NCBI GenBank assembly: GCA_951230915.1
Contig: OX579634.1
Span: 53,271,570 to 53,335,569, forward strand
Length of the DNA: 64,000 bases
Source of the DNA: Antitrichia curtipendula
Taxonomy: Eukaryota; Streptophyta; Bryopsida; Hypnales; Leucodontaceae
Reading direction: 5' to 3'
Made by a program: the position numbers and the translations under genes. The notes beneath the pieces were generated by a model, which was given only the letters and a program-made list of their open reading frames with translations, searched no databases and was not told the origin of the DNA. Positions 1 through 64,000 of the stretch are shown one piece after another (positions within the stretch are counted from its first letter, which is position 1; each line of letters starts with the position of its first letter).

Positions 1-2581
1 AAAGTGGTGCTCGAAGCATGCGACCCATTTTTGAAGAACCGGTGGCCCCGTCTGCACCACAAAAACGTCAGGAAGAGGTTCGTCCCGAACAAATGGCAAG
101 GGCCATTGCATCAATTGATAATATCATAGCGAGCGATGCTACAAATTTTATGACACAAGTACCTTGCAATCAAGACTTACCAACCACACTGAGCCCCGTA
201 TTGAGCCCCGTATTGGGCATCGTATCAAGCCCCATGTTGGGCCCCGTATCGAGCCCAAGAGTTGAAGGGCAGATGTTGCCAAAAAATGGAAAGCAACTCG
301 ATGGCATGGCGCAAAATGTGTCCATTGATGACAACCCATTGGATAAGAGCTATCTGCATTTGTCAACTCAAAATACGGCACAATTGGAGGATCTTTGTCA
401 TTTGCCAATGGCGAGTGAATTGGAAAGCTTGTTGGAAGCTTCTTATTTGTTTAGGGTACATCAACAAGACATCTCTCTTCAACCAAACCAAGTAATCGAG
501 ACAAATGAGGCCGGTCCTAGTAACCCCGCAAACGAGGCGGGCTTGACTGAAACCGCAAACGAGGCCAAACCGAGTAATCCCTTCGCCGAATACAGTGATC
601 AATGGCCCAATTTTGTGATCACCTCAAAAAGATTGTCGATTACAGCTAAATTTGTAGCTAGCATTGCCCCCAAACTTATGGAAGTTGCTCAAGAATTCAC
701 CAAATCCGGGCCCGAGTTGGTGTCTGGTGCCTTGTCGTTTTGGGATTTCGTCACGTCTATGAAACCACTATTGGAGGAGCGGATCGAAAATAATCGCAAG
801 CTGCTCATTTTGAGTGAAGAAAATGAGAAATACAATGCCTTGAAGGTAGAGCACGAGAAATTGAAAGAAGAGCACAAGCAATTGCTTGCTTCATTCAAAG
901 GGGTGTGCGCTAATTATGAAAGATTTGCGAACGCACAGGATCGCCGATATGACACTCTAGTTTCTCAGAGGGAATTTATCGAGAAATTGGAGTACGAAAT
1001 TGTAGTGCTCAAGGAAAAGAATTTCAAGGATGGGGGATGGGTTCTTCCAAAGACCAGCAAAGCCGTGCGTGTAGAAGCAGTTGAGGAAAACAACCAAAAG
1101 GAAGTAATATCCGAAACCGCCATAGATAATCCTCCTCCCACATTCCGAGACGCGTCCATGCAAACGGAAGGCCACAAGTTTGAAGAAGTGAAGCATGAAC
1201 TAGAGTCGGTAACTCAACAAAACGTCTATTTGGAGGCACAATATCTAGAATTATGATGCAAGTAGTGGAGCTAGATAAATGCTTGCCAAAGAGCAGTTCC
1301 AACACTCGTTGGTTGACGTGGGTTCAAAAAATACAAGACAAACCATCTGTAGTAACCCGAGCAATGAAGGGGCTTCTCAAATTAGCCATGAAGTCGAAGG
1401 AGCAATGCGATGCCATTTCCTCTGACCTCCTATCTATTAGAAGGATGTTTGAGGTACATCATAGGGGTTCAATTGACGTCACATATTGGGGGGACATGTC
1501 GGCAGTGTTTGAGCGATTGAATGACACGCAGAAGATTGCGTCAAAGTCCATGAATTGGACCTTGGAAGTAGAAGAAGGTTGGGCCCCTTACAACACGCAT
1601 TCAACGCACATCAAAGAGGCGGACAAGATAGTAGTGCATGGTGAAAGTTCAAATACGGAACTATTGGAGGGTAAATGCAGCCTTTGTCTAAATCATTTTG
1701 GTCCCGAGGGCGCCTTAATCATGGGCCAATGTCGCCACACTTACCATATCACGTGTATGGTGGAATCATCCCTTGTTCGTTTGGTTTGTCCCGAGTGTCG
1801 TTCTTCTTTGAGCCCTAGGTTTTACGAAATGGTTGGGCACGAGGAGAGCATGCCCCCTAGCCACGAACACAATCGATGGACCCTTCTACTTGACCAAAAG
1901 CCATTTCTATTCCAAAATTACATTCATTGCGGGCGACCTCTCATTTGGAATGCGCAAAAACTCATGCATGATGTTTGTGAGAACTACAATGACGAATTGG
2001 ATGACTTTGACTGGATGACGCGCAATAGATAAGTGGAGTTGCGGGCTAGGGGTATTGAAGACTTGGAGGCTCGATAATTGTTTTGTCGGAGCATGGGGGG
2101 ACACTGGAGCATCTCACATCAAAAGTTCTTCCGATTTCTTGAAAAAGAAGTGCGGAAAGGAGAAGATGGCGTCTGGATAGAAGTGCAACCATCCCAAGAG
2201 TTCAATGAGCAGTACGGAGCATACAATCACAGCTTAATAGGGAGGGCCCTATTCTTATCAAAATTGGAAGAAGCTGCGCAAGTTCGTGCTGCTTTTAATG
2301 TAGATGGGCTATCAAGCACAGAACATGCACTCGTGGAAGTGGCAAGTGCATTTGATAAGAGGATCACCGACATTATAATGACGTGGAGGACTTTTCTACA
2401 TGGCACAGGGCAAGCGATCTCCTTGACCCCTCGAGATGATGACAAAGCGATAAATGCTATGATAGAAAAGATTTATTCGGCTTTGAGAGCGTTAAAGGCA
2501 GAGGAAGTAGATTTGTCTTCCATAAGGAAAAATAAACGGAAGATTGAAGACAAAGATGACTACTCTCTAAAAGCCAAATGA
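1..2581 (+). pseudogene. Coiled-coil / RING-H2 protein gene, copy 1 (decayed, 5' end outside window)
   Basis: The frame is already open at base 1, so the true start may lie upstream; the first ATG is at 18. Residues about 230-410 are charged and heptad-like, so a coiled coil is likely. After a -1 frameshift near 1250 the frame runs on and holds a RING-H2 finger at about 1675-1805: Cys-x2-Cys, then a C-R-H-x2-H-x2-C core, then Cys-x2-Cys. Two in-frame TAA stops (2030 and 2075) separate the RING part from a C-terminal part ending at 2581. The motif after the RING, MGGHWSISHQKFF, matches AGGHWDPERLIF in the RING copy at 29-31 kb, which shows that these pieces are one gene. RING fingers usually recruit E2 enzymes for ubiquitin transfer; activity here is inference. 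The copy is non-functional as read, unless introns remove the stops. Confidence 0.72.
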
Positions 2582-3124
2582 CAATTCATCGCCATAGACA
2601 TGGAAGTCCGATCAGGAGAGGGCACAGCCTCCGGGTCGGGTGGTCCTCAAACTCGTAGAGCAAGTCAAAGACTTAAGGAACAAAAAGGTGCCTCTCATAT
2701 TTCCGCAAACGGTAGCGATGATGCAAAATAGTGTTTGTATTAGGGGGTTAACCAATGAAATTTTTTTTGTACTTATTTGAATCTCATGAGGATTCAATAT
2801 TAGTAATGCACAACACTCATGGTATGTCATGAGTTGCTTTTAATTGATGTATAAATATTTATGCAATACAAATATGTTTGGATTTGTTTTTTCATAACGA
2901 TAAATTTTGCCTTCTTTATTTGTCAAATATGTTTTTTTTGCGTACCTATTGCAGAAGATCATACCTATTGTACATTTGTACAAGATCATTTTATGTTATT
3001 GTTATGTTATCTTTTATAACCCCGTGCCTACAAATAACCCATTTTTATTTGCACATACATATCTATTCGCCTAATCCACTTGTCCGCCTGTCTGCACATT
3101 TCAAACATCTTACTGAAATTGTAA
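2582..3124. other. AT-rich spacer
   Basis: Downstream flank of the RING gene. I see no coding signal, only AT-rich sequence with a run of ATG-containing short frames. Confidence 0.5.
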
Positions 3125-3570
3125 AAAACGGTTGGCCGCCTGACAGGTTTTCGGTCGGCCCATCCGCCGTCCGCTGAACCGACGGCCCAGATTCCCGTCC
3201 GCCAACTACCCATCCGTTCATCCAATGGCCCAGATTCCCGCCCGCCCGTTCGCCGTCTCCCGTCCGCCCGTCCGCTGATCTGACGGTCTAGATTCCCGTC
3301 CGCCGACCGCCCATCCATTGATCCAATGGCCCAGATTCCCGTCCGCCCGTCCGCCGTCCGCTGAATCGACGGCCCAGATTCTCGTCCGCCGACCGCCCAT
3401 GCGCTCATCCAATGGCCTAGATTCCCGTCCGCCCGTCCGTTGATCCAACGGCTTAGATTCCTGTCCGCCGTCCGCCCGTCCCCTGTTCGGACAGCCCAGA
3501 TTCTCGTCCGCCCGTCCGCTGATCCGATGGCTTAGATTCCCGTCCGCCGTCCGCCTGACCGTTGTGGGAG
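3125..3570. repeat. GTCCG minisatellite array 1 (upstream of hAT copy 1)
   Basis: Degenerate tandem repeats of GTCCGCCCGTCCG joined to GATCCGACGGCCCAGATTCC-like segments, units about 35-65 bases. The array ends about 280 bases before the hAT start codon. The long frames through it on both strands (rich in R, G, P and S) are artefacts of the repeat. Confidence 0.85.
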
Positions 3571-3609
3571 GATTTTTTTTTTCCCATATTCAACGGTCAC
3601 AAATAGATG

Positions 3610-3625
3610 AAGACTATAAGAGTCC
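3610..3625 (+). promoter_or_regulatory. Possible TATA box for hAT copy 1
   Basis: ACTATAAGAG lies between array 1 and the start codon at 3849. This is a weak match, supported mainly by the same array/TATA/gene order at other loci in the window. Confidence 0.3.
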
Positions 3626-3848
3626 TGAAATTGACATTTACAAGCACTCCTAAGAAACTGAACGTTAAGACTTCCAAGAGCTAGGAGTTGCAATTTTTTG
3701 TGTCCCTTGCTTGGTAATGCATAGTTCAGTGGAAAGAGGGGCCTTGTTTTCCAAGGCTTTGTGCATAAACATTTGAACGATTTTACCCAATTGTTATCAT
3801 TACGTTTTGAACTTAGGGTTTCAATACACAAAGCCTAAAACAGCCACC

Positions 3849-4980
3849 ATGACCAATGATTGGTCTTCTTGGTACAAAACCCTATTAAATGGAAAAGTAC
3901 AATGCAAGGCTTGCAAATTGGTATTGGTCAAGAAGCCGGTCCGTATGTTTAGTCATTTGGGATATGCAGGCATATCGGGGAGTCGTGACAAAGGAATCAA
4001 CCTTTGTACCCAAATGACATCTGAAGTTCGAGGTCTATTTGTTTGTTGCAATGGAGTGATTCCACAAAGAGGTACTCCACACAATGTGGATGGCAACGAC
4101 ACACCTATGCCTATGGTTGTTCGTGCTATGTTAAATGCCATAGACACTGTGAACTCTACCGAAGAAGACTCATGCACGACATCAAAGGAATATGTTGGTG
4201 GTTCTTCCCAAGGAAATCCAAGTACACAAGCATCAGGTGGACGTGGAACTCAGCGGACATCAAGCAGTAGGCCTCAAAGACAGAGTAGGCTAGTAGAGGG
4301 ATTCGACGAAGCAAATAAACGCATTTTGAATGCAATGTGGGCCAATTTCTTTTATGCGGCAAATATACCATTTGCTGTAGCCCGAAATCCAGCCTTCAAA
4401 AAAACAGTGAAGAAAACGGCGGAGTTTCACCAACCTTATAGCCCACCATCATACCATGATCTACATCATAAATTGCTTGACCAAGCAAAGGTAGATTTAG
4501 AGGTCAATCTCCGTAAGCGGACAGAAACCAGTATCAGGAAGTTTGGAGCCACATTGTTTATTGATGGGTGGACCTCGGTTTCGAATCGGCCATTGATAAA
4601 TGCCATGCTTGTGTCATCCGCGGGTGAGCAATTCCTAGGATCGGTGGATACAACTGGGAAATTTAAAGATGCTCCATATTTGGCCTCTATATTAGAGAGT
4701 TTTATAGAACAAGTGGGCCCTGCAAACATAGTGCAGGTGAGTACAGATAATGCGGTTGTAAATCTACCAGCATGGAGTTTGGTATCTACTACCTATCCCT
4801 ACATTTTTTTTCAAGGTTGCGTGGTGCATGCCTTGAATTTGTTGCTAAAAGATTGGGCAAACGAACAATGGATTGATAACGTCGTGAAAGATTCCCGAAA
4901 GATAGTCAAATTCTTCAAGAAGAGGCACATGCCGCTTGCGATACTTCAGAAATATTCGACGCAGTACAACTTACTGTTGG
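3849..4980 (+). pseudogene. BED-hAT transposase copy 1, 5' part
   Basis: The start is taken at MTNDWSSWY, which has CACC just before the ATG; an upstream ATG at 3807 gives 14 unlikely residues. A BED-like finger follows (W-x2-W, C-K-A-C, then H-L-G-Y). Next comes a linker rich in S, T, G and Q, then a DUF659-type region of the RNase H-like hAT catalytic core with FIDGWTSVSNRPLINAM, GSVDTTG and VVHALNLLLKDW. The frame stops at 4985 only because a 5.1 kb element is inserted after 4980. Joined to 10121 with one GTTGG copy the frame continues. The second hAT gene (44.7-45.7 kb) has the same order of domains. hAT transposases cut and paste elements with 8-base target duplications. Confidence 0.88.
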
Positions 4981-6520
4981 TGTGAGCCCTCAAGTTAGCA
5001 CTTGAAGCTCTGGATTTATTTTTCGCGATTTATTGTTAGTTTTTAGTATTAATTCACGCAAAATAGCATGAATTAGTAGTTGAAAAGAGTTTGATAGAAG
5101 TCCCTACCAGATTAGTGAGGAACCTTCCTAAATTCATGGAAAGCACAAAATACTATACTTTTCTATGTTTATGTCTTAAGTTCAGTGTCTTAGAGTCCAT
5201 ATTAACGTATTAGAGAGATGGGAGGAAGTGAGAGTTAGCCAGTTCTAGTGTCTTGTCCATGTAACACTTGACATGTGAATACATGTGACATCCTGGCTAA
5301 AGTGCAAGAGTCCATATCAAGGTTTAGAAGTATCTCGATCCAATTCGTGTAGAATATGGATTAGTTACATGAAGACCTATAAATGTTGAAGAATATGAAT
5401 CAGAATGCAAAGTAGAAGAAAGGCGAGGTGATTGGAGCTTACAAAAAAGTGCTTTTAGGGTAAAAGCATGCCAAGAGATCAACAGCGGAGCTAATCATCC
5501 ACAACAACCCCGGTACCAGAATAATTCCCCCCCCGAGCGGAAATTATTAAGGAATTGCTAAAATTAGCATCCTTATTGGAGGTTTGGTTTTGCCCTTGGC
5601 CTTTGGACACTTTCCAAAAGATTGCCCAAAAATTTCGGGATTTTACAAAACTCCACGATGACTCCATGGGAAGTCAACCGCCTTTGAAACTGATGGTAAT
5701 TTCTTAGAAATTACCCAGAGTGCGGTAAAATCTCACTAAAAATTAGATTAGAGTTTTATGTATTAAATGAGCGACCTGTCAAGTTTAAAGACTTTCTGAT
5801 AGTCAAAAGTACCCGAATCGGCATCAACATCAAATTTAACAAGAATTTACAACACGACGGCGAGTTGACCGGCGAGCCAGGAGCTAGCGGTGTCTGAATG
5901 TCACAAACAAGGAATGTTTTCTTACTACCACGAACCTTCCAAGCAACCCTAGCCAATTAGTTTTCTCGGGAAACTCAAATTCCATTAGTTGGGATTTTGA
6001 CTTTTCTCTAGAATTACCGTTAGTGGTTTTTACAAATATTTACAGCCTGGAAGAAGGGGGCAAGGGGTCCCCTAGACTAATTGGGGTCTTCTGAACGCGA
6101 TGGCGCAATCGGTTTTCAAATTGGAGTTTTTCCCTAAAAGATAGATAGGGTCAGCTCTTAGTTTGACTTTTTTAGAGTAATTTGTAGTAATTCGAGGTTA
6201 ATTAACAAAATATCTTGGTAAAAATCAAAGATTGGATTTAGTTAAGATGTCAAATCTTTCCTTTAAAAGCCAATTTAGATTAAACTAAGAATATTTGGAT
6301 TTGACCTAGGATTAATTTGCAAAATATCTAGGTTAGTTAGGGTTATTTTCATAAAATCTTTGGGGACAATCAAGGATTTGATTTAGGCAAGATTTCAAGG
6401 CTAATTAAAGCCTTCAAGGAACTTGCTTGAGGACCTTCCTTCCTATTAAACAAAGATTAAATGCAAAATATCTCATAGTAGTTTAGAATTTAGTTAGGTA
6501 GTTAGTTAAACGTTTTTTAA

Positions 6521-6581
6521 CCGACAACTTACCGGGGAGGGCTTGGCTCGAGTATAAAAGGCCTCCCCTCGAGGTTGTCGG
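6521..6581 (+). promoter_or_regulatory. TATA box inside a large dyad (LTR promoter)
   Basis: TATAAAAG (6553-6560) lies inside an inverted repeat whose outer arms are CCGACAAC and GTTGTCGG and whose inner arms are GGGGAGG and CCTCCCC. This is probably the transcription start region of the LTR. Confidence 0.6.
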
Positions 6582-6999
6582 AACCCTCATTCTTATACCC
6601 TCACTCTCATTTTCTTTTCTCTTTGGTACTGACACGTTGTCAGACCAAACCTTATTTCCATTTCCTTATTGTTGCTCTGTTGTGCTACCAACACGTTGTT
6701 GGAGCACTTTAAGCCAAAAATTGGCTAATTCCTTCTATTTCTTTGCATTTTCCGCTAATTCTCTTGTGTTTTGAAGGACTAGAGGGTCCCTTCAAAACCT
6801 ATTGCTTTCTTTTGAATTTGGAGGTTGAAAGCCCCAAAACTTTGATTCTTTGCTTAAGATTACTTGAATACTAATCCATTGTAGCACGTGAACGCATTTG
6901 GTACTAAATACTTAAAGCGGCGGGGCTTGACCTTGCCAAAAGTATTTTAGACTAATTTCCTATTCAAAGTTCGTTGTATAACGGAATTTGAGGTTTAAT

Positions 7000-7345
7000 T
7001 GCTAATGTTCGGTTAAACACTTTCATGTGTACCTCCTTTAGCAGTTAATTGATTGACTTTGACTTGAAATTTCGGAAGATTCGTTTCTAATGTTCGGTTA
7101 AACACTTTCATGTGTACCTCCTTTAGAATCTAACTTCCGAAATACTTAAATTGGCTTAAAAAGCTCCGTTTATCCTGGGGTTGCTCCCGCACGGCGAAGC
7201 TTTGACTTTTTGAACCCTGGAAACGGATACTTGAAACTTAAAATTGTTCGATTTGACCTGGGGTTGCCCCCGCACGACGAAGCTTTGACTTTTTGAAAGT
7301 TAAGATTTGCCATTTAAAACTCAGATTTACCTCGTACGGCGAAGT
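7000..7345. repeat. Short duplications inside the LTR
   Basis: ATGTTCGGTTAAACACTTTC, followed by ATGTGTACCTCCTTTAG, occurs at about 7004 and 7090. A CCTGGGGTTG...GAAGCTTTGACTTTTTG block occurs at about 7175 and 7257, with a decayed third copy near 7335. Confidence 0.75.
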
Positions 7346-7684
7346 TTTAATTTGGAATCACAAAATAAGGTTCTTTTGAACCTTATTTAAAGTTCAAAGT
7401 TTGTTGTTTCATTTCCCCTTTGTTTTGGACACGTGGTGGAGGTATTTTGCTTCCAATTTGCCATTTATTGCTTATGTTACTTCCAAGTTGGTTATTTTGA
7501 TTATCATTCATTTAAGTTTTAGATATTGTTCACAAAAATTAAGCTTATCCTTGTTTTGTGTTTTACAATTAACAATTCTTGATTATATTCTAGTGTTGTT
7601 GTTTTTTTTTTAAAAGGAAGAGATTGATTTTTGTTCTTTAAAAGTCAATTTCAGTTTGATTAAGGGTGTCGAAATTTCAGTTTC

Positions 7685-7935
7685 AGTAAGGATCAGTAAG
7701 GGCCTGTGGAGACGAGAGCAAGGGAACGCTGGGGGCCAAAGACTGGGAACGTTCCGACTAGCAGCAGGACGCGACGAGACCCCGACCTGACGACCTGACG
7801 GCGGACAGGGACGACACGACAACAAGGGAGACGGGACGAGACCCCAACGACCCTGCTCGAGATCCCGACCTGACGGGACCAGACAGGGGCTGAAAACTGA
7901 CAGCAAGGAGGAGAAAACGGAAGGAGATGACCTCC
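7685..7935. repeat. GC-rich GACCTGACG patch
   Basis: A locally GC-rich stretch inside an AT-rich LTR, with repeated GACGAGACCCC and GACCTGACG words. No coding function is seen. Confidence 0.4.
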
Positions 7936-8299
7936 TGTGGTAACGAAATTTCAGAGTCAGGCCAGCGGTGGTTTGGAAATACAGTCCAGCACAATTCTGG
8001 ATTTTTTCCAAAATTTTCAGTAAGAATTGTTATGAACTCATGATTCAAAAGCTATTTGGTGGCTTAACCTCAAAACTAAATCCCAAGACATAGGCGGTTG
8101 TTGCCACGTTACCAACTTTTTTGCAAATTTTGGAAAATTTGAACACTAAGGATTTTGAACTAACATTCGCCTCGGTTCTTGAACCTCTCAAATTCTCTCT
8201 CCGCCATCGCCAAGAATTCAAACAACAACAACATCATAAGAAGTGGAAGAAAGCGAGATCATAAGAAGATTAACAAGGAAGGACGAAGAATAAAGGAGT

Positions 8300-8500
8300 T
8301 AAGGTTAGTATCTTACTATTGAATTTTGGAATTGTTTTGATTATTCTATTCTTTTTGTTAGTATCTTACTATTGAAACTTGGATTGTTTTGATTATTCTA
8401 TTCTTTTCATTAGTATCTTACTATTGAAATTTGGATTGTTTTGATTATTCTATTCTTTTCGTTAGAATCTTACTATTGAAGTTTGGATTGTTTGGATTGC
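8300..8500. repeat. Tandem repeat, unit about 52 bases, about 4 copies
   Basis: The unit contains TTAGTATCTTACTATTGAA, TTGGATTGTTTTGATTATTC and TATTCTTTTC. Copies start near 8306, 8358, 8410 and 8462. Confidence 0.8.
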
Positions 8501-10080
8501 AAAATTCCTTTTACTATTCATCGATAGATTTGTTTTGATTATTTTAGCTTATTTTATTAGATTACTATTCATTCGGTTGCTTTTAGTTATTAATTAGGAT
8601 TCCAAAGACAAATTAGTTGTTGTTTTGTTGTTTGAGTTTTGTTTTATTAGGCCTAATAAGCCAAATAGATACAAACAAACACCAACTAATATCTTGGAAT
8701 ATTTAACAAAATAACTATTAAACAATTGGCAATCGAATAAACTACTATTCATTGAAACTTGGAAAAAATGAATTAAATTTATTATTAATTTCCTAAAATC
8801 AAAGGATTAGTTTTAAATTGCCAAAACTAACAAACTTGGACTTTTTAGATAGGTTTAGAAACAATAATACTAAGATTTCTTCCAAATACATGAAAGGCAA
8901 TGGAGAATTTCAAGGAGACAATTATGATGGTGTTTTGCGATGATGGGACGATCGACATTCTCGATATTGAGGTATGAATTTCCAAACTTTTCTTTTGTTT
9001 TCTCTTTTGCTTTCATTCTTTAAAAATTAGATTAGAAAACTAAAATTAACAAAATTAGAAATCCGATAGCTAGTTAAAATTTAAAATCATTGGAAAACCT
9101 TAAAAAAACTTAACTATAATCGTGAAAGTAATAATTAGATTAACTTTGAGTGAATTTGGAAACCGAAATAGTAATTTCATCCAAAAGAATTTCAAAAGAA
9201 ATCTAACATAATTTAAGAATCTAGGAAATATTAGAATAATTGGGGAGATTAAACCCTAATTTATCCCTTAAATTCTACATAAAACTTACTTGAAACCGAA
9301 TTCCATCCAACTAAGGGGAATTTTCATTCATTCATAAGTTTTTACCTAGAAGTCCAAAATTCTTACTTTTTACCATTATAAGAAGTAATTTATCACTTTA
9401 CCCATAAAAAACCATAAAACTATAGAAAATCACTAAATTTAGAATAATAACTTAGAATTAGGCTTAATTAAAGAACAATTAGGAATATTCTCAAGGAACA
9501 ACTATGGGATCTTTGGAAACCATAATCTTTTAGAGAATCTTTTGAAGATTCCAATTCCACCTCTTACTTTTAAAATTACTTTAATTTGAAAAGATAAAAG
9601 TGTGGATGAAGATTTGACCTAAATTTGGATGAAAATTCCGAAAATAGGTTAAAATTATGTTTTTCTCAAAATTCCATTAGTTAACTTAATCAACCTTTTA
9701 ACTCTGAAATTTAGATTTATTTCACATTATTTTGCTATTTTTAGTTGACGGATGAAGTTTTTAGGATAGAATTAAGGCCGGATTTCATCCACGCATAACG
9801 TTTGCTAGGAATATCAGAATCCAGCTTGCTTTACCATTTCGGAAAGGGCAAATTGTATTCTTTGATTTACATTAGGTAGAATTTTAGTTAGCTAGAAGTT
9901 TAATCGCATTTAATCAACCTTTAACAACCTTTATTTCTTAACTATTAGTGTGTTTTGAAGCATTTAAATTAGGTAAAATCAACATAACAAAGTGTCCATT
10001 GCTTGGAAGGCCAAAGAACACTACGTTTAATTTCATCCCCTAGAAATTACTTTTCATGCCGCTAGAATCCGTGTGCACGT
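8501..10080. other. AT-rich right part of the LTR-like element
   Basis: No open frame of note and no recognisable motif. The sequence is rich in AAATTAG-type words. Confidence 0.5.
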
Positions 10081-10115
10081 TTTACCTCTGAAGGGGGGAG
10101 ATTAAAACACTCACA

Positions 10116-11819
10116 GTTGGCAATGGAAACAAGATTTGCCTCGAATTACAACATGGTTGCACGTATGCTCAAGGTGAAAGCACAATTGCAACAAACTGTG
10201 ACGGACCCGCAATGGGAGGAATATGCTAGAAAGCACTCGCAAAAATCCAAAACTCGTTTAGAATCTGAACGGGTGAAGAAGACCATTCTAAGTGGGCATT
10301 TTTGGCATCGTTGTCAAAATTTTGAAGATGTGACAGCTCCAATTGTCAATGCTCTTTGTGATTTGGATGCGAAGACACCATGCATGGGCAAGGTGTTACA
10401 TATTATGAGGAAACTAGAGAAGCACGTCCTCGCTTTAGAACAAAGAGCCTTTTTGTTTGGCTTTGGACAAAGCGATCCGGTTAGTGAAGGCGTTCTGCAA
10501 ACGATGTGATATGGTGAAGACCGATTTACATTATGCAGGAGCACTTTTGAATCCCTACCTTTTTGAAGACAAAGAACTAGCCGACGACACCGATGCCATG
10601 GCTGCATGCAAGCGCGTTTTGATGCAAATATGTACACCTTTAGAGTACGCAAAGAAGGTGAAGGAATTTGTAGCCTTCCGCCATAGGAAACCTCCGTTCC
10701 ACAACATGTTGGATCCGGGTGAACAACAATTGTTGACGCATGCTTGGTGGGATTTTGAGGGCGTGTGCGGGAAGCTCATTGCTCCAATTGCCAAGAGGAT
10801 TTTGGCCCAACCGGTATCATCGTGTTCATGTGAACGAAATTGGAGTAACTATTATTTTGTTCACAACAAATATTGGAACAAGTTGAAGCCACAAAAAGCA
10901 CAGAATTTGGTATATGTGTATACCACTTCCAAAGTCCTCGGTGCATCAAAGCAAAATGACGAGAAGAAGTGGAACCTCGAGTTGGAGGATTCGGCCTTGT
11001 CTTCATCGGAAGACGAGGGTTGTGAATCCGGTGAAGAAGTTGATCCCCTCATGGACGATGAAGATGACCACGGCACCCGCAATTTCGATGATGAACCGCT
11101 TCGAAGCCCACCTCGTTATGATGTAGACATCGGAGATGATTGTGAAGACCCTTACAAGTTTTCGTTGGATGAGAACGACTGTGAATATGACGAAGGTGGA
11201 CCTTCCATAGTTAAATACTTAGATGGAACCGGGTTGTTGCGTAGTAAAAACATTCTAGCAAATAGGGAAAATACTCATGCGAAAGTAGTGGAGGAAGATG
11301 AGGAAATGGTTATAGGTGATGACACTCCCCAAATGGATGAAGTGATTCGAATTCCCGAGTGTCCATCCATGACAACAGTAGGAGCGGAAGAAAATGATCA
11401 ACACGAAGACATGAGAGAGTGTGGGGTGAAGTTCCACACAAATGTGGTCAACCAAAGTATTGAATTACTAAGGGCATTGACAAGTGAAACTATTGGACTT
11501 TTTGGCATTCAAAATGCCCAAGCACCTCGAATAGAGGGAAGTCAAGATCCATGTGTATTGGAGTCTGTGTGCCCAATGCCACACCGCAACGCCAAAGACA
11601 TGAAGCACCTCGTGCGAGATCCTCAATTACCATCACGTAGCGGTCCTCGACATGCACTATATACAAGCGGTAGCACAACTTTGAATGGTCCTGGAGACTC
11701 ACGGTTTAAAGAACAACATTTTGAACAATTTGGAAGAATTGCGCATTGGAGCCAATCCCAATCCATCCGTTTCATCAGACAACAATGATGTGCAAACAGT
11801 GGAGTCTATGTTTCGTTGA
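10116..11819 (+). pseudogene. BED-hAT transposase copy 1, middle part with hATC domain
   Basis: This continues the frame broken at 4980 (LLLAMETRFASNY). The hAT core ends with DPQWEEYARKHS and LEKHVLALEQ. A one-base frameshift near 10460 leads into DLHYAGALLNPYLF and the C-terminal dimerisation region (hATC), with SSCSCERNWSNYYFVHNK and QNLVYVYT; copy 2 has SSCERNWSMYSFVHNKSRN. A long acidic tail follows (DDEDDH, GDDCEDPYKF), then a second frameshift near 11710 and an in-frame TGA at 11817. The acidic tail is unusual for hAT proteins but is present in both copies, so it belongs to this subfamily. Confidence 0.85.
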
Positions 11820-13221
11820 TTTTCTGGCCATGCAAAGCATTCTCCGATCAAATTTTCAAACCTTGCAGTGGAAGCTTTGTCCATAGAGAAGACAAACATT
11901 CCAGGAGGTTCGGAAGCACGTCCACCCGCGGTCAAGGAGTCCAAAAAAGCTAAGAGGAAAAGAATAATGGAACCTTTTGCAATCTCTCCATTGAAAAAAC
12001 AAAATGTAGGAAGAACCCCCCTTGATGCAAGTCTGCCTCTAACCAAGCGAAAGGTGAAACCAATCCACGATCTTAACCCCTAAAGGACCATTGTCCCCTC
12101 GGGGGACAAATGAGTTTTCGGGCAGGTACCTACAAGCTGAAATTTTCTCCTGATTTTTTGAAACTTTTTTTGGAGGTAGAAAATCTGATTAGCTTTATGG
12201 GAATATAATTTTTTTCACATTCGGTGCCCGGGAAAAAAAGTTATGCCCAAATAAGCTCAAAACAGGGGTTGAGGGGTAGCAAAAAAAATTTGCGATTTAT
12301 TTATTTATTTTTTCTAATATTTTTTTCTTATAGATTATATTTTTGTCTATCTGAAAAGCTTTGATTTATTTCATTTGGATTTTTTATGAGAATGTTATGG
12401 ACAAGCTTGTTTTTCGGGCACTTAGAGCATCTTCCTGAAAAAATAACTTGTAGGATTCATTTCTGAATGTAATTTTTATAATTTTTCAAAAAAAAAAGTT
12501 CCACAAGGTTTAGTTTTTTTGCTAAAACAATCTCACCATTGGGATTAGTAATTTTTAATTCCATATAAAAAATATTAATATTTTAGATTTTCTTTCTATC
12601 TTGTACCTACTTCTCCTTAACAGTTTTTTTAATAATGAAAATTAATTTTTTTTGGATTTTTTTTTTCCCCTAGACTCTCAACTCAATTCTCCACTATAAA
12701 GATTAAACGCTCAAAACTCTGTAGTGCAAAATATTTAAGTTAAAAATGTTCAAAGTCATAAAATCTAGTCCCGCAATGTGCTGAAAAACTTGTTTTTTTC
12801 ACTTTAAACGCAGATATCTTGCAAACTGTGCGGTCAAAAATTCTGAAATTTTTTCCATACATTTTCATACTAGTTAGGTATAAGATTCTACGGTTAGATG
12901 TGAAAAAAAAACAATTTTCAATTTTTTTTACTCTTTGCTATAGAAATGGCAGTTTTGAGTGTTTTTTGGCAGAAAAATGGCCTTGGTCCTTTAGGGGTTA
13001 AGGGAGGTATTGGAAAGTCTCTAGTAAAAGTCAAAAGGGATCATAAGTTAGGTAGACCATTGAGATCAGGCGCATCGAAACAAGTACAGGAAGGAGGGAA
13101 GATTGTACAATCTTCATCAAATAGTATGCAAAATTCATCCAGTGACGATGATTCCGGATGGGATACAACAGTTCATAGTAGCGGGGCTGAAGTCAAAGGA
13201 GATAGTGACTACCAGCCATAG
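11820..13221 (+). pseudogene. BED-hAT transposase copy 1, C-terminal tail (split by a TTAA element)
   Basis: The frame runs from FSGHAKHSPIKF through a basic stretch (KESKKAKRKR) to IHDL at 12072. It is then broken by the insertion at 12077-12997 and resumes at 13002 as KGGIGKSLVKVK, ending GDSDYQP at 13221. One TTAA copy joins the halves in frame (CTT AAG). The terminal GDSDYQ motif recurs as GDSDYR near the end of hAT copy 2, which confirms that this tail belongs to the gene. Confidence 0.75.
12077..12997. mobile_element. TTAA-flanked element, copy 1 (MITE-like)
   Basis: Ends are CCCCTAAAGGACCATTG and TTGGTCCTTTAGGGG, an inverted repeat of at least 14 bases. TTAA is duplicated at 12073-12076 and 12998-13001. 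There is no coding capacity. The left part has GGGGGACAAATGAG. The right part has a conserved block (12810-12905) with CTTGCAAACTGTGCGGTCAA and ATTCTGAAATTTTTTCC, shared with copies at 19.0, 28.7 and 39.1 kb. TTAA duplication and CCC-starting ends resemble piggyBac, Kolobok or Sola3; the superfamily is not decided. Confidence 0.85.
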
Positions 13222-13404
13222 TCCATAAAGATTGAGAAGATGTAAACTTGGGTGTTTAGTTTTTCCCCCTAAATACATTATGTTATCACAATTCATTGTT
13301 TGAACTTTAAATTTGTAATACAAATTTGCTCATTCATGTTGTGCACACCATCAAAATTTTGTTTTTTCAAATACCTTAAAACTAGCAAAGAATTTGGACT
13401 GTCT

Positions 13405-13575
13405 GTCTACTTGTCCGCCCATCCGCCCGTCCGCCTCATGGCTCGTCCGCGCCTTGGTCACCTCCGTCCGACAGGCGGACGGTCCGACCGCCCGTCTGCC
13501 TCGTGGCCCGTCCGCGCCTTGGTCACTTCCATCCGACAAGCGGATGATCCGACCGCCTATCGGACCATCCCAGTT
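13405..13575. repeat. GTCCG minisatellite array 2
   Basis: Short array of CCGCCCGTCCGCCTC-like and CGCGCCTTGGTCAC words, about 190 bases past the end of hAT copy 1. It may be the other subterminal array of the hAT element. Confidence 0.75.
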
Positions 13576-14564
13576 TATGTTTTTTTCTCATTTAGTGCAG
13601 CATAGGATTCCTGAAATGGCCAGGTCATCTCCAAAGAGTGTGCCTTCATGACAACAAGCATCCAATGTGAATACTTCAAAGACATTGAACTCCTCATGGG
13701 TCAAACATCAAACTTCATTCTTCAATGTGCACATCATATTTTTAGGTGCAATCTTGAAATTAAACATCTCAATGATATTTTGAAATGACCATCTTGAAAG
13801 ATCAAAATGAAATGCTATCTATAGTTCTAAATTTTTTTTTCTAAATTTTTGATGATAGATTGTAGATTTAATTATATTCAAAAATTTATTTGGATTTTAA
13901 TCATATATTACTATATATTGTAAGACATCTCAATTTTAAAATAATTGTTTTTATGAAGATATTTGTCGAAGTAAGTCAAATCCGACTTCATGTCATGAAA
14001 CTAAAAACAATTGCTATGTACTTATATAATACTATTGCATCAAAGTCACAATCTTCTAAGATATTTGTATGCAAAGTTCTAATATAGGATTTAGGATTTA
14101 GGGTTTAGGGGTCATGTCATTCATATAAATGTTGTCCAAATTAGAAGTGTATTTTGAAAATGGATGTGTGATAATATTTTGATGTAATATTAAAAAATCA
14201 TTTTGGTCATGATAGTATAGATTGATACCTAATTACCTCCTTATAAGAAATTGCCCCATTCAATGTCAAATAATGTTGTCAAAAATCATTTGGAGTTATA
14301 TGTTGCAGACTTGCGGTCTTGCGGAGTGCGGATTATGAAGTTAGAAAAAGCATATAGAGTTGTCTTATGTTTCTAGAATTCAAAATTCTTTATTCAAAAC
14401 TGATATCAAAGAATATTAATTGTCTATTAGAATATTTTTTTCATTGGGATTAACAATTCTTCAATTCTTCCAAAAGTTATTCGCGTATTATTTTTCATTT
14501 AATAGTGCACCAATTTCTACTTCACAAATTTTAAAAAATGAATGTATAGTTCTTTTGAGTTTAA
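13576..14564. other. AT-rich spacer with one telomere-like word
   Basis: No gene seen. GGATTTAGGGTTTAGGGG occurs at about 14091-14111. Confidence 0.5.
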
Positions 14565-15053
14565 CCTCTAAAGTCCCATTGTCTCATTGGGAGACAAAAT
14601 GGATATCAGATTTTTAGGCAGGCTCCTATGGCCTCAATATTTTTTGTAATTTTCTGAGTTTTTTTGGTATCTTTTAGAATAAATAACTTGAAGTATTCAT
14701 TTTTGAATTGAATTCTAAGAGTTAAAAAAAAAAAAAAAGTTTCATGAGGTCTAGATTCCTTGCTAGAACAATCTCAGAGTTGAAATTAGTATATTTCAAT
14801 TCTATCTTACTATCTTAGAGCTATTAATGATTTAATTTATCCTTCAATCTTGAATCTACTTCTACAGTTCTACATAACAATTTTTTAATGAGTGAAAACT
14901 AAGTGTTTCTTTTTAAATATCTTTTTTTTAGATTCTCAACTCAATTGTTTATCATATAAAATTAGACATTCACCATCACTAGAGTAGCCTTTTTTAGTTA
15001 AAAAGGTTCATCGCAAAAAAATGTAGTTAAGCAAGGTGCCTAAAAAGTAGGGG
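14565..15053. mobile_element. TTAA-flanked element, copy 2 (internally deleted)
   Basis: Starts CCTCTAAAGTCCCATTGTC and ends GTAGGGG, with TTAA at 14561-14564 and 15054-15057. The left part (GGGAGACAAAATGG, then GGCAGGCTCCTATGGCCTC) matches copies 1 and 4. The conserved right-hand block is missing, so this is a deletion derivative. Confidence 0.7.
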
Positions 15054-15769
15054 TTAAACATTTCACATTTAATCATTTATTCATAACTCAATTGCCTAAA
15101 TTTTGGCTAAAATGCACAAGGTGAAAGACGTACGTGAATATTCCTCAAAGGGTTGAATGACCAAACATCCCAATTTAGAAAAGCTAGAGAAGTAAACATT
15201 TAATTTTTAAATTCCATGCACAATGGCACATTGGTGAATTCTTTGAGGTATAAATTCATTCAACTAATGTGGGACAATGGTGTTGATAAAGTTACATAAA
15301 AAGTCTATTGTTGAATTTGTTTAACAAAATATATTCACATAAGAAATTAAATATTGACTTCAAAGCTTTATTTGCGAACTTGTGCGTGCTATGAATTCAA
15401 GAAACACCTAAACCCAATCAAGAATCCTCAAGTTAAGTTCTTAATTGAAGATGGTCCATATATTTCTTGAGGAACTTAATTTGCATTTGTTTTCATATTT
15501 TAAATTAGTTATGATTTCTTACATTTGTGACTTTAGAGTACAATTTAGGACTTAGGTTTTAGGGTATAGGGTTTAGGGTAGGATTTAGGGTATAGGGTTT
15601 AGGATGTAGGATTTAATATATAAGATTGAAGATCATTGCATTAAAAAAACGCTGGAGTTCTATTTAATGATTCAAGTTCTTTAAGTAAGAAAGTGAATCT
15701 CGATGAGATTTTTGTCTTTCCCATCCTTGTCATTATTTGTTGGTCGAGGTCGTTTTAGGAGTCAGATGA
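15054..15769. other. AT-rich spacer with telomere-like repeats
   Basis: No gene seen. Degenerate TTTAGGG repeats lie at about 15545-15620. Confidence 0.5.
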
Positions 15770-16200
15770 TGCAGCCGTCCGCCTGGTCGGACGACCTCGA
15801 AAAATCTCTTAGTTTGATCTCTACTTGAGAGGGGCTGTCCGATCAGGCGGATTGCCCAGGGCGGATGGCCCAAGGCGGACGGCAGCTGTCCGATTCATCG
15901 AGGCCGTCCGATGAGTCGGACGGTCCTGATGAGGCGGACGGTCCTTTTGATGTGGACGACTGTCTGTCCGCGTCGTCTTGTCCGCCCGATCAGGCGGATG
16001 GTCGAGGCGTCCGCCTTCGATTTTAGGGTCGGACGGTCCAGAGTGGACAGCGGACGTCCGATGAGTCGGACGGGTGGCGTCTGACTGATCGGACGGTCCT
16101 GACGAGGCGGACGATGATCCGTCCGCCTTGTCGGGTCCATCCGATCAGGCGGACGGTCGAGGCGTCCGCCTTGCATAAAAGAGTCGGACGGCCCGTCCGC
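15770..16200. repeat. GTCCG minisatellite array 3 (upstream of kinase copy 1)
   Basis: Dense GGCGGACGGTC, GTCCGATGAGTCGGACG and GATCAGGCGGA units in both orientations, ending about 215 bases before the kinase start. Confidence 0.85.
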
Positions 16201-16416
16201 TCCTCACTTTTATCTTCCCCCTTGTGTGATGCAAGAGAGAGCGGAGAGCTTGGTGGTTTATCCTCCATTGGCTCCTTTCTAAGGGAAGATAAGAGTGTGA
16301 TTTTTAGGGGATACTTGTTGCTTTTTTTTTCTAGATTTCGTGTATGATCATTTGGCAAATCGTATATTGCCTTGTGGATTACAAATTGCAAGTGCACTTC
16401 TAAACGTGATTTCATC

Positions 16417-17904
16417 ATGATGCCGAGACCAAAGAAGGCTGCAAAGGACAAACGAGTGAAGCCGGACAGTGAGGCAAGTATGGACGCTCCCTCTCTCGCT
16501 TGCAAAGCATTTCTCATTGAGTGCATTGTCAATTTTTATGAGTCGGAAACCACTGCGTCGTTGTATACCAAATATGCAAGGTATGAAGACAAGTGCCCAG
16601 CTAAATTCAAGGGAAATATGGTACAAAAGTTCATGGATGCTTTAAACGTACCCTACTGGATTCATGAAATGGAGAGTAAGGGCTTTCAACAATTTTTGAA
16701 GAACAAGGTCCATGATGCATTGTGGAATGCAAAGGTGATCTTAGAGAAGTATGGGAAGCAACATTGCATAGGTGATGGCGCTTTTGAACATGTCATGTTG
16801 AGGGCAGACTTGTTTGTTCGCCAGTGCGCCCCTTTTGCAAAGAATCGAAATAGGCGAGGTTCAATGGGTTGGTGGAATAGTGATGAGGGACTTGTGGAGT
16901 TGCAACGTGGGCGACGACATCTCTTAGCGCTTTCGGAAACAACAAGGATGATTCCACAAGATGATCAAATCCTGAGGGGTGGATACGCAACAATTCGGAG
17001 GGTCCGAATTGAAGGATGTCGTGAGATACCCACATTTTGGGAGTTCGCAGCGAAGGTATCTCATCAACAACGCTTACGACCTCCGCTCGCAAGGTTGGAA
17101 CACCAAAACGAGTCAATGGCAGTGAGAATTCCACATGATGGAGTTATTCGGTTTTCTGCTGTTCATGCAACGCAAAACGAAGGGTACTTGTATTGGTGGA
17201 AGGGCGGAACATTGAAGCAAATGTTAAAATTGGATAAGGAATATTCCGATAACATTGGCATTCGGTTGGCTTATTCTCAACCGACCCCGGAAGAGGTGAC
17301 CAAAGCTTTTTTTCTTGGTCGTTGGAGGAAGAAGCGCACAGAGCTTGCATGGGCATTGGTGCACCTCATGAATGCAGTGCACAGCGTTGGACATTTACAC
17401 AATGATCTTTCACTGGACAACATTATGTTTCACTTTCCCAATGATGAGTCACGTGTTTACATTGGAGTTTGCGATTGGAGCATGACTACTTTACGTAATG
17501 AACCAATGAAGTCCTTATACACGTTCACCTCTCAGAGTGAGCGGACTGAGACCTTGAAAAAGAGGTGGTGGGTGGACCCTTCTATTGCATACTTGCATAG
17601 AAGAGATGCGGATGTGTCAATGATACCGAATTTATCACGTAAATCGGAGGAATATACAGTTGGTCGAATAGCTCAAGCCATCAACAATGGTTGCATGTCG
17701 GCGGACTATGTGAGCTTACATCGAGAAAATGAAGGACATACAAGATTTAGCCATGAAGATTTGGCAAAGATTTTTCACCTTTACTTGGAGCGCCTTTGTG
17801 ATTCGGTGATTGATTCTCGTGGTAACTTGTCCGAAATCATCCATCGATTTATTAATAATTACAACTCGCCTATTCCGGATGAATACTTCCGCCACTCATA
17901 TTAG
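16417..17904 (+). CDS. Protein-kinase-like gene, copy 1 (intact frame)
   Basis: A 495-residue frame from MMPRPKKAAKDK; an upstream ATG at 16372 adds 15 residues. The N-terminal 180 residues match no domain I know. The kinase core follows: a glycine-loop-like LRGGYATIRRV (about 186-196), a likely ATP lysine in FAAKVSH (about 213), WWKGGTLKQML (hinge region), and the catalytic loop HNDLSLDN, with Asp about 330 and Asn about 335 in the place of HRDxxxxN. The metal-binding DFG is CDWS (Asp about 353), and RWWVDP stands where the P+1/APE region lies. The key Lys, Asp, Asn and Asp are present, so catalysis is possible. The gene is preceded by array 3 and has a relative at 36.4-38.0 kb that also follows an array. 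It is the only cargo gene with an unbroken frame. Its target is unknown. Confidence 0.82.
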   Translation: MMPRPKKAAKDKRVKPDSEASMDAPSLACKAFLIECIVNFYESETTASLYTKYARYEDKCPAKFKGNMVQKFMDALNVPYWIHEMESKGFQQFLKNKVHDALWNAKVILEKYGKQHCIGDGAFEHVMLRADLFVRQCAPFAKNRNRRGSMGWWNSDEGLVELQRGRRHLLALSETTRMIPQDDQILRGGYATIRRVRIEGCREIPTFWEFAAKVSHQQRLRPPLARLEHQNESMAVRIPHDGVIRFSAVHATQNEGYLYWWKGGTLKQMLKLDKEYSDNIGIRLAYSQPTPEEVTKAFFLGRWRKKRTELAWALVHLMNAVHSVGHLHNDLSLDNIMFHFPNDESRVYIGVCDWSMTTLRNEPMKSLYTFTSQSERTETLKKRWWVDPSIAYLHRRDADVSMIPNLSRKSEEYTVGRIAQAINNGCMSADYVSLHRENEGHTRFSHEDLAKIFHLYLERLCDSVIDSRGNLSEIIHRFINNYNSPIPDEYFRHSY

Positions 17905-18251
17905 TGTCTATGGTGTTAGTGAACGACATAGAAGTGATAGAAAAATATAAGTATTAAATAAATGTAGAGGCGAGTACATAAATTTGCATGATTGTTTGCA
18001 AACTATTTAGTATATATATGCACCATCAATGTATGCCAATATATGTGCACCCTTATAATTGATATAAAATTTTGAAATGTTTGTGTGTTTTGAAACTTTC
18101 AATGTTCAATGTCTACCATCTATTTATGCATTCATCATATGTTTTGCTTGAAATCCTTGGATGAGAAGTGCAATGCAACAATTATTGTTGATGGATGTTA
18201 GCTTGGTATGGTTGGGTTCAAAATTGTATAATCAATGTTGAACACATATAA
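17905..18251. other. Spacer after kinase copy 1
   Basis: AT-rich 3' flank with nothing recognised. Confidence 0.5.
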
Positions 18252-19185
18252 CCCCTAAAAGACCAAAGTGGTTTTTTTGGCAACATAGCAATTTTGGGCA
18301 GTTCACTACAAATGGAATTTATATTTTTTTTCTTTGAAATTTTCATACAACACGTGCCTGAGGAGTAGCTTTAAGGCCCAACAATTCTCATAAATTTTGA
18401 CTACATGGTTAAAAAGTTATTGCATGAAATGTCATTTTCAGTCCTTGGTGAGTAGCACGGGCAGCAAAAAAATATTCTTCAAAAATCACTTTTTAAGAAA
18501 ATAAAAATTTGAAATTGGTTCTTTAGATTTATATGTACGTGGGAAGCTTTGAATCATTCCATTTAGATCTATGAGTCAAAAGTTATGAGGATTCTTAGTT
18601 TAAGGGTAGTTATGGAATTTCAACTCTAAAATAAACTTTGAAGTCTTTTATTTAACTGAATTTTCAATATTTTTGAAAAAAAATAAAAACATTGGGTGTA
18701 GATTGTTTATTACAACATTACAACCGTTGGATTGGCATTTTTCAATTCCATAAATAAATTCTTCACAATTTAGTGTTATGAATCATTCTCTACCTCTTCC
18801 TACTTACTATTTTTTTCCTATATGTTGTACAATTCCAAATGATCTGAAAATTTTCAAGCATGTAGCCAACTTGCCTTCAAGAATAAATCCAAAGAGTAAC
18901 CACCATTTTGGACATTTTTTCATACAAATGTGACCTTGTGAAGGGCAGCTGCCCGTTTTTTCGCAGGGACAAAAAAAGGATTTTTGTCAATTCAAACACT
19001 ATTATCTTGCAATCCACATGGTGGAAAATTCTGAAATTTTTTCTACATCTTCTTAAACAAGTTTACTACAAGATCCTATGGTTACATGTGTCCAAGAATG
19101 TTTTTTTTCTAAAATTTGACACTAGTATTAGAAATGGCAATTTTGGAGCGTTTTTGGTGAAAACATAGTCAAAAACGATTAGGAG
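18252..19185. mobile_element. TTAA-type element, copy 3
   Basis: Starts CCCCTAAAAGACCAAAG and ends GATTAGGAG, flanked by ATAA at 18248-18251 and 19186-19189. The shared block near 19000-19095 has TCTTGCAATCCACATGGT, ATTCTGAAATTTTTTC and AAGATCCTATGGTTACATGT. It lies between the convergent kinase and KDVDW genes. Confidence 0.7.
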
Positions 19186-19575
19186 ATAATGATAATAGAA
19201 TTTCATCGTACGCAAATATTTTTATATTGAAAAGCAATACAGTTGATACTTGAACGATATCGCTATGATGATACCATGTACCAACCTCCAAATACATTTT
19301 AATACAATATATTTACATCAAAGTATTTTAGTACGTAAATGCTATTCGCCGAGATGCCGATATTTTTATACTATGATTGCCACACTCCATAATCCAATGG
19401 CAAAAGATTCCAAGGCCCACTTGATTGTGAGACAACGACTAAAATAGCTCTACCTACTTTACTCGGAATCTGAATGGATGTCATCTCTACGTTTTGGTGG
19501 TGTGGAACCGGATCCATAAGTGCCAAGATATGGTCCTCCGCCCCAAGTGCATTTATAGTCGCTTTGCGTAGCTCC
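19186..19575. other. Spacer, 3' flank of the KDVDW gene
   Basis: AT-rich, no gene seen. Confidence 0.45.
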
Positions 19576-20359
19576 TTAATTGGGATTTCCATAATAAGGA
19601 CCTCCAAAAGTTGGAGGAGGAACTACATCATGGTGCTGAGACCTTCCTTGCCTTGGTTCAACATGACGAGAGCCTGTGTGACGCTCATATGAACCACCCG
19701 TAGTAGATCCGGAATAGTATTGGGAGCCTCCTTGACTAGATCCAAAATCATGTGTGGTTCCATGGCTTCTTTCTGGGTTGTAATAAGTACCTCGGGGGTC
19801 GTTAGCGTAGTGTAAGACCCTTTGACCATCTTGTGAACCAGATGCAGTACGATCATGTTGGTAGAACCTGTCATGCCCGTGACCCTGACCCCAATCCTCC
19901 ATGCTTCTACGCATAGCTTCTTGCATTTGTTGATTGAACTCGATGTCTTTCCGAGCTTCTTGACGCTCATGTCCCACTGTAAATGTTACGGGTGCTGGAT
20001 TATCTTCTACATCATCGTTGTCCGACCATTCCTCCTCAGCATCCGGCAATACAACTGGTGGAAATCCACACTGCCCTCGATTGGACCACATTTGCATACA
20101 ATCACTCGGTTGAGTCCAACTCGTATAAATAACAGCGTCAGGGCGCTTCATATTGTCAACATTTTTCCCGTAAATTATGCGCCAGTCTACATCTTTGTGG
20201 AGTACAATCTCTGCCCAAACCATGGCCATGTTGGAATAATTCATAACATTTGGTTTGGAGTCAAGCAGCTTAGCGCACCGCGTTACTTCCTCGTATCGGT
20301 GCACAAAGTGTTGGCTCTGGCACGTGGAAATTTGTCCTTCCCAGCAACGAATTTGCTTG
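19576..20359 (-). pseudogene. KDVDW-domain gene, 3' part (split by the CACTA element)
   Basis: Read on the minus strand this is the C-terminal part of a gene whose 5' part is at 58708-58508. It carries a CQSQHF...RYEEVTRCAKLL...MAMVWAEI segment and then HKDVDW. The gene at 29.2-31.5 kb has CQHPHF...MAYAEVF and GKDVDW in the same order, so the two share a domain not known to me. A low-complexity tail rich in G, S, Y, H and Q follows (repeated YY and GGS motifs). The frame is open up to the CACTA end at 20360 with no start codon needed there. With one TTG target copy it joins the 58.5 kb part in frame. Confidence 0.78.
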
Positions 20360-21440
20360 CACTACAAGAAAACGGCCAAAATTGTGACTGCAAAACGTGA
20401 CTGCGCTGATTTTGCGACTGCAACGCCACTTCACCTCCCTAATTGCACCCGCGGAGGAGGATCCAAAGTGCTGCAGTCATTCTCCAGTCGCGACAGTGAC
20501 TGCGGGATGAACAGAAAACGCACTGTTTACTTCATCCACAGCGTTCTGTCTAGAGGGGCGACGATGCAGTGACGTGGCGAATTGAAACGCGACTGCAGTA
20601 GGCCAAGTCATTGTTCAGTTATAATGTTCCGGATTTTGCGACTTTAGCGCGACTAAGAAGTGACTTGAAAATGACTGCAGCGCCACGGAGTCACAAAGTC
20701 GGCGTTTTCTTTTACATATGGATAAAGAAAAGGATGTGGCCTCGTGGTACAGGAAAGATAGGGTGAGCACAGTTTCCGATATGTGACTACAGTATGACTG
20801 CATTATGATTGGCGCTATATTTTAGTATTAAATAAGAAGAGAGGCAGTTCATGCAAGTTGGAAAATTGGGATACCGGGGTTTAGGAATGTCTGAATGAAT
20901 GCAAGTCACCTAAGATGTCTCACAAATGTACCGTAAATGAATTAATTTTAGAAGAGAAAGGTCTGCAAGCCTTATTACTTCTATTTCAGAGATTGAAGAT
21001 TAGTTGAAGAACGATATAATTCCTTTCATTCGAGAGGTTGTCGTGTGGTGGACATATATTGGACGGAATCATTGACGTGAAAATCGATTTAGGGATATTG
21101 TTGCCAATGTTTCATGCGCTTCTACACCTGTTGTTAATGTTAGGGTTTGCATTAAAGCACAAGCTGTATGGAAACGTTTAAAGTTGTTGGGGCCAGAACT
21201 TGTCCATGCTTCATGACTCCATGAATGAAAAAAAAGGGAACATGGCCATCTGATTACCAAGTAAATGGGAAGACACTCAAGATGGTAGAGGAGACGATGG
21301 TCAGGTTGCAATTGCAGGCGACGTGACTTCACTGTGACTGGGGAATGACTTTGTCTGTCACGTAACTACACTATGACTGCGGCGAGTCTGTCACGTAACT
21401 AGACAGTGACTGGTACATGACTTCACTTCGGAAAGTGATT
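20360..21440. repeat. CACTA left terminus and subterminal repeats
   Basis: The terminal CACTACAAGAAAA is followed by many GTGACTGCA, TGACTGCG and CGCGACTGCAG words in both orientations to about 20820, and again at 21320-21440. Such subterminal repeats bind TNPA-type proteins in the En/Spm family. Confidence 0.8.
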
Positions 21441-22316
21441 CGGGTTGTATTACATGAAGCCAACGTCCTCCAATGTGGAGACCTGCCTCACTGCTGCATG
21501 CATTTTCACTGTAGGAAAAATGCTCCTATCGACACAAACACAAGGGCAACATGACAGGCCATGTTTAGACAAGATGTGTGTACCTAATACCTCTCTTGCG
21601 CAAGTAAGTTCTCTTCCACAGATAATTCGATGGCTCTGACTAGATTGGCGATGGAACTTATACGTGGAAGTCGTTGGGGAGCAATGAGCCCTACAGCCTC
21701 CCCCGTAGTGATGATGAAGGCATTTGTGCGGTCCACAACTTCACGCTTGGAACGGGCTTCTTTATGTAAGACCACTTTCCAACCAGGTCTGTCAAGTGCA
21801 TCGGAGAAAAACACTTGCGTGGCTTGGCTGGGAAAGATGAATGGCTTTGCCATGCGAGGGAGTTTATGGCAGAAGTTCACCATAAGCAATCTTGTGTCAT
21901 CACGCACATATGTTGGATTCCCGCATGTATCATGCGGTTTCACCCATTCACACCGCAAGAGAATGATGCGCGTATGCAATGCGCCGTAATCTAGCTCCAA
22001 TATGTCCTTCAGCACGCCCACGTAGTTCACAGCGGACTTAGTAGCACCTCCTGCAGGCATTTTGAACATGGATGCTACACCGCTGTTGTAACTTACAAGT
22101 CGGACGGTTGTGTCATCTTCAACACGGAAGTGGTTTCCAAAGGCGGCAATGCGTGCGTACCGAGTTGCTCTCTGGGAAGGTTTCTTGCTCAAAAAGAAAC
22201 CATCGAGGTCGTCATTGTTCCGGCATTGAGGGTCAGACTGTAGCACGGCGTTCTCAATCCACTCTGCAAGGGGCGCTATTCCTGGATTTCTTCGTTCCTC
22301 CTGCATCCACTTACTG

Positions 22317-22674
22317 CAGGCAAAAAATCCCAACATTGAATGCGGTGTGGTTTTAGAACAGGGCAATGCATGGACTTACGATCACAGAAAGCAACATGAA
22401 GCGGTGCATTTTCTGTAAGGAGTCACTGAAAACACGACTTCAACACTACTTCACTGAGTCATTTATAAGTCGCACAGACTTGCTGAAGGCAGAACGTAAC
22501 TTCATCCTCACTTGAACACAACTTCGGAGTCCCAGAGGATCATACAACAGCCAATACATGGCGCCCAGGCGGTTTTAGTGACATGATTCAGGCAAATGAA
22601 GTACGGAGTGCTAAAACTTAGGAAACATTGTTTCATAAGGGCTGAATGGGAACTTATGCATACCAATCCTGCAT
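22317..22674 (-). other. Intron 2 of the TNP2 gene
   Basis: The minus-strand donor is GTATGC after QDW and the acceptor is CCTGCAG before KWMQEERR. The intron contains TGACTTCA-type words. Confidence 0.55.
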
Positions 22675-23556
22675 AACAGAGGCATTGGTCAACACATATT
22701 GATGGGCAATGTCTCGCAGCTCAGTAGTCATAACATATGGCTTCCCACCACATTAGAGGACCTCCTCGGCATCACCATACTCTTCGTCCTCATCCCACAC
22801 TCGTCTTTGCGTGGCCTCAAATTTATGGAGGTACTCAGTAACGAAGCCTATACACTCGTCTTTGAGGTAACCCTCCGCCATGCAAGCCTCAGGACGCGCC
22901 AAATTGCGCACATGATTCTTCAGTACCTTCATGTACCTTTCAACCGGGTACATCCACCTTGCACTCACCGGTCCACAAAGGTCTAACTCCTCGGCCAAGT
23001 GGTAGGGGAGGTGAGTCATTACGTCGAAAAATGAGGGCGGAAATTCTATCTCCAACAATGCCATGCTCTCTGCAACATCTTCTTGCAGGGATGTGAAGTC
23101 CGCTAGGTTGTAAACCTTTGTGCAAAGGCGACGAAAGACCTTGCACATACGCATGACAACCAGGCGTGGACCAGGCTGCATGAGACCTCTTAGTGCCAAT
23201 GGAAGAACCTCTTGCATCAAGACGTGGTAATCGTGTGACTTCAGCCCCCCAAAGTTCTTCTTGTGAATGCACTTGTCCAAGTCCGATCCATAGCCACTAG
23301 GGGTCTTCAACAACTCCAGGGTTCGCGCAAACTGATTGAATTCATCATCTGTTAGCACGTAGGACGCTCTGGGCTTCACCATCTTGCCTGGCCTTCGAGG
23401 ATTTGGAGTTAGCCATAAGCGCGGTCGTACATTGCGCCTTTGTAAATCCCGACGAACTTTGACTGTGTCCTTCTTCCCAGTTATGGTCTTCAGCAAATTC
23501 TTTGACAGGTTCATTTCGCAATGCATGACATCGAGTGTGTAGCGGATAAGAAGATG

Positions 23557-24197
23557 CTGTGAGGTAAAAAGCATTAAGACGGTCAGTAATCAGGGTGTCC
23601 GCAGCAAAGGCAGGAATGCTAATACACACATACTTTGTTCTTAGCAACCCTCACAGCGAAGTCAGTCTGAAGTCGTACCACAGTGAGGGGTGAGTAGTAC
23701 GTCTTCTGTACTACTACACAATGACTGCAGCGTGAATGAAAATACGTGACTCAGTTGTCTGGCAACCTGGCATTCAACGGCAAGTTTGAATTACACTATA
23801 GTAGTGGCAAGCATGCATGCACTACGGAAAGTGGATTAATGCGGTCCATTTGCATAGGGACAAGTGAGAAAAAGTAACCATTTCCTCCTCTCTACCTGGC
23901 ATCGTTTCTTTTTCATGGTGGACAACTTTCTTTACTATAAACATCTTGAACCTACATTCGGTCTGAGGTACTGAAAAAGAAAACCACGTTTTACGATTGA
24001 CATCTGCAAGAACGGAACGTACAGCGTGCAAGCACGTGTCTAATGCATTATAGTCACGTTGCTTAGCAGTTGTGCTAAAGACGTGTTGCGAAAGTGCGAC
24101 TTTTAAATGACTTCAATATGACTTCAACGATACTCTTAAATGACTTCAGTGCCTGGGTACGACTGCGGCATGACTCCAAAGACTGACGCAGACTCAC
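23557..24197 (-). other. Intron 1 of the TNP2 gene, rich in TGACTNCA words
   Basis: Bounded by GTGAGT and ACAG on the minus strand. It holds clusters of TGACTTCA and TGACTGCA words at 23690-23760 and 24060-24185, like those in the element ends. Confidence 0.8.
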
Positions 24198-25943
24198 TTT
24201 CCAATACGGCAATCTGTGCAAAATGCTCAGGCGCTTCACACAATGTATTTTGGAGGGGTCTCCTGGCGCTCCATCTCTGCTTCCACGTGATTTACAAGCT
24301 GCGTAGTCTGCTGCATGCTGCATTTGTTCGTCAACTGAAACAGCACGCGGTGGAGGGCGGTCTTTCCTGTGGCCATTGAAATGTTCTTTCATGGCATCTG
24401 ATCGGTAAGGATGATCAAGTGGCAACCAGCGCCTAGTGCCCCCGTATGTACATTTTCCAAGCTCAACAGAATGCTCAGCACCCAAATCCAGGCCACACCA
24501 TGGACAGGCGGCATAACCTTGGTGTGAAAATCCTCCTACTGTGCCGTAACCAGGGAAGTCATGAATAGTCCAGAGGAGCATGGCACAAAGTTGAAATGAC
24601 CGATGTCCCACGTCGTGATTAATGTCGTATGCAAGAACTCCATCCCACAACTCTAGAATCTCATCCACCAGTGGCTCCAAGTACACATCGAACACTTTTG
24701 ACGTCACAGATTCCCTACTTGGAATTAACAGGGCGAGTAGAATGAAAAACTTCTTTGTGCTCAACCATGGGGGAAGATTATAGTTCAACAATAGAACAGG
24801 CCACGTCGACCAAGAAGACTTGTTCTGAGAGAATGGATTCACTCCATCAGCCGCTAGTGCAAAGTGAACATTTCTCGGATCAGTAGCAAAAGTCGGATCC
24901 ACGTTTTCGTGGAAGTGTTTCCAAGCCTTGGAGTCGCAAAGGTGCCTCACAAGCCCGTCCTCTCCCTCTTGGTCACTCTGATTCTCAGCATGCCAGAGCA
25001 TCAACTTCAAAATGGCTGGACTTCGAAACATTCGTTGAAATCGTGGTATGATTGGAAAGTGCCGCAAAACCTTCAAAGGGAAGCAACGGCGTTCCTCGTC
25101 TCTGTAACGACGTCCGCCGCACTTGGGGCATCGGAGGGCATTTTCATGTTCACCTCGGAAGAGCACACATCCTCGCTCGTAGGCATGTATGCTATTGTAA
25201 GTCAAACCCAAATTTGAAGTGACGGTTTTAGCAGCATGGTATGTCTTTGGCAAAGTGTTCTGCTCCGGGAGGATATGCTGGTTGAGGAGGTTGAAGAGTT
25301 TGTTGGCACAATTGTTGCTCACTCCGTGCATGGTGCAAAGATTCATGAGCAAGACGGTTGCTGCCAAGTTGCTGCATCGGGCACCAACATACAATATCTA
25401 CATTGACTCCTCCAGAGCCGTGGCGTCAAAGCTGACTTCGTCAACAGCTCCCTCTGCATTCATTTCGCCAGATTCTTGAAGGTCTCCAACTACGTCATCG
25501 CCCTCTTCCATTATACGCTCATGGATGGAATCTGCCGCTGCAAAAGCATCTGCTACTTCACGCTGCGCCCTCTCTGCTGCAGCTTCTATGCTAGGCACGT
25601 CTTGTATTGCTTGGTCGACCATGCCTTGTGTGTCGACAGTAGCATCCACTGCCGGTGCACTTTCTTCGACTGGTTCCCAAAATGTCTGCTCCCACTTGTC
25701 ATCGGAACAGTCTCAGTCACCTGGTCCTCTCCAAATCCGACAATTCGCATGTCGGCCATTTCTGACGAGATGGTCTCTCACATTCCGTATTAATATCTTC
25801 CGGTGACCCCGACATTTATTGCATGGGCAATAAATTCTAGTCATATTGCACTGCGTCGCACGTTGATGCTCTCGAATCCATAGTCGGTCATCATGTAGTC
25901 GTTGCCTCCGACTATCTGAGAGAGGCAGGCGTGCCGGAATCAT

Positions 25944-26356
25944 CGTTTGGCGTGGACAACACCTCTATGGTTGTCAACTGCGATTCAAAGGAACGTTTGA
26001 AATGGTCAAAAATACATTGCATGGCATGTACAACTCCGGTGACCGCTTGCACCTGGTCCTCAATGAATGTGACTTCAGCATGACTCCTACATACTGCTTC
26101 ATGACTTGAGCATGACTGAGTCCATTGAAAAATGACTTCGCTCAGGCTGACGCGACTCCAGAATGACTCGGACGTGACTCAAGAATGACTTCAACGTCAT
26201 GTTTGACAGTGTCAACTTTCAACAACAAACATTGCACGGTGGACAATTTTGCATTCAGTAACACAAACTGTGATGGCTATACATTGAATGCACACTATTA
26301 ATTTTGATTCAAATTTCGGTGATATTCCAGAATGTAGTGTGCAAGGGAGGCACAAA
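25944..26356. repeat. TGACTNCA cluster upstream of TNP2
   Basis: At 26080-26200 there are about nine TGACT words (TGACTTCA, TGACTCC, TGACTCGG). These are probably binding repeats of the accessory protein. The CACTA sequence is interrupted at 26356 by G2. Confidence 0.6.
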
Positions 26357-26960
26357 CAGGGTTGTCCCCGTCACGTCCTGTCCGTCCGTCAGCATGTCCG
26401 GACGGACGTCAGGATTCAACCCCGGCGTCCGTCAAGATGAAATCTGGACGAGAACCGTTGACAGAGGATGAAAACTACGGAAATGGATGGACGTTCTTCG
26501 CCGACAGGCGGCGAGCTTCCGTCGACGGGCACGGAACGGGCGAGATGGACGGGTATCTGGACGGGCGGGATGGACGGGTATCTGGACGGAAAACTGGACG
26601 ACCATGTGGACGGGCGGGTGGACGGGAGGGTGGACGGGCATCTGGACAGGCATGTGGACGGGAGGAGGGGCGGTTGTGTGGACGGGTATCTGGACGGGCA
26701 GGATGGACGGGTATGTGGATGGAAAACTGGACGGGCGGGTGGACAGGCACGTGGACGGGCGGGTGGACGGGTAACTGGACGAGCATGTGGACAGGCATGT
26801 GGACGGGCGGGTGGACGGGCATCTGGATGGGTAAGTGGACGGGTAATGGACGGGCGGGTGGACGGGCATCTGGACGGGTAAGTGGACGGGTAATTGGACA
26901 AGCGGGTGGACGGGCATCTGGACGGGTAACTAGACGGTTCTGTGGACGGAAAAATAGACT
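26357..26960. repeat. GTCCG array 4 with hAT-like terminus
   Basis: Begins with CAGGGTTGTCC. It then runs as GGACGGGCATCTGGACGGG-type units alternating with GTGGACGGGCGG. The R/G/W-rich frames on both strands are repeat artefacts. Confidence 0.85.
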
Positions 26961-28262
26961 GGACGGGTGGGATTGGATTTTTGGCTTAAATGCCCGAAGC
27001 ACCCAAATGTGGTGTTGGCAAAATTTTGAAGTTAAATAAAACCTAACCAAGTTGCTATTTTTAGTAGTATCCAAGTTGCTATTTTTAGTAAGTTCTTCTT
27101 GAAGTCTAGTTATAGCATCAATAGTCTATTCTTAAAAATAAATGATAGTGATTTTTTGTTTCAAGACTTTGTGCAAGGGTACCCATTGCAATCTTGACTT
27201 CTTGTAGCATTGAGAGCTTTTGGAAATGTGCCTCGAAAACACAAGATCTTGGAGAAAAAATCACATTCAAATTTTTTTTTTAATTTAAAAAAAAATATGG
27301 AGTATATTTTTAAAAGCCATAAATTGTTTGGGGTTATATATGTTCGGCAATTTAACCTCATATTTTTGTGGTCTAAATTTTTTTTAATTTTACTTGTGAA
27401 AACTGAAAAGAGGATTGGAAGACTTCACATCATTTTTGTAGTTTTAACACCCTCATGTTCAAACATTATAATCATTTACTCTATAAGTGATATTGTTGTG
27501 TTTTAGCAACCTATGAGCCCCTAATATGTCTTGTTTGAATTTATATGGTTACAATTTTTTTGGATTTGATACGCCTAGTCACCTAATCAAAATGTTAACA
27601 TTTTGTTCAATTTAGAGCAAATTTGTAGAAGCTCAAAACATGCCTTGGGCATCTAGGATTCTAGGGATTAAAGTTTGTTACTGAATTTCGAATTAGAGAA
27701 GTTGCTAAATTGATTTTACATTGACTATATGGCAAGAAATTCAAAAATATTAATCCATGTAGCCATGTAGGCCTTATGCTAATTATTGCCAAAAAAACAT
27801 CCAAGTTGGCATTTCTCCATGTTCACCTTGAAATGAAATGAAAAAAAAAAAATTAGAATCTATTCAATTTAAGACTTTCAAGTATAGGATCGCCATTCAT
27901 AAAGTCATTTATTTCAATTGATTTTCAAATAAATTTCATGTAGTGTGACCTTATCAAGTTAGCAATTGCAAGATATTAAACTTTGATCATTTGATTTCCA
28001 TAATGCCATTTGAGAAAAAATGGAAAATGTTCAATACTTTAATTTGTAAACTTTGGATTTAAAAATAAACATGAGGGAGTAGTCAATCAATAGTCCAACT
28101 AAAAAAACATTAAAACTAATAGAACAAAAGTTACAAAACGTGAATTATTTTTTGGTTTAATTCTAAAGACTTAAAGGAGATTTCATCAAATATGAAGCAA
28201 TCAAATAATTTATTACTTATTTCTTGCTTTGGTAAAGAATTTCCATTGTTTTTATTTCTTAG
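26961..28262. other. AT-rich region of G2
   Basis: No gene or recognisable motif. If G2 is symmetric, a plus-strand gene would be expected after array 4, but none is visible. Confidence 0.5.
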
Positions 28263-28891
28263 CCCCTAAAGTAACATACTCTCATTGTCCTTTCTGCCAG
28301 GGACAAAATGGATTTTCGATAGGCTCCTATGATCTCATTTTTTACTAAAACTTTTGAAAACTTTTTCATAAGAATGATAAAATAGAATGATAGATAAACT
28401 TATGAGTTTATTCATAATACAATTTCTATTCCAATTGGTGCCTAGGAGCAAAGGGTATGCCACAATAACCTCAAACAGGGGAGATCGAGACACCGGGCGG
28501 TCCAAGACTCCGGGTAGACAAAAAAATCCACAAAAAAATGAAATACAAATTTGTATATTTTTTTTCCAGTTGGATTGTATTTTCTTTTAAATGGGAGGCT
28601 TTCATTCATCCCATTTGGATTAGGAATGGAAAAGTTATGGGTTTTTTGTGGAGCGGGCAATCCTAGCAACTTCTTAAAATAAATTTGTTTCTTTCACTTC
28701 GAATGCTAATAACTTTCAATCCATACGGTCAAACATCACAAATTTTTTATCACGTCATCTAAGACAAGTGTAGAACAAGATCCTTTGGTTCGATTCAAAA
28801 AATAAATTGGAAAATTTAATTCATAGGTGAACATAGCAAAAGTGGTGATTTAGGGTGGTTTGGGCCAAAAAATGGACTTCCGACTTTAGGG
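28263..28891. mobile_element. TTAA-type element, copy 4
   Basis: Starts CCCCTAAAGTAACAT and ends CGACTTTAGGG. The left part has GGGACAAAATGGATTTTCG and AGGCTCCTATGATCTC. The shared block at 28706-28800 has TTTCAATCCATACGGTCAAA and AAGATCCTTTGGTT. The flanks (TTAG/CTTC) do not match, so the duplication is lost. Confidence 0.6.
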
Positions 28892-29159
28892 CTTCACCAA
28901 AAATAAAATAGAACACTCTTTTACCTACCATCTAAGCATACAAGCTTCTTCTATACTATTACAAAAAGGTCCAATAGATTACAAAAATTGACAAAGGCGA
29001 AGCAACAATACATGAGGTGGAAAGAAAACGATAAATGTACATATTTTATAAATCCATTGAAGTACATGGTAAACTAATAAAGGCTTTACATAATTACATA
29101 CATTCACTTTGTACAACTTTCGGTATTTAATTCTATACATCTATCTAGTTATACACAAT
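28892..29159. other. Spacer 3' of RING/KDVDW gene
   Basis: AT-rich, no gene seen. Confidence 0.4.
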
Positions 29160-31484
29160 CTAGTCTACATCTTCGATTACAACGCCGCGTGCTATGCTAT
29201 TTCTCAAAAATTGTTGCAGTTCTTCTTGCGATTCGAAAGTCCTCAGAAGCTGAAGTGCTTCTATATCGTATCTATCATGTAAGTGCCCAAAAATGTCATT
29301 CATGAGGGCTGGCTCATGGAAGGTATTGTCTTCAATGTACGCCATTTCTTCCTCATAGCTCAATTCCCCCTCAAATCCGGCTGGCTAGCCTTGAGAGTTA
29401 AACATGATGCGTTGTGGATGTGGTGCACGCACAAAAATTAAGCGTTCTGGGTCCCAATGTCCACCGGCAATCTGACCAAAATATAGTTGACGCCCTGGAT
29501 CACTGTCTCCAAACACCCTCCTGATCACCTCTGTCACTTGGTTGTCACTCGTCCATGGTATGTCAGCCACCGTTCCTACCGGGAGGTGTCGATTGTGGTG
29601 GCCCCACTTCCAAAGCCATGTCATGTCGGACCCCCAATGTACTCTATTACCGGGGCCCGGTAAATTTTCTTCATTGTACTCGTAATGTTGAGGCATGTGG
29701 TCTTGAAGGCCAAACGTTTTGTATAGTCGTGCATGAAATGGAGCCCTGCATTGCGCACATCTCTTTCTGGTGACCATGTGTGGAATAAGACACACGGGGT
29801 GGTATAGATGGCCACATGTACCAAGATTCCATCCACCCTCGGGGCCAAACGGTTGTTGGCACATTATACATGTTGTTGCATCTTTTACAAAATCTGGAAC
29901 GGAAGGCCACACTAGTGGCGTAATGCCATCGTTGTTGGGTGGCCCGTACCGTTGGCGATCGATATTATATTGGAATTCCAAGTCTGGACGGGCATTCCAA
30001 TCGATGCTTGAATTCTCCCTATAAGCTGGCAAATCATCGGTGAACATTTCTGCCACCCGAGGCCACGAGGTCAAGCCAAAATAACATTGACCGCCATCAT
30101 TGAATTCTGCAGCCACTCTCCTCACTTCACGTTGCATTTGCTCAGCCTCTTTTAGCGCTAAGATGCATGTCAACTTCATGTTGCACATTTGAAGCAGCCT
30201 CTGCTCCGTCTGAGGATTTTGAACCAACCGCATATTTTCAGCACTCAATGCGGTCATGGTCTGCTCCAAGGTTGTTCGAGCTGCAGTAACCACCGCCACC
30301 TCTGCCTCGGCGTTGTTGGCACGAAGTTCCAAAGCACGCATGGCGTTTGTTAATTCTTCCACGTTTGTGCAAGTACTTCCAAGCTCTGCTTCAACTCGCT
30401 CAGCACGTGCACGCATAATATCCAATGTGGCACTTTCTGCACTTGGAAAAGTGGATCGTGATCGCAGCACAAACTCAGATGTATTGCTCGGGCCTGGTGT
30501 GTCTTCATCTGCACTGTATGTAGCACATTCCACTATAAGATCGAGTGGTGGAACTGAGTCTGTGCTGACTCGCCTTTCACGCTCTACGAGCTCGGCTTCA
30601 CGTGCGATGAGGCGCACATTTTCATCTTGAACGGCCCGCATCCTTGCATGATGAACTTCCAACACTGCAGCATACTGTCGTCGTGTTTCTTCTTTTTCTG
30701 CTTGCAGTGTTTGTACTAATTGGCGCAAGCGAATTACTTCTTCACCGTCAGCTTGCACTCCACCAATCACAGCTTGTTGGTTTACATCTGGACCGCTGCC
30801 CTGACCAACTTCTATCTCCATCAACTCCGTCCCTGGATGCTCTGCCAGTGGAACCACGTCCATTTGCACATTTTGGACATCATCCAATGGCACGGCAAGA
30901 TTTGGTACATTGTCCAACGGCACAGTAGGATTTGGTGCAATGTGGCGAGTTCGATTTGGAAATGTATTATTCCGCGATTTGCCCAAAAAGCTGCTCCAGT
31001 CCACATCCTTGCCAAGAAAAACCTCCGCATATGCCATTTGGCACAATGAAAGTGTCCCGTCTTTCTTGGATCTTACCCCCCAAAGTGCCAATGATACTTC
31101 AATCATCCTCTTTTTGAAGTGCGGATGTTGGCACTGGTCAATATTTACCACGCCAGATTTCACGTGCACCTCGTACCGGTCATGTGGCCAATGGCGGTTG
31201 ATGTGGGCCCAATCTATATATTGACGACATATCACTCTTGTCCATGGGCCATCTGCCTCCAACCACCCAGGCTTTGCCATAACCTCTTCGGCATTAAGTG
31301 TGCCCCAATCCAAGGTTGCTCTGTTTCCTCTCTTCCTTCTACATGGGGGTTCACCTGCAGGTACCAAACCTCCTGGGGGGTCACCTCCAAGTCCCAAACC
31401 TCCGAGGGGGTCACCTCCAAGTCCCAAACCTCCTGGGGGGTCACCTCCAGGTCCCGAACCTCCTGCTACATCCTCTACGTCCAT
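29160..31484 (-). pseudogene. KDVDW / coiled-coil / RING-H2 protein gene, copy 2
   Basis: The start is taken at MDVEDVAGG (31484), just after a possible acceptor TTTTACAG; the frame is open to 31613. Near the N-terminus are four GGDPPGGL-type repeats. The KDVDW domain follows (LDWGTLNAEEVMAKPGW, CQHPHF, GKDVDW), then a long coiled coil with many A, E, R and L residues. The RING-H2 finger is C-I-M-C, C-G-H-x2-H-x2-C, C-A-Q-C. After it comes AGGHWDPERLIF. An in-frame TAG at 29385 is followed by about 70 more residues in frame to 29160, so the original protein was longer. It joins in one chain the domains that are in two genes in the left set. A RING implies E3 ubiquitin ligase chemistry; the role is inference. 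Confidence 0.78.
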
Positions 31485-31685
31485 TCTTGATACCTGTAAA
31501 ATGACACACACGATACTGTATGCAGATACAATGGAAATTTGCTTTGCCTTCTGTTGCGTGAAGGCAACTGAAATGTGGCAAAACAATGTCAAATGTATAA
31601 CACTTCCCTTCAAATTGCAGAGCGAAGCTTTCTCAAGCTTGGACAGTGCAACTCAAAAGAGGAAGCACGTAAACTGTCCAAAAAA

Positions 31686-31700
31686 GTTTACTTATACCCC
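31686..31700 (-). promoter_or_regulatory. TATA box for RING/KDVDW copy 2
   Basis: GGGTATAAGTAAAC on the minus strand, about 80 bases before the open frame and about 90 bases inside the array/terminus. Confidence 0.5.
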
Positions 31701-31770
31701 CCAATTACCGACCCGATTAGGCAAGGTAATTAACATAACATCATCCCGTCCCCCCCCGAATCCAGACCGT

Positions 31771-31791
31771 CCAGGGCGTGGGACAACCCTG
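31771..31791. repeat. Internal hAT-like terminus (CAGGGTTGTCC, facing left)
   Basis: Read on the minus strand from 31791 this is CAGGGTTGTCCCACG, the same 11 bases that start G2. It also forms a CCAGGG...CCCTGG dyad. No matching 8-base duplication was found for it. Confidence 0.5.
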
Positions 31792-31794
31792 GAA

Positions 31795-32365
31795 TGGACG
31801 GCCGATACGTCCACAGAGGTCCGACATAGGGTTGGGACGCCGTCAACGGGTTCGGGGCGCCGTCGACAGGTTCGGGAAATAATTACACTGCCGCCCGAGA
31901 CTTGGACGGACGGATTTTCCGTCCTCTCGGCGGTCTGCCCGTCCCCTCGACGGCCTGCCCGTCCCCTCGACGGATTGCCCGTCCCCTCGACGGAATACCC
32001 GTCTCCTGGACGGCATACCCATCTCCTCGACAGCATACCCCTCTCCTGGACGGCATACCCGTCTCGTCGACGGAATACCCGTCTCGTGGACGGCATACCC
32101 GTCTCCTCGACGGGATACCCGTCCTCTTCGACGGCCTACCCGTCTCTTGGACGGAAAGGCTGTCCAAAAGGACGGGGTGCCCGTCTCTTTGACGGCCTGT
32201 CACTGGTCGGGAACGGCCTGTCACTGGTCGGGAACGGCCCGCCCATCCTCTCGACGGCCTGTTCATGGTCTAGGACGGCCTGCCCGTCCTCTCGACGGCC
32301 TGTCCCTGGTCGAGAACGGCCCGCCCATCCTCTTGACGGCCTGCCGAACGTCCTGGACGGCCCTT
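31795..32365. repeat. GTCCG array 5 (upstream of RING/KDVDW copy 2)
   Basis: About 20-base units such as CCCGTCTCCTCGACGGCATA and GACGGCCTGTCACTGGTCGG. Each unit holds CCGTC or GACGG. Confidence 0.85.
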
Positions 32366-34754
32366 TAAAAATTTTATGGGTATTCTTTTGAAAATTGATT
32401 TTTTATTTTTGGTAAAAAGCAGTTTTTTTATTTCTTCATGTCATGTCCATGTTAGAAAGTCTTGTAGCCATCTTAGAAAATGTTATGACTGTTTTAGGTG
32501 GGAAGATGACCATCATGGAAACAATTTTCTGCTGATTTGGGGTAGTCTACAAACTCTTTTGGGCTTACTGGACAGTAGACTTCAAAATTTAAAAAAAAAT
32601 CATATTTTATCCAAAAAATAAAATTCCAGTTGCGTTCTTAATTTCTCACATGTGTCTTTGTATGGAAAAAATTTGATTATTTTTGCTAAAGGCAATACAA
32701 AAAATTAGTCATTTTGCCTGTCATAGGCAGGTTTACCTTATATCACAAGGATAATGACATTAGAATCAATCATAGCATAAACTTAATTTCCATTTCATGA
32801 TTTATTTAGAATGTACTAAATGTAGTAGACATTAAAAACACATTCAAAGTGCAAATCGCAATAATGAAATTTCATTTTTAGGGTCGTGTTGGGGGATTTT
32901 ACATAAAATAGGAACTAGAGAAAATGAACTTTTGCCTTATAGTTAGACTCAAACTCAGAAAATATCAATTTGGGGGATAAATTTCAGATTTAGACTAAGG
33001 AGCAACAACTTCCCAAGATACACTAAAGTAGCATTTTTTTTTTTTTTTTTTTTCCTAAACTCTAAATTACGCGGAGGCAAATATCGGAAAGACTACAAAA
33101 TCATTTGGATACACTTTGGAACTCAACATGGAAGGTCCCCGAAAAATGAATTGAACGCTTCCACAATCTTTCCATCTCATTGAAGTGATTGAATTGCCAT
33201 CAAATTGGCACTAAATGATGTCGTTGGGCGTTCCGAGGTTGAAGTTTATTGTAAATATCTTGCAATCTACAATTCTACATAGGCAAAGTTTGTGAAATTT
33301 CTTCCGGTCAATTGAACACTAGTCTAGTACTCTAGTTTGAGATCTTACATACTACAAGTAGATGTGCACCTTAAAGGCCTAAACACATTCATTTTTTTTT
33401 TTACATTCTTTACTATAGAAATGGCAATTTATTTCAGATATAGGATGGAAAAGAGGCCTTGGGACTTTAGTCAGTTTAGTGGTTAACATACGGTACTACA
33501 TAAGCAATTAATAAACAATCCATATGAAAAACTATAATAATTCACCGTTAGTTGCTTTATAGTTTAGAAGCCATAAAAAAAATATAGAGACCACAAAAAT
33601 GTGAAGTTCATGTACTCAATGTTGCATTTCAATTTTATTACACCAATCCACTCTTATTTGCTATAGTTACATAAACTTGAACATCAAATACTCTTAAAAT
33701 TGCAACAGTGAAGAGGGTTTAGGGTTTAGGGTTTAGGGTTTAGGGTTTGGGATTTAGGGTATTGTCCTATAGGATTTACTTCAAAACCTAGCATGGACCA
33801 GAAACCACAAAAAATGTTCTTCTTTTTTTTAGTTGGCATTATAAGTACAAAACTTGATCGAGATGTAGTCTTTGAAGTTTGAATTGGAAAAAAATAGATT
33901 AATGATTTAAAATCAAAGTTTTATAAAACATATTGAAGACACCAAAAAACGGCATAACAATATCTTTAGAAGGTAAAACATTCTTAAGTTTAGATGTATA
34001 GGGCTACATTCTTTTTCTGTAATGTATGAATGGAAAGCCAAAACAATGTTTTGCATTAATCAATGATATGCATATGACATATGTTGTTTAGGAGGTCTTT
34101 CACTTATTTCATAATTAACCATTTCAGAGTTTTAATCTTACTACCTTTAACTAGAGCATTTAGAGGGTGGTTTATTGTCTTGGTCTTTGTATATTTGATC
34201 CGGGCTTAGTAAGTTATTGAATGTTTGTACGTTTGAGACTTTGAATTGAGTATATTAGTGTAGACAGGGTTTAAAATTCAACAAAATACTAAATTGTCAG
34301 GTGCACTTACATGCAGGGAAGGATGGAATCAAAATACAATAATTCCAAAGGTGAAATTGTTCGAGTTATAATTGATAAAATTCATTTGAATTCGAATTTG
34401 AGCCCTACAGAATATAAATTATTTTAAGGGATTGAGAGATTCTGGGATTTTTGTAAAAAAACATTGCCCAATGCCAACAACTTTCGTGAAAATGTGTGCA
34501 ATTAGAATGAATCAAATATTAACATGAACATCCAAATAGAACATTCTAGGACTGACATTAAGAAGTTTTCTTTAATTAAAACAAATGTGAACATTAAGTT
34601 AGCACTCTTAAACTACCCGCCACCGTAGTCTAATGCCCGATTGAGAGGGAGGACACCTATCCTGACAAGTCCGAGAGTGCCAAACCACATAAATGAAAAA
34701 TTCTCCGAACAAGGATTAGAAATGAGTTACACTCTGGCCAGCACTGTTTTGAAT
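32366..34754. other. AT-rich region with a decayed TTAA-type element and a telomeric block
   Basis: No gene seen. The part near 33245-33475 (ATCTTGCAATCTACAATTC, AGATCTTACATACTACAAG, ending CTTGGGACTTTAG) looks like copy 5 of the TTAA-type family with an unresolved left end. Confidence 0.5.
33716..33760 (+). repeat. Interstitial telomere-type repeat
   Basis: About five perfect or near-perfect TTTAGGG units, the plant telomere word, inside G2 and so not a chromosome end. Confidence 0.85.
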
Positions 34755-35955
34755 GGCCCGCTCGACGACCTTCCCGCCCTCTCGACGGCCTTCCTGTCTC
34801 TCGAAAGTCTTCCTGTCCTCTCGACGGCCAGTTCGCGGGCTGGACGGCTTGGCCCCCTGGACGGCCAGTCCGCGGGCTGGACGGCCTTCCCGTCCTCAGG
34901 CTAAGCAGTCCGCAAGCTGGACGGTCTCCCCCCGTGGACGGCCTTCCCGTCCTCTCGACGGCCTTCCCGTCTCTCGAAAGTCTTCCTGTCCTCTCGACGG
35001 CCAGTTCGCGGGCTGGACGGCTTGGCCCCCTGGACGGCCAGTCCGCGGGCTGGACGGCCTTCTCGTCCTCAGGCTAAGCTGTCCGCAAGTTGGACGATCT
35101 CCCCCCGTGGACGGCCTTCCCGTCCTCTCGACGGCCAGTCCGCGGACTGGATGGTCTCCACCCTTGGACGGCCTCTTCGTCCTCTCGACAGCCAGTCCGT
35201 GGGCTAGACGGCTTGGCCCCTGGACGGTCTCCCCCCCTGGACGCCCTTCCTGTCCTCTCCACGGCCAGTCCGCGGGCTGGACGGTCTCCCCCCCTGGACG
35301 GCCTTCCCGTCCTCTCGACGGCCAGTCTGCGGGCTGGACGGTCTCCCCCCCTTGACGCCCTTCCTGTCCTCTCGACGGCCAGTCCGTGGGCTGCACGGTC
35401 TCCCCCCCTGGACGCCCTTCCTGTCCTCTCGACGGCCAGTCCGCGGGCTGGACGGTCTCCACCCCTGGACGGCCTCTTCGTCCTATCGACAGCTTGTCCG
35501 TGGGCTGGACGGCTTGGCCCCTGGACGGTCACCCCCCCTGGACGCCCTTCCTGTCCTCTCGACGGCCAGTCCGCGGGCTGCACGGTCTCCCCCTCTGGAC
35601 GCCCTTCCTATCCTCTCGACGGCCAGTCCGCGGGCTGGACGGTCTCCCCCCTGGACGGCCTTCCCGTCCTCTCGACGGCCAGTCCGCGGGCTAGACGGCT
35701 TGGCCCTTGGATGGCTTGTCCCTCTAGACGGCCTTCCCGTCCTCTCGACGGCCAGTCCGCGGGCTAGACGGCTTGGCCCTTGGATGGCTTGTCCCTCTGG
35801 ACGGCCTTCCCGTCCTCTCGACGGCCAGTCCGCGGGCTAGACAGCTTGGCCCTTGGATGGCTTGTCCCTCTGGACGGCCTTCCCGTCCTCTGGACGCCTT
35901 GGACGGCCCTGGACGCTCTGTCCGTCCTCTCGACGGCTTGTCCGTCGACGTGAAT
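34755..35955. repeat. GTCCG array 6, 1.2 kb (upstream of kinase copy 2)
   Basis: Units of about 55-60 bases made of GGCCTTCCCGTCCTCTCGAC, GGCCAGTCCGCGGGCTGGAC and GGTCTCCCCCC. There are about 20 units and blocks are nearly identical, so the array is young or homogenised. Proline/serine-rich frames through it are artefacts. Confidence 0.9.
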
Positions 35956-36170
35956 GATTGGGGTGGATTGACCCCCTCGTTCGGCTTTACCAGGGGTGCA
36001 TGTAAAAAAAAGCCCTCTATTTTTGGCCGATCCAGGGTTATTATTTGATGTGATTGAACTAATTAGGGGTCTTTATGAATTCAGAATTTGCAAAAAAGGA
36101 ATGGTGCGGAAAACAGGGTCGGCCCGGAGGGCCTCGCGAGGGGGTCAATTCACCCCGGCCACGTGAAATG

Positions 36171-36182
36171 GGTATATAAGAC
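36171..36182 (+). promoter_or_regulatory. TATA box for kinase copy 2
   Basis: GGGTATATAAGACTG lies about 200 bases before the chosen start, between array 6 and the gene. Confidence 0.65.
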
Positions 36183-36380
36183 TGTTTTTAGGGTACTTTC
36201 GCCACAGTCTCTACTGCTCTGACGGTGCTCTCTTGTCTTGGATTGGTTGCAGTCCTTGTTTGCGAGCGCGGGTGCTGGGTAGAGGCTGTTTTGAGGAATA
36301 AGGGGGGCGGTTTTTCACTTTGTGGAAGCCGAATTCCTAATTCCTTTCATTTTGATTATTTGTTACTTGTTACTGTCACG

Positions 36381-38042
36381 ATGGCTGGTCGCGATTTCTC
36401 GAAGAGAAAGGTTGATGATTGGTGGACAGGTGTTGGAGATGCACCGGTTATGGACCCGGATGCGGAATCACCAGAGCCCGTTTCAGAGGCCGTAGCTGCA
36501 GAAGGGTCTGTAGCTGCTGTGGGGGGTAGAGAGTCTTCGAAGGGGAAGAAAAAACAACGAAAGAGGCACAAGGCTACAAATCCGGAGAAGTGGCCAAGCA
36601 AGGGTGCAACGCACAAACTGCATGAAGTGGCATTGGAGTTTTTTGATCAGTATTCGATTTTGCAATTGAACTCAACATACGTCTCATGCGGATTACAGGG
36701 AGTGGATAAAATTAAACAAAAGTTCCACCACATGTTCTGGACAACAATGAGCGCGGATGAGTGGCATGAAGACCGCACGAAAGAATGCTTCGATCATTGG
36801 TTGGAGTCACAAGTGCAAACGTGTATCTTCAACCTTGCCCAAGTTGCGGAAAAAATAAAAGGCTTTGAGAAGAGTGTAGTGCCCAGACAACAAGCATTGA
36901 GTTTGTTGCACAAGAAGGTGTATTGGTGGCACGATGCAGTGCGTGGATTGTCTTCAAGCAACATCCGTTCCGCTCCGTGGTTTCAACGAAGTCAGAACTT
37001 GGCCTTTGGTCAACAAGCTGCAGGAAGAGTGGTTTTCCTTGAAAGAGGAGTGGTGGTGGTTCCTTTATCTGGCCATAGCAAACAAGGGGGGCATGGGAGG
37101 GTGCGCAAAGTATGTGTTCAAAATTCAAAACATATTCCCGAGAATATGGAATTAGCTGGGAAGTCAGCCTTGCGCGTGGATGAATTGAAGAAGTCCAGGG
37201 AGAAGTTGTCCATCGAGGCATTGGTATGTCCATGCGAGCATCCAGGGGTCATCAAATTCTTTGCTATAAATGACATGACCATGGAGTGTTATTCGCAATG
37301 GTGGAATGGCGGTACTCTTGGCGCCATGTTTACCCTTGATGAGAAGAACTGAGATCCAGATGAAATTGGGGAGTTGGCTTACGATGCAACTCCCCAATCA
37401 ATGCAAGAAGCCAAACGACTCATGGCATATAGACGCAAGCGCACTGAACTTGCGTGGGCGATGATTTGCATTGTGGATGCAGTGCAACAATGCTCTGTAT
37501 TGTACAACGACATCACACCGGAGAACATTATGCTTCATTTTTCGAATGATGATGGAAGAACCGTGTGGATTGGTCTATGTGATTGGGGAATGGGTAGCCG
37601 CATCAACAAAGAAACCCCTTCTCTTTACCAATTCAATTGTCCAAGGAAGTTTCAGGCAACCCGAGCGCAACGTTGGTGGGTGGCTCCTGAGTTGATGTAC
37701 TTGACTGGAGAGACAGGAACTTCATCATCTCCTACTCGCAGGGTTAAGCCACCGTGTGTTAGTATACACACGGACGGATACTCCATAGGGAAATTGGCTA
37801 TGAAGGTATGGATAAAAGATCGCGGAAATGTAGATATGATTCCGGACCTTACGGCATTTGGTACGTTTCAAACCATGTCGGGTGAATTGTGCAAGGCGGA
37901 GCCACTACAACGACGCTCGGTGACATATGTTGTGAAACGTCTAAGTGGTGCTCCAACGTTTTGGACACCACCCCTGGATTGCTACCGCGAGGCCCGCAAA
38001 GAACAAGACCTTCAAGAAGAACAAGCGCGCAATGAAGATTAG
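36381..38042 (+). pseudogene. Protein-kinase-like gene, copy 2 (one in-frame TGA)
   Basis: The start is taken at MAGRDFSKRKVDD, about 200 bases after the TATA box. The frame runs about 550 residues with a single TGA at 37350. Downstream sequence stays in frame and aligns with copy 1 (LAYDATPQS against LAYSQPTPEE; RKRTELAWAM against KKRTELAWAL). Core motifs: GGHGRVRKV glycine loop, an ELAGKSAL lysine, WWNGGTLGAMF, a catalytic loop YNDITPEN in which Tyr replaces the HRD His, CDWG in place of DFG, and RWWVAPELMY (APE-like). The N-terminal half differs from copy 1. The copies are divergent, so this is an old family and not a recent duplication. Dead by nonsense unless the TGA is read through or spliced out. 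Confidence 0.8.
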
Positions 38043-39370
38043 ATAATAGTGTATTACCATGTAGTTGCAAAATTAGTGTTTACTTAGCACATGCGGTTAT
38101 TATAGTATGGGCTTGAGGACATCCATAGCAATGTAGCACACTTTGTGGCTTCAATGCATTTTGTACTCATTTTGGTTTATATAAAGTTATAAACATATTT
38201 TACCTAAACATTGAGTTGTAAAAAATCTCTTGTCTTCCCTAACTTTATCATTTAAATTGCGTGTAAACACACATCTTATATCTTTAGTACTAAAAACTTT
38301 GAATTGTATATCACTACAAGAAATTTCAATTAGTTTTGTGCAAAATTGTAATTGTCAACATTTTTGTTGCACTTCATGCCATAAATAAGTAAAAATAGAA
38401 AAAACAATTCAAGAGATTCTAAATTTTTAGTTTTTTACAAGAGGTACAAATATCAATAGAGATTTCTAGTCAGAAAAATTTTCAATTGTTTATTTTATTT
38501 TTCATGCTCAAAACTAGTAAACAACCACAAAGAAAAGCTTGAAGTCAAATTTGACTATCAAACCAAATTTATATTTTTATTGAAAATCAGCATAATATTT
38601 TAATATTTTTCAACATACGTAAGAATTCATTTTCTATTTATGCTTTTTTTTTTCCAGAAAATTCAATGGAAAATTGATTTTATTGTGATTTTATAAAGCT
38701 AAACATGGAAATCAAATTTTATCAATTATAATATATATGAGAATAATCTGAAACTGGGGCCATAAATGAATGACTGAATACAAAACATAGTTTTATAATT
38801 TTAATTTTAATGAAATTTGAAAAAAAGAAAACATACATGAAAAAAACACCACACTGTATTATTTGGATTGCAAACATAGTTTCCAATTGCAATAATTCTT
38901 TCAAAGCTTGCCCTCGATTCTTGAATATTCAAAAAAAATAATTCAAAAACAATAGTGCCCCGAAGGCCCAATTTTCCATAAATCACACTCAGTGAAAGTT
39001 AATCTGAAATTGCAAAGCTAGCATTCAGAAAACTAGTTTTTCCAAGTTTGAATGCTAATATCTTTCAATCTATTCGGTCAAACTTCATGAAATTTTTACC
39101 ACGTGATAAAAAACATGTGAAGTATAAGATCTTACGGTTAGATGTTGTAAAAAACATTTTTTCCGTATGTTGAGGCAAATGCAAGAGAAAAGACAATTTT
39201 GCGTTTTTTTTGTGTAAAGACTTCGGGACTTTAGGGGTAAACAGTTCTATGAGAATGAAAGGAACAAAAGTCGTATTTCATATTAAAGCTGATTTCAATA
39301 TGCAAGGTATTGAGCCTCTAAAACCATTGCATTTGAAAACATGTAGACCCTATTGTCTTTTCAAAAACAT
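38043..39370. other. Spacer between convergent kinase and hAT genes, with TTAA-type copy 6
   Basis: Mostly AT-rich. The right part (about 39050-39237) is copy 6 of the TTAA-type family: TTTCAATCTATTCGGTCAAA, AAGATCTTACGGTTAGATGT, and end GGGACTTTAGGGG at 39237 followed by TAAA. Its left end is not resolved. CACTACAAGAAATTTC at 38312 resembles a CACTA start but has no visible partner. Confidence 0.55.
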
Positions 39371-41510
39371 TCAACGTCTTCCATGCCTAAGAATGCGCAT
39401 AGAAGTATTTGCATTTGCTTCTTGTACTATTGGTTCACTACCACCCATTTCTTCGAGTGGACCTTGTCGAGGCACCGGCCCCCTATAATCACTATCTCCT
39501 GGAACCTCACCATCTTCACCTATAGTACCACCGATGGATTCACCATCATCATTGATGTTGCACTACCACTTTCGCTGGAGGCCTCGGAATTGCGGTTTCG
39601 TTGTGGTCGAGCTATAGAAGACAACGTCCGAAGAGGTCGTTGGCCCATTGCATCTATAATGCCATCTGTATTGGGTCCTCCTGTTTGAACTTCTCTTGAA
39701 AATGGTTGGGAAGCCGCTTCTTCCCTCCTCAGTCTTCTACGCGTTCTACTACTTACACGTTCACTAGTAGTACCTTGTGGTCGTTGACGCTTCCCTCGAT
39801 TATTGGCATGTACAGGTGGCCGCAATGAAGTCGTATTTCTAGTCACATGCTGTGACACCATACCAGCCAATTGTGTACCTATCGACGAAGTTGGTTCGTA
39901 TGGACGGCCGTCGGAACTAGACGGCCTTGATGAACTTTGGATTTGTAGATTTTCCAATATTGGCATTTGCCTTTGTGCAACCGAGACTCGATTTGGAGGG
40001 GCCATATGTGCTTCTCCACCTTGAGGGGGCCCTTCACTACGGGTGGTCCTCATGGGCAATGACGGTGGTACTACTACGTCTTCTTCACGTCCTCTTTGAA
40101 CGTCAACACCATCTCTTTCTATTGTGGCATCAACTTGTACATCCATAGGGTCTGGACTTAGTGGTCTCGGTGCCACAACGTCCTCGTTTGTATTGCCCCC
40201 ACTTGGCCCAGCATTCCACGTTTGTGGCATTTGTGGTGGACTTCTTTGATGTCCCTCGTAGTCATTGTCGTTGTTATCCCCCTCTTCAAAGTCAAATACG
40301 GATGCATCAATTAGAGGACGCACTGCTCCCGCCCCACGAAATCTATCAAACGGTGGCTCATCGTCGTCATTGGAACTATCATCTGAATTGTCATCATTGG
40401 GATCAGAGAGAACCGAACCACGGTCCAGACCATTAGATTCATCTATCATGGAATCCTCTGACATCATGTTTTTAGTGTACCACTTTATCGGATTTGTTGC
40501 AACCCTTTCTCTAAAAGTCTTGGAATTGGTATAAATGTAAACCAATTCCTCAGCACGCTCTGATGTCAATCTATTGCGTGATTTGTTGTGGACAAACGAA
40601 TACATGCTCCAATTGCGTTCACAGGACGATGCAGAACACACTTGCGCGAGGATCTTTTTGGCAATCGGTGCAAGTATACGAGCACCGGCTCCGAGAGGGT
40701 GCCACCATTCATGAGGTTGCAAATTCAAGGCGTTTACATCAGGAAGTCCACCGAAAATGCCTCGCCGATCTCTAAATGCTTGGTACTCAGACAAAGCTGA
40801 AGCAAATGCTTGATCTCCAACAGCCAATTTGCGCAAAACTCTCAGTATGGCTTCTCTTGCCTCATTATCATCCATTAGCATGACTTCGTCAAGTAAAAAG
40901 GGATTCAATAGAGCCCCAGCGTAATGCAAATCAATCATGAGCATGTCCCAGCGCTTGTAGAAATCATCGGTGGCGGAAATTGCATATCTCCGCTCTAATG
41001 AAAATAGTGGATCCTCCAAAGATAAAACATGCTTTTCCACCTTTTTCATTACAAGCCATGCCTTGTCTAAGCACGGGTGCTTGCCATCAAACTCTCGAAG
41101 AGCAATCAACACGGGCTCCACTATGTGCACAAAGTTCAAACATTTCCTCCAAAATTCATCCGTTCGCACATATCGTCGCACATCGTTAGCTTTTCTTTTC
41201 TTTTGATTGGATGCCAATCTCCGCGTGTACTCATTCCACTGCGGATCGTGGACTGTTGATTCTACCGCTTCCCTCACCTTCACCAAACGTTCGATCATGA
41301 GGAACATGGTAGCAAAGCGTGTTTGAACGGGATTTTTTAAAACATGATTAGGAGAATGTCGTCGAAAGATTGCAAGTGGCATGTGATGCGTTCGAATGTA
41401 TTTCACAATTGACTTGGCTTTCTTGACCATACTTGTAATCCAATCTTGTTTTCCCCAATCTTCAAGTAGAAGGTCAAGTGCATGTGCTGAACACCCTTGA
41501 AAATATATGT
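39371..41510 (-). pseudogene. BED-hAT transposase copy 2, 3' part
   Basis: On the minus strand this runs from IYFQGCSAHALDLLLEDW through KYIRTHHMPLAIF, DPQWNEYTRRLA and DLHYAGALLNPFLL to the hATC motif SSCERNWSMYSFVHNKSRN and ELVYIYTNSK. A long acidic then basic tail follows (DDDEPPFDRF; RRRLRREEA). One frame ends at 39520. The next frame continues with GEVPGDSDYRGP and ends at 39371. The GDSDY motif matches the tail of copy 1, so a frameshift near 39560 is likely. The upstream part lies at 44757-45700 beyond a retroelement. Confidence 0.85.
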
Positions 41511-41802
41511 GTGAAAATCTACGAAGTTGTAACGTTACGGAACGTCCGGAAACTAAACTTAATACATAAAATAGAAATATATAGGAGAAGAACTTTGAAA
41601 TTTTTGCATAAGTATAGAAGTTTAGACACTAGAAACCTACATTATAAAAGATCTCTTTCGTAGGAAAGTTAAAACTCTAATTAGGTTAAAACAGTGTTCC
41701 GGAACCAGTAGCCGGATAGTCGGAAGTTCCGGATCGTAGGGGTTCCGGCTAGGGAACTTACGGGAACTCCACCGGTTTGGGAACTTAGGGTTTCGTGCCG
41801 CT

Positions 41803-41810
41803 ATATAAAC
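41803..41810 (+). promoter_or_regulatory. TATA box of the gag-only element
   Basis: GCTATATAAACCCC, about 140 bases before the gag-like start codon. Confidence 0.6.
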
Positions 41811-41944
41811 CCCGCCGCCATTCTCATTCGGTCTCTTTTCTCTGCGGCATTTTCGCGAGTACGTTTAGTGAGAGAAAGAGTGGTGAGATAGGATCGGCGT
41901 AGGAAGCGGAAGTAAGGTCGGTGCAACTCCGGAAGACCGACAGG

Positions 41945-43674
41945 ATGACGGAAACTCGAGCCCGTAGACTGGCGGTGACCGCATGGACTGTCAGCCCGGT
42001 GATTCCGTTCGATACGGATCGCCAAAGAGAGTTGCAAGAGGATTTAGAGACCATGGGCTGTGTCGGATTCTTACACCGCCCATGGGACTTGAAGAGTGAA
42101 GGAATGATTGAAGAACTCCTTTACGGAGTTCCCAATCAGTATGAGTTGACGGTGAGGGGCCGCCCGACAGCATGGACACAAGAGCTCTGGGCCGGAACGT
42201 ACTTTGCACTGAACCGGGGGCATGGATGGGCCGGCCGGCCGGAGAAGTTTGCGGCAGAAAGATTCCGGAACTCCGCCGACCCAAAAGAGGGGTTTGCAGC
42301 GACGGATTGTTAGCGAATGGGATTTCAGGACGGAAGACCAGTTACATTAGCCCGTACTTGTTCCACTTGTACCACCGGATGGAAACCCTGAGCGAGCCGG
42401 AGCAGCTTATGTACAAGAAAGGGGAAAATCTCCTCAAGTACGGGCTGAGACCGGAACTGCAGCCGGAGGAGCCGGAATCTGAGGAGGAGGACATTCCGGA
42501 GGAAACACAGACCACTCCGGAGAAGGCCGGAACCAGTAGGCGGAAGTCCACCGACCGGACAGCGCGAGGGAAACAAGTGGCGGAAGGTTCTGTCCAGCCG
42601 GAAAGCCCACACGAGGAGGTGGATCCAGTCGAGAACGCCATACATTGGCTGCGAACGACGAGGACGGTGAACGACCGGATGGCAGCAGTACTCCAAGACA
42701 TTTGCCATTCGTTAGGAGTGAAGGACGAGAGAGAGATCTTGGCCGCCATCGCACGAAGACCGAATCCGGAAGACGTCAAGGTTCTGTACGATCAGATCCG
42801 GAGTCTTCAGGAGGAACGGGATCAGTTCCGGAGCCAGCACCAGTGGTCGGAACGGGAGATGCACATCGCAAACCGGAAGTCCACGGAAGCGATGGCTCTA
42901 GTATGGAAGCTGGGAGAACTGATCGACCTTCCGGCCAGCACCATCTCGAGGGCCCAACTCTGGAACTCACAGATGGTGGCCCAAGGCCACATTACCGGAA
43001 CGAAGGTCGTGCTTATCCTGACGGATTTCGAGGCCCGGATGGAGGGGGTGCTGAAGGAGATGCGACAGCTGATTGGAAGCCTCGACCCGAACCTGCTTGA
43101 CCAAGCAATGTTCGCTGATCTTCCGGGAGGAGAGTTCCAAGAAACCCATGGAGCCGGAACTTCAACGGGAAAGAGGAATCCGGAAATCCCGACTCACGTG
43201 GTCACTTATCCGGAGGTTAAAACGCCGAAGGAAGCAAGCACACAGACCACCGTCCAGGAGGGGACAGCCGGAAGACAGGCGGCGATAAACCTGTTTCCGC
43301 CTCTCCAGCTGACGGAGACAGAAGCTGAGGCCATAGCAGCAGCAAGTGTCCGGAATCCTGCCCGGACCGATCCGGACAGGTTTATGCATATGCAGAACAC
43401 TCCACCACCAGCGAATCCGGGCAACACCGTCATTAATTTGACGGAGACAAAGACGACACGGCAGCGACACACGAGGATCGAGGAGCCGCTGGAGATCGAT
43501 GAGACGGAAGAGGAATCTGCGGAGTCTCACTCCCAATCGGAAGGGACGGATTCTGATCCGCCTCAAATCCGGACTCGGTCGGCAACGAAGAGGACTCCAG
43601 CAAAGGTAACTGCCCGGAAGTCCACTCCAGCGAATCTTAGGGCCGGACCATCGACAAAGAAGCCCCGCAAATGA
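41945..43674 (+). pseudogene. Gag-like coiled-coil protein (frameshifted)
   Basis: Starts MTETRARRLAVTAWT. The first frame ends at 42313 after FAATDC. The +1 frame carries on from about 42310 with SPYLFHLYHRMETL and KGENLLKYGL. The gene at 62.5-64 kb has YLFHLYEQHQLLL and KENLLKYGE and the same DPKEGF/NPKDGY and TDC/EDC motifs, so the two are one family. Against that copy about 55 residues are missing at the frameshift, which points to a deletion. The rest is acidic, then coiled coil, then a T/R/K-rich basic tail. I see no zinc knuckle. A structural Gag-like role is inferred from its position next to LTR and pol sequences of the same style. Confidence 0.6.
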
Positions 43675-44756
43675 CTAGTGCGGATGGGTGTCTTTTTAGT
43701 TAGGATTTTGACTTATTAGTTATTTCCGGAAACGGGTAACCCGGAGTGTGGGCCCCTAGTTCCGGACTTTTAGGCTGTCAAACGGCTTTCCGGTTTTGCC
43801 GGAACGGTTATTAGGACCGTTAGGCGGATTTTTAGTTGGCCGTTGGCCGGGTTTTGTGTGGGCCTTTTGGCCGCTTTTTGTTTGCTTTTAAGGGCAGGCC
43901 GGCTTGTTGGCCTGTCATTCCCTTTCTTGTCATTTAATCGAAGCTTACCGGAGATCAATTTGATCATCTCTTTGCGTATCGCGTTGATGATTGAGTCGTA
44001 CACTGGTTTGTAAGTGAGAGTGTGTGAGAGGGAGTCCGGATTCTTGGGTTGACAGATACATATGCTGTGACGGAAGAGCTTTAGATGTGTGAATGAGGAG
44101 CTGTGCATGGTGCCTTTAAATTGCTGGAACGGTGATCCGGTGGAAGCCTGTTACGGGTGAGGGTGCGAGTCCGGAAGTCCAGGGAGGATTCCGTGCGGAG
44201 ATAAGCAACCGCCTGAGGAATTATCCCAGCCATCGGAAGGTCTGCCAACCTCTGGAGCACTCGAGAGATACAAAGTCAGCACTACAATCCGGAAAGTCTG
44301 GATCTGTCGTTGTAGTAAGGTGGATCTAACCGGGCCCTGTGTGACCTACTTTCTGGATACGTCATCTGGAAGATTGTGAGGGTACGGATTCTCCCTTTGC
44401 TATTACTGTATAATTCTTGGGTGTTTTGTTTTGTTTGTTACGGATAGAGAGTGTGAACCAAGAGTGGCGAGTCCCTGCCCCTCGGAAAGATCAATAGTGG
44501 ACCCCCTGAGGGTGAAACAGGGGTATCTAAAACCAGTTACTTGAGAGAGTTGGAACCGGAATCCGGAATAGGGCGGAACCGGATTGGAATCCGGAAAATA
44601 CTAGTTTCCGGAAGATAGCAATAGAGTGTACGGATTGCTTGGGGTGTTTTTGGAAGTGATCCGGATACCCAAAACTTGCAGCAACATACTAGAATTCCCT
44701 GGGACGAAAACTCGTGTCATCTTACCACATTTTTGTGTTAAAGATACTTACGCGCT
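43675..44756. other. Non-coding 3' region of the gag-only element
   Basis: CCGGA-rich sequence with no gene and no second copy of the promoter region. Confidence 0.45.
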
Positions 44757-45700
44757 AACTATGCGTGCGACAGAAGTAATAGAGCGCCAGCGGCCAACAT
44801 GTTTGCTGCATTGTCTGTACAAACTTGTACCACGTTCTATACCCCTACCTCGTCAATGTAATCACCCATGCAATTAGCCACGTAAGTAGCATCTTTGCAT
44901 TCGCCTGTTGTGTCTATCGATCCAAGAAAAACCTCTCCACTTGTACATGCCAACATGACATTCATCAATGGTCGATGTGTAACGTTGTCCCATCCATCAG
45001 AGCATATTGTAACGCCATACTTGTGGATTGGTGCCCTCGTCTTCTCTGCTACAATTGCTGCCACTTCGTCTTTTGTAGATTTTATGAGCTTTGTACGAAG
45101 TGTATGGTACGCTGGAGGTTTGTAGCCAACTCTTGATTCCGATGTTGATTTCACTGCATCCGGAAAAGCAGGATGCCTCACTACATTGAATGGTATATTG
45201 GCTTCGTAGAAAAACTTAGCCCACTTCTTGTCAAGTACTTGCTTGTTTGATGCGTTCATTCCTTCTTGTAGAGACAGTTGCCTCATCGATCGACTGTGGG
45301 TCAAACTAGGGTTGGGCGCCTCCCATGATCGTACTTGAGAGCTTTGCCTCCCAGTGTTTTCTCCTCCATCATTTGCCGAGATTGAAGCATCATGTTGTTG
45401 CTCACCACGTACTACACTTGGTAGTATCGTTGATGGTGATGTCACTTCCATGTCGCGTCCGGTTCCGTGCGAAGTGTCTGTAGGTATATGTCCTCCACAA
45501 TTAAAAAACATTACCTTCACGGTTGCATTGACTTTAGTGCATGCTCTCATTCCAAGGAGGGTGTCATTTCGTCTATATCCCAAATGGAAAAGCAACCGAT
45601 CCTTTCGATAGCTTAGCAAAGCTTCGAAAAACTTGCAAACAACTTTTCCATCTGGCCGTAGTGTGTACCAAGGTTCCCACTGTGATCTTGCTCCACCCAT
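44757..45700 (-). pseudogene. BED-hAT transposase copy 2, 5' part
   Basis: The start is taken at MGGARSQWEPWYTL (45700), after a likely acceptor TTTGGTGCAG. The BED-like finger has W-x2-W and HLGY, but the second Cys of C-x2-C is Phe (CKFF), so zinc binding is doubtful. A variable linker and the hAT core follow (ICSDGWDNVTHRPLMNVM, GSIDTTG, CTDNAANML). An in-frame TAG lies at about 44837, just before NVVQVCTDN. It is the same subfamily as copy 1 but clearly diverged. The upstream flank holds GTATATTAAGG near 45925 as a possible TATA box, then a telomere-like block and array 7. Confidence 0.83.
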
Positions 45701-45932
45701 TGCTCTTATTTGTCCTCCTTTACCTGCCCCTGCACCAAAAAAAAGATTAGTATTCTGTTTGAAATGTGATGTGGAAACAACACTTGTTGCTCTCACAACA
45801 AGTGCCACCACAACACACTCTTCTTGGACTTCGCTCTACCGCAATGGTTGTACTCCAACCAAGTCATAAAAGGCAAAATCAGTAAGGAAAAATAATCTTG
45901 AATAGGCAGAAGTCCTTAATATACACCTTGAA

Positions 45933-45962
45933 GCCCTCCCTAAAACCCTAAACCCTAAACCC
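45933..45962 (-). repeat. Telomere-type repeat
   Basis: CCCTAAA units (three to four) directly next to array 7. Confidence 0.7.
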
Positions 45963-45964
45963 AG

Positions 45965-46861
45965 CTAGACGGAGTGACGGCTGATGGAGTGGACCCTAAA
46001 CCCGCAGCCTTGCCAACGAAACCGTCCAAGGGGTGACTGTCCCGTCCTGTAATATTCCGGTCCAGGGGACGGGACGGTTTCCCGTCTAGAGGACGGAGAG
46101 GCCGTCCAAGGGACGGATTACCGTCCTGGAGACGAGAATTCCGTCCAGAGACGGGCTCTCCGTCCAGGGGACGGCTTACCGTTTTGGAGACGAGAATTCC
46201 GTCCAGAGGCGGGCTCTCCGTCCAGGGGACGGCTTACCGTTTTGGAGACGAGAATTCCGTCCAGAGACGGGCTCTCCGTCCAGGGGACGGCTTACCGTTT
46301 TGGAGACGAGAATTCCGTCCAGAGACGGGCTCTCCGTCCAGAGATGGGCTCTCCGTCCAGAGACGGGCTCTCCGTCCAGGGGACGGCTTGCCGTCATGGA
46401 GTTGAGAATTTTGTCTAGAGACGGGCTCTCCGTCCAGGGGACGGCTTACCGTCCAGTGACGGACTCTCCGTCCAGCAACGGAGTCTCCGTCTAGAGGACG
46501 GCTTACCGTCCAGCGGACGGCTTGCCGTCCAGCGACGGACTCTCTGTCCAGAGGACGGCTTATCGTCCAGCGACGGACTCTCCGTCCAGAGGACGGCTTA
46601 CCATCCAGCGACGGACTCTCCGTCCAGCGGACGGCTTACCGTCTAGGGGACGGCCTCTTCATCCACAGACGGGCTCTCCATCCAAGAGACGGATGTCCAT
46701 TTGGCGACGGAGTCACCATCCTGGTGACGGCCCGACGTCGTCGCAGAATGGACAGACTTCATCTGCGCTCCTGATGGTCCCGTCAATATCGGCGACGGGC
46801 TGGGACGCGTCATGACATCCGGACTTGAAAAGCCCTCGTCACGTCCGGATAGACAACCCTA
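45965..46861. repeat. GTCCG array 7 with hAT-like terminus (upstream of hAT copy 2)
   Basis: Units such as GAATTCCGTCCAGAGACGGG, CTCTCCGTCCAGGGGACGGC and TTACCGTCCAGCGACGGA. The outer end at 46861 reads TAGGGTTGTC on the minus strand. Confidence 0.85.
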
Positions 46862-49050
46862 TGCACAAATAGAAATGTATGAGTCACTAACTTCTGTAGA
46901 AATCCATTTGGCATGTGCATGGAATAAAATTGGGAATAGCAATCCCAAATACTTTACTTCTTTCAGATGAGCATCTTAGGTGCCTCACGTTTGTACGCTG
47001 AAGGGATACAGTGTTTGAACAAAGGGTTGCCGTGCTTCCACTGGAGAAATCCATTACACTTTGCAGGCATGGACAGCGTCGGAGTCGGGATCTACGGTTT
47101 CTACATTCGAGCATATAGCCTGGGCATCCTGATTTGGAATAGTGGGTTCAAGCTTCAGCGTTGCAGCTACCTCTGATGTCCACAAATCCCAAAGAATACA
47201 TGCCTCCCATGTGCTTGAATAATCGGAAGGATCTAATTTGTCCAAGTTCATTACGGATGAAAACATGTCTAATGTTGTATTGAATACTTGCCATTCTTGT
47301 CGCGTGGATGTAAGTATTGGATTTGGAGCACAAACTCCAACGAGGTGTGGACCACGTACAAGTATGGGACTGACATTATGTATACAAGAAGTGAGAATCT
47401 CAGTTTCTGGCATACTGGTGCGTAGAGGTCGTGGCACTATTGCTTCGGTATCCGAATCTAGTGTTCTCATCCTCTGTGTCGGACTACAAAACAATGGAGT
47501 AGCCTTCAGAACTCTCTTCTTCAGCATGTTCTGCAAGGTCCTTCCTTGGCTCCTGAGTATTGTCTGATCCTAAACCAATATGCCATCCATAATTATTCAA
47601 ATGGAGGCCTCCAACATGGATTCAGAACTCGGATTGATATTTTACTGTCGGTCATGTCCTACAGTACCGGTGAAGGAATCCCTATTTGTTGAAACACATT
47701 GCACGCACTGATATGGTCCTTCCTATACTAGGTGCATGGTACGTGGCGACGGGTGTCCTTAAAATGTGACTTCCGTGTCATTGCCAAAAAGTCACAAGTC
47801 AATCGACCACATGAATGACGACTATAGAATGACTTCTACATAAAGACCACGGAGATTCCGGACCAGTGAAGACAAGATGCACTTACCTATAGTGAAGTCC
47901 CGCGCCAATGTCGATCCACCTCCACGTATAATGCCCTGCCACATTACACATAGGTAAGTTAGTTACGCTACAAAGTATATGTGCCGGCTGAAACTGCCAT
48001 CTTGTATGCATCACCATGGTCTATGCTTGACCTAATACCATCTTTTAGTGACTGCAACCATGGATTCATGGATGCTTAGCCAATGGGGGGATGGAGGAGT
48101 GGCAATCCCTATTCCATTTCTTTTTAGCTTCGCGATGTCACACACACTGTCATGTGAAAAGTATTACCCTTCCTGTGAACGGATAGTCCTAAAGGTTTTG
48201 GCGCGTGATTATCAATGAAAATCGTCTGTTTTGCACTCATATTCTATTTGATAACTGGAACAATGTTTTGGAAAAGTCACCACTTGTGTTCACGTTATAC
48301 TCACAGGGGTTTAGGCTTCTTACGTCATTCCATGAATGTGTAGGATCCTCTTTGCAGGGATAACTTACACACGATTCCGGACCATTAGGACTTGTAACTT
48401 TCCAAACTGAAGCACCAACGTATACGACACACAGCTGACGCCTCCACACTCGGAATTACATGCAGAAGTCATTTACGAGTTCTGGATCTCATATCGTGAC
48501 AGAGAAATGACTCCACAAAGTCATTCAGGAGTCGTGAAGTTACTTCAATGACTTCAGGGTGACTTCAGGGTGACTGGCCTTTGACGTCACAACGGTTTCT
48601 CCAGAAGTGGACTCACAAGCGGGGAGGCCGCCGCCTTCCGGTCCGTGCACATTAAATTCCACGCCGACAGCTAAGAGTGCAGGTGGAATTCATCATTGGG
48701 TCCTCAATGATTTCAAAACAGTGAGAACCGCACTTCAATGGAGATGAGGATTTCCTCGGTGGAGTGGGCTGTGTTTACTGCCAAGGAGCGCAGCACTCCC
48801 GCCGCCAAATCCAGTCATTTATGATGGTGTACAACACATCGAAAACGCTCATTTCACTAATCACTCACTTGTGAATTCGCCTTAACAACATAGAGATTGG
48901 AGAACTTACAGAGTTTGCCTAGAGCACGCGTTCCACAGGACGACACGAGAAGCACAGCGCGAGCTCCGCGATAGGGTGGACAAGTGGTTTGTCGCCGCTC
49001 TGATCAGTTGAATTCAACACAGTGCGTGAATCCAGGCGTTGGCGACGCTC
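46862..49050. other. CACTA interior resuming after G2; one minus-strand frame of unknown function
   Basis: A 160-residue minus-strand frame lies at 47536-47054, with Asp- and Trp-containing motifs (LDPSDYSSTWEACILWDLW). It is on the same strand as the TNP2 transposase and could be an upstream exon or a third gene; I do not recognise it. TGACTNCA clusters lie at 47765-47840 and 48480-48600. The rest shows nothing. Confidence 0.4.
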
Positions 49051-49173
49051 ATGGAGTCACCGCCAGAGAGCCCACCTCATCCGAAGACTGATTACGAGCT
49101 CTTGCAAGACCAGAAGAAGGCGGAGATGCTCATGGCCTTGGAACCCGTACTGCGCGCCAGGCAGGAGTTGTGA
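49051..49173 (+). CDS. Small 40-residue frame, possible first exon of the accessory gene
   Basis: MESPPESPPHPKTDYELLQD begins a short proline-, acid- and Leu-rich peptide that ends RARQEL. It could be a leader exon or a chance frame. Confidence 0.25.
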   Translation: MESPPESPPHPKTDYELLQDQKKAEMLMALEPVLRARQEL

Positions 49174-50041
49174 GCTGCGGTTCCCCTCGGAAGTCTTGTT
49201 AACTTGTCAAAGTTCTGGTTCTTGCATGCATGCAGTCCCTCCCAGAGTCATAAACGGTCTTCTCTAGCTTGGTGCATGCATGCAGTGCCTCCCCCTCATC
49301 ACTAGTTCTGTACAATTACAGTACAGAACGTCGTGGCTCCTAAATTGACGACCAGAATCCCTATTGTATACGCGAAGTCAGATGCTCGGTCATCTTTTAA
49401 CTACACGATTTGTAATGGTGCTTTGAAATTTTTTCGTGGAGGGGTTAGTGTATTGGCGTCGTAGTGTTTTTAGTATCAAGGCATTAATTTCGCCGCCGTC
49501 ATTTTTCTTGAGTGGCGTGAAGTCGTTCCCTAGTCGCGATGGAGTCACGTTCCAGAGCTTACGACTTTGACGTGACTACAGTGAAGTCAGGAAGCAGTTG
49601 TGAGAGAGTCGCGTGCTCGGAAGAATGGGCCTAGAAGCCGTTTCCGTTGCCGGTCCACGTGGAACCTAGTGCCGGTGGGTGTGCGCCTTTGAAGAGGATA
49701 GCGAGAAACCCTAATGGCACACACTTGCGTTGTCTTGTTTTGCGATCATGGTAGTGAGACATTTTTCTTGAATTCCAGAGCGAGAGGGGTGCTCATGTTT
49801 GCTTTAGGCGTCTCCTGATTTCTTCTAGTTCTTGCGAGTTTACCCACCTGCTATGTGGTGGAATTGCAGGGACGGCGAGGAAGCGAGGAAGAAGCCGCCC
49901 CGTCATGCCAGCGCCGAGAGGAAGACGAAGGACGCGCTTCTCCATAGGCGGACAATTCTCCCGAGGCGAGGCCTTCGAGGACGCACAGTGAAGCAGCGGA
50001 GCGCAGCAAGCAAGCGCGGAGATCGGCCAAATTCCAAAATG

Positions 50042-50165
50042 GCAAGCGAGCGGGACTCCTCCTCCGAGGCGACAGAGTCCAATGACGAGGCCATCACAAA
50101 AGGTCTTTTGCACCTTGCAATCGCTTGTGACCTTGAGCGGCAATTCAAGGATGCGGATGGTGCAG
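50042..50165 (+). CDS. CACTA accessory (TNPA-like) gene, early exon
   Basis: MASERDSSSEATESNDEAIT begins an acidic then helical stretch. It ends at a GCAG|GTAATT donor and joins in phase with the exon whose acceptor is TTTGTACAG at 50579. Confidence 0.5.
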
Positions 50166-51234
50166 GTAATTTCTTGGACAAGGATTCCCTGTTGTGGTTT
50201 GAGGGTTTTTGGCACTGCATTTTGCGTTGTCGTAGGAGGACATATGCGGCTGCTCACTGCAACACGGCTCAGTTATGAGCGTTCCAGTCTCGCGCTTGTG
50301 ATTGCACTTGCCGAACCAGCATATTCGTTATTGACTGGTTTCAGAAATCAACGGCAATGCGTACACGTTCATTTTGTGCATCTTTCAAGGTTTTTGCAAG
50401 TGCAACTTCAAGTCACCTGGCTCATTGCTGTAACGCGCTTCTTCTGTGACTGCAGTTAAAACCCCGTTACAGATAATTTAGTTGCTTGTCCGGCCCCGGG
50501 ATTAGGGTCCCTCCTCAATGGCACTCACTTTTTGGCAGGAAAACTAACTAGCGCGTGCGGTGCTCCAGTCTTTGTACAGATGACATTCAGTTGCGAGAAG
50601 ACTCTAGCAACGACAACATGGAGGAGAGCAAACCTCTGCTGAATCGCAGATCCAAGCGGGCAAAATTTGGTGGCCCGTCCAAATTGCCAGCGAAGGAGAA
50701 GTCTGCGAAGGCGTTGGAGCCGGGACGTCCACCAAGCGCGACTCCGTACGCATTGGGTTGGACGTGGCAGCCGGCTCAGTGGATGTCCGCACAGTCCTCT
50801 CAACCACCACCCACTTGGAATGGGCCTCAACCACCCATGACTGCAGCGCCATGGTCCGAGAGTGCTAGAGGATCTTTACAGGACAGTCACTACAAGAAAA
50901 CGGGTATTTTATGACTGCAAAAATATGACTGAGGATGACTGACGACTAGTTGCAGTCATATTCTTGAAGGCCAACACATTGAGGAAAAATATGACTGCAA
51001 AATATGACTGTTAGTCATTTTTGGGCCTTCTACTTCATAAGTATACACTATACGACCATTAGGAACACCAAAGTACTTCATAGGGAACGTAGGGAACATG
51101 TTTGGGGAACGTTGAGTCATATTGTCAGTCATATTTCCATAGTAGTGACATTTTTTTGATTTGGGCAACCCAAAAAAAATACGGGCAATTCAAAAAAAAA
51201 TTAGAAAAACCATTGTTTAAGATTTTGAAATCCT

Positions 51235-51430
51235 ACTCACCTATTTTTTAGGATTTTGAAACCTAGTCACCACTTTTTTAGGGTTTTGAGATCCTAGCCG
51301 CCACTTTTTTTAGGATTTTGAAACCCTAGCCGTCACTTTTTAGGGTTTTGAAACCCTAGCTGCCACTTTTTTAGGGTTTTGAAACCCTAGCCGCCACTTT
51401 TTAGGATCTTGAAACCCTAGCCGCCACTTC
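51235..51430. repeat. Tandem GTTTTGAAACCCTAGCCGCC repeat
   Basis: About six copies of a unit of about 30 bases, TTTTTAGGGTTTTGAAACCC plus TAGCCGCCAC, inside the small CACTA element. Confidence 0.85.
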
Positions 51431-51469
51431 TTTTGGCCCTTCTTCCTTGCCTTTTATTGTCTCTTAGCT

Positions 51470-51910
51470 CATACTTGTTATTGTTTCTTAGTTGTTGTCT
51501 TTTGTTGCATCTTATCTCTTCTTTCTTGTTGCTTCCTAGTTCTAATCATGCTTCTTGTTTCTTGTTATTGCATCTAAACTCATTCTTTCTCTACCATTTT
51601 AACTCTTATCTTCTTCTTAGTTCTTTTTTTTATTCTTCTTGTTGTTTTTTAATTCTTACTTCTTGTTTTTTTTGTTGGATCTTAACTCTTGTTTCTTGTT
51701 GTGTCTTAGTTGTTGCTTCTTGTTTCTTGTTGTATCTTAGTTGCTGTTTCTTGTTTCTTGTTGTGTCCTAGTTGTTGTTTCTTGTTTCTTGTTGTATCCT
51801 AGTTGTTGCTTCTTGTTTCCTATTGTGTCTTAGTTGTTGCTTCTTGTTTCTTGTTGCATCTTAACTCTTGCTTATTGTTATCTCTTAGTACTTGTCTATT
51901 TTTCTTCTTG
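51470..51910. repeat. Pyrimidine-rich TTCTTGTTGTNTCTTAGTTG repeats
   Basis: Low-complexity units of TGTTTCTTGTTGTATCTTAG type. The Leu/Ser/Cys-rich frame through it is an artefact. Confidence 0.8.
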
Positions 51911-52319
51911 TTTTCTCCATCATCATTCTTATTTTTCCTACCCTAAACTTAAGCTACATATTTTGTATTGTTATAAGCCTTTGAAGGTTGAGATTTGTTT
52001 TTCATTCACTAAAAATTAACCTCCCATTTCTTTAATTGTTTATGCAGGCACCAAAAGTTGAAACAAAGTCATTGGAGGCTACTTGCAATCCAATAGAGCC
52101 ATCTTCACATTATTGTAAGGAATATAGGCCTTTTTGAATTTTGTGAATGATTCATTGTAGTATATATGTTTTGTATTGGTGATTAATAAATGTTAATGAT
52201 GAGAGTTGCTTTCCTTCTTACATTCTTTCTTTCCAATATGATTATCTCTTGTATATCTTTAAAATCATACGTATTCATTTTTAACTACATGGAGTCTTTT
52301 CCAATATATGACTTTGTAT

Positions 52320-52680
52320 TTTCCAAAATATGACTGCAATTAGTCATAAACTACCAAATGAATGACATCCACATGAAGTACCACATCAACCAAAATATGA
52401 CCCATAAGAGTCATATTTCACATTAATAAAATATGACTCACAAGAGTCATATTCCACATCATTCAAAAATATGACTAACAAGAGTCATATTCCACATCTA
52501 CAAAAAATATGATTGTACAAAGTCATATGCCACATTAGCCAAAATATGACTCACTGCAGTCATATGCCACATTAGCCAAAATATGACTCACCGCAGTCAT
52601 ATTCCACGTCAGCCAAAATATGACTGATCGCAGTCATATTCCACGTCATCCAAAAAAATTGACTACGTGGAGTCACATGC
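52320..52680. repeat. Tandem AATATGACTCACAAGAGTCATATTCCACAT repeat
   Basis: About eight units, each with an ATGACTNNNNGAGTCAT-type dyad joined by CCACATYANCAAA. These are subterminal repeats of the small CACTA element. Confidence 0.85.
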
Positions 52681-54014
52681 CACGTAGAATTAATTTTTGT
52701 TTGCCCGAGCAACTCAATAAAAAGTCAAGCCCTCAAAGATAGTCAAAATATACGCCTTGTTGGCAAAATACGGCTAATTATGGATAATTATACCCCCCAA
52801 AAAATATGATTGCCAATATGACTGATGTCCGAAGCGACTTGTCGGTAATGACTCATGTCAGTCATATTGCAGTCATCTACAGTAATTTCTGCGACCAGTC
52901 ATATTTTTTGATTTTAGGACTCATTGCAGTCGTATTTTGCAGTCATAAAACACTGGTTTTGTTGTAGTGAGTGAAGACAGGGCTTCGCGGAGGAAGCGAC
53001 GTCAAGCATACGATGCAGGGAGCCAGAATTGCGAAGCGGAAGGGAAGAAGCCAAATTACATTGTTGTTGGCAAAGGTGGTGAAGTGGATGCAGGGTGTAA
53101 GGGGAAAAACGCCTGGGATGAGGCAATCCGGGACTATACCCCAAGGATGCTGGATATGTCCTGCACTACTTGGTCCAAGCAGGACCCTTACGCTGTTCGT
53201 AAGCTTAGAGAAGCTTTGGAAAGTGAGTTTGAGTACCGGGGTCAACCCCTGAGCTTGGTGGGCTTCAAAATTGCCATAATCAAGTTTATGAAGTCTGAGC
53301 GATCTCGCTTGAAGGTGAAGTGGCTAGCAAGACAGGTTGATTGCCTTGACCACATCAACGGTTCGCAGTGGGAGAGGTTGATAGACTACTGGGACACACC
53401 TGCCCAGTATATGAAGTCGCTGAAAATGAAATCTGCTCAGCAAAGTGTGAAGTCAAGCCACGTCGTGGGAAGGAAAGGGAAAGCTGGCAAGGAGGTTGCC
53501 TTGGTAAGTACCTGGCTTACCGTGGGTTTTTTTCTGATTTTGCTTGCTTCCTTTGTTTCTTTTGAGAGGTGTGAACGTCACCGCACTAGAGCAAACTGAA
53601 AATGCCATTGACTTGCCTTTTGTGGCATTGGATTGTGCACAGAGAATCCCGGGAAACGACTCCAGGGATCACTAATCTAGCGGAAGGACTCAACTTCACT
53701 CCACCCGCTTGTGAAGGGAGACCAGTATGTGCTTTGTCAACCATTGTCTTCCCCCCCACTGTCTCTTTGTTTTAGTTGTGTGTGCGTGTCATTGAGCAGG
53801 GGTTTCCTATTTCTGTAGTTGCAGTGCAGTCACTTTGAAGTCGTATGACCCGATTGAAGTTCTGGGAAAGTCATTTTTTTCCGTTGTGACTGCATCATAA
53901 CTGCGCTGTGACTACAGCATGACTGTAGTATGGCTGTGCAATTTCTACCATACATATGGATGACTAATCGCGTGAATCTTGTCTTCTTGGCTGTTCATAA
54001 GCCGTCCGATGCAG

Positions 54015-55663
54015 GGGACAATGGTTTGCGCTCCACGGTTGAGTCTTTGAAGCGTGATGTGGATGCTAAGTTCACTCAAATCGTTGCACCCACCACGGCC
54101 CAAGCATCTGCAATTGACGACCTGAAGGTGATGTTTGCGGATTTCTTGGGAAAGTCAAAGGGTCCCACAGTAGGCAGTCCATCCATTACGGAATCAGCGC
54201 TTGAAAATGAGGACTCAGCTGGGGCCGCGCAGCCTTTACGGAAGTCGCGGAGTAAGGTGATTGCTGATGACGGTGACCAGTTGGCATCGAAGGCAGCAGT
54301 GACATTGTCGGACGACTTTGAAGTGCCGAAGGTTCACTTACCTAAACCCCTGTCGCCGCGCTGGAAGGTGGAGGATCACGACCCATCTGCTCCGACGTTG
54401 CATGTAGGGGTGAAGCCGTCTGAAGAAGATGGTTCCGTCGCCGATGCTATGGCAAAGCATGTAGTTACTCCAGCTGCAGCAGGTTCCCCCGACTGCTACA
54501 TTTTGTCGCCGGACAAGCCTAGACCGCGTATAGGTCTTGCAATTGACACTGAGCGTGAACCTGACCACAACGAGGATCAATGTGTTGGCCCTGTGGACCA
54601 GCCACAGAAAATATGCTCCACACTCCTCCAGGCGGTTTCTCCTATGACACTAGAATCTGTTGTTTCTCCTGTGACAGGTGCTGACGATTCTCCTGCCAAG
54701 GTGCTCGAAGGGAATCCAATTGGTGCTGCCAACACCCATTCCTCCGAGGAGCGCACCATGGATTGTGGCAATGCGGAGGTCAACCCAGATGAAGGAGGTG
54801 AGGGAGGTTTAGCGGTCTTCCCTGTTGACCACGCTACGGCAGCTGATGTTGCACCTGCGCCGGCTAGGAAGGCTAAGAAAGCTTCCAAGTCCCCCTCTAA
54901 GGTTTGTAAGTCGCAGCCCCCAATTCCTTCTGCATCCGTTCCTGAGGTTCCTTTCCTCACCTTGCAGGACGTCGTGACTAATCAGATGGGTGGCTCAAGT
55001 TCACATGCTCCGAAGTTGATCATTTTCAACGTTCAAGGAACCCTTCCGGACTGTAGAATGCTTTCTACTGCCAACCCAAATACTAGCATCCGTGTTAGCA
55101 CGACAACGAAGTCCCATAGAGTAGTTTATCGTCCTTGGCTTAAACATTTTCTGGCCCGTTGCTTCTCACATTTCAAAGTAGCGTTTTGGGGTAGCAGAAG
55201 CGCTCCATACATGTTGGATGTGGTTCCAGCAATGTTGAGAGGGTTCTACAGTCATGCCTCTGACAAAGATCCCCTCTTCTGCTGGTCCTGTACTGGTAAT
55301 TCTACAAGTGGAGGAGAACACGGTAATGGGAATTTGGGGGAGAAGCCCTTATCCGTAGTCTATGGCCAGTACCCTGAGTTCACGGAGGAGAACACGTTAA
55401 TTGTGGATAGTAAGAGCTGTAGGGTTGCTTGCAATGCGGAAAAGAATGTGGTCATCACGAACCCATTCTATGTAAAGTGGCTGCGCACCATAGCTGACGA
55501 CAGAGATTATCTAAAGTTTTATCTGTGGCCCGTCTTGGAAGCTTTCTGGAGATGTCCGGACGTCAGTGCCTTTCGAGCGAAGTACCCTGAAGTGCACAAC
55601 GAGTCCAAGTCTGAATGGCTTCAAACCAAGATCCGTAGAACTGGATACCATTTTCGTGAAACG
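54015..55663 (+). CDS. CACTA accessory gene exon with a dead FCP1/NIF-type phosphatase domain
   Basis: The exon starts after a GATGCAG acceptor. The N-terminal part is helical and acidic (STVESLKRDVDAKFTQIV), followed by a long Pro/Ser/Ala linker. The C-terminal 200 residues follow the FCP1/SCP (NLI-interacting factor) HAD phosphatase fold: LIIFNVQGTL in the place of the catalytic FDLDGTL, RPWLKHFLARCFSHFKVAFWGSRS, KPLSVVYGQYPEF, and ENTLIVDSKSCRVACN. Both catalytic Asp residues of the DxDxT motif are changed (Asn and Gln), so the domain should bind and not cleave. It probably recognises a peptide such as a polymerase tail; that is inference. The donor ACG|GTAGGA joins the 55767 exon in phase. 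Confidence 0.72.
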
Positions 55664-55766
55664 GTAGGAGGTGAGGGGATTTGCCTCCCAGACGGTTTCA
55701 AACACCAAGCGACCCTCACCTTCAACACTACTTCACATGTTTAACTTCTCTCTCGTGTTTGTGCAG

Positions 55767-55844
55767 GGAAGAACGGGGAAGCAAAATACCAGATTGAAAA
55801 CAACCTTTGCTACGGAGAAGAAACATGATGCTGCACCAAAGAAG
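55767..55844 (+). CDS. Accessory gene exon, basic
   Basis: Acceptor TTTGTGCAG, donor AAGAAG|GTACGG, 26 codons, Lys/Thr-rich, in phase with the exons on both sides. Confidence 0.6.
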
Positions 55845-57096
55845 GTACGGTCACTTATACACTCACCTCATGTCGGACGCAGCATGCCCACCCTGCAGTC
55901 GCGTTGTTGTCGTGTATGAGTCACCAGGGAGTCGTGTTGCACTCGTGACTACTCCAAAACTGCTGTTTCAGTGAGGTTGCAGTCGTGAATTCGGTCCGTC
56001 ACTGCATCATGACTGCAGTATTCTTCAATGTCGCCCTCACGCGCCCGGGTCTGATTGGGAGTTCAGTTGTCTGGATTTCATGAAGTCTAGTCACTGCGAA
56101 CTTGTTCTTCACGTTACGCGCGGAAGAAGTATTCAATTACGCTGCGGTGTGCTTAGAATAATTGAAGAAGTGGCTGCATCAGGGCGTGCGGTCCCCTGGA
56201 TCCATGTATGTTGTCCATATCATGTGTATTCATTCAGTTATGATGGTAGCCCCTACAGTTTATAGCGCAGTAGGCTGTATGTTCTTCAGGCGACGTGACT
56301 CTACTCTGCCACGGTTTCTAGGGAAAAGGTGATTGTAGAGTCAATGACTGTGTGCTCGTCTATGCGAATTACTACTTTCGCAAGAGACGCAGGGCTAGAG
56401 AGGTTCTAGTTTTGCAGGGGAAAGAATGCATGTCTACACTAAATCAAACAAGCAGTTTCTTGTTGTGGAGGAAGCTCACCCTTCAAGCGCGTTTTTGTCG
56501 TCTGCGAGTCACTTTGAAGTCGTGTTGCAGTCGTGACTTCTGTCCAGTGTCTTTGCAGTCGTGAATTGCGTCCGCGACTGCTTCATGACTTTAGTAAGCT
56601 TGAATGTAGCATAGAAGCACTCAGGTCTTACGTGTGTGTTGGAGTGCTTTCGGTTAAGTCTTCTCCTGTGGAATTGTTCTTCATGTACGAGAAGGGGAGA
56701 TGACACAGTCTGTCACGCTACGGTGGGCTTACAGTAAGTCAGCATGTCCAAAATTCATAGCGGTTTTAGGGTGGGTTAATGAGGGGCAGTAGCTTCATGC
56801 TTGTTAATTCAATTGTGATGGTAGTCTTTTGAGCTTCACTCGCAGTAGGCTTTCACGTTGTTCATACTTGAATTCATTGTGGTAGGGTTTTTTAGAGCAG
56901 TCCAAGTCACTGTACTATCGATCTAAAGTCAAATGGCATTGAAGTTCTACTTCCGTAGGGAAACATGACTATACTAAGTCGTGCGGCAGTGACATTGAAG
57001 TCGCGTTATGCGATGTATTGCAGGTGCGCAATGACTGTAGACGCAGCCTTTGTAATTGCGCCTTAAGTGAACTGATTTTTGTCTTGCATGCCACAG
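55845..57096 (+). other. Intron with TGACTGCA clusters
   Basis: Clusters of GACTGCAG, AGTCGTGA and TGACTGTAG words at 55920-56040, 56280-56350, 56510-56600 and 56900-57040. No gene seen. Confidence 0.6.
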
Positions 57097-57372
57097 GGTT
57101 TCAACATTGGCGACAAAGTCTTCGTGATGAACCCACATGTTGTGCGACAGAAGGTGGCAGTTGGAAAGGTTAGTGGATTTCACGGGTCTCACAAGTTTCA
57201 CGGAGTAGAAATTCCACCATCGTGGTTGAAGGTGGACATCCGTGAAGTGCTTCAAACTGGGGTGGCCCTCATGTTCCCCAATGACGCAGCTGACATGACG
57301 TTGATAGAGCATGCAAAGGGGTCTTCCGCAATTTGGAACCAGAAGTACGTCAAGCAGGCAAATGGCACTTGA
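57097..57372 (+). CDS. Accessory gene last exon, DUF8039-like domain
   Basis: Acceptor GCCACAG, phase 0. It encodes FNIGDKVFVMNPHVV, VAVGKVSGFHG and a final SAIWNQKYVK before TGA. The pattern (VAVGKV, a central V-D-I-x-E-V, a terminal A-x-G-x2-A/I-W-x2-K) resembles the small beta-rich domain at the end of plant En/Spm ORF proteins (DUF8039). Confidence 0.6.
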   Translation, partial: GFNIGDKVFVMNPHVVRQKVAVGKVSGFHGSHKFHGVEIPPSWLKVDIREVLQTGVALMFPNDAADMTLIEHAKGSSAIWNQKYVKQANGT

Positions 57373-57699
57373 TGTAGGGTATACAGTTGTGTTTGCTAAC
57401 ATTGGAGCCTTGAGGACGACTTGGTGGACGCCATGTATGTAGGGGCTGCGGTTTTCTCCCGCTCTTTTCCTTGTGAAATGCAGAACCTTCTTTCAAAATG
57501 CATGCTCAGCTAATATGCCCCATTGTTGTCAGTAGTCAAGCGCATTCATGTTTTGGACTACTCCCTGCGTGTTAGAAATGTGTTTTAATTTTGTTTTGAA
57601 GTATTCCCTGCGTGTTAGCACTTAGCAATGTGTTTTCATTTCTGAACCCATGATGAGGTCGTCATTTGATTTTCATGAACGCTCACACTCGTCTCCGCA

Positions 57700-58507
57700 T
57701 TCTGTAGTCGTGACTTCAGCACTACTTCAGAATAACTGCACATGCTTCTGTTCCGCAACTCTAAGGTGACTGTAGTACGACTTGTGCATGACCTATTTGT
57801 GTCCACCCCTTATTGTCTACGTCACATTCATCCGCGACTACACAATGACTGTAGCATGACTTCTGGAAAACGTCCACATCAGATTCACGAGGGGTCACTC
57901 TCAACTGTGATGTGACTGCATCGTAACTGCGCAAGGAATGTCCACGTCAGATTTTACACGGGTAAAACGCAACTGTAAAATGACTGCCGCAACCACATTC
58001 GTTATGTCCACGTCGGATTTAGAAGGGGTAGGACGTCACTCTAAAATGACTCCTCCATGACTGCAATAGCAAGTCCACGTCAGATTTTAGACGGGTCAGA
58101 CGCAACTCCAAAATGACTTCACCGTGACTGCCTCGAGGATGTCCACATCAGATTAAAAAGGGGTCAAATGCAACTCCAAAATGACTTCACCGTGACTGCG
58201 CTTCCATTGTCCACGTTAGATTTATCATGGGTCAAGTCGTTATCCACCTCGTCCAAAAAAGCCCTCCCTTTCCACATGGCAGCTCAAAACCATCTTTCCA
58301 AGGCTTTCTTTCTTTATCAAGCCTCATATCATCCAAAGTCTCATCCGTTCCTTCTTTGTTAGGTAATAATATCTCTGCAGTCATTCTTGTAAATGACTTG
58401 TCCGAAATGATTGCAGCGCCACGGAGTCATTCTTTCGTTTTGCGACTGCAACGCGACTGTTTTGCAGTCATTTGCACAGTCACGTTTTTCTCCATTTTTT
58501 TGTAGTT
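57700..58507. repeat. CACTA right subterminal repeats and terminus
   Basis: About six tandem units of about 60 bases (57840-58230), each with a GTCCACGTCAGATTT word, an ACGGGTCA-type word and CTCCAAAATGACTTCACCGT. At 58430-58485 are TGCGACTGCAACGCGACTG and TGCAGTCATTTGCACAGTCA. The terminus is TTTTTTTGTAGT. Confidence 0.85.
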
Positions 58508-58708
58508 TTGTCTGCTTGTTCTTGTGACCACATTTTGGAGAGGTGCGTCATTTTGAAGTACTTTTTGCACATTGTGCAGTCCCAAACCTTCTTGGGCTCT
58601 TCTTCCCATCCAGGTTCAGCTACAACACATTGGATTTGCCCAATCTCCCCAGTTCATGTCCTGGGATTTACCTTTGTTACTGGACCTTGAACTACTATTG
58701 CGAGGCAT
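58508..58708 (-). pseudogene. KDVDW-domain gene, 5' part
   Basis: The start is taken at MPRNSSSRSSNKGKSQ (58708). MNWGDW then appears in one frame and VVAEPGWEEEPKKVWDC in the next; copy 2 has LDWGTLNAEEVMAKPGW. A one-base shift near 58618 is therefore likely. A C-x2-C motif and a following His (CTMCKKYFKMTHL) suggest a small zinc-binding fold. The frame is open at the CACTA junction and continues at 20356. Confidence 0.72.
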
Positions 58709-58980
58709 GATAACCTTGATTAAAATGAAATGATTTGATGACAAAGTTCACATGAATCTTTAGGAGAACTGAACAAAATGTTTGACACTTGCCAATGAAA
58801 CGAGGTGAAGTTGTTAACAAGGCCTTCAAAACCAAGTAATCACCAAAATAATTTGGTGCAATTCAGTATCCGAGCACAATCGTTCACGCACCAAAACGAA
58901 AGGGGCGCGCAGAGCCACTGAGAGGCACTGGATCACCTACTCCGCAAGGAAAACGATTGTGAGGAATGAGTCGTCCGCCG

Positions 58981-58992
58981 CGCTATTTATAG
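58981..58992 (-). promoter_or_regulatory. TATA box of the KDVDW gene
   Basis: CGCTATAAATAGCG on the minus strand, about 275 bases before the start codon and at the inner edge of array 8. This is the same array/TATA/gene order as at kinase copy 2. Confidence 0.65.
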
Positions 58993-59255
58993 CGTCCGAA
59001 GGCGGACTAGGCAATGCGGATGCGTACGTGCGAATCGGACGGCCCAGAATCGGACGGGCAGATCGTGCGGACGGGATCGCCCGGACGTCCCGTCTGCACG
59101 ATTGCGTCCGCGAGCTCGACGCCCTGTCCGCTTGAGGGCCCGTCCGCGAGCCCCCCGACCGCGCGGACGGCCCGTCTAGGGATGTCAAAAGACGTCCGGG
59201 GGTCAGCGCCCATGTCCGCCGGACGTCCGGACATTCGGACATCTTGTCAACCCTG
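58993..59255. repeat. GTCCG array 8 with hAT-like terminus (right end of G1)
   Basis: Irregular CGGACGG, GTCCGCG and GGACGTCCGG words. The outer end at 59255, read on the minus strand, is CAGGGTTGACAAGATGTCCG, a typical hAT start. Gypsy pol begins at the next base. Confidence 0.78.
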
Positions 59256-61915
59256 GGCTCAACCCCAAGTACTCGTTGACGGTCAAGGAAGAAAACGATC
59301 GGTTACTGGAATCCGGATTCATCTATCCGGTCAACAATTCCGAATGGCTTTCTCCGATTGTGGTGGTGCCAAAGAAGGTTGGAAAGGATGGAAAGGTTAA
59401 GATCCGAGTCTGTCAAGATTTCCGGAAATTGAACGCAGCCACAAAGAAGGATTACTTTCCACTTCCGTTCACAGACATCATTTTGGACCATGTGGCCGGA
59501 CACGAGTGTTACAGCTTCCTGGACGGATTTTCCGGTTACAACCAAGTTTTCATCTGATGGTGCGACCAGTTGAAGACTACGTTTACAACAGAATGGGGAA
59601 CGTATGCCTTCACCCGGATGCCGTTTGGATTATGCAACGCACCCGGAACCTTTCAGAGGCTGATGATGGATATTTTCAAGGATTTTCTTCGACATTTCCT
59701 TGAAGTATTCATAGACGACTTTGCGGTTTTCAGTGATCGGAAAAGTCATCTCGAATGTTTACAGAAGACGTTCCAAAAATGCCGGGAGACCAAGTTGAAG
59801 TTGCACCTCGAGAAATGCTTCTTTGGGATGTGTTCCGGAATTCTCCTGGGTCACGTGGTAAGCCAGACCGGATTACAAGCGGACTTGGAGAAGGTACGGG
59901 TTGTTTTATCCCTGCTACCTCCCACGAGCGTGAGAGAGATCCGAGGATTTCTCGGATGTGTAGGCTATTATCGACGGTTCATAGACGGGTACGCAAAGAA
60001 GGCTATCCCTCTTACGGAACTTTTCAAGAAGGATACGGATTTCCTTTAAACCGGAAGACAACAACAGACTTTTGAGGATCTCAAAACCCAGCTTGCTAGA
60101 ACTCCGATCTTCTCCGTTCCGGATTGGAACAAGGATTTCCACGTTACCATCAACGCATCCGGTTGGTGTTTAGGATCAATCTTGTGGCAGTACGATACGG
60201 ACAAGCGAGAGAATCCGGTTTATTACGCAAGCAGGCAAATGAATTTGGCAGAACGGAACTACTCCACCATGGAACGAGAGGCGTTAGCTGTGGTGTATTC
60301 CCGTAAGAAGTTCCGCCATTACTTACTCGGTTACAAGGTAATTTTTCACATGGATCATGGTTCTTTGAAATACCTTGTGAACAAACTGGATTTGTCAGGC
60401 AGGATTGCTAGATGGATTTTACTTTTACAAGAGTTTAACTATGAGATAATAGTTAAACCTAGTAAAGCAAATTCAAACACGGATTACCTCGCGAGGCAAA
60501 GAGGGAAAGAATCCGTAGCGGATATATCCGCAGAATTTCCGGATGAATTTCCGAAAGTTCACGAGATTCTCGTTGTAGTAGAAAATCCGGATTCTCCCAT
60601 GGAAGAAGTCTTTCACCTAAACGATGAGTTAGTCTTGGAATATCAAGATATCATAGATATGGTCTAGGTATGGTCTAGATATCCGGACCCGATGAGTCAA
60701 GAGGAAAAGGAGATCTTCCAGCGGAAAGTGGCACCCTATACATTGATTAGGGGAGTCCTTTTCAAGTTAGGAGCAGATGATGTTTTGAGGCGATGTCTGG
60801 AACTACCGGACCGGAAGAAAGTAATCCGGGCACTTCATGCCGGGAGTTCAGGCGGACACTTTGCCTTTGTGAGTACAGTCAACCGGATCCGATCAGCCGG
60901 ATATTGGTGGTTGCATTTGCATCGGGATGTGAGGAATTTTGTTCGAAGTTGTGATCAGTGGCAAAGGACAGGAGCGCCATCCTTCCGGAACCACTAGCCG
61001 CTCACCCCGAGCATTCCTCTAGCTCCATTCGAGAAATGGGGGATAGATATTATTGGATCCATCTTTCCGGTCAGTGCCAAAAAGAAGAGGTACATCATCC
61101 TAGCCACGGATTATGCGACCAAATGGGTAGAGGCAAAAGCAACACGGAAAAATGATGCCCAAACTTCCACGAACTTTTTGTTTGAGGAGATCCTCATGCG
61201 GTTTGGTCACCCATTGGAATTAGTCAGTGACCGGAGGACCCATTTCTTCAATAATGTCATCGTCGACCTCACTACCAATTATCTTATCAAGCACTGGAAG
61301 ACGACTCCCTATAATCCGAAGGCGAACGGATTGACGGAGCGGGTGAATGGAATCGTTGGTAAAACCTTGAATAAGATGGTTTCCGCTCACAAGACGGATT
61401 GGGACCGGAAAATACCTTCGGCGGTCCACGCGTACAACACCACGGAGAAGAGTACAATCGGATAGACGCCGTATTTTTTGGTCTTTGGCCAAAATGCAGT
61501 GTATGGAGTAGAATTGGAGGTGGAGACATTCCGTGTCCTTGCAGCCCGGAATGCAGAACATAGGATGGATATACTTCCTTGACTCCTAGCAATTGAAGAT
61601 CTGGAGGAGATCCGAAATGCTGCTTTGGAGAGGACTCTAGAAGTCCAGGATAAACGGAAGCAGGTCTATGACCGGAAACTTCCAGCCAACCACGGAATCC
61701 GGGAAGGCGGTCTTGTGCTTCTTTACGACTACCGTCACAAAGATTTTCCAGGTAAATTACATACTTGATGGATGGGACCTTTTTGAGTCAATGAAGTCTT
61801 CCAGAACGGATCCTTGCAACTTGAGAACTTACAAGGTCAGTGGCTGGACACTCGTGTGAACGGATCAAGATTGAAGAAGTATACCGCCGCTACTTCTTCG
61901 GATGACTCCGAGTGA
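59256..61915 (+). pseudogene. pol: Ty3/Gypsy pol (RT, RNase H, integrase), 5' truncated
   Basis: Begins inside the reverse transcriptase at NPKYSLTVKEENDRLL. RT motifs are VCQDFRKLNAATKKD, FLDGFSGYNQ, MPFGLCNAPGTFQ and the FIDDF catalytic site. RNase H follows (TINASGWCLGSIL, in which Asn replaces the first catalytic Asp; YSTMEREALAVVY). The integrase has an H2C2 finger with its last Cys changed to Trp (CDQW) and a core with SDRRTHF and NPKANGLTERVN. Breaks: a frameshift near 59560, TAA at 60047, TAG near 60665, a shift near 60995, and further stops at about 61463, 61579, 61765 and 61780. The order RT-RH-IN is Ty3/Gypsy. The missing gag, protease and RT start should lie on the far side of G1, outside the window. 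Confidence 0.92.
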
Positions 61916-61938
61916 TGTTCGCAAGGGCGCTCATAGAT

Positions 61939-61950
61939 GAGGAGGGGGTA
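61939..61950 (+). promoter_or_regulatory. Polypurine tract of the Gypsy element
   Basis: GAGGAGGGGG stands just before the TG that opens the 3' LTR, about 25 bases after the end of pol. Confidence 0.7.
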
Positions 61951-61951
61951 A

Positions 61952-62510
61952 TGTCGCAACCAAAATTTTTGGTTTTCATTTGTTTATCTAGACAATGGAT
62001 CGAAAACTATTAGTTAGTATCCAGGTTCTGTTTAGAAACAGAAGATAATGGAAAATTAAGAAAGACATTAAAGTAGTGGAATAGTTGGAAAGATTCCGGT
62101 CCTAGCAGTGATACTTTGGGACCGGAATGGAATCGGAACCGTATCCAGAAAGATGAGGATCGGATTAGGGTTGGATCGGATTGGTGGGACCGGACCGGTA
62201 AAAGTCATCATGACCAATTTTAGGTCAAGAAAGACTATAAAAGGGCCAGGACCTCCTCAGTCACACTCCTTTTCCAAACGCTGTTTGGTGAGAGTTGTTC
62301 TCTCGCGCTCTTCGTTTTCAAGCGTTGTGAGTGTGCGCGCGTGTGTGTGTGAGTGTGCGCGTGAGTGTGCAAGTGTTAGAGGTGTGCTATAGGGTTGGTT
62401 TCCAGTTGCGTACCGCTTGCAATGCAGGTTTCCGGTTGAGATCGGAGAGTGAAAGTGAGAACGGGACGTGCGGCTAGGACTGGATGAGGTAGAATCGGAA
62501 AGGGATCAAT
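61952..62510 (+). mobile_element. Gypsy LTR (3' LTR of the pol copy)
   Basis: Starts TGTCGCAACC. TATAAAAG is at 62236. A TG-rich microsatellite (GTGTGTGTGAGTGTGCGCG) lies at 62325-62375. The right limit is not defined; I see no primer-binding site. Confidence 0.6.
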
Positions 62511-62528
62511 CAGATCTAGTCTGTGTCC

Positions 62529-64000
62529 ATGCCACAGCTTAGGCAGAACAGACCAGGGCCATCCACATCGTCGGCTCCGGTTAAACTCCGGAAGATCGTT
62601 CCGGTTCTCCCCTCAGCAGAGAAGGAGAAGGAGATGCTTAGGTTAGATCTCAACCGGATGGGGTGTCAGGGTTTGCTCGACAAACCCTGGGGGTTTAAAG
62701 ATGAGCGGATGGTGAAGGAGATCCAGAGGAAGTGGACAAATCAGTTCAACAACATGATCCAATGTGTTCCGGCTGAGTAGACGGAGGAGATATGGAGGGA
62801 GGTGTACAAATTCCGGGCAGGAGGTCTCGGGATGGCAAACCAGAAGGACGAGTACATCCGGGGCAAGTTCCGAGGAGCGATCAATCCCAAGGACGGATAC
62901 GCGGTGGAGGACTGCATTGACGACCGGCACTAGAAACTTCTCCAATTCCTGATCTCGATCCTACATCCGGAGAAGCCGACAAGGGTAACGATCACCCTCG
63001 GCAACACCATTTTTGGTGCTCTGAGCGGAGACCGAAAAGCGGACTGGGTCCGGATCATATTCGATCTGGTGGCCCAGCTAGCGACAAAGGTCAGAAAAAG
63101 TAGGCCGACACCCGTGTGTCCCTACCTCTTCCACCTTTACGAGCAACACCAGCTCCTGTTGGACTCGGAAGAGAAGGAGTGGAAGGCTAAAGAGAATCTC
63201 CTGAAGTACGGAGAATTGGAAACGGATGAGGAGGAAGAGGAAATCGGATCCGAGACCGAGGAAGAAGAAGAAGTCGAAGAAGAGGCGGAGAGGTTGCCCA
63301 AGCGGCATAAGACGACCTCTCCGATCGGAAGAGGATCGCCGCTTGGGGACAAGACCGGAAAGGAGAAGACACCGGAAGCGGAGAAGGCGGGCACCTCAAA
63401 GAAGGGACCTGCTGACCCGTTCGAGAAGCTGGTCAAGACTCTCTGCGACATCCGCGCAGATTGGGAGGCGAAAAGAATTGCCCTGACCCAGATCAGGGAG
63501 TTGGTGCACGCAGCACCGAACAACAAGTTGTCGGGGAAGGTAGCGGATTGCATCACCAATCCGGCCGAGATCCGGAAACAAGAAGCAGAGATCCGTCGAC
63601 TTCAGGAGGAGGTCGACATGCTGAAGACGGAAGCGGCAACCTTCAAGAAAAATATGGCCGCCACCCGGATGATGGCAGATGAAACGCAGAAGGTTGCGGA
63701 AGCGGTGAAGGCGACTTTCGGTGAGGCCGGAAGCGCGGCAGTCAAGGCCAGGCTCTTTGACGAGAAGGTCTTGGAGGAGAAGAAGCTATCCGGTTCCCGG
63801 ATAGTTCAGATCCTAACTGACTTCTCTGAGCAGGTGGAGAAGAATTTGGTCCAAGCGCGAGGAGCTACAAACCGGATTGAGGAGTGCGTGCAGAAGCTGA
63901 CCGGATCCATGAGGGTCCACCTGTCGGACATCTCCATGCCGGAATCATTTCCGGACGTGCCGGACCCAAGAGAAGGAAAAGACCAAACTTTGCAGTCGAA
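62529..64000 (+). pseudogene. Gag-like coiled-coil gene, second copy (open at window edge)
   Basis: Starts MPQLRQNRPGPSTSS. Two in-frame TAG codons (62778 and 62931), then an open frame to the edge. It contains MGCQGLLDKPWGFKDERM, INPKDGYAVEDC and PYLFHLYEQHQ, then an acidic stretch (EEEEEIGSE) and long heptad-like helices. The gene at 41.9-43.7 kb is its relative. It follows an LTR directly, so it is either the gag of a second tandem Gypsy copy or a gene carried within a long LTR. Confidence 0.65.

Follow-up and report, generated by a model that had tools for sequence, protein, structure and literature searches.

Plant hAT transposons are typically a few kilobases long and contain one gene, and Ac codes only for a transposase. 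In CACTA (TnpA/TnpD) and MuDR (mudrA/mudrB), which belong to other superfamilies than the elements considered here, a second element-encoded protein is present beside the transposase; we know of no kinase plus KDVDW-RING pair in either of them. For Ac, a length of 4.6 kb is given in PMC3260210. ToxhAT/ToxTA of wheat-infecting fungi is a 14-kb element with cargo that was formerly called hAT, for which passages of PMC12506042 give a TA duplication together with inverted repeats of 74 bp; there, the authors shift the element towards Tc1/mariner and describe it as non-autonomous. The Starships of fungi, defined in the same passages by a tyrosine recombinase with DUF3435 (PMC12506042), are large DNA elements in which accessory genes recur, and the giant transposons reviewed in PMC6431247 are large eukaryotic elements with extra domains; from the main text of that review, hAT, kinase, moss and bryophyte are absent as whole words. 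Among the papers listed from the open-access (PMC) literature, we recognised none that describes a kinase and a RING gene as cargo of a hAT element.

Here, we describe two elements, G1 and G2, in a 64,000-nucleotide stretch of DNA from the moss Antitrichia curtipendula (the whole stretch analysed, “the window”). They represent two subfamilies, Type I and Type II, into which one kind of large multi-gene hAT DNA transposon has diverged; each subfamily is a fixed multi-gene unit that is repeated many times across this genome. With plant Ac/Ds elements they share DUF659 together with the hAT dimerisation domain, short YAGGG-type inverted ends, duplications of 8 bp, repeated motifs close to the ends and small non-autonomous derivatives (here a MITE), but they differ from a typical plant hAT in their size of 16–20 kb, in three or four conserved genes in fixed order, and in an array before each gene. 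Unlike ToxhAT, they have 8-bp duplications and their own hAT gene; unlike Starships, they encode a different kind of enzyme, a hAT transposase, and a tyrosine recombinase with DUF3435 was absent among the matches of the 25 scanned window ORFs of 78 listed.

Type I measures about 16.4 kb, with the gene order KDVDW-coil-RING > hAT > kinase > < KDVDW-only. Type II measures 20.5 kb in the window, including a 3.2-kb insertion within its hAT gene, with the order hAT > < kinase KDVDW-coil-RING >. In the window itself, gypsy, hAT and CACTA elements are nested in one another, and the relevant features are placed as follows:

-1230 to 59255, G1 as a whole, split by a 38-kb CACTA element
1..20359, + strand, G1 left portion; left end CAGGGTTGACGAATTGG off-window at -1230
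1..2581, + strand, G1 KDVDW-coil-RING gene; frameshift near 1250, stop at 2030
3150..3565, GGACGG array upstream of G1 hAT
3849..11788, + strand, G1 hAT transposase gene; about 5.1 kb inserted at about 4980–10114, frameshift near 10450
13420..13560, GGACGG array in G1 with no adjoining gene start
15840..16200, GGACGG array upstream of G1 kinase
16417..17904, + strand, G1 kinase gene; unbroken, 495 aa
19576..20359, - strand, G1 KDVDW-only gene, 3' part
20360..58507, CACTA element inserted in the G1 KDVDW-only gene; TTG duplication, G2 inside
26357..46861, G2, 20.5-kb hAT element; 7/8 duplication GGCACAAA (26349–26356) / TGCACAAA (46862–46869)
26357..26950, GGACGG array, G2 left end
29163..31484, - strand, G2 KDVDW-coil-RING gene; stop at 29385–29387
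31740..32365, GGACGG array upstream of G2 KDVDW-RING
34740..35960, GGACGG array upstream of G2 kinase
36381..38042, + strand, G2 kinase gene; in-frame stop at 37350–37352
39374..45700, - strand, G2 hAT transposase gene; stop at 44837–44839, 3.2-kb insertion at about 41532–44774, frameshift near 39551
46040..46861, GGACGG array, G2 right end and upstream of G2 hAT
58508..59255, + strand, G1 right portion; right end CAACCCTG
58508..58709, - strand, G1 KDVDW-only gene, 5' part
59000..59255, GGACGG array, G1 right end and upstream of the KDVDW-only gene

An earlier sequence-only reading had proposed two sets of the same cargo genes (hAT, kinase, RING, KDVDW) in the window, which is confirmed by Pfam, homologues and genome-wide copies. 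Its left-hand set does hold all four genes, but the left end lies off-window. Likewise, the KDVDW piece assigned to that set is present (58709–58508/20359–19576), but it is an additional, RING-less gene, and the RING gene has a KDVDW-type domain of its own, off-window at about -621. The KDVDW-only gene is in two pieces because of the CACTA insertion. The CACTA ends, the 3-bp duplication and Transposase_21 are features of the separate element at 20360–58507 and not of G1 or G2. The G1 kinase is the only unbroken gene within the window.

According to Pfam, both hAT genes contain DUF659 as well as Dimer_Tnp_hAT (PF05699; 1.2e-8 in G1, 3.6e-9 in G2), and among the matches listed, Type I hAT copies elsewhere in the genome have open frames of up to 1129 aa. 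A C-x2-C ... H ... C pattern was seen by eye in the N-terminus of P0055, with no Pfam BED match. In the G2 kinase, the Pfam kinase domain is found in the second piece, and for the G1 kinase, which has no Pfam match, it is found in many homologues. The predicted model of the G1 kinase shows a kinase fold, and the catalytic residues K213, E232, D330, N335 and D353 are invariant in 18 sequences; in modelled fold and catalytic residues, the cargo kinase agrees with a eukaryotic protein kinase. At least one internal stop is present in 56 of the best 86 of 1358 Type I kinase copies, about two thirds. The kinase pN/pS is 0.40 among 29 genome copies (one of 30 was excluded for length), a value biased downwards because copies were picked by protein score, which lowers pN. 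The RING genes match zf-RING_2 with 1.8e-5 (25.3 bits) and 1.9e-4 (22.1 bits), below the curated cut-off of 27.3, and the eight C/H ligands are invariant in 5 sequences; the structure model of the KDVDW-RING protein is poor (pLDDT 46).

Linkage was assessed in the window's own 400-Mb genome on the best-scoring copies of each family, i.e., for Type I 86 of 1358 kinase, 147 of 1222 RING, 109 of 1414 hAT and 147 of 974 KDVDW-only copies, and for Type II 57 of 2498 RING (7 short N-terminal pieces of 64 matches being excluded), 45 of 1840 hAT and 150 of 1144 kinase copies. Within 30 kb of the best 86 of 1358 Type I kinases, a RING gene is found in 67 cases, a hAT gene in 53 and a KDVDW-only gene in 60; all three partners are present in 31 of these 86 and none in one. 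The complete sets follow the single order KDVDW-RING > hAT > kinase > < KDVDW-only in 27 of 31 cases, and the kinase-to-KDVDW distance has quartiles of 2806–2826 bp. Among the matches listed, 81 of 239 Type I clusters contain at least three families (random placement: mean 0.07, maximum 2); 102 contain one family only, which counts against the unit reading. For Type II, 32 of the best 45 of 1840 hAT genes have a kinase about 3215 bp away (quartiles 3214–3216 bp), with opposite strands in 32/32 pairs (control mean 1.1, maximum 4); 40 of the best 57 of 2498 RING genes have a kinase partner, and all 11 triples are in order. Cross-type pairs are also in excess (7/109, 11/147, 14/147 and 3/45 versus about 2.5, 3.3, 3.3 and 0.6 by our own estimate). 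Random placement, for which the controls covered C1–C10, takes no account of transposable-element clustering; stronger evidence of linkage comes from the constant distances and orientations. The proposed search for family pairs within 30 kb revealed linkage in fixed order and orientation for both types, and the recurrence of the same gene sets in fixed order at many sites indicates mobile units rather than a chance cluster.

The YAGGGTTG-type ends suggested by the sequence-only reading are present at all four positions, 26357 (+), 31791 (-), 46861 (-, TAGGGTTG) and 59255 (-); however, 31791 is not an end of the G2 unit, since the flanks of the inner pairs match at 2/8 (26357/31791) and 3/8 (31827/46861) and those of the outer pair, 26357/46861, at 7/8. 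The assignment of G2, with its RING/KDVDW, kinase and hAT genes, to 26357–46861 was borne out by this outer pair. A 363-bp MITE that has both G2 ends and is flanked by a perfect duplication, CGTTAGAG, confirms these ends, which read YAGGGTTGTC; those of Type I read YAGGGTTGAC ... GTCAACCCTG. By itself, the 8-mer CAGGGTTG shows no enrichment in the window (3 seen versus 2.24 expected); the evidence for the ends comes from the duplication and the genome-wide copies. The end regions of eleven Type I copies were surveyed, ten of the 36 with standard spacing and the C4 copy, which was read as letters outside its middle. Both ends were seen in six, at lengths of 16.26–16.55 kb, and in the other five, one end was not seen within the 801 bases examined. 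Among the six, four duplications are perfect (GTTGTAGA, ATCAAGTA, CTCTTGAA, GTGACGTC), one is 6/8 and one 1/8. Against the unit reading, the right flank GGCTCAAC and the left flank TCTACCAT of G1 itself do not match. Of the further tests that had been proposed, that for 8-bp duplications was passed by these four copies with ends common to Type I, and that for an empty site by one: the joined flanks of the C4 copy form one continuous reading frame with 60% identity over 91 residues, ungapped, to an ORF of the window's CACTA element. Searched for in the genome itself, the pattern that would speak against a large cargo-carrying hAT family, namely gene families that mostly stand alone without linkage or that have unrelated termini, did not emerge; the idea survived and is supported by fixed order and orientation genome-wide, shared Type I ends and 8-bp duplications.

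The gene families had also been noted to lie beside repeat arrays. The eight GGACGG arrays of the window, with limits set by hand, contain 19.5–43.8 motifs per kb versus 0.32 per kb elsewhere, and 6/6 visible gene starts have an array 217–421 bp upstream (4.5e-5 by random placement; 0.2% of rigid shifts). In 30/30 kinase copies, 9–18 motifs are found in the 700 bp upstream, and none in the coding region or in the 1.5 kb downstream.

Taken as a whole, these data are best explained, with a probability of roughly 0.85, by two subfamilies of large hAT elements whose accessory genes are likely long-standing and may form a self-regulated unit. The kinase and KDVDW-RING genes have likely long belonged to the element itself, because both subfamilies keep them although protein identity is low and the gene order differs, many copies still have open frames, and silent-site variation in the kinase exceeds amino-acid-changing variation. 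As first supposed, the two copies in the window are old and diverged. Alternatively, kinase, RING and KDVDW genes could be inert host captures copied along without a role in an otherwise real multi-gene unit, in favour of which stand the internal stops in 56 of the 86 scored kinases (best 86 of 1358); yet the presence of kinase and KDVDW-RING in both deeply diverged, differently ordered subfamilies, the invariant catalytic and RING ligand residues, the kinase pN/pS (albeit biased down) and the arrays before each gene make such a passenger role improbable.

Single-gene hAT elements, adjacent or nested and each bounded by ends of its own, could merely resemble one element, for which the further end-like YAGGGTTGTC at 31791 inside G2 (12 bases common to the 26357 end), the arrays at internal positions and the 102 of 239 listed clusters with one family only might be cited. 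Against such a composite, which we regard as very unlikely, stand the inner pairs without duplication, the MITE that pairs the outer G2 ends, Type II gene distances constant to a few bases, and Type I duplications that surround the whole unit. That ordinary host kinase and RING genes were trapped among nested transposable elements would fit the nested window, but this is refuted by the fixed-order copies genome-wide unless these are assembly artefacts, and we consider it next to impossible.

Within the preferred reading of self-regulated hAT subfamilies, the transposase would bind the GGACGG repeats at the ends through a BED-like N-terminal finger, leading to transposition, and may also bind the arrays in front of the genes; such dual binding would make transposase, kinase and KDVDW-RING protein one self-regulated unit. 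The KDVDW domain might bind the targets of a RING ubiquitin ligase, and the kinase could mark these targets, either the transposase or host silencing factors, for this ligase. More tentatively, and with less than even probability, this would amount to a complex hAT lineage with its own phosphorylation and ubiquitylation machinery, in which transposase-binding arrays common to the ends and all promoters would join transposase and accessory genes into one regulon, a virus-like gene programme within a cut-and-paste transposon.

A hAT lineage that has three or four conserved genes, including a kinase and a RING protein, and occurs in two arrangements on ten chromosome-size contigs is a new object for studying the control that cut-and-paste elements exert over themselves and the host. 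Some kinase and RING genes may, moreover, be annotated as host genes, for which an origin from multi-gene hAT elements offers an explanation; a possible example is a kinase cluster of Ceratodon purpureus with 126 member sequences.

The multi-gene hAT sets of the window are shown, with high confidence, to be mobile units. Within the 400-Mb assembly, the window (G000:C2:53271570–53335569) is a nest of transposable elements, arranged as follows (negative coordinates lie left of the window):

-1230 to 20359 and 58508 to 59255: G1, the Type I hAT element, in two parts
20360 to 58507: CACTA element (Transposase_21, DUF4216, DUF4218; TTG duplication), splitting G1
26357 to 46861: G2, the Type II hAT element, nested within the CACTA element
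from 59256: Ty3/gypsy-like retroelement (RT, RNase H and integrase domains), starting abruptly, immediately past the right end of G1

Removal of the CACTA element yields a single reading frame through the RING-less "KDVDW-only" gene of G1; at another place in the genome, a paralogous copy runs uninterrupted across the insertion point (window 20359 to 58507). By arithmetic, subtracting the CACTA element leaves ~22.3 kb for G1, and subtracting the insertion in its hAT gene as well leaves ~17.2 kb. The CACTA element may also bring along an extra gene: the ORF at 53912–55744 encodes a phosphatase domain of the NLI interacting factor-like type (E 4.1e-8). On the forward strand, G1 (12785–12968, 18981–19155) and G2 (28698–28794, 39029–39212) each hold two copies of a non-coding repeat that reaches ~185 bp and is 69–78% alike; a stretch resembling it, as judged by eye, is found at the L053/L054 insertion site.

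Both hAT genes encode DUF659 and the hAT dimerisation domain. In the G2 RING protein, a KDVDW domain at the N-terminus is followed by a coiled-coil stretch and the RING; three of the protein's four outside homologues span both domains, the remaining one being a C-terminal piece. When the sequence beyond the left edge of the window is included, the G1 RING gene has the same build, with ARKVDW replacing GKDVDW. The KDVDW gene that the sequence-only reading had placed in the left-hand set is a fourth, RING-less gene. In its structure model (pLDDT 77), the kinase has a helical N-terminus and a kinase fold; its catalytic residues are invariant among 18 aligned sequences. Between G1 and G2, identity is 38% over 152 residues and 22% over 274 for the kinases, 36–43% for the hAT proteins in the long pieces, and 33% over 91 residues for the RING proteins, so the two sets are not the product of a recent duplication.

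Of the G1 and G2 genes in the window, the G1 kinase alone is unbroken. In G1, the hAT gene carries a ~5.1-kb insertion and a frameshift, the RING gene a frameshift, and the KDVDW-only gene is split by the CACTA element; in G2, all three genes contain one stop each, and the hAT gene is further disrupted by a 3.2-kb insertion as well as a frameshift. This 3.2-kb insertion (41532–44774) holds a gag-like ORF of 509 aa (42145–43674, forward strand), which an ORF 8–10 kb left of the window resembles by eye; no long terminal repeats were found.

The sequence-only reading had suggested a search of the assembly for loci with any two of these families within 30 kb, and such linkage is recurrent in the window's own genome. 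For Type I, single-protein searches were scored for the best 86 of 1358 kinase, 147 of 1222 RING, 109 of 1414 hAT and 147 of 974 KDVDW-only candidates. Among the best 86 kinases, 67 have a RING gene within 30 kb, against a mean of 2.2 and a maximum of 10 in 500 runs of random placement; 62 of these RING genes share the strand of the kinase, and every one of the 62 is upstream. A hAT gene lies within 30 kb of 53 kinases; 50 share the strand and 49 are upstream. A KDVDW-only gene lies equally close to 60, in 59 cases downstream and on the opposite strand, at a distance with quartiles of 2806–2826 bp. Three partner families accompany 31 of these kinases, two 33, one 21 and none a single one; 27 of the 31 complete sets show the order RING> hAT> kinase> <KDVDW. 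Upon clustering of the four best-match lists with gaps of up to 12 kb, 239 clusters were obtained, 81 with three or four families (for at least three, randomised positions gave a mean of 0.07 and a maximum of 2 in 200 runs), 56 with two and 102 with one; the 102 single-family clusters count against an exceptionless linkage rule, although the lists contain nothing beyond the best matches. All 29 other fetched kinase loci align with the window copy as far as its flanks; for 17 loci this is a single alignment of ~4.5 kb at 93.4–95.8%.

For Type II, the best 57 long matches of 2498 KDVDW-RING, 45 of 1840 hAT and 150 of 1144 kinase candidates were scored. A kinase lies within 30 kb of 32 of the best 45 hAT genes, always on the opposite strand (32/32; distance quartiles 3214–3216 bp; control mean 1.1, maximum 4), while 40 of the best 57 RING genes have a kinase (control 1.3, maximum 5) and 15 of the 45 hAT genes a RING gene, always on the same strand and downstream (15/15; control 0.38, maximum 3). 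All 11 triples in the best-match lists read hAT> <kinase RING>, the order in G2. In the same kind of lists, cross-type pairs are fewer than within-type pairs, yet exceed their random-position estimates: a Type II kinase is near 7/109 Type I hAT (~2.5), 11/147 Type I RING (~3.3) and 14/147 KDVDW-only genes (~3.3), and a Type I kinase near 3/45 Type II hAT genes (~0.6). Elements thus cluster or nest, as in the window, so that chance linkage is higher than the random controls suggest; constancy of distance and orientation is stronger evidence for units than the excess over such controls. Two regions 190 kb apart (C8:10274254–10300081 and C8:10464607–10490261) contain similarly spaced Type I and Type II genes in a matching mix and are probably a segmental duplication.

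Shared ends and 8-base duplications were likewise found. A Type I copy at C4:22300153–22316531 (16,379 bp), in which the protein searches located all four genes, has the ends TAGGGTTGAC ... GTCAACCCTG and a perfect GTTGTAGA duplication. The expected end regions of ten more copies were fetched; five have both ends (up to 2 mismatches), with perfect duplications in three (ATCAAGTA, CTCTTGAA, GTGACGTC), 6/8 in one and 1/8 in one, while for the remaining five, one of the ends did not turn up within the 801 bases fetched. Altogether, 6/11 copies are two-ended, 16.26–16.55 kb long, and four carry perfect duplications. For the C4 copy there is an empty site at the protein level: its flanks, joined with one GTTGTAGA, form a single uninterrupted frame matching ungapped (60% over 91 residues) an ORF of the window's CACTA element, which therefore serves as an empty site.

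Type II ends are known from G2 itself and a G2-type MITE. Exact YAGGGTTGTC occurs in the window only at 26357, 31791 and 46861, and among eight tested pairings of YAGGGTTG-type ends, 26357/46861 is the only one flanked by an 8-bp duplication that matches at 7/8 or better (GGCACAAA/TGCACAAA; 5.5e-4 among random pairs). These two ends are independently paired by the 363-bp MITE adjoining the C4 copy (fetched region L044, reverse strand, 2717–3079), which matches the leftmost 77 bp of G2 at 96% and the rightmost 47 bp at 91%, within a perfect CGTTAGAG duplication. For G1, the end previously noticed at 59255 is the right one; the left end lies off-window at -1230, and the flanks, TCTACCAT and GGCTCAAC, are mismatched instead of forming a duplication. 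Since the left flank lies within a fragment of a different hAT gene and the right one within the gypsy element, this copy is probably rearranged or a hybrid. Directly to the left, an open frame of another hAT transposase (window -2397 to -1198, L009) overlaps the G1 left end.

Eight arrays rich in GGACGG/CCGTCC (19.5–43.8 per kb vs. 0.32 per kb elsewhere; limits hand-set) are placed at element ends and before genes. With start codons assigned by eye, all six visible gene starts have an array 217–421 bp upstream (random placement 4.5e-5; rigid shifts 0.2%). All 30 fetched kinase loci contain 9–18 motifs in the 700 bp upstream and none in the coding region and 1.5 kb downstream, and the C4 copy has motifs near both ends. 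Since Ac-kind transposases bind repeats close to element ends, it is natural to infer that the arrays may serve end recognition and gene control jointly.

The elements agree with the hAT superfamily in transposase, ends and duplications, but differ from typical members in their size, in the number of their genes and in having promoter arrays. The kinase and RING proteins are likely working parts of the element. Comparison of 29 kinase copies gives a pN of 0.023 and a pS of 0.058; the ratio of 0.40 fits constraint during spread, but is biased downward by the choice of copies by protein score. By hand count, an internal stop is absent from 30 of the best 86 of 1358 Type I kinases and from seven of the best 45 of 1840 G2-like hAT genes. 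Rather tentatively, the KDVDW domain might bind a target, with the kinase and RING proteins acting on the transposase or host silencing.

Two Ceratodon purpureus proteins are kinase homologues (46% and 40% identity, 95% of length), the 40% one lying on a 110-Mb contig, bearing a locus name of the V chromosome and belonging to a cluster with 126 member sequences. Among the hAT relatives, Ceratodon and Physcomitrium are named as sources; these matches make a moss the probable host. A kinase relative (P0004) and a hAT relative (P0084) filed under a Bacilli bacterium MAG are probably plant contamination of that bin. A CAGGGTTG tandem array in multiples of 118 bp is present at G000:C1:71051–72238 (L004–L008) of the same assembly.
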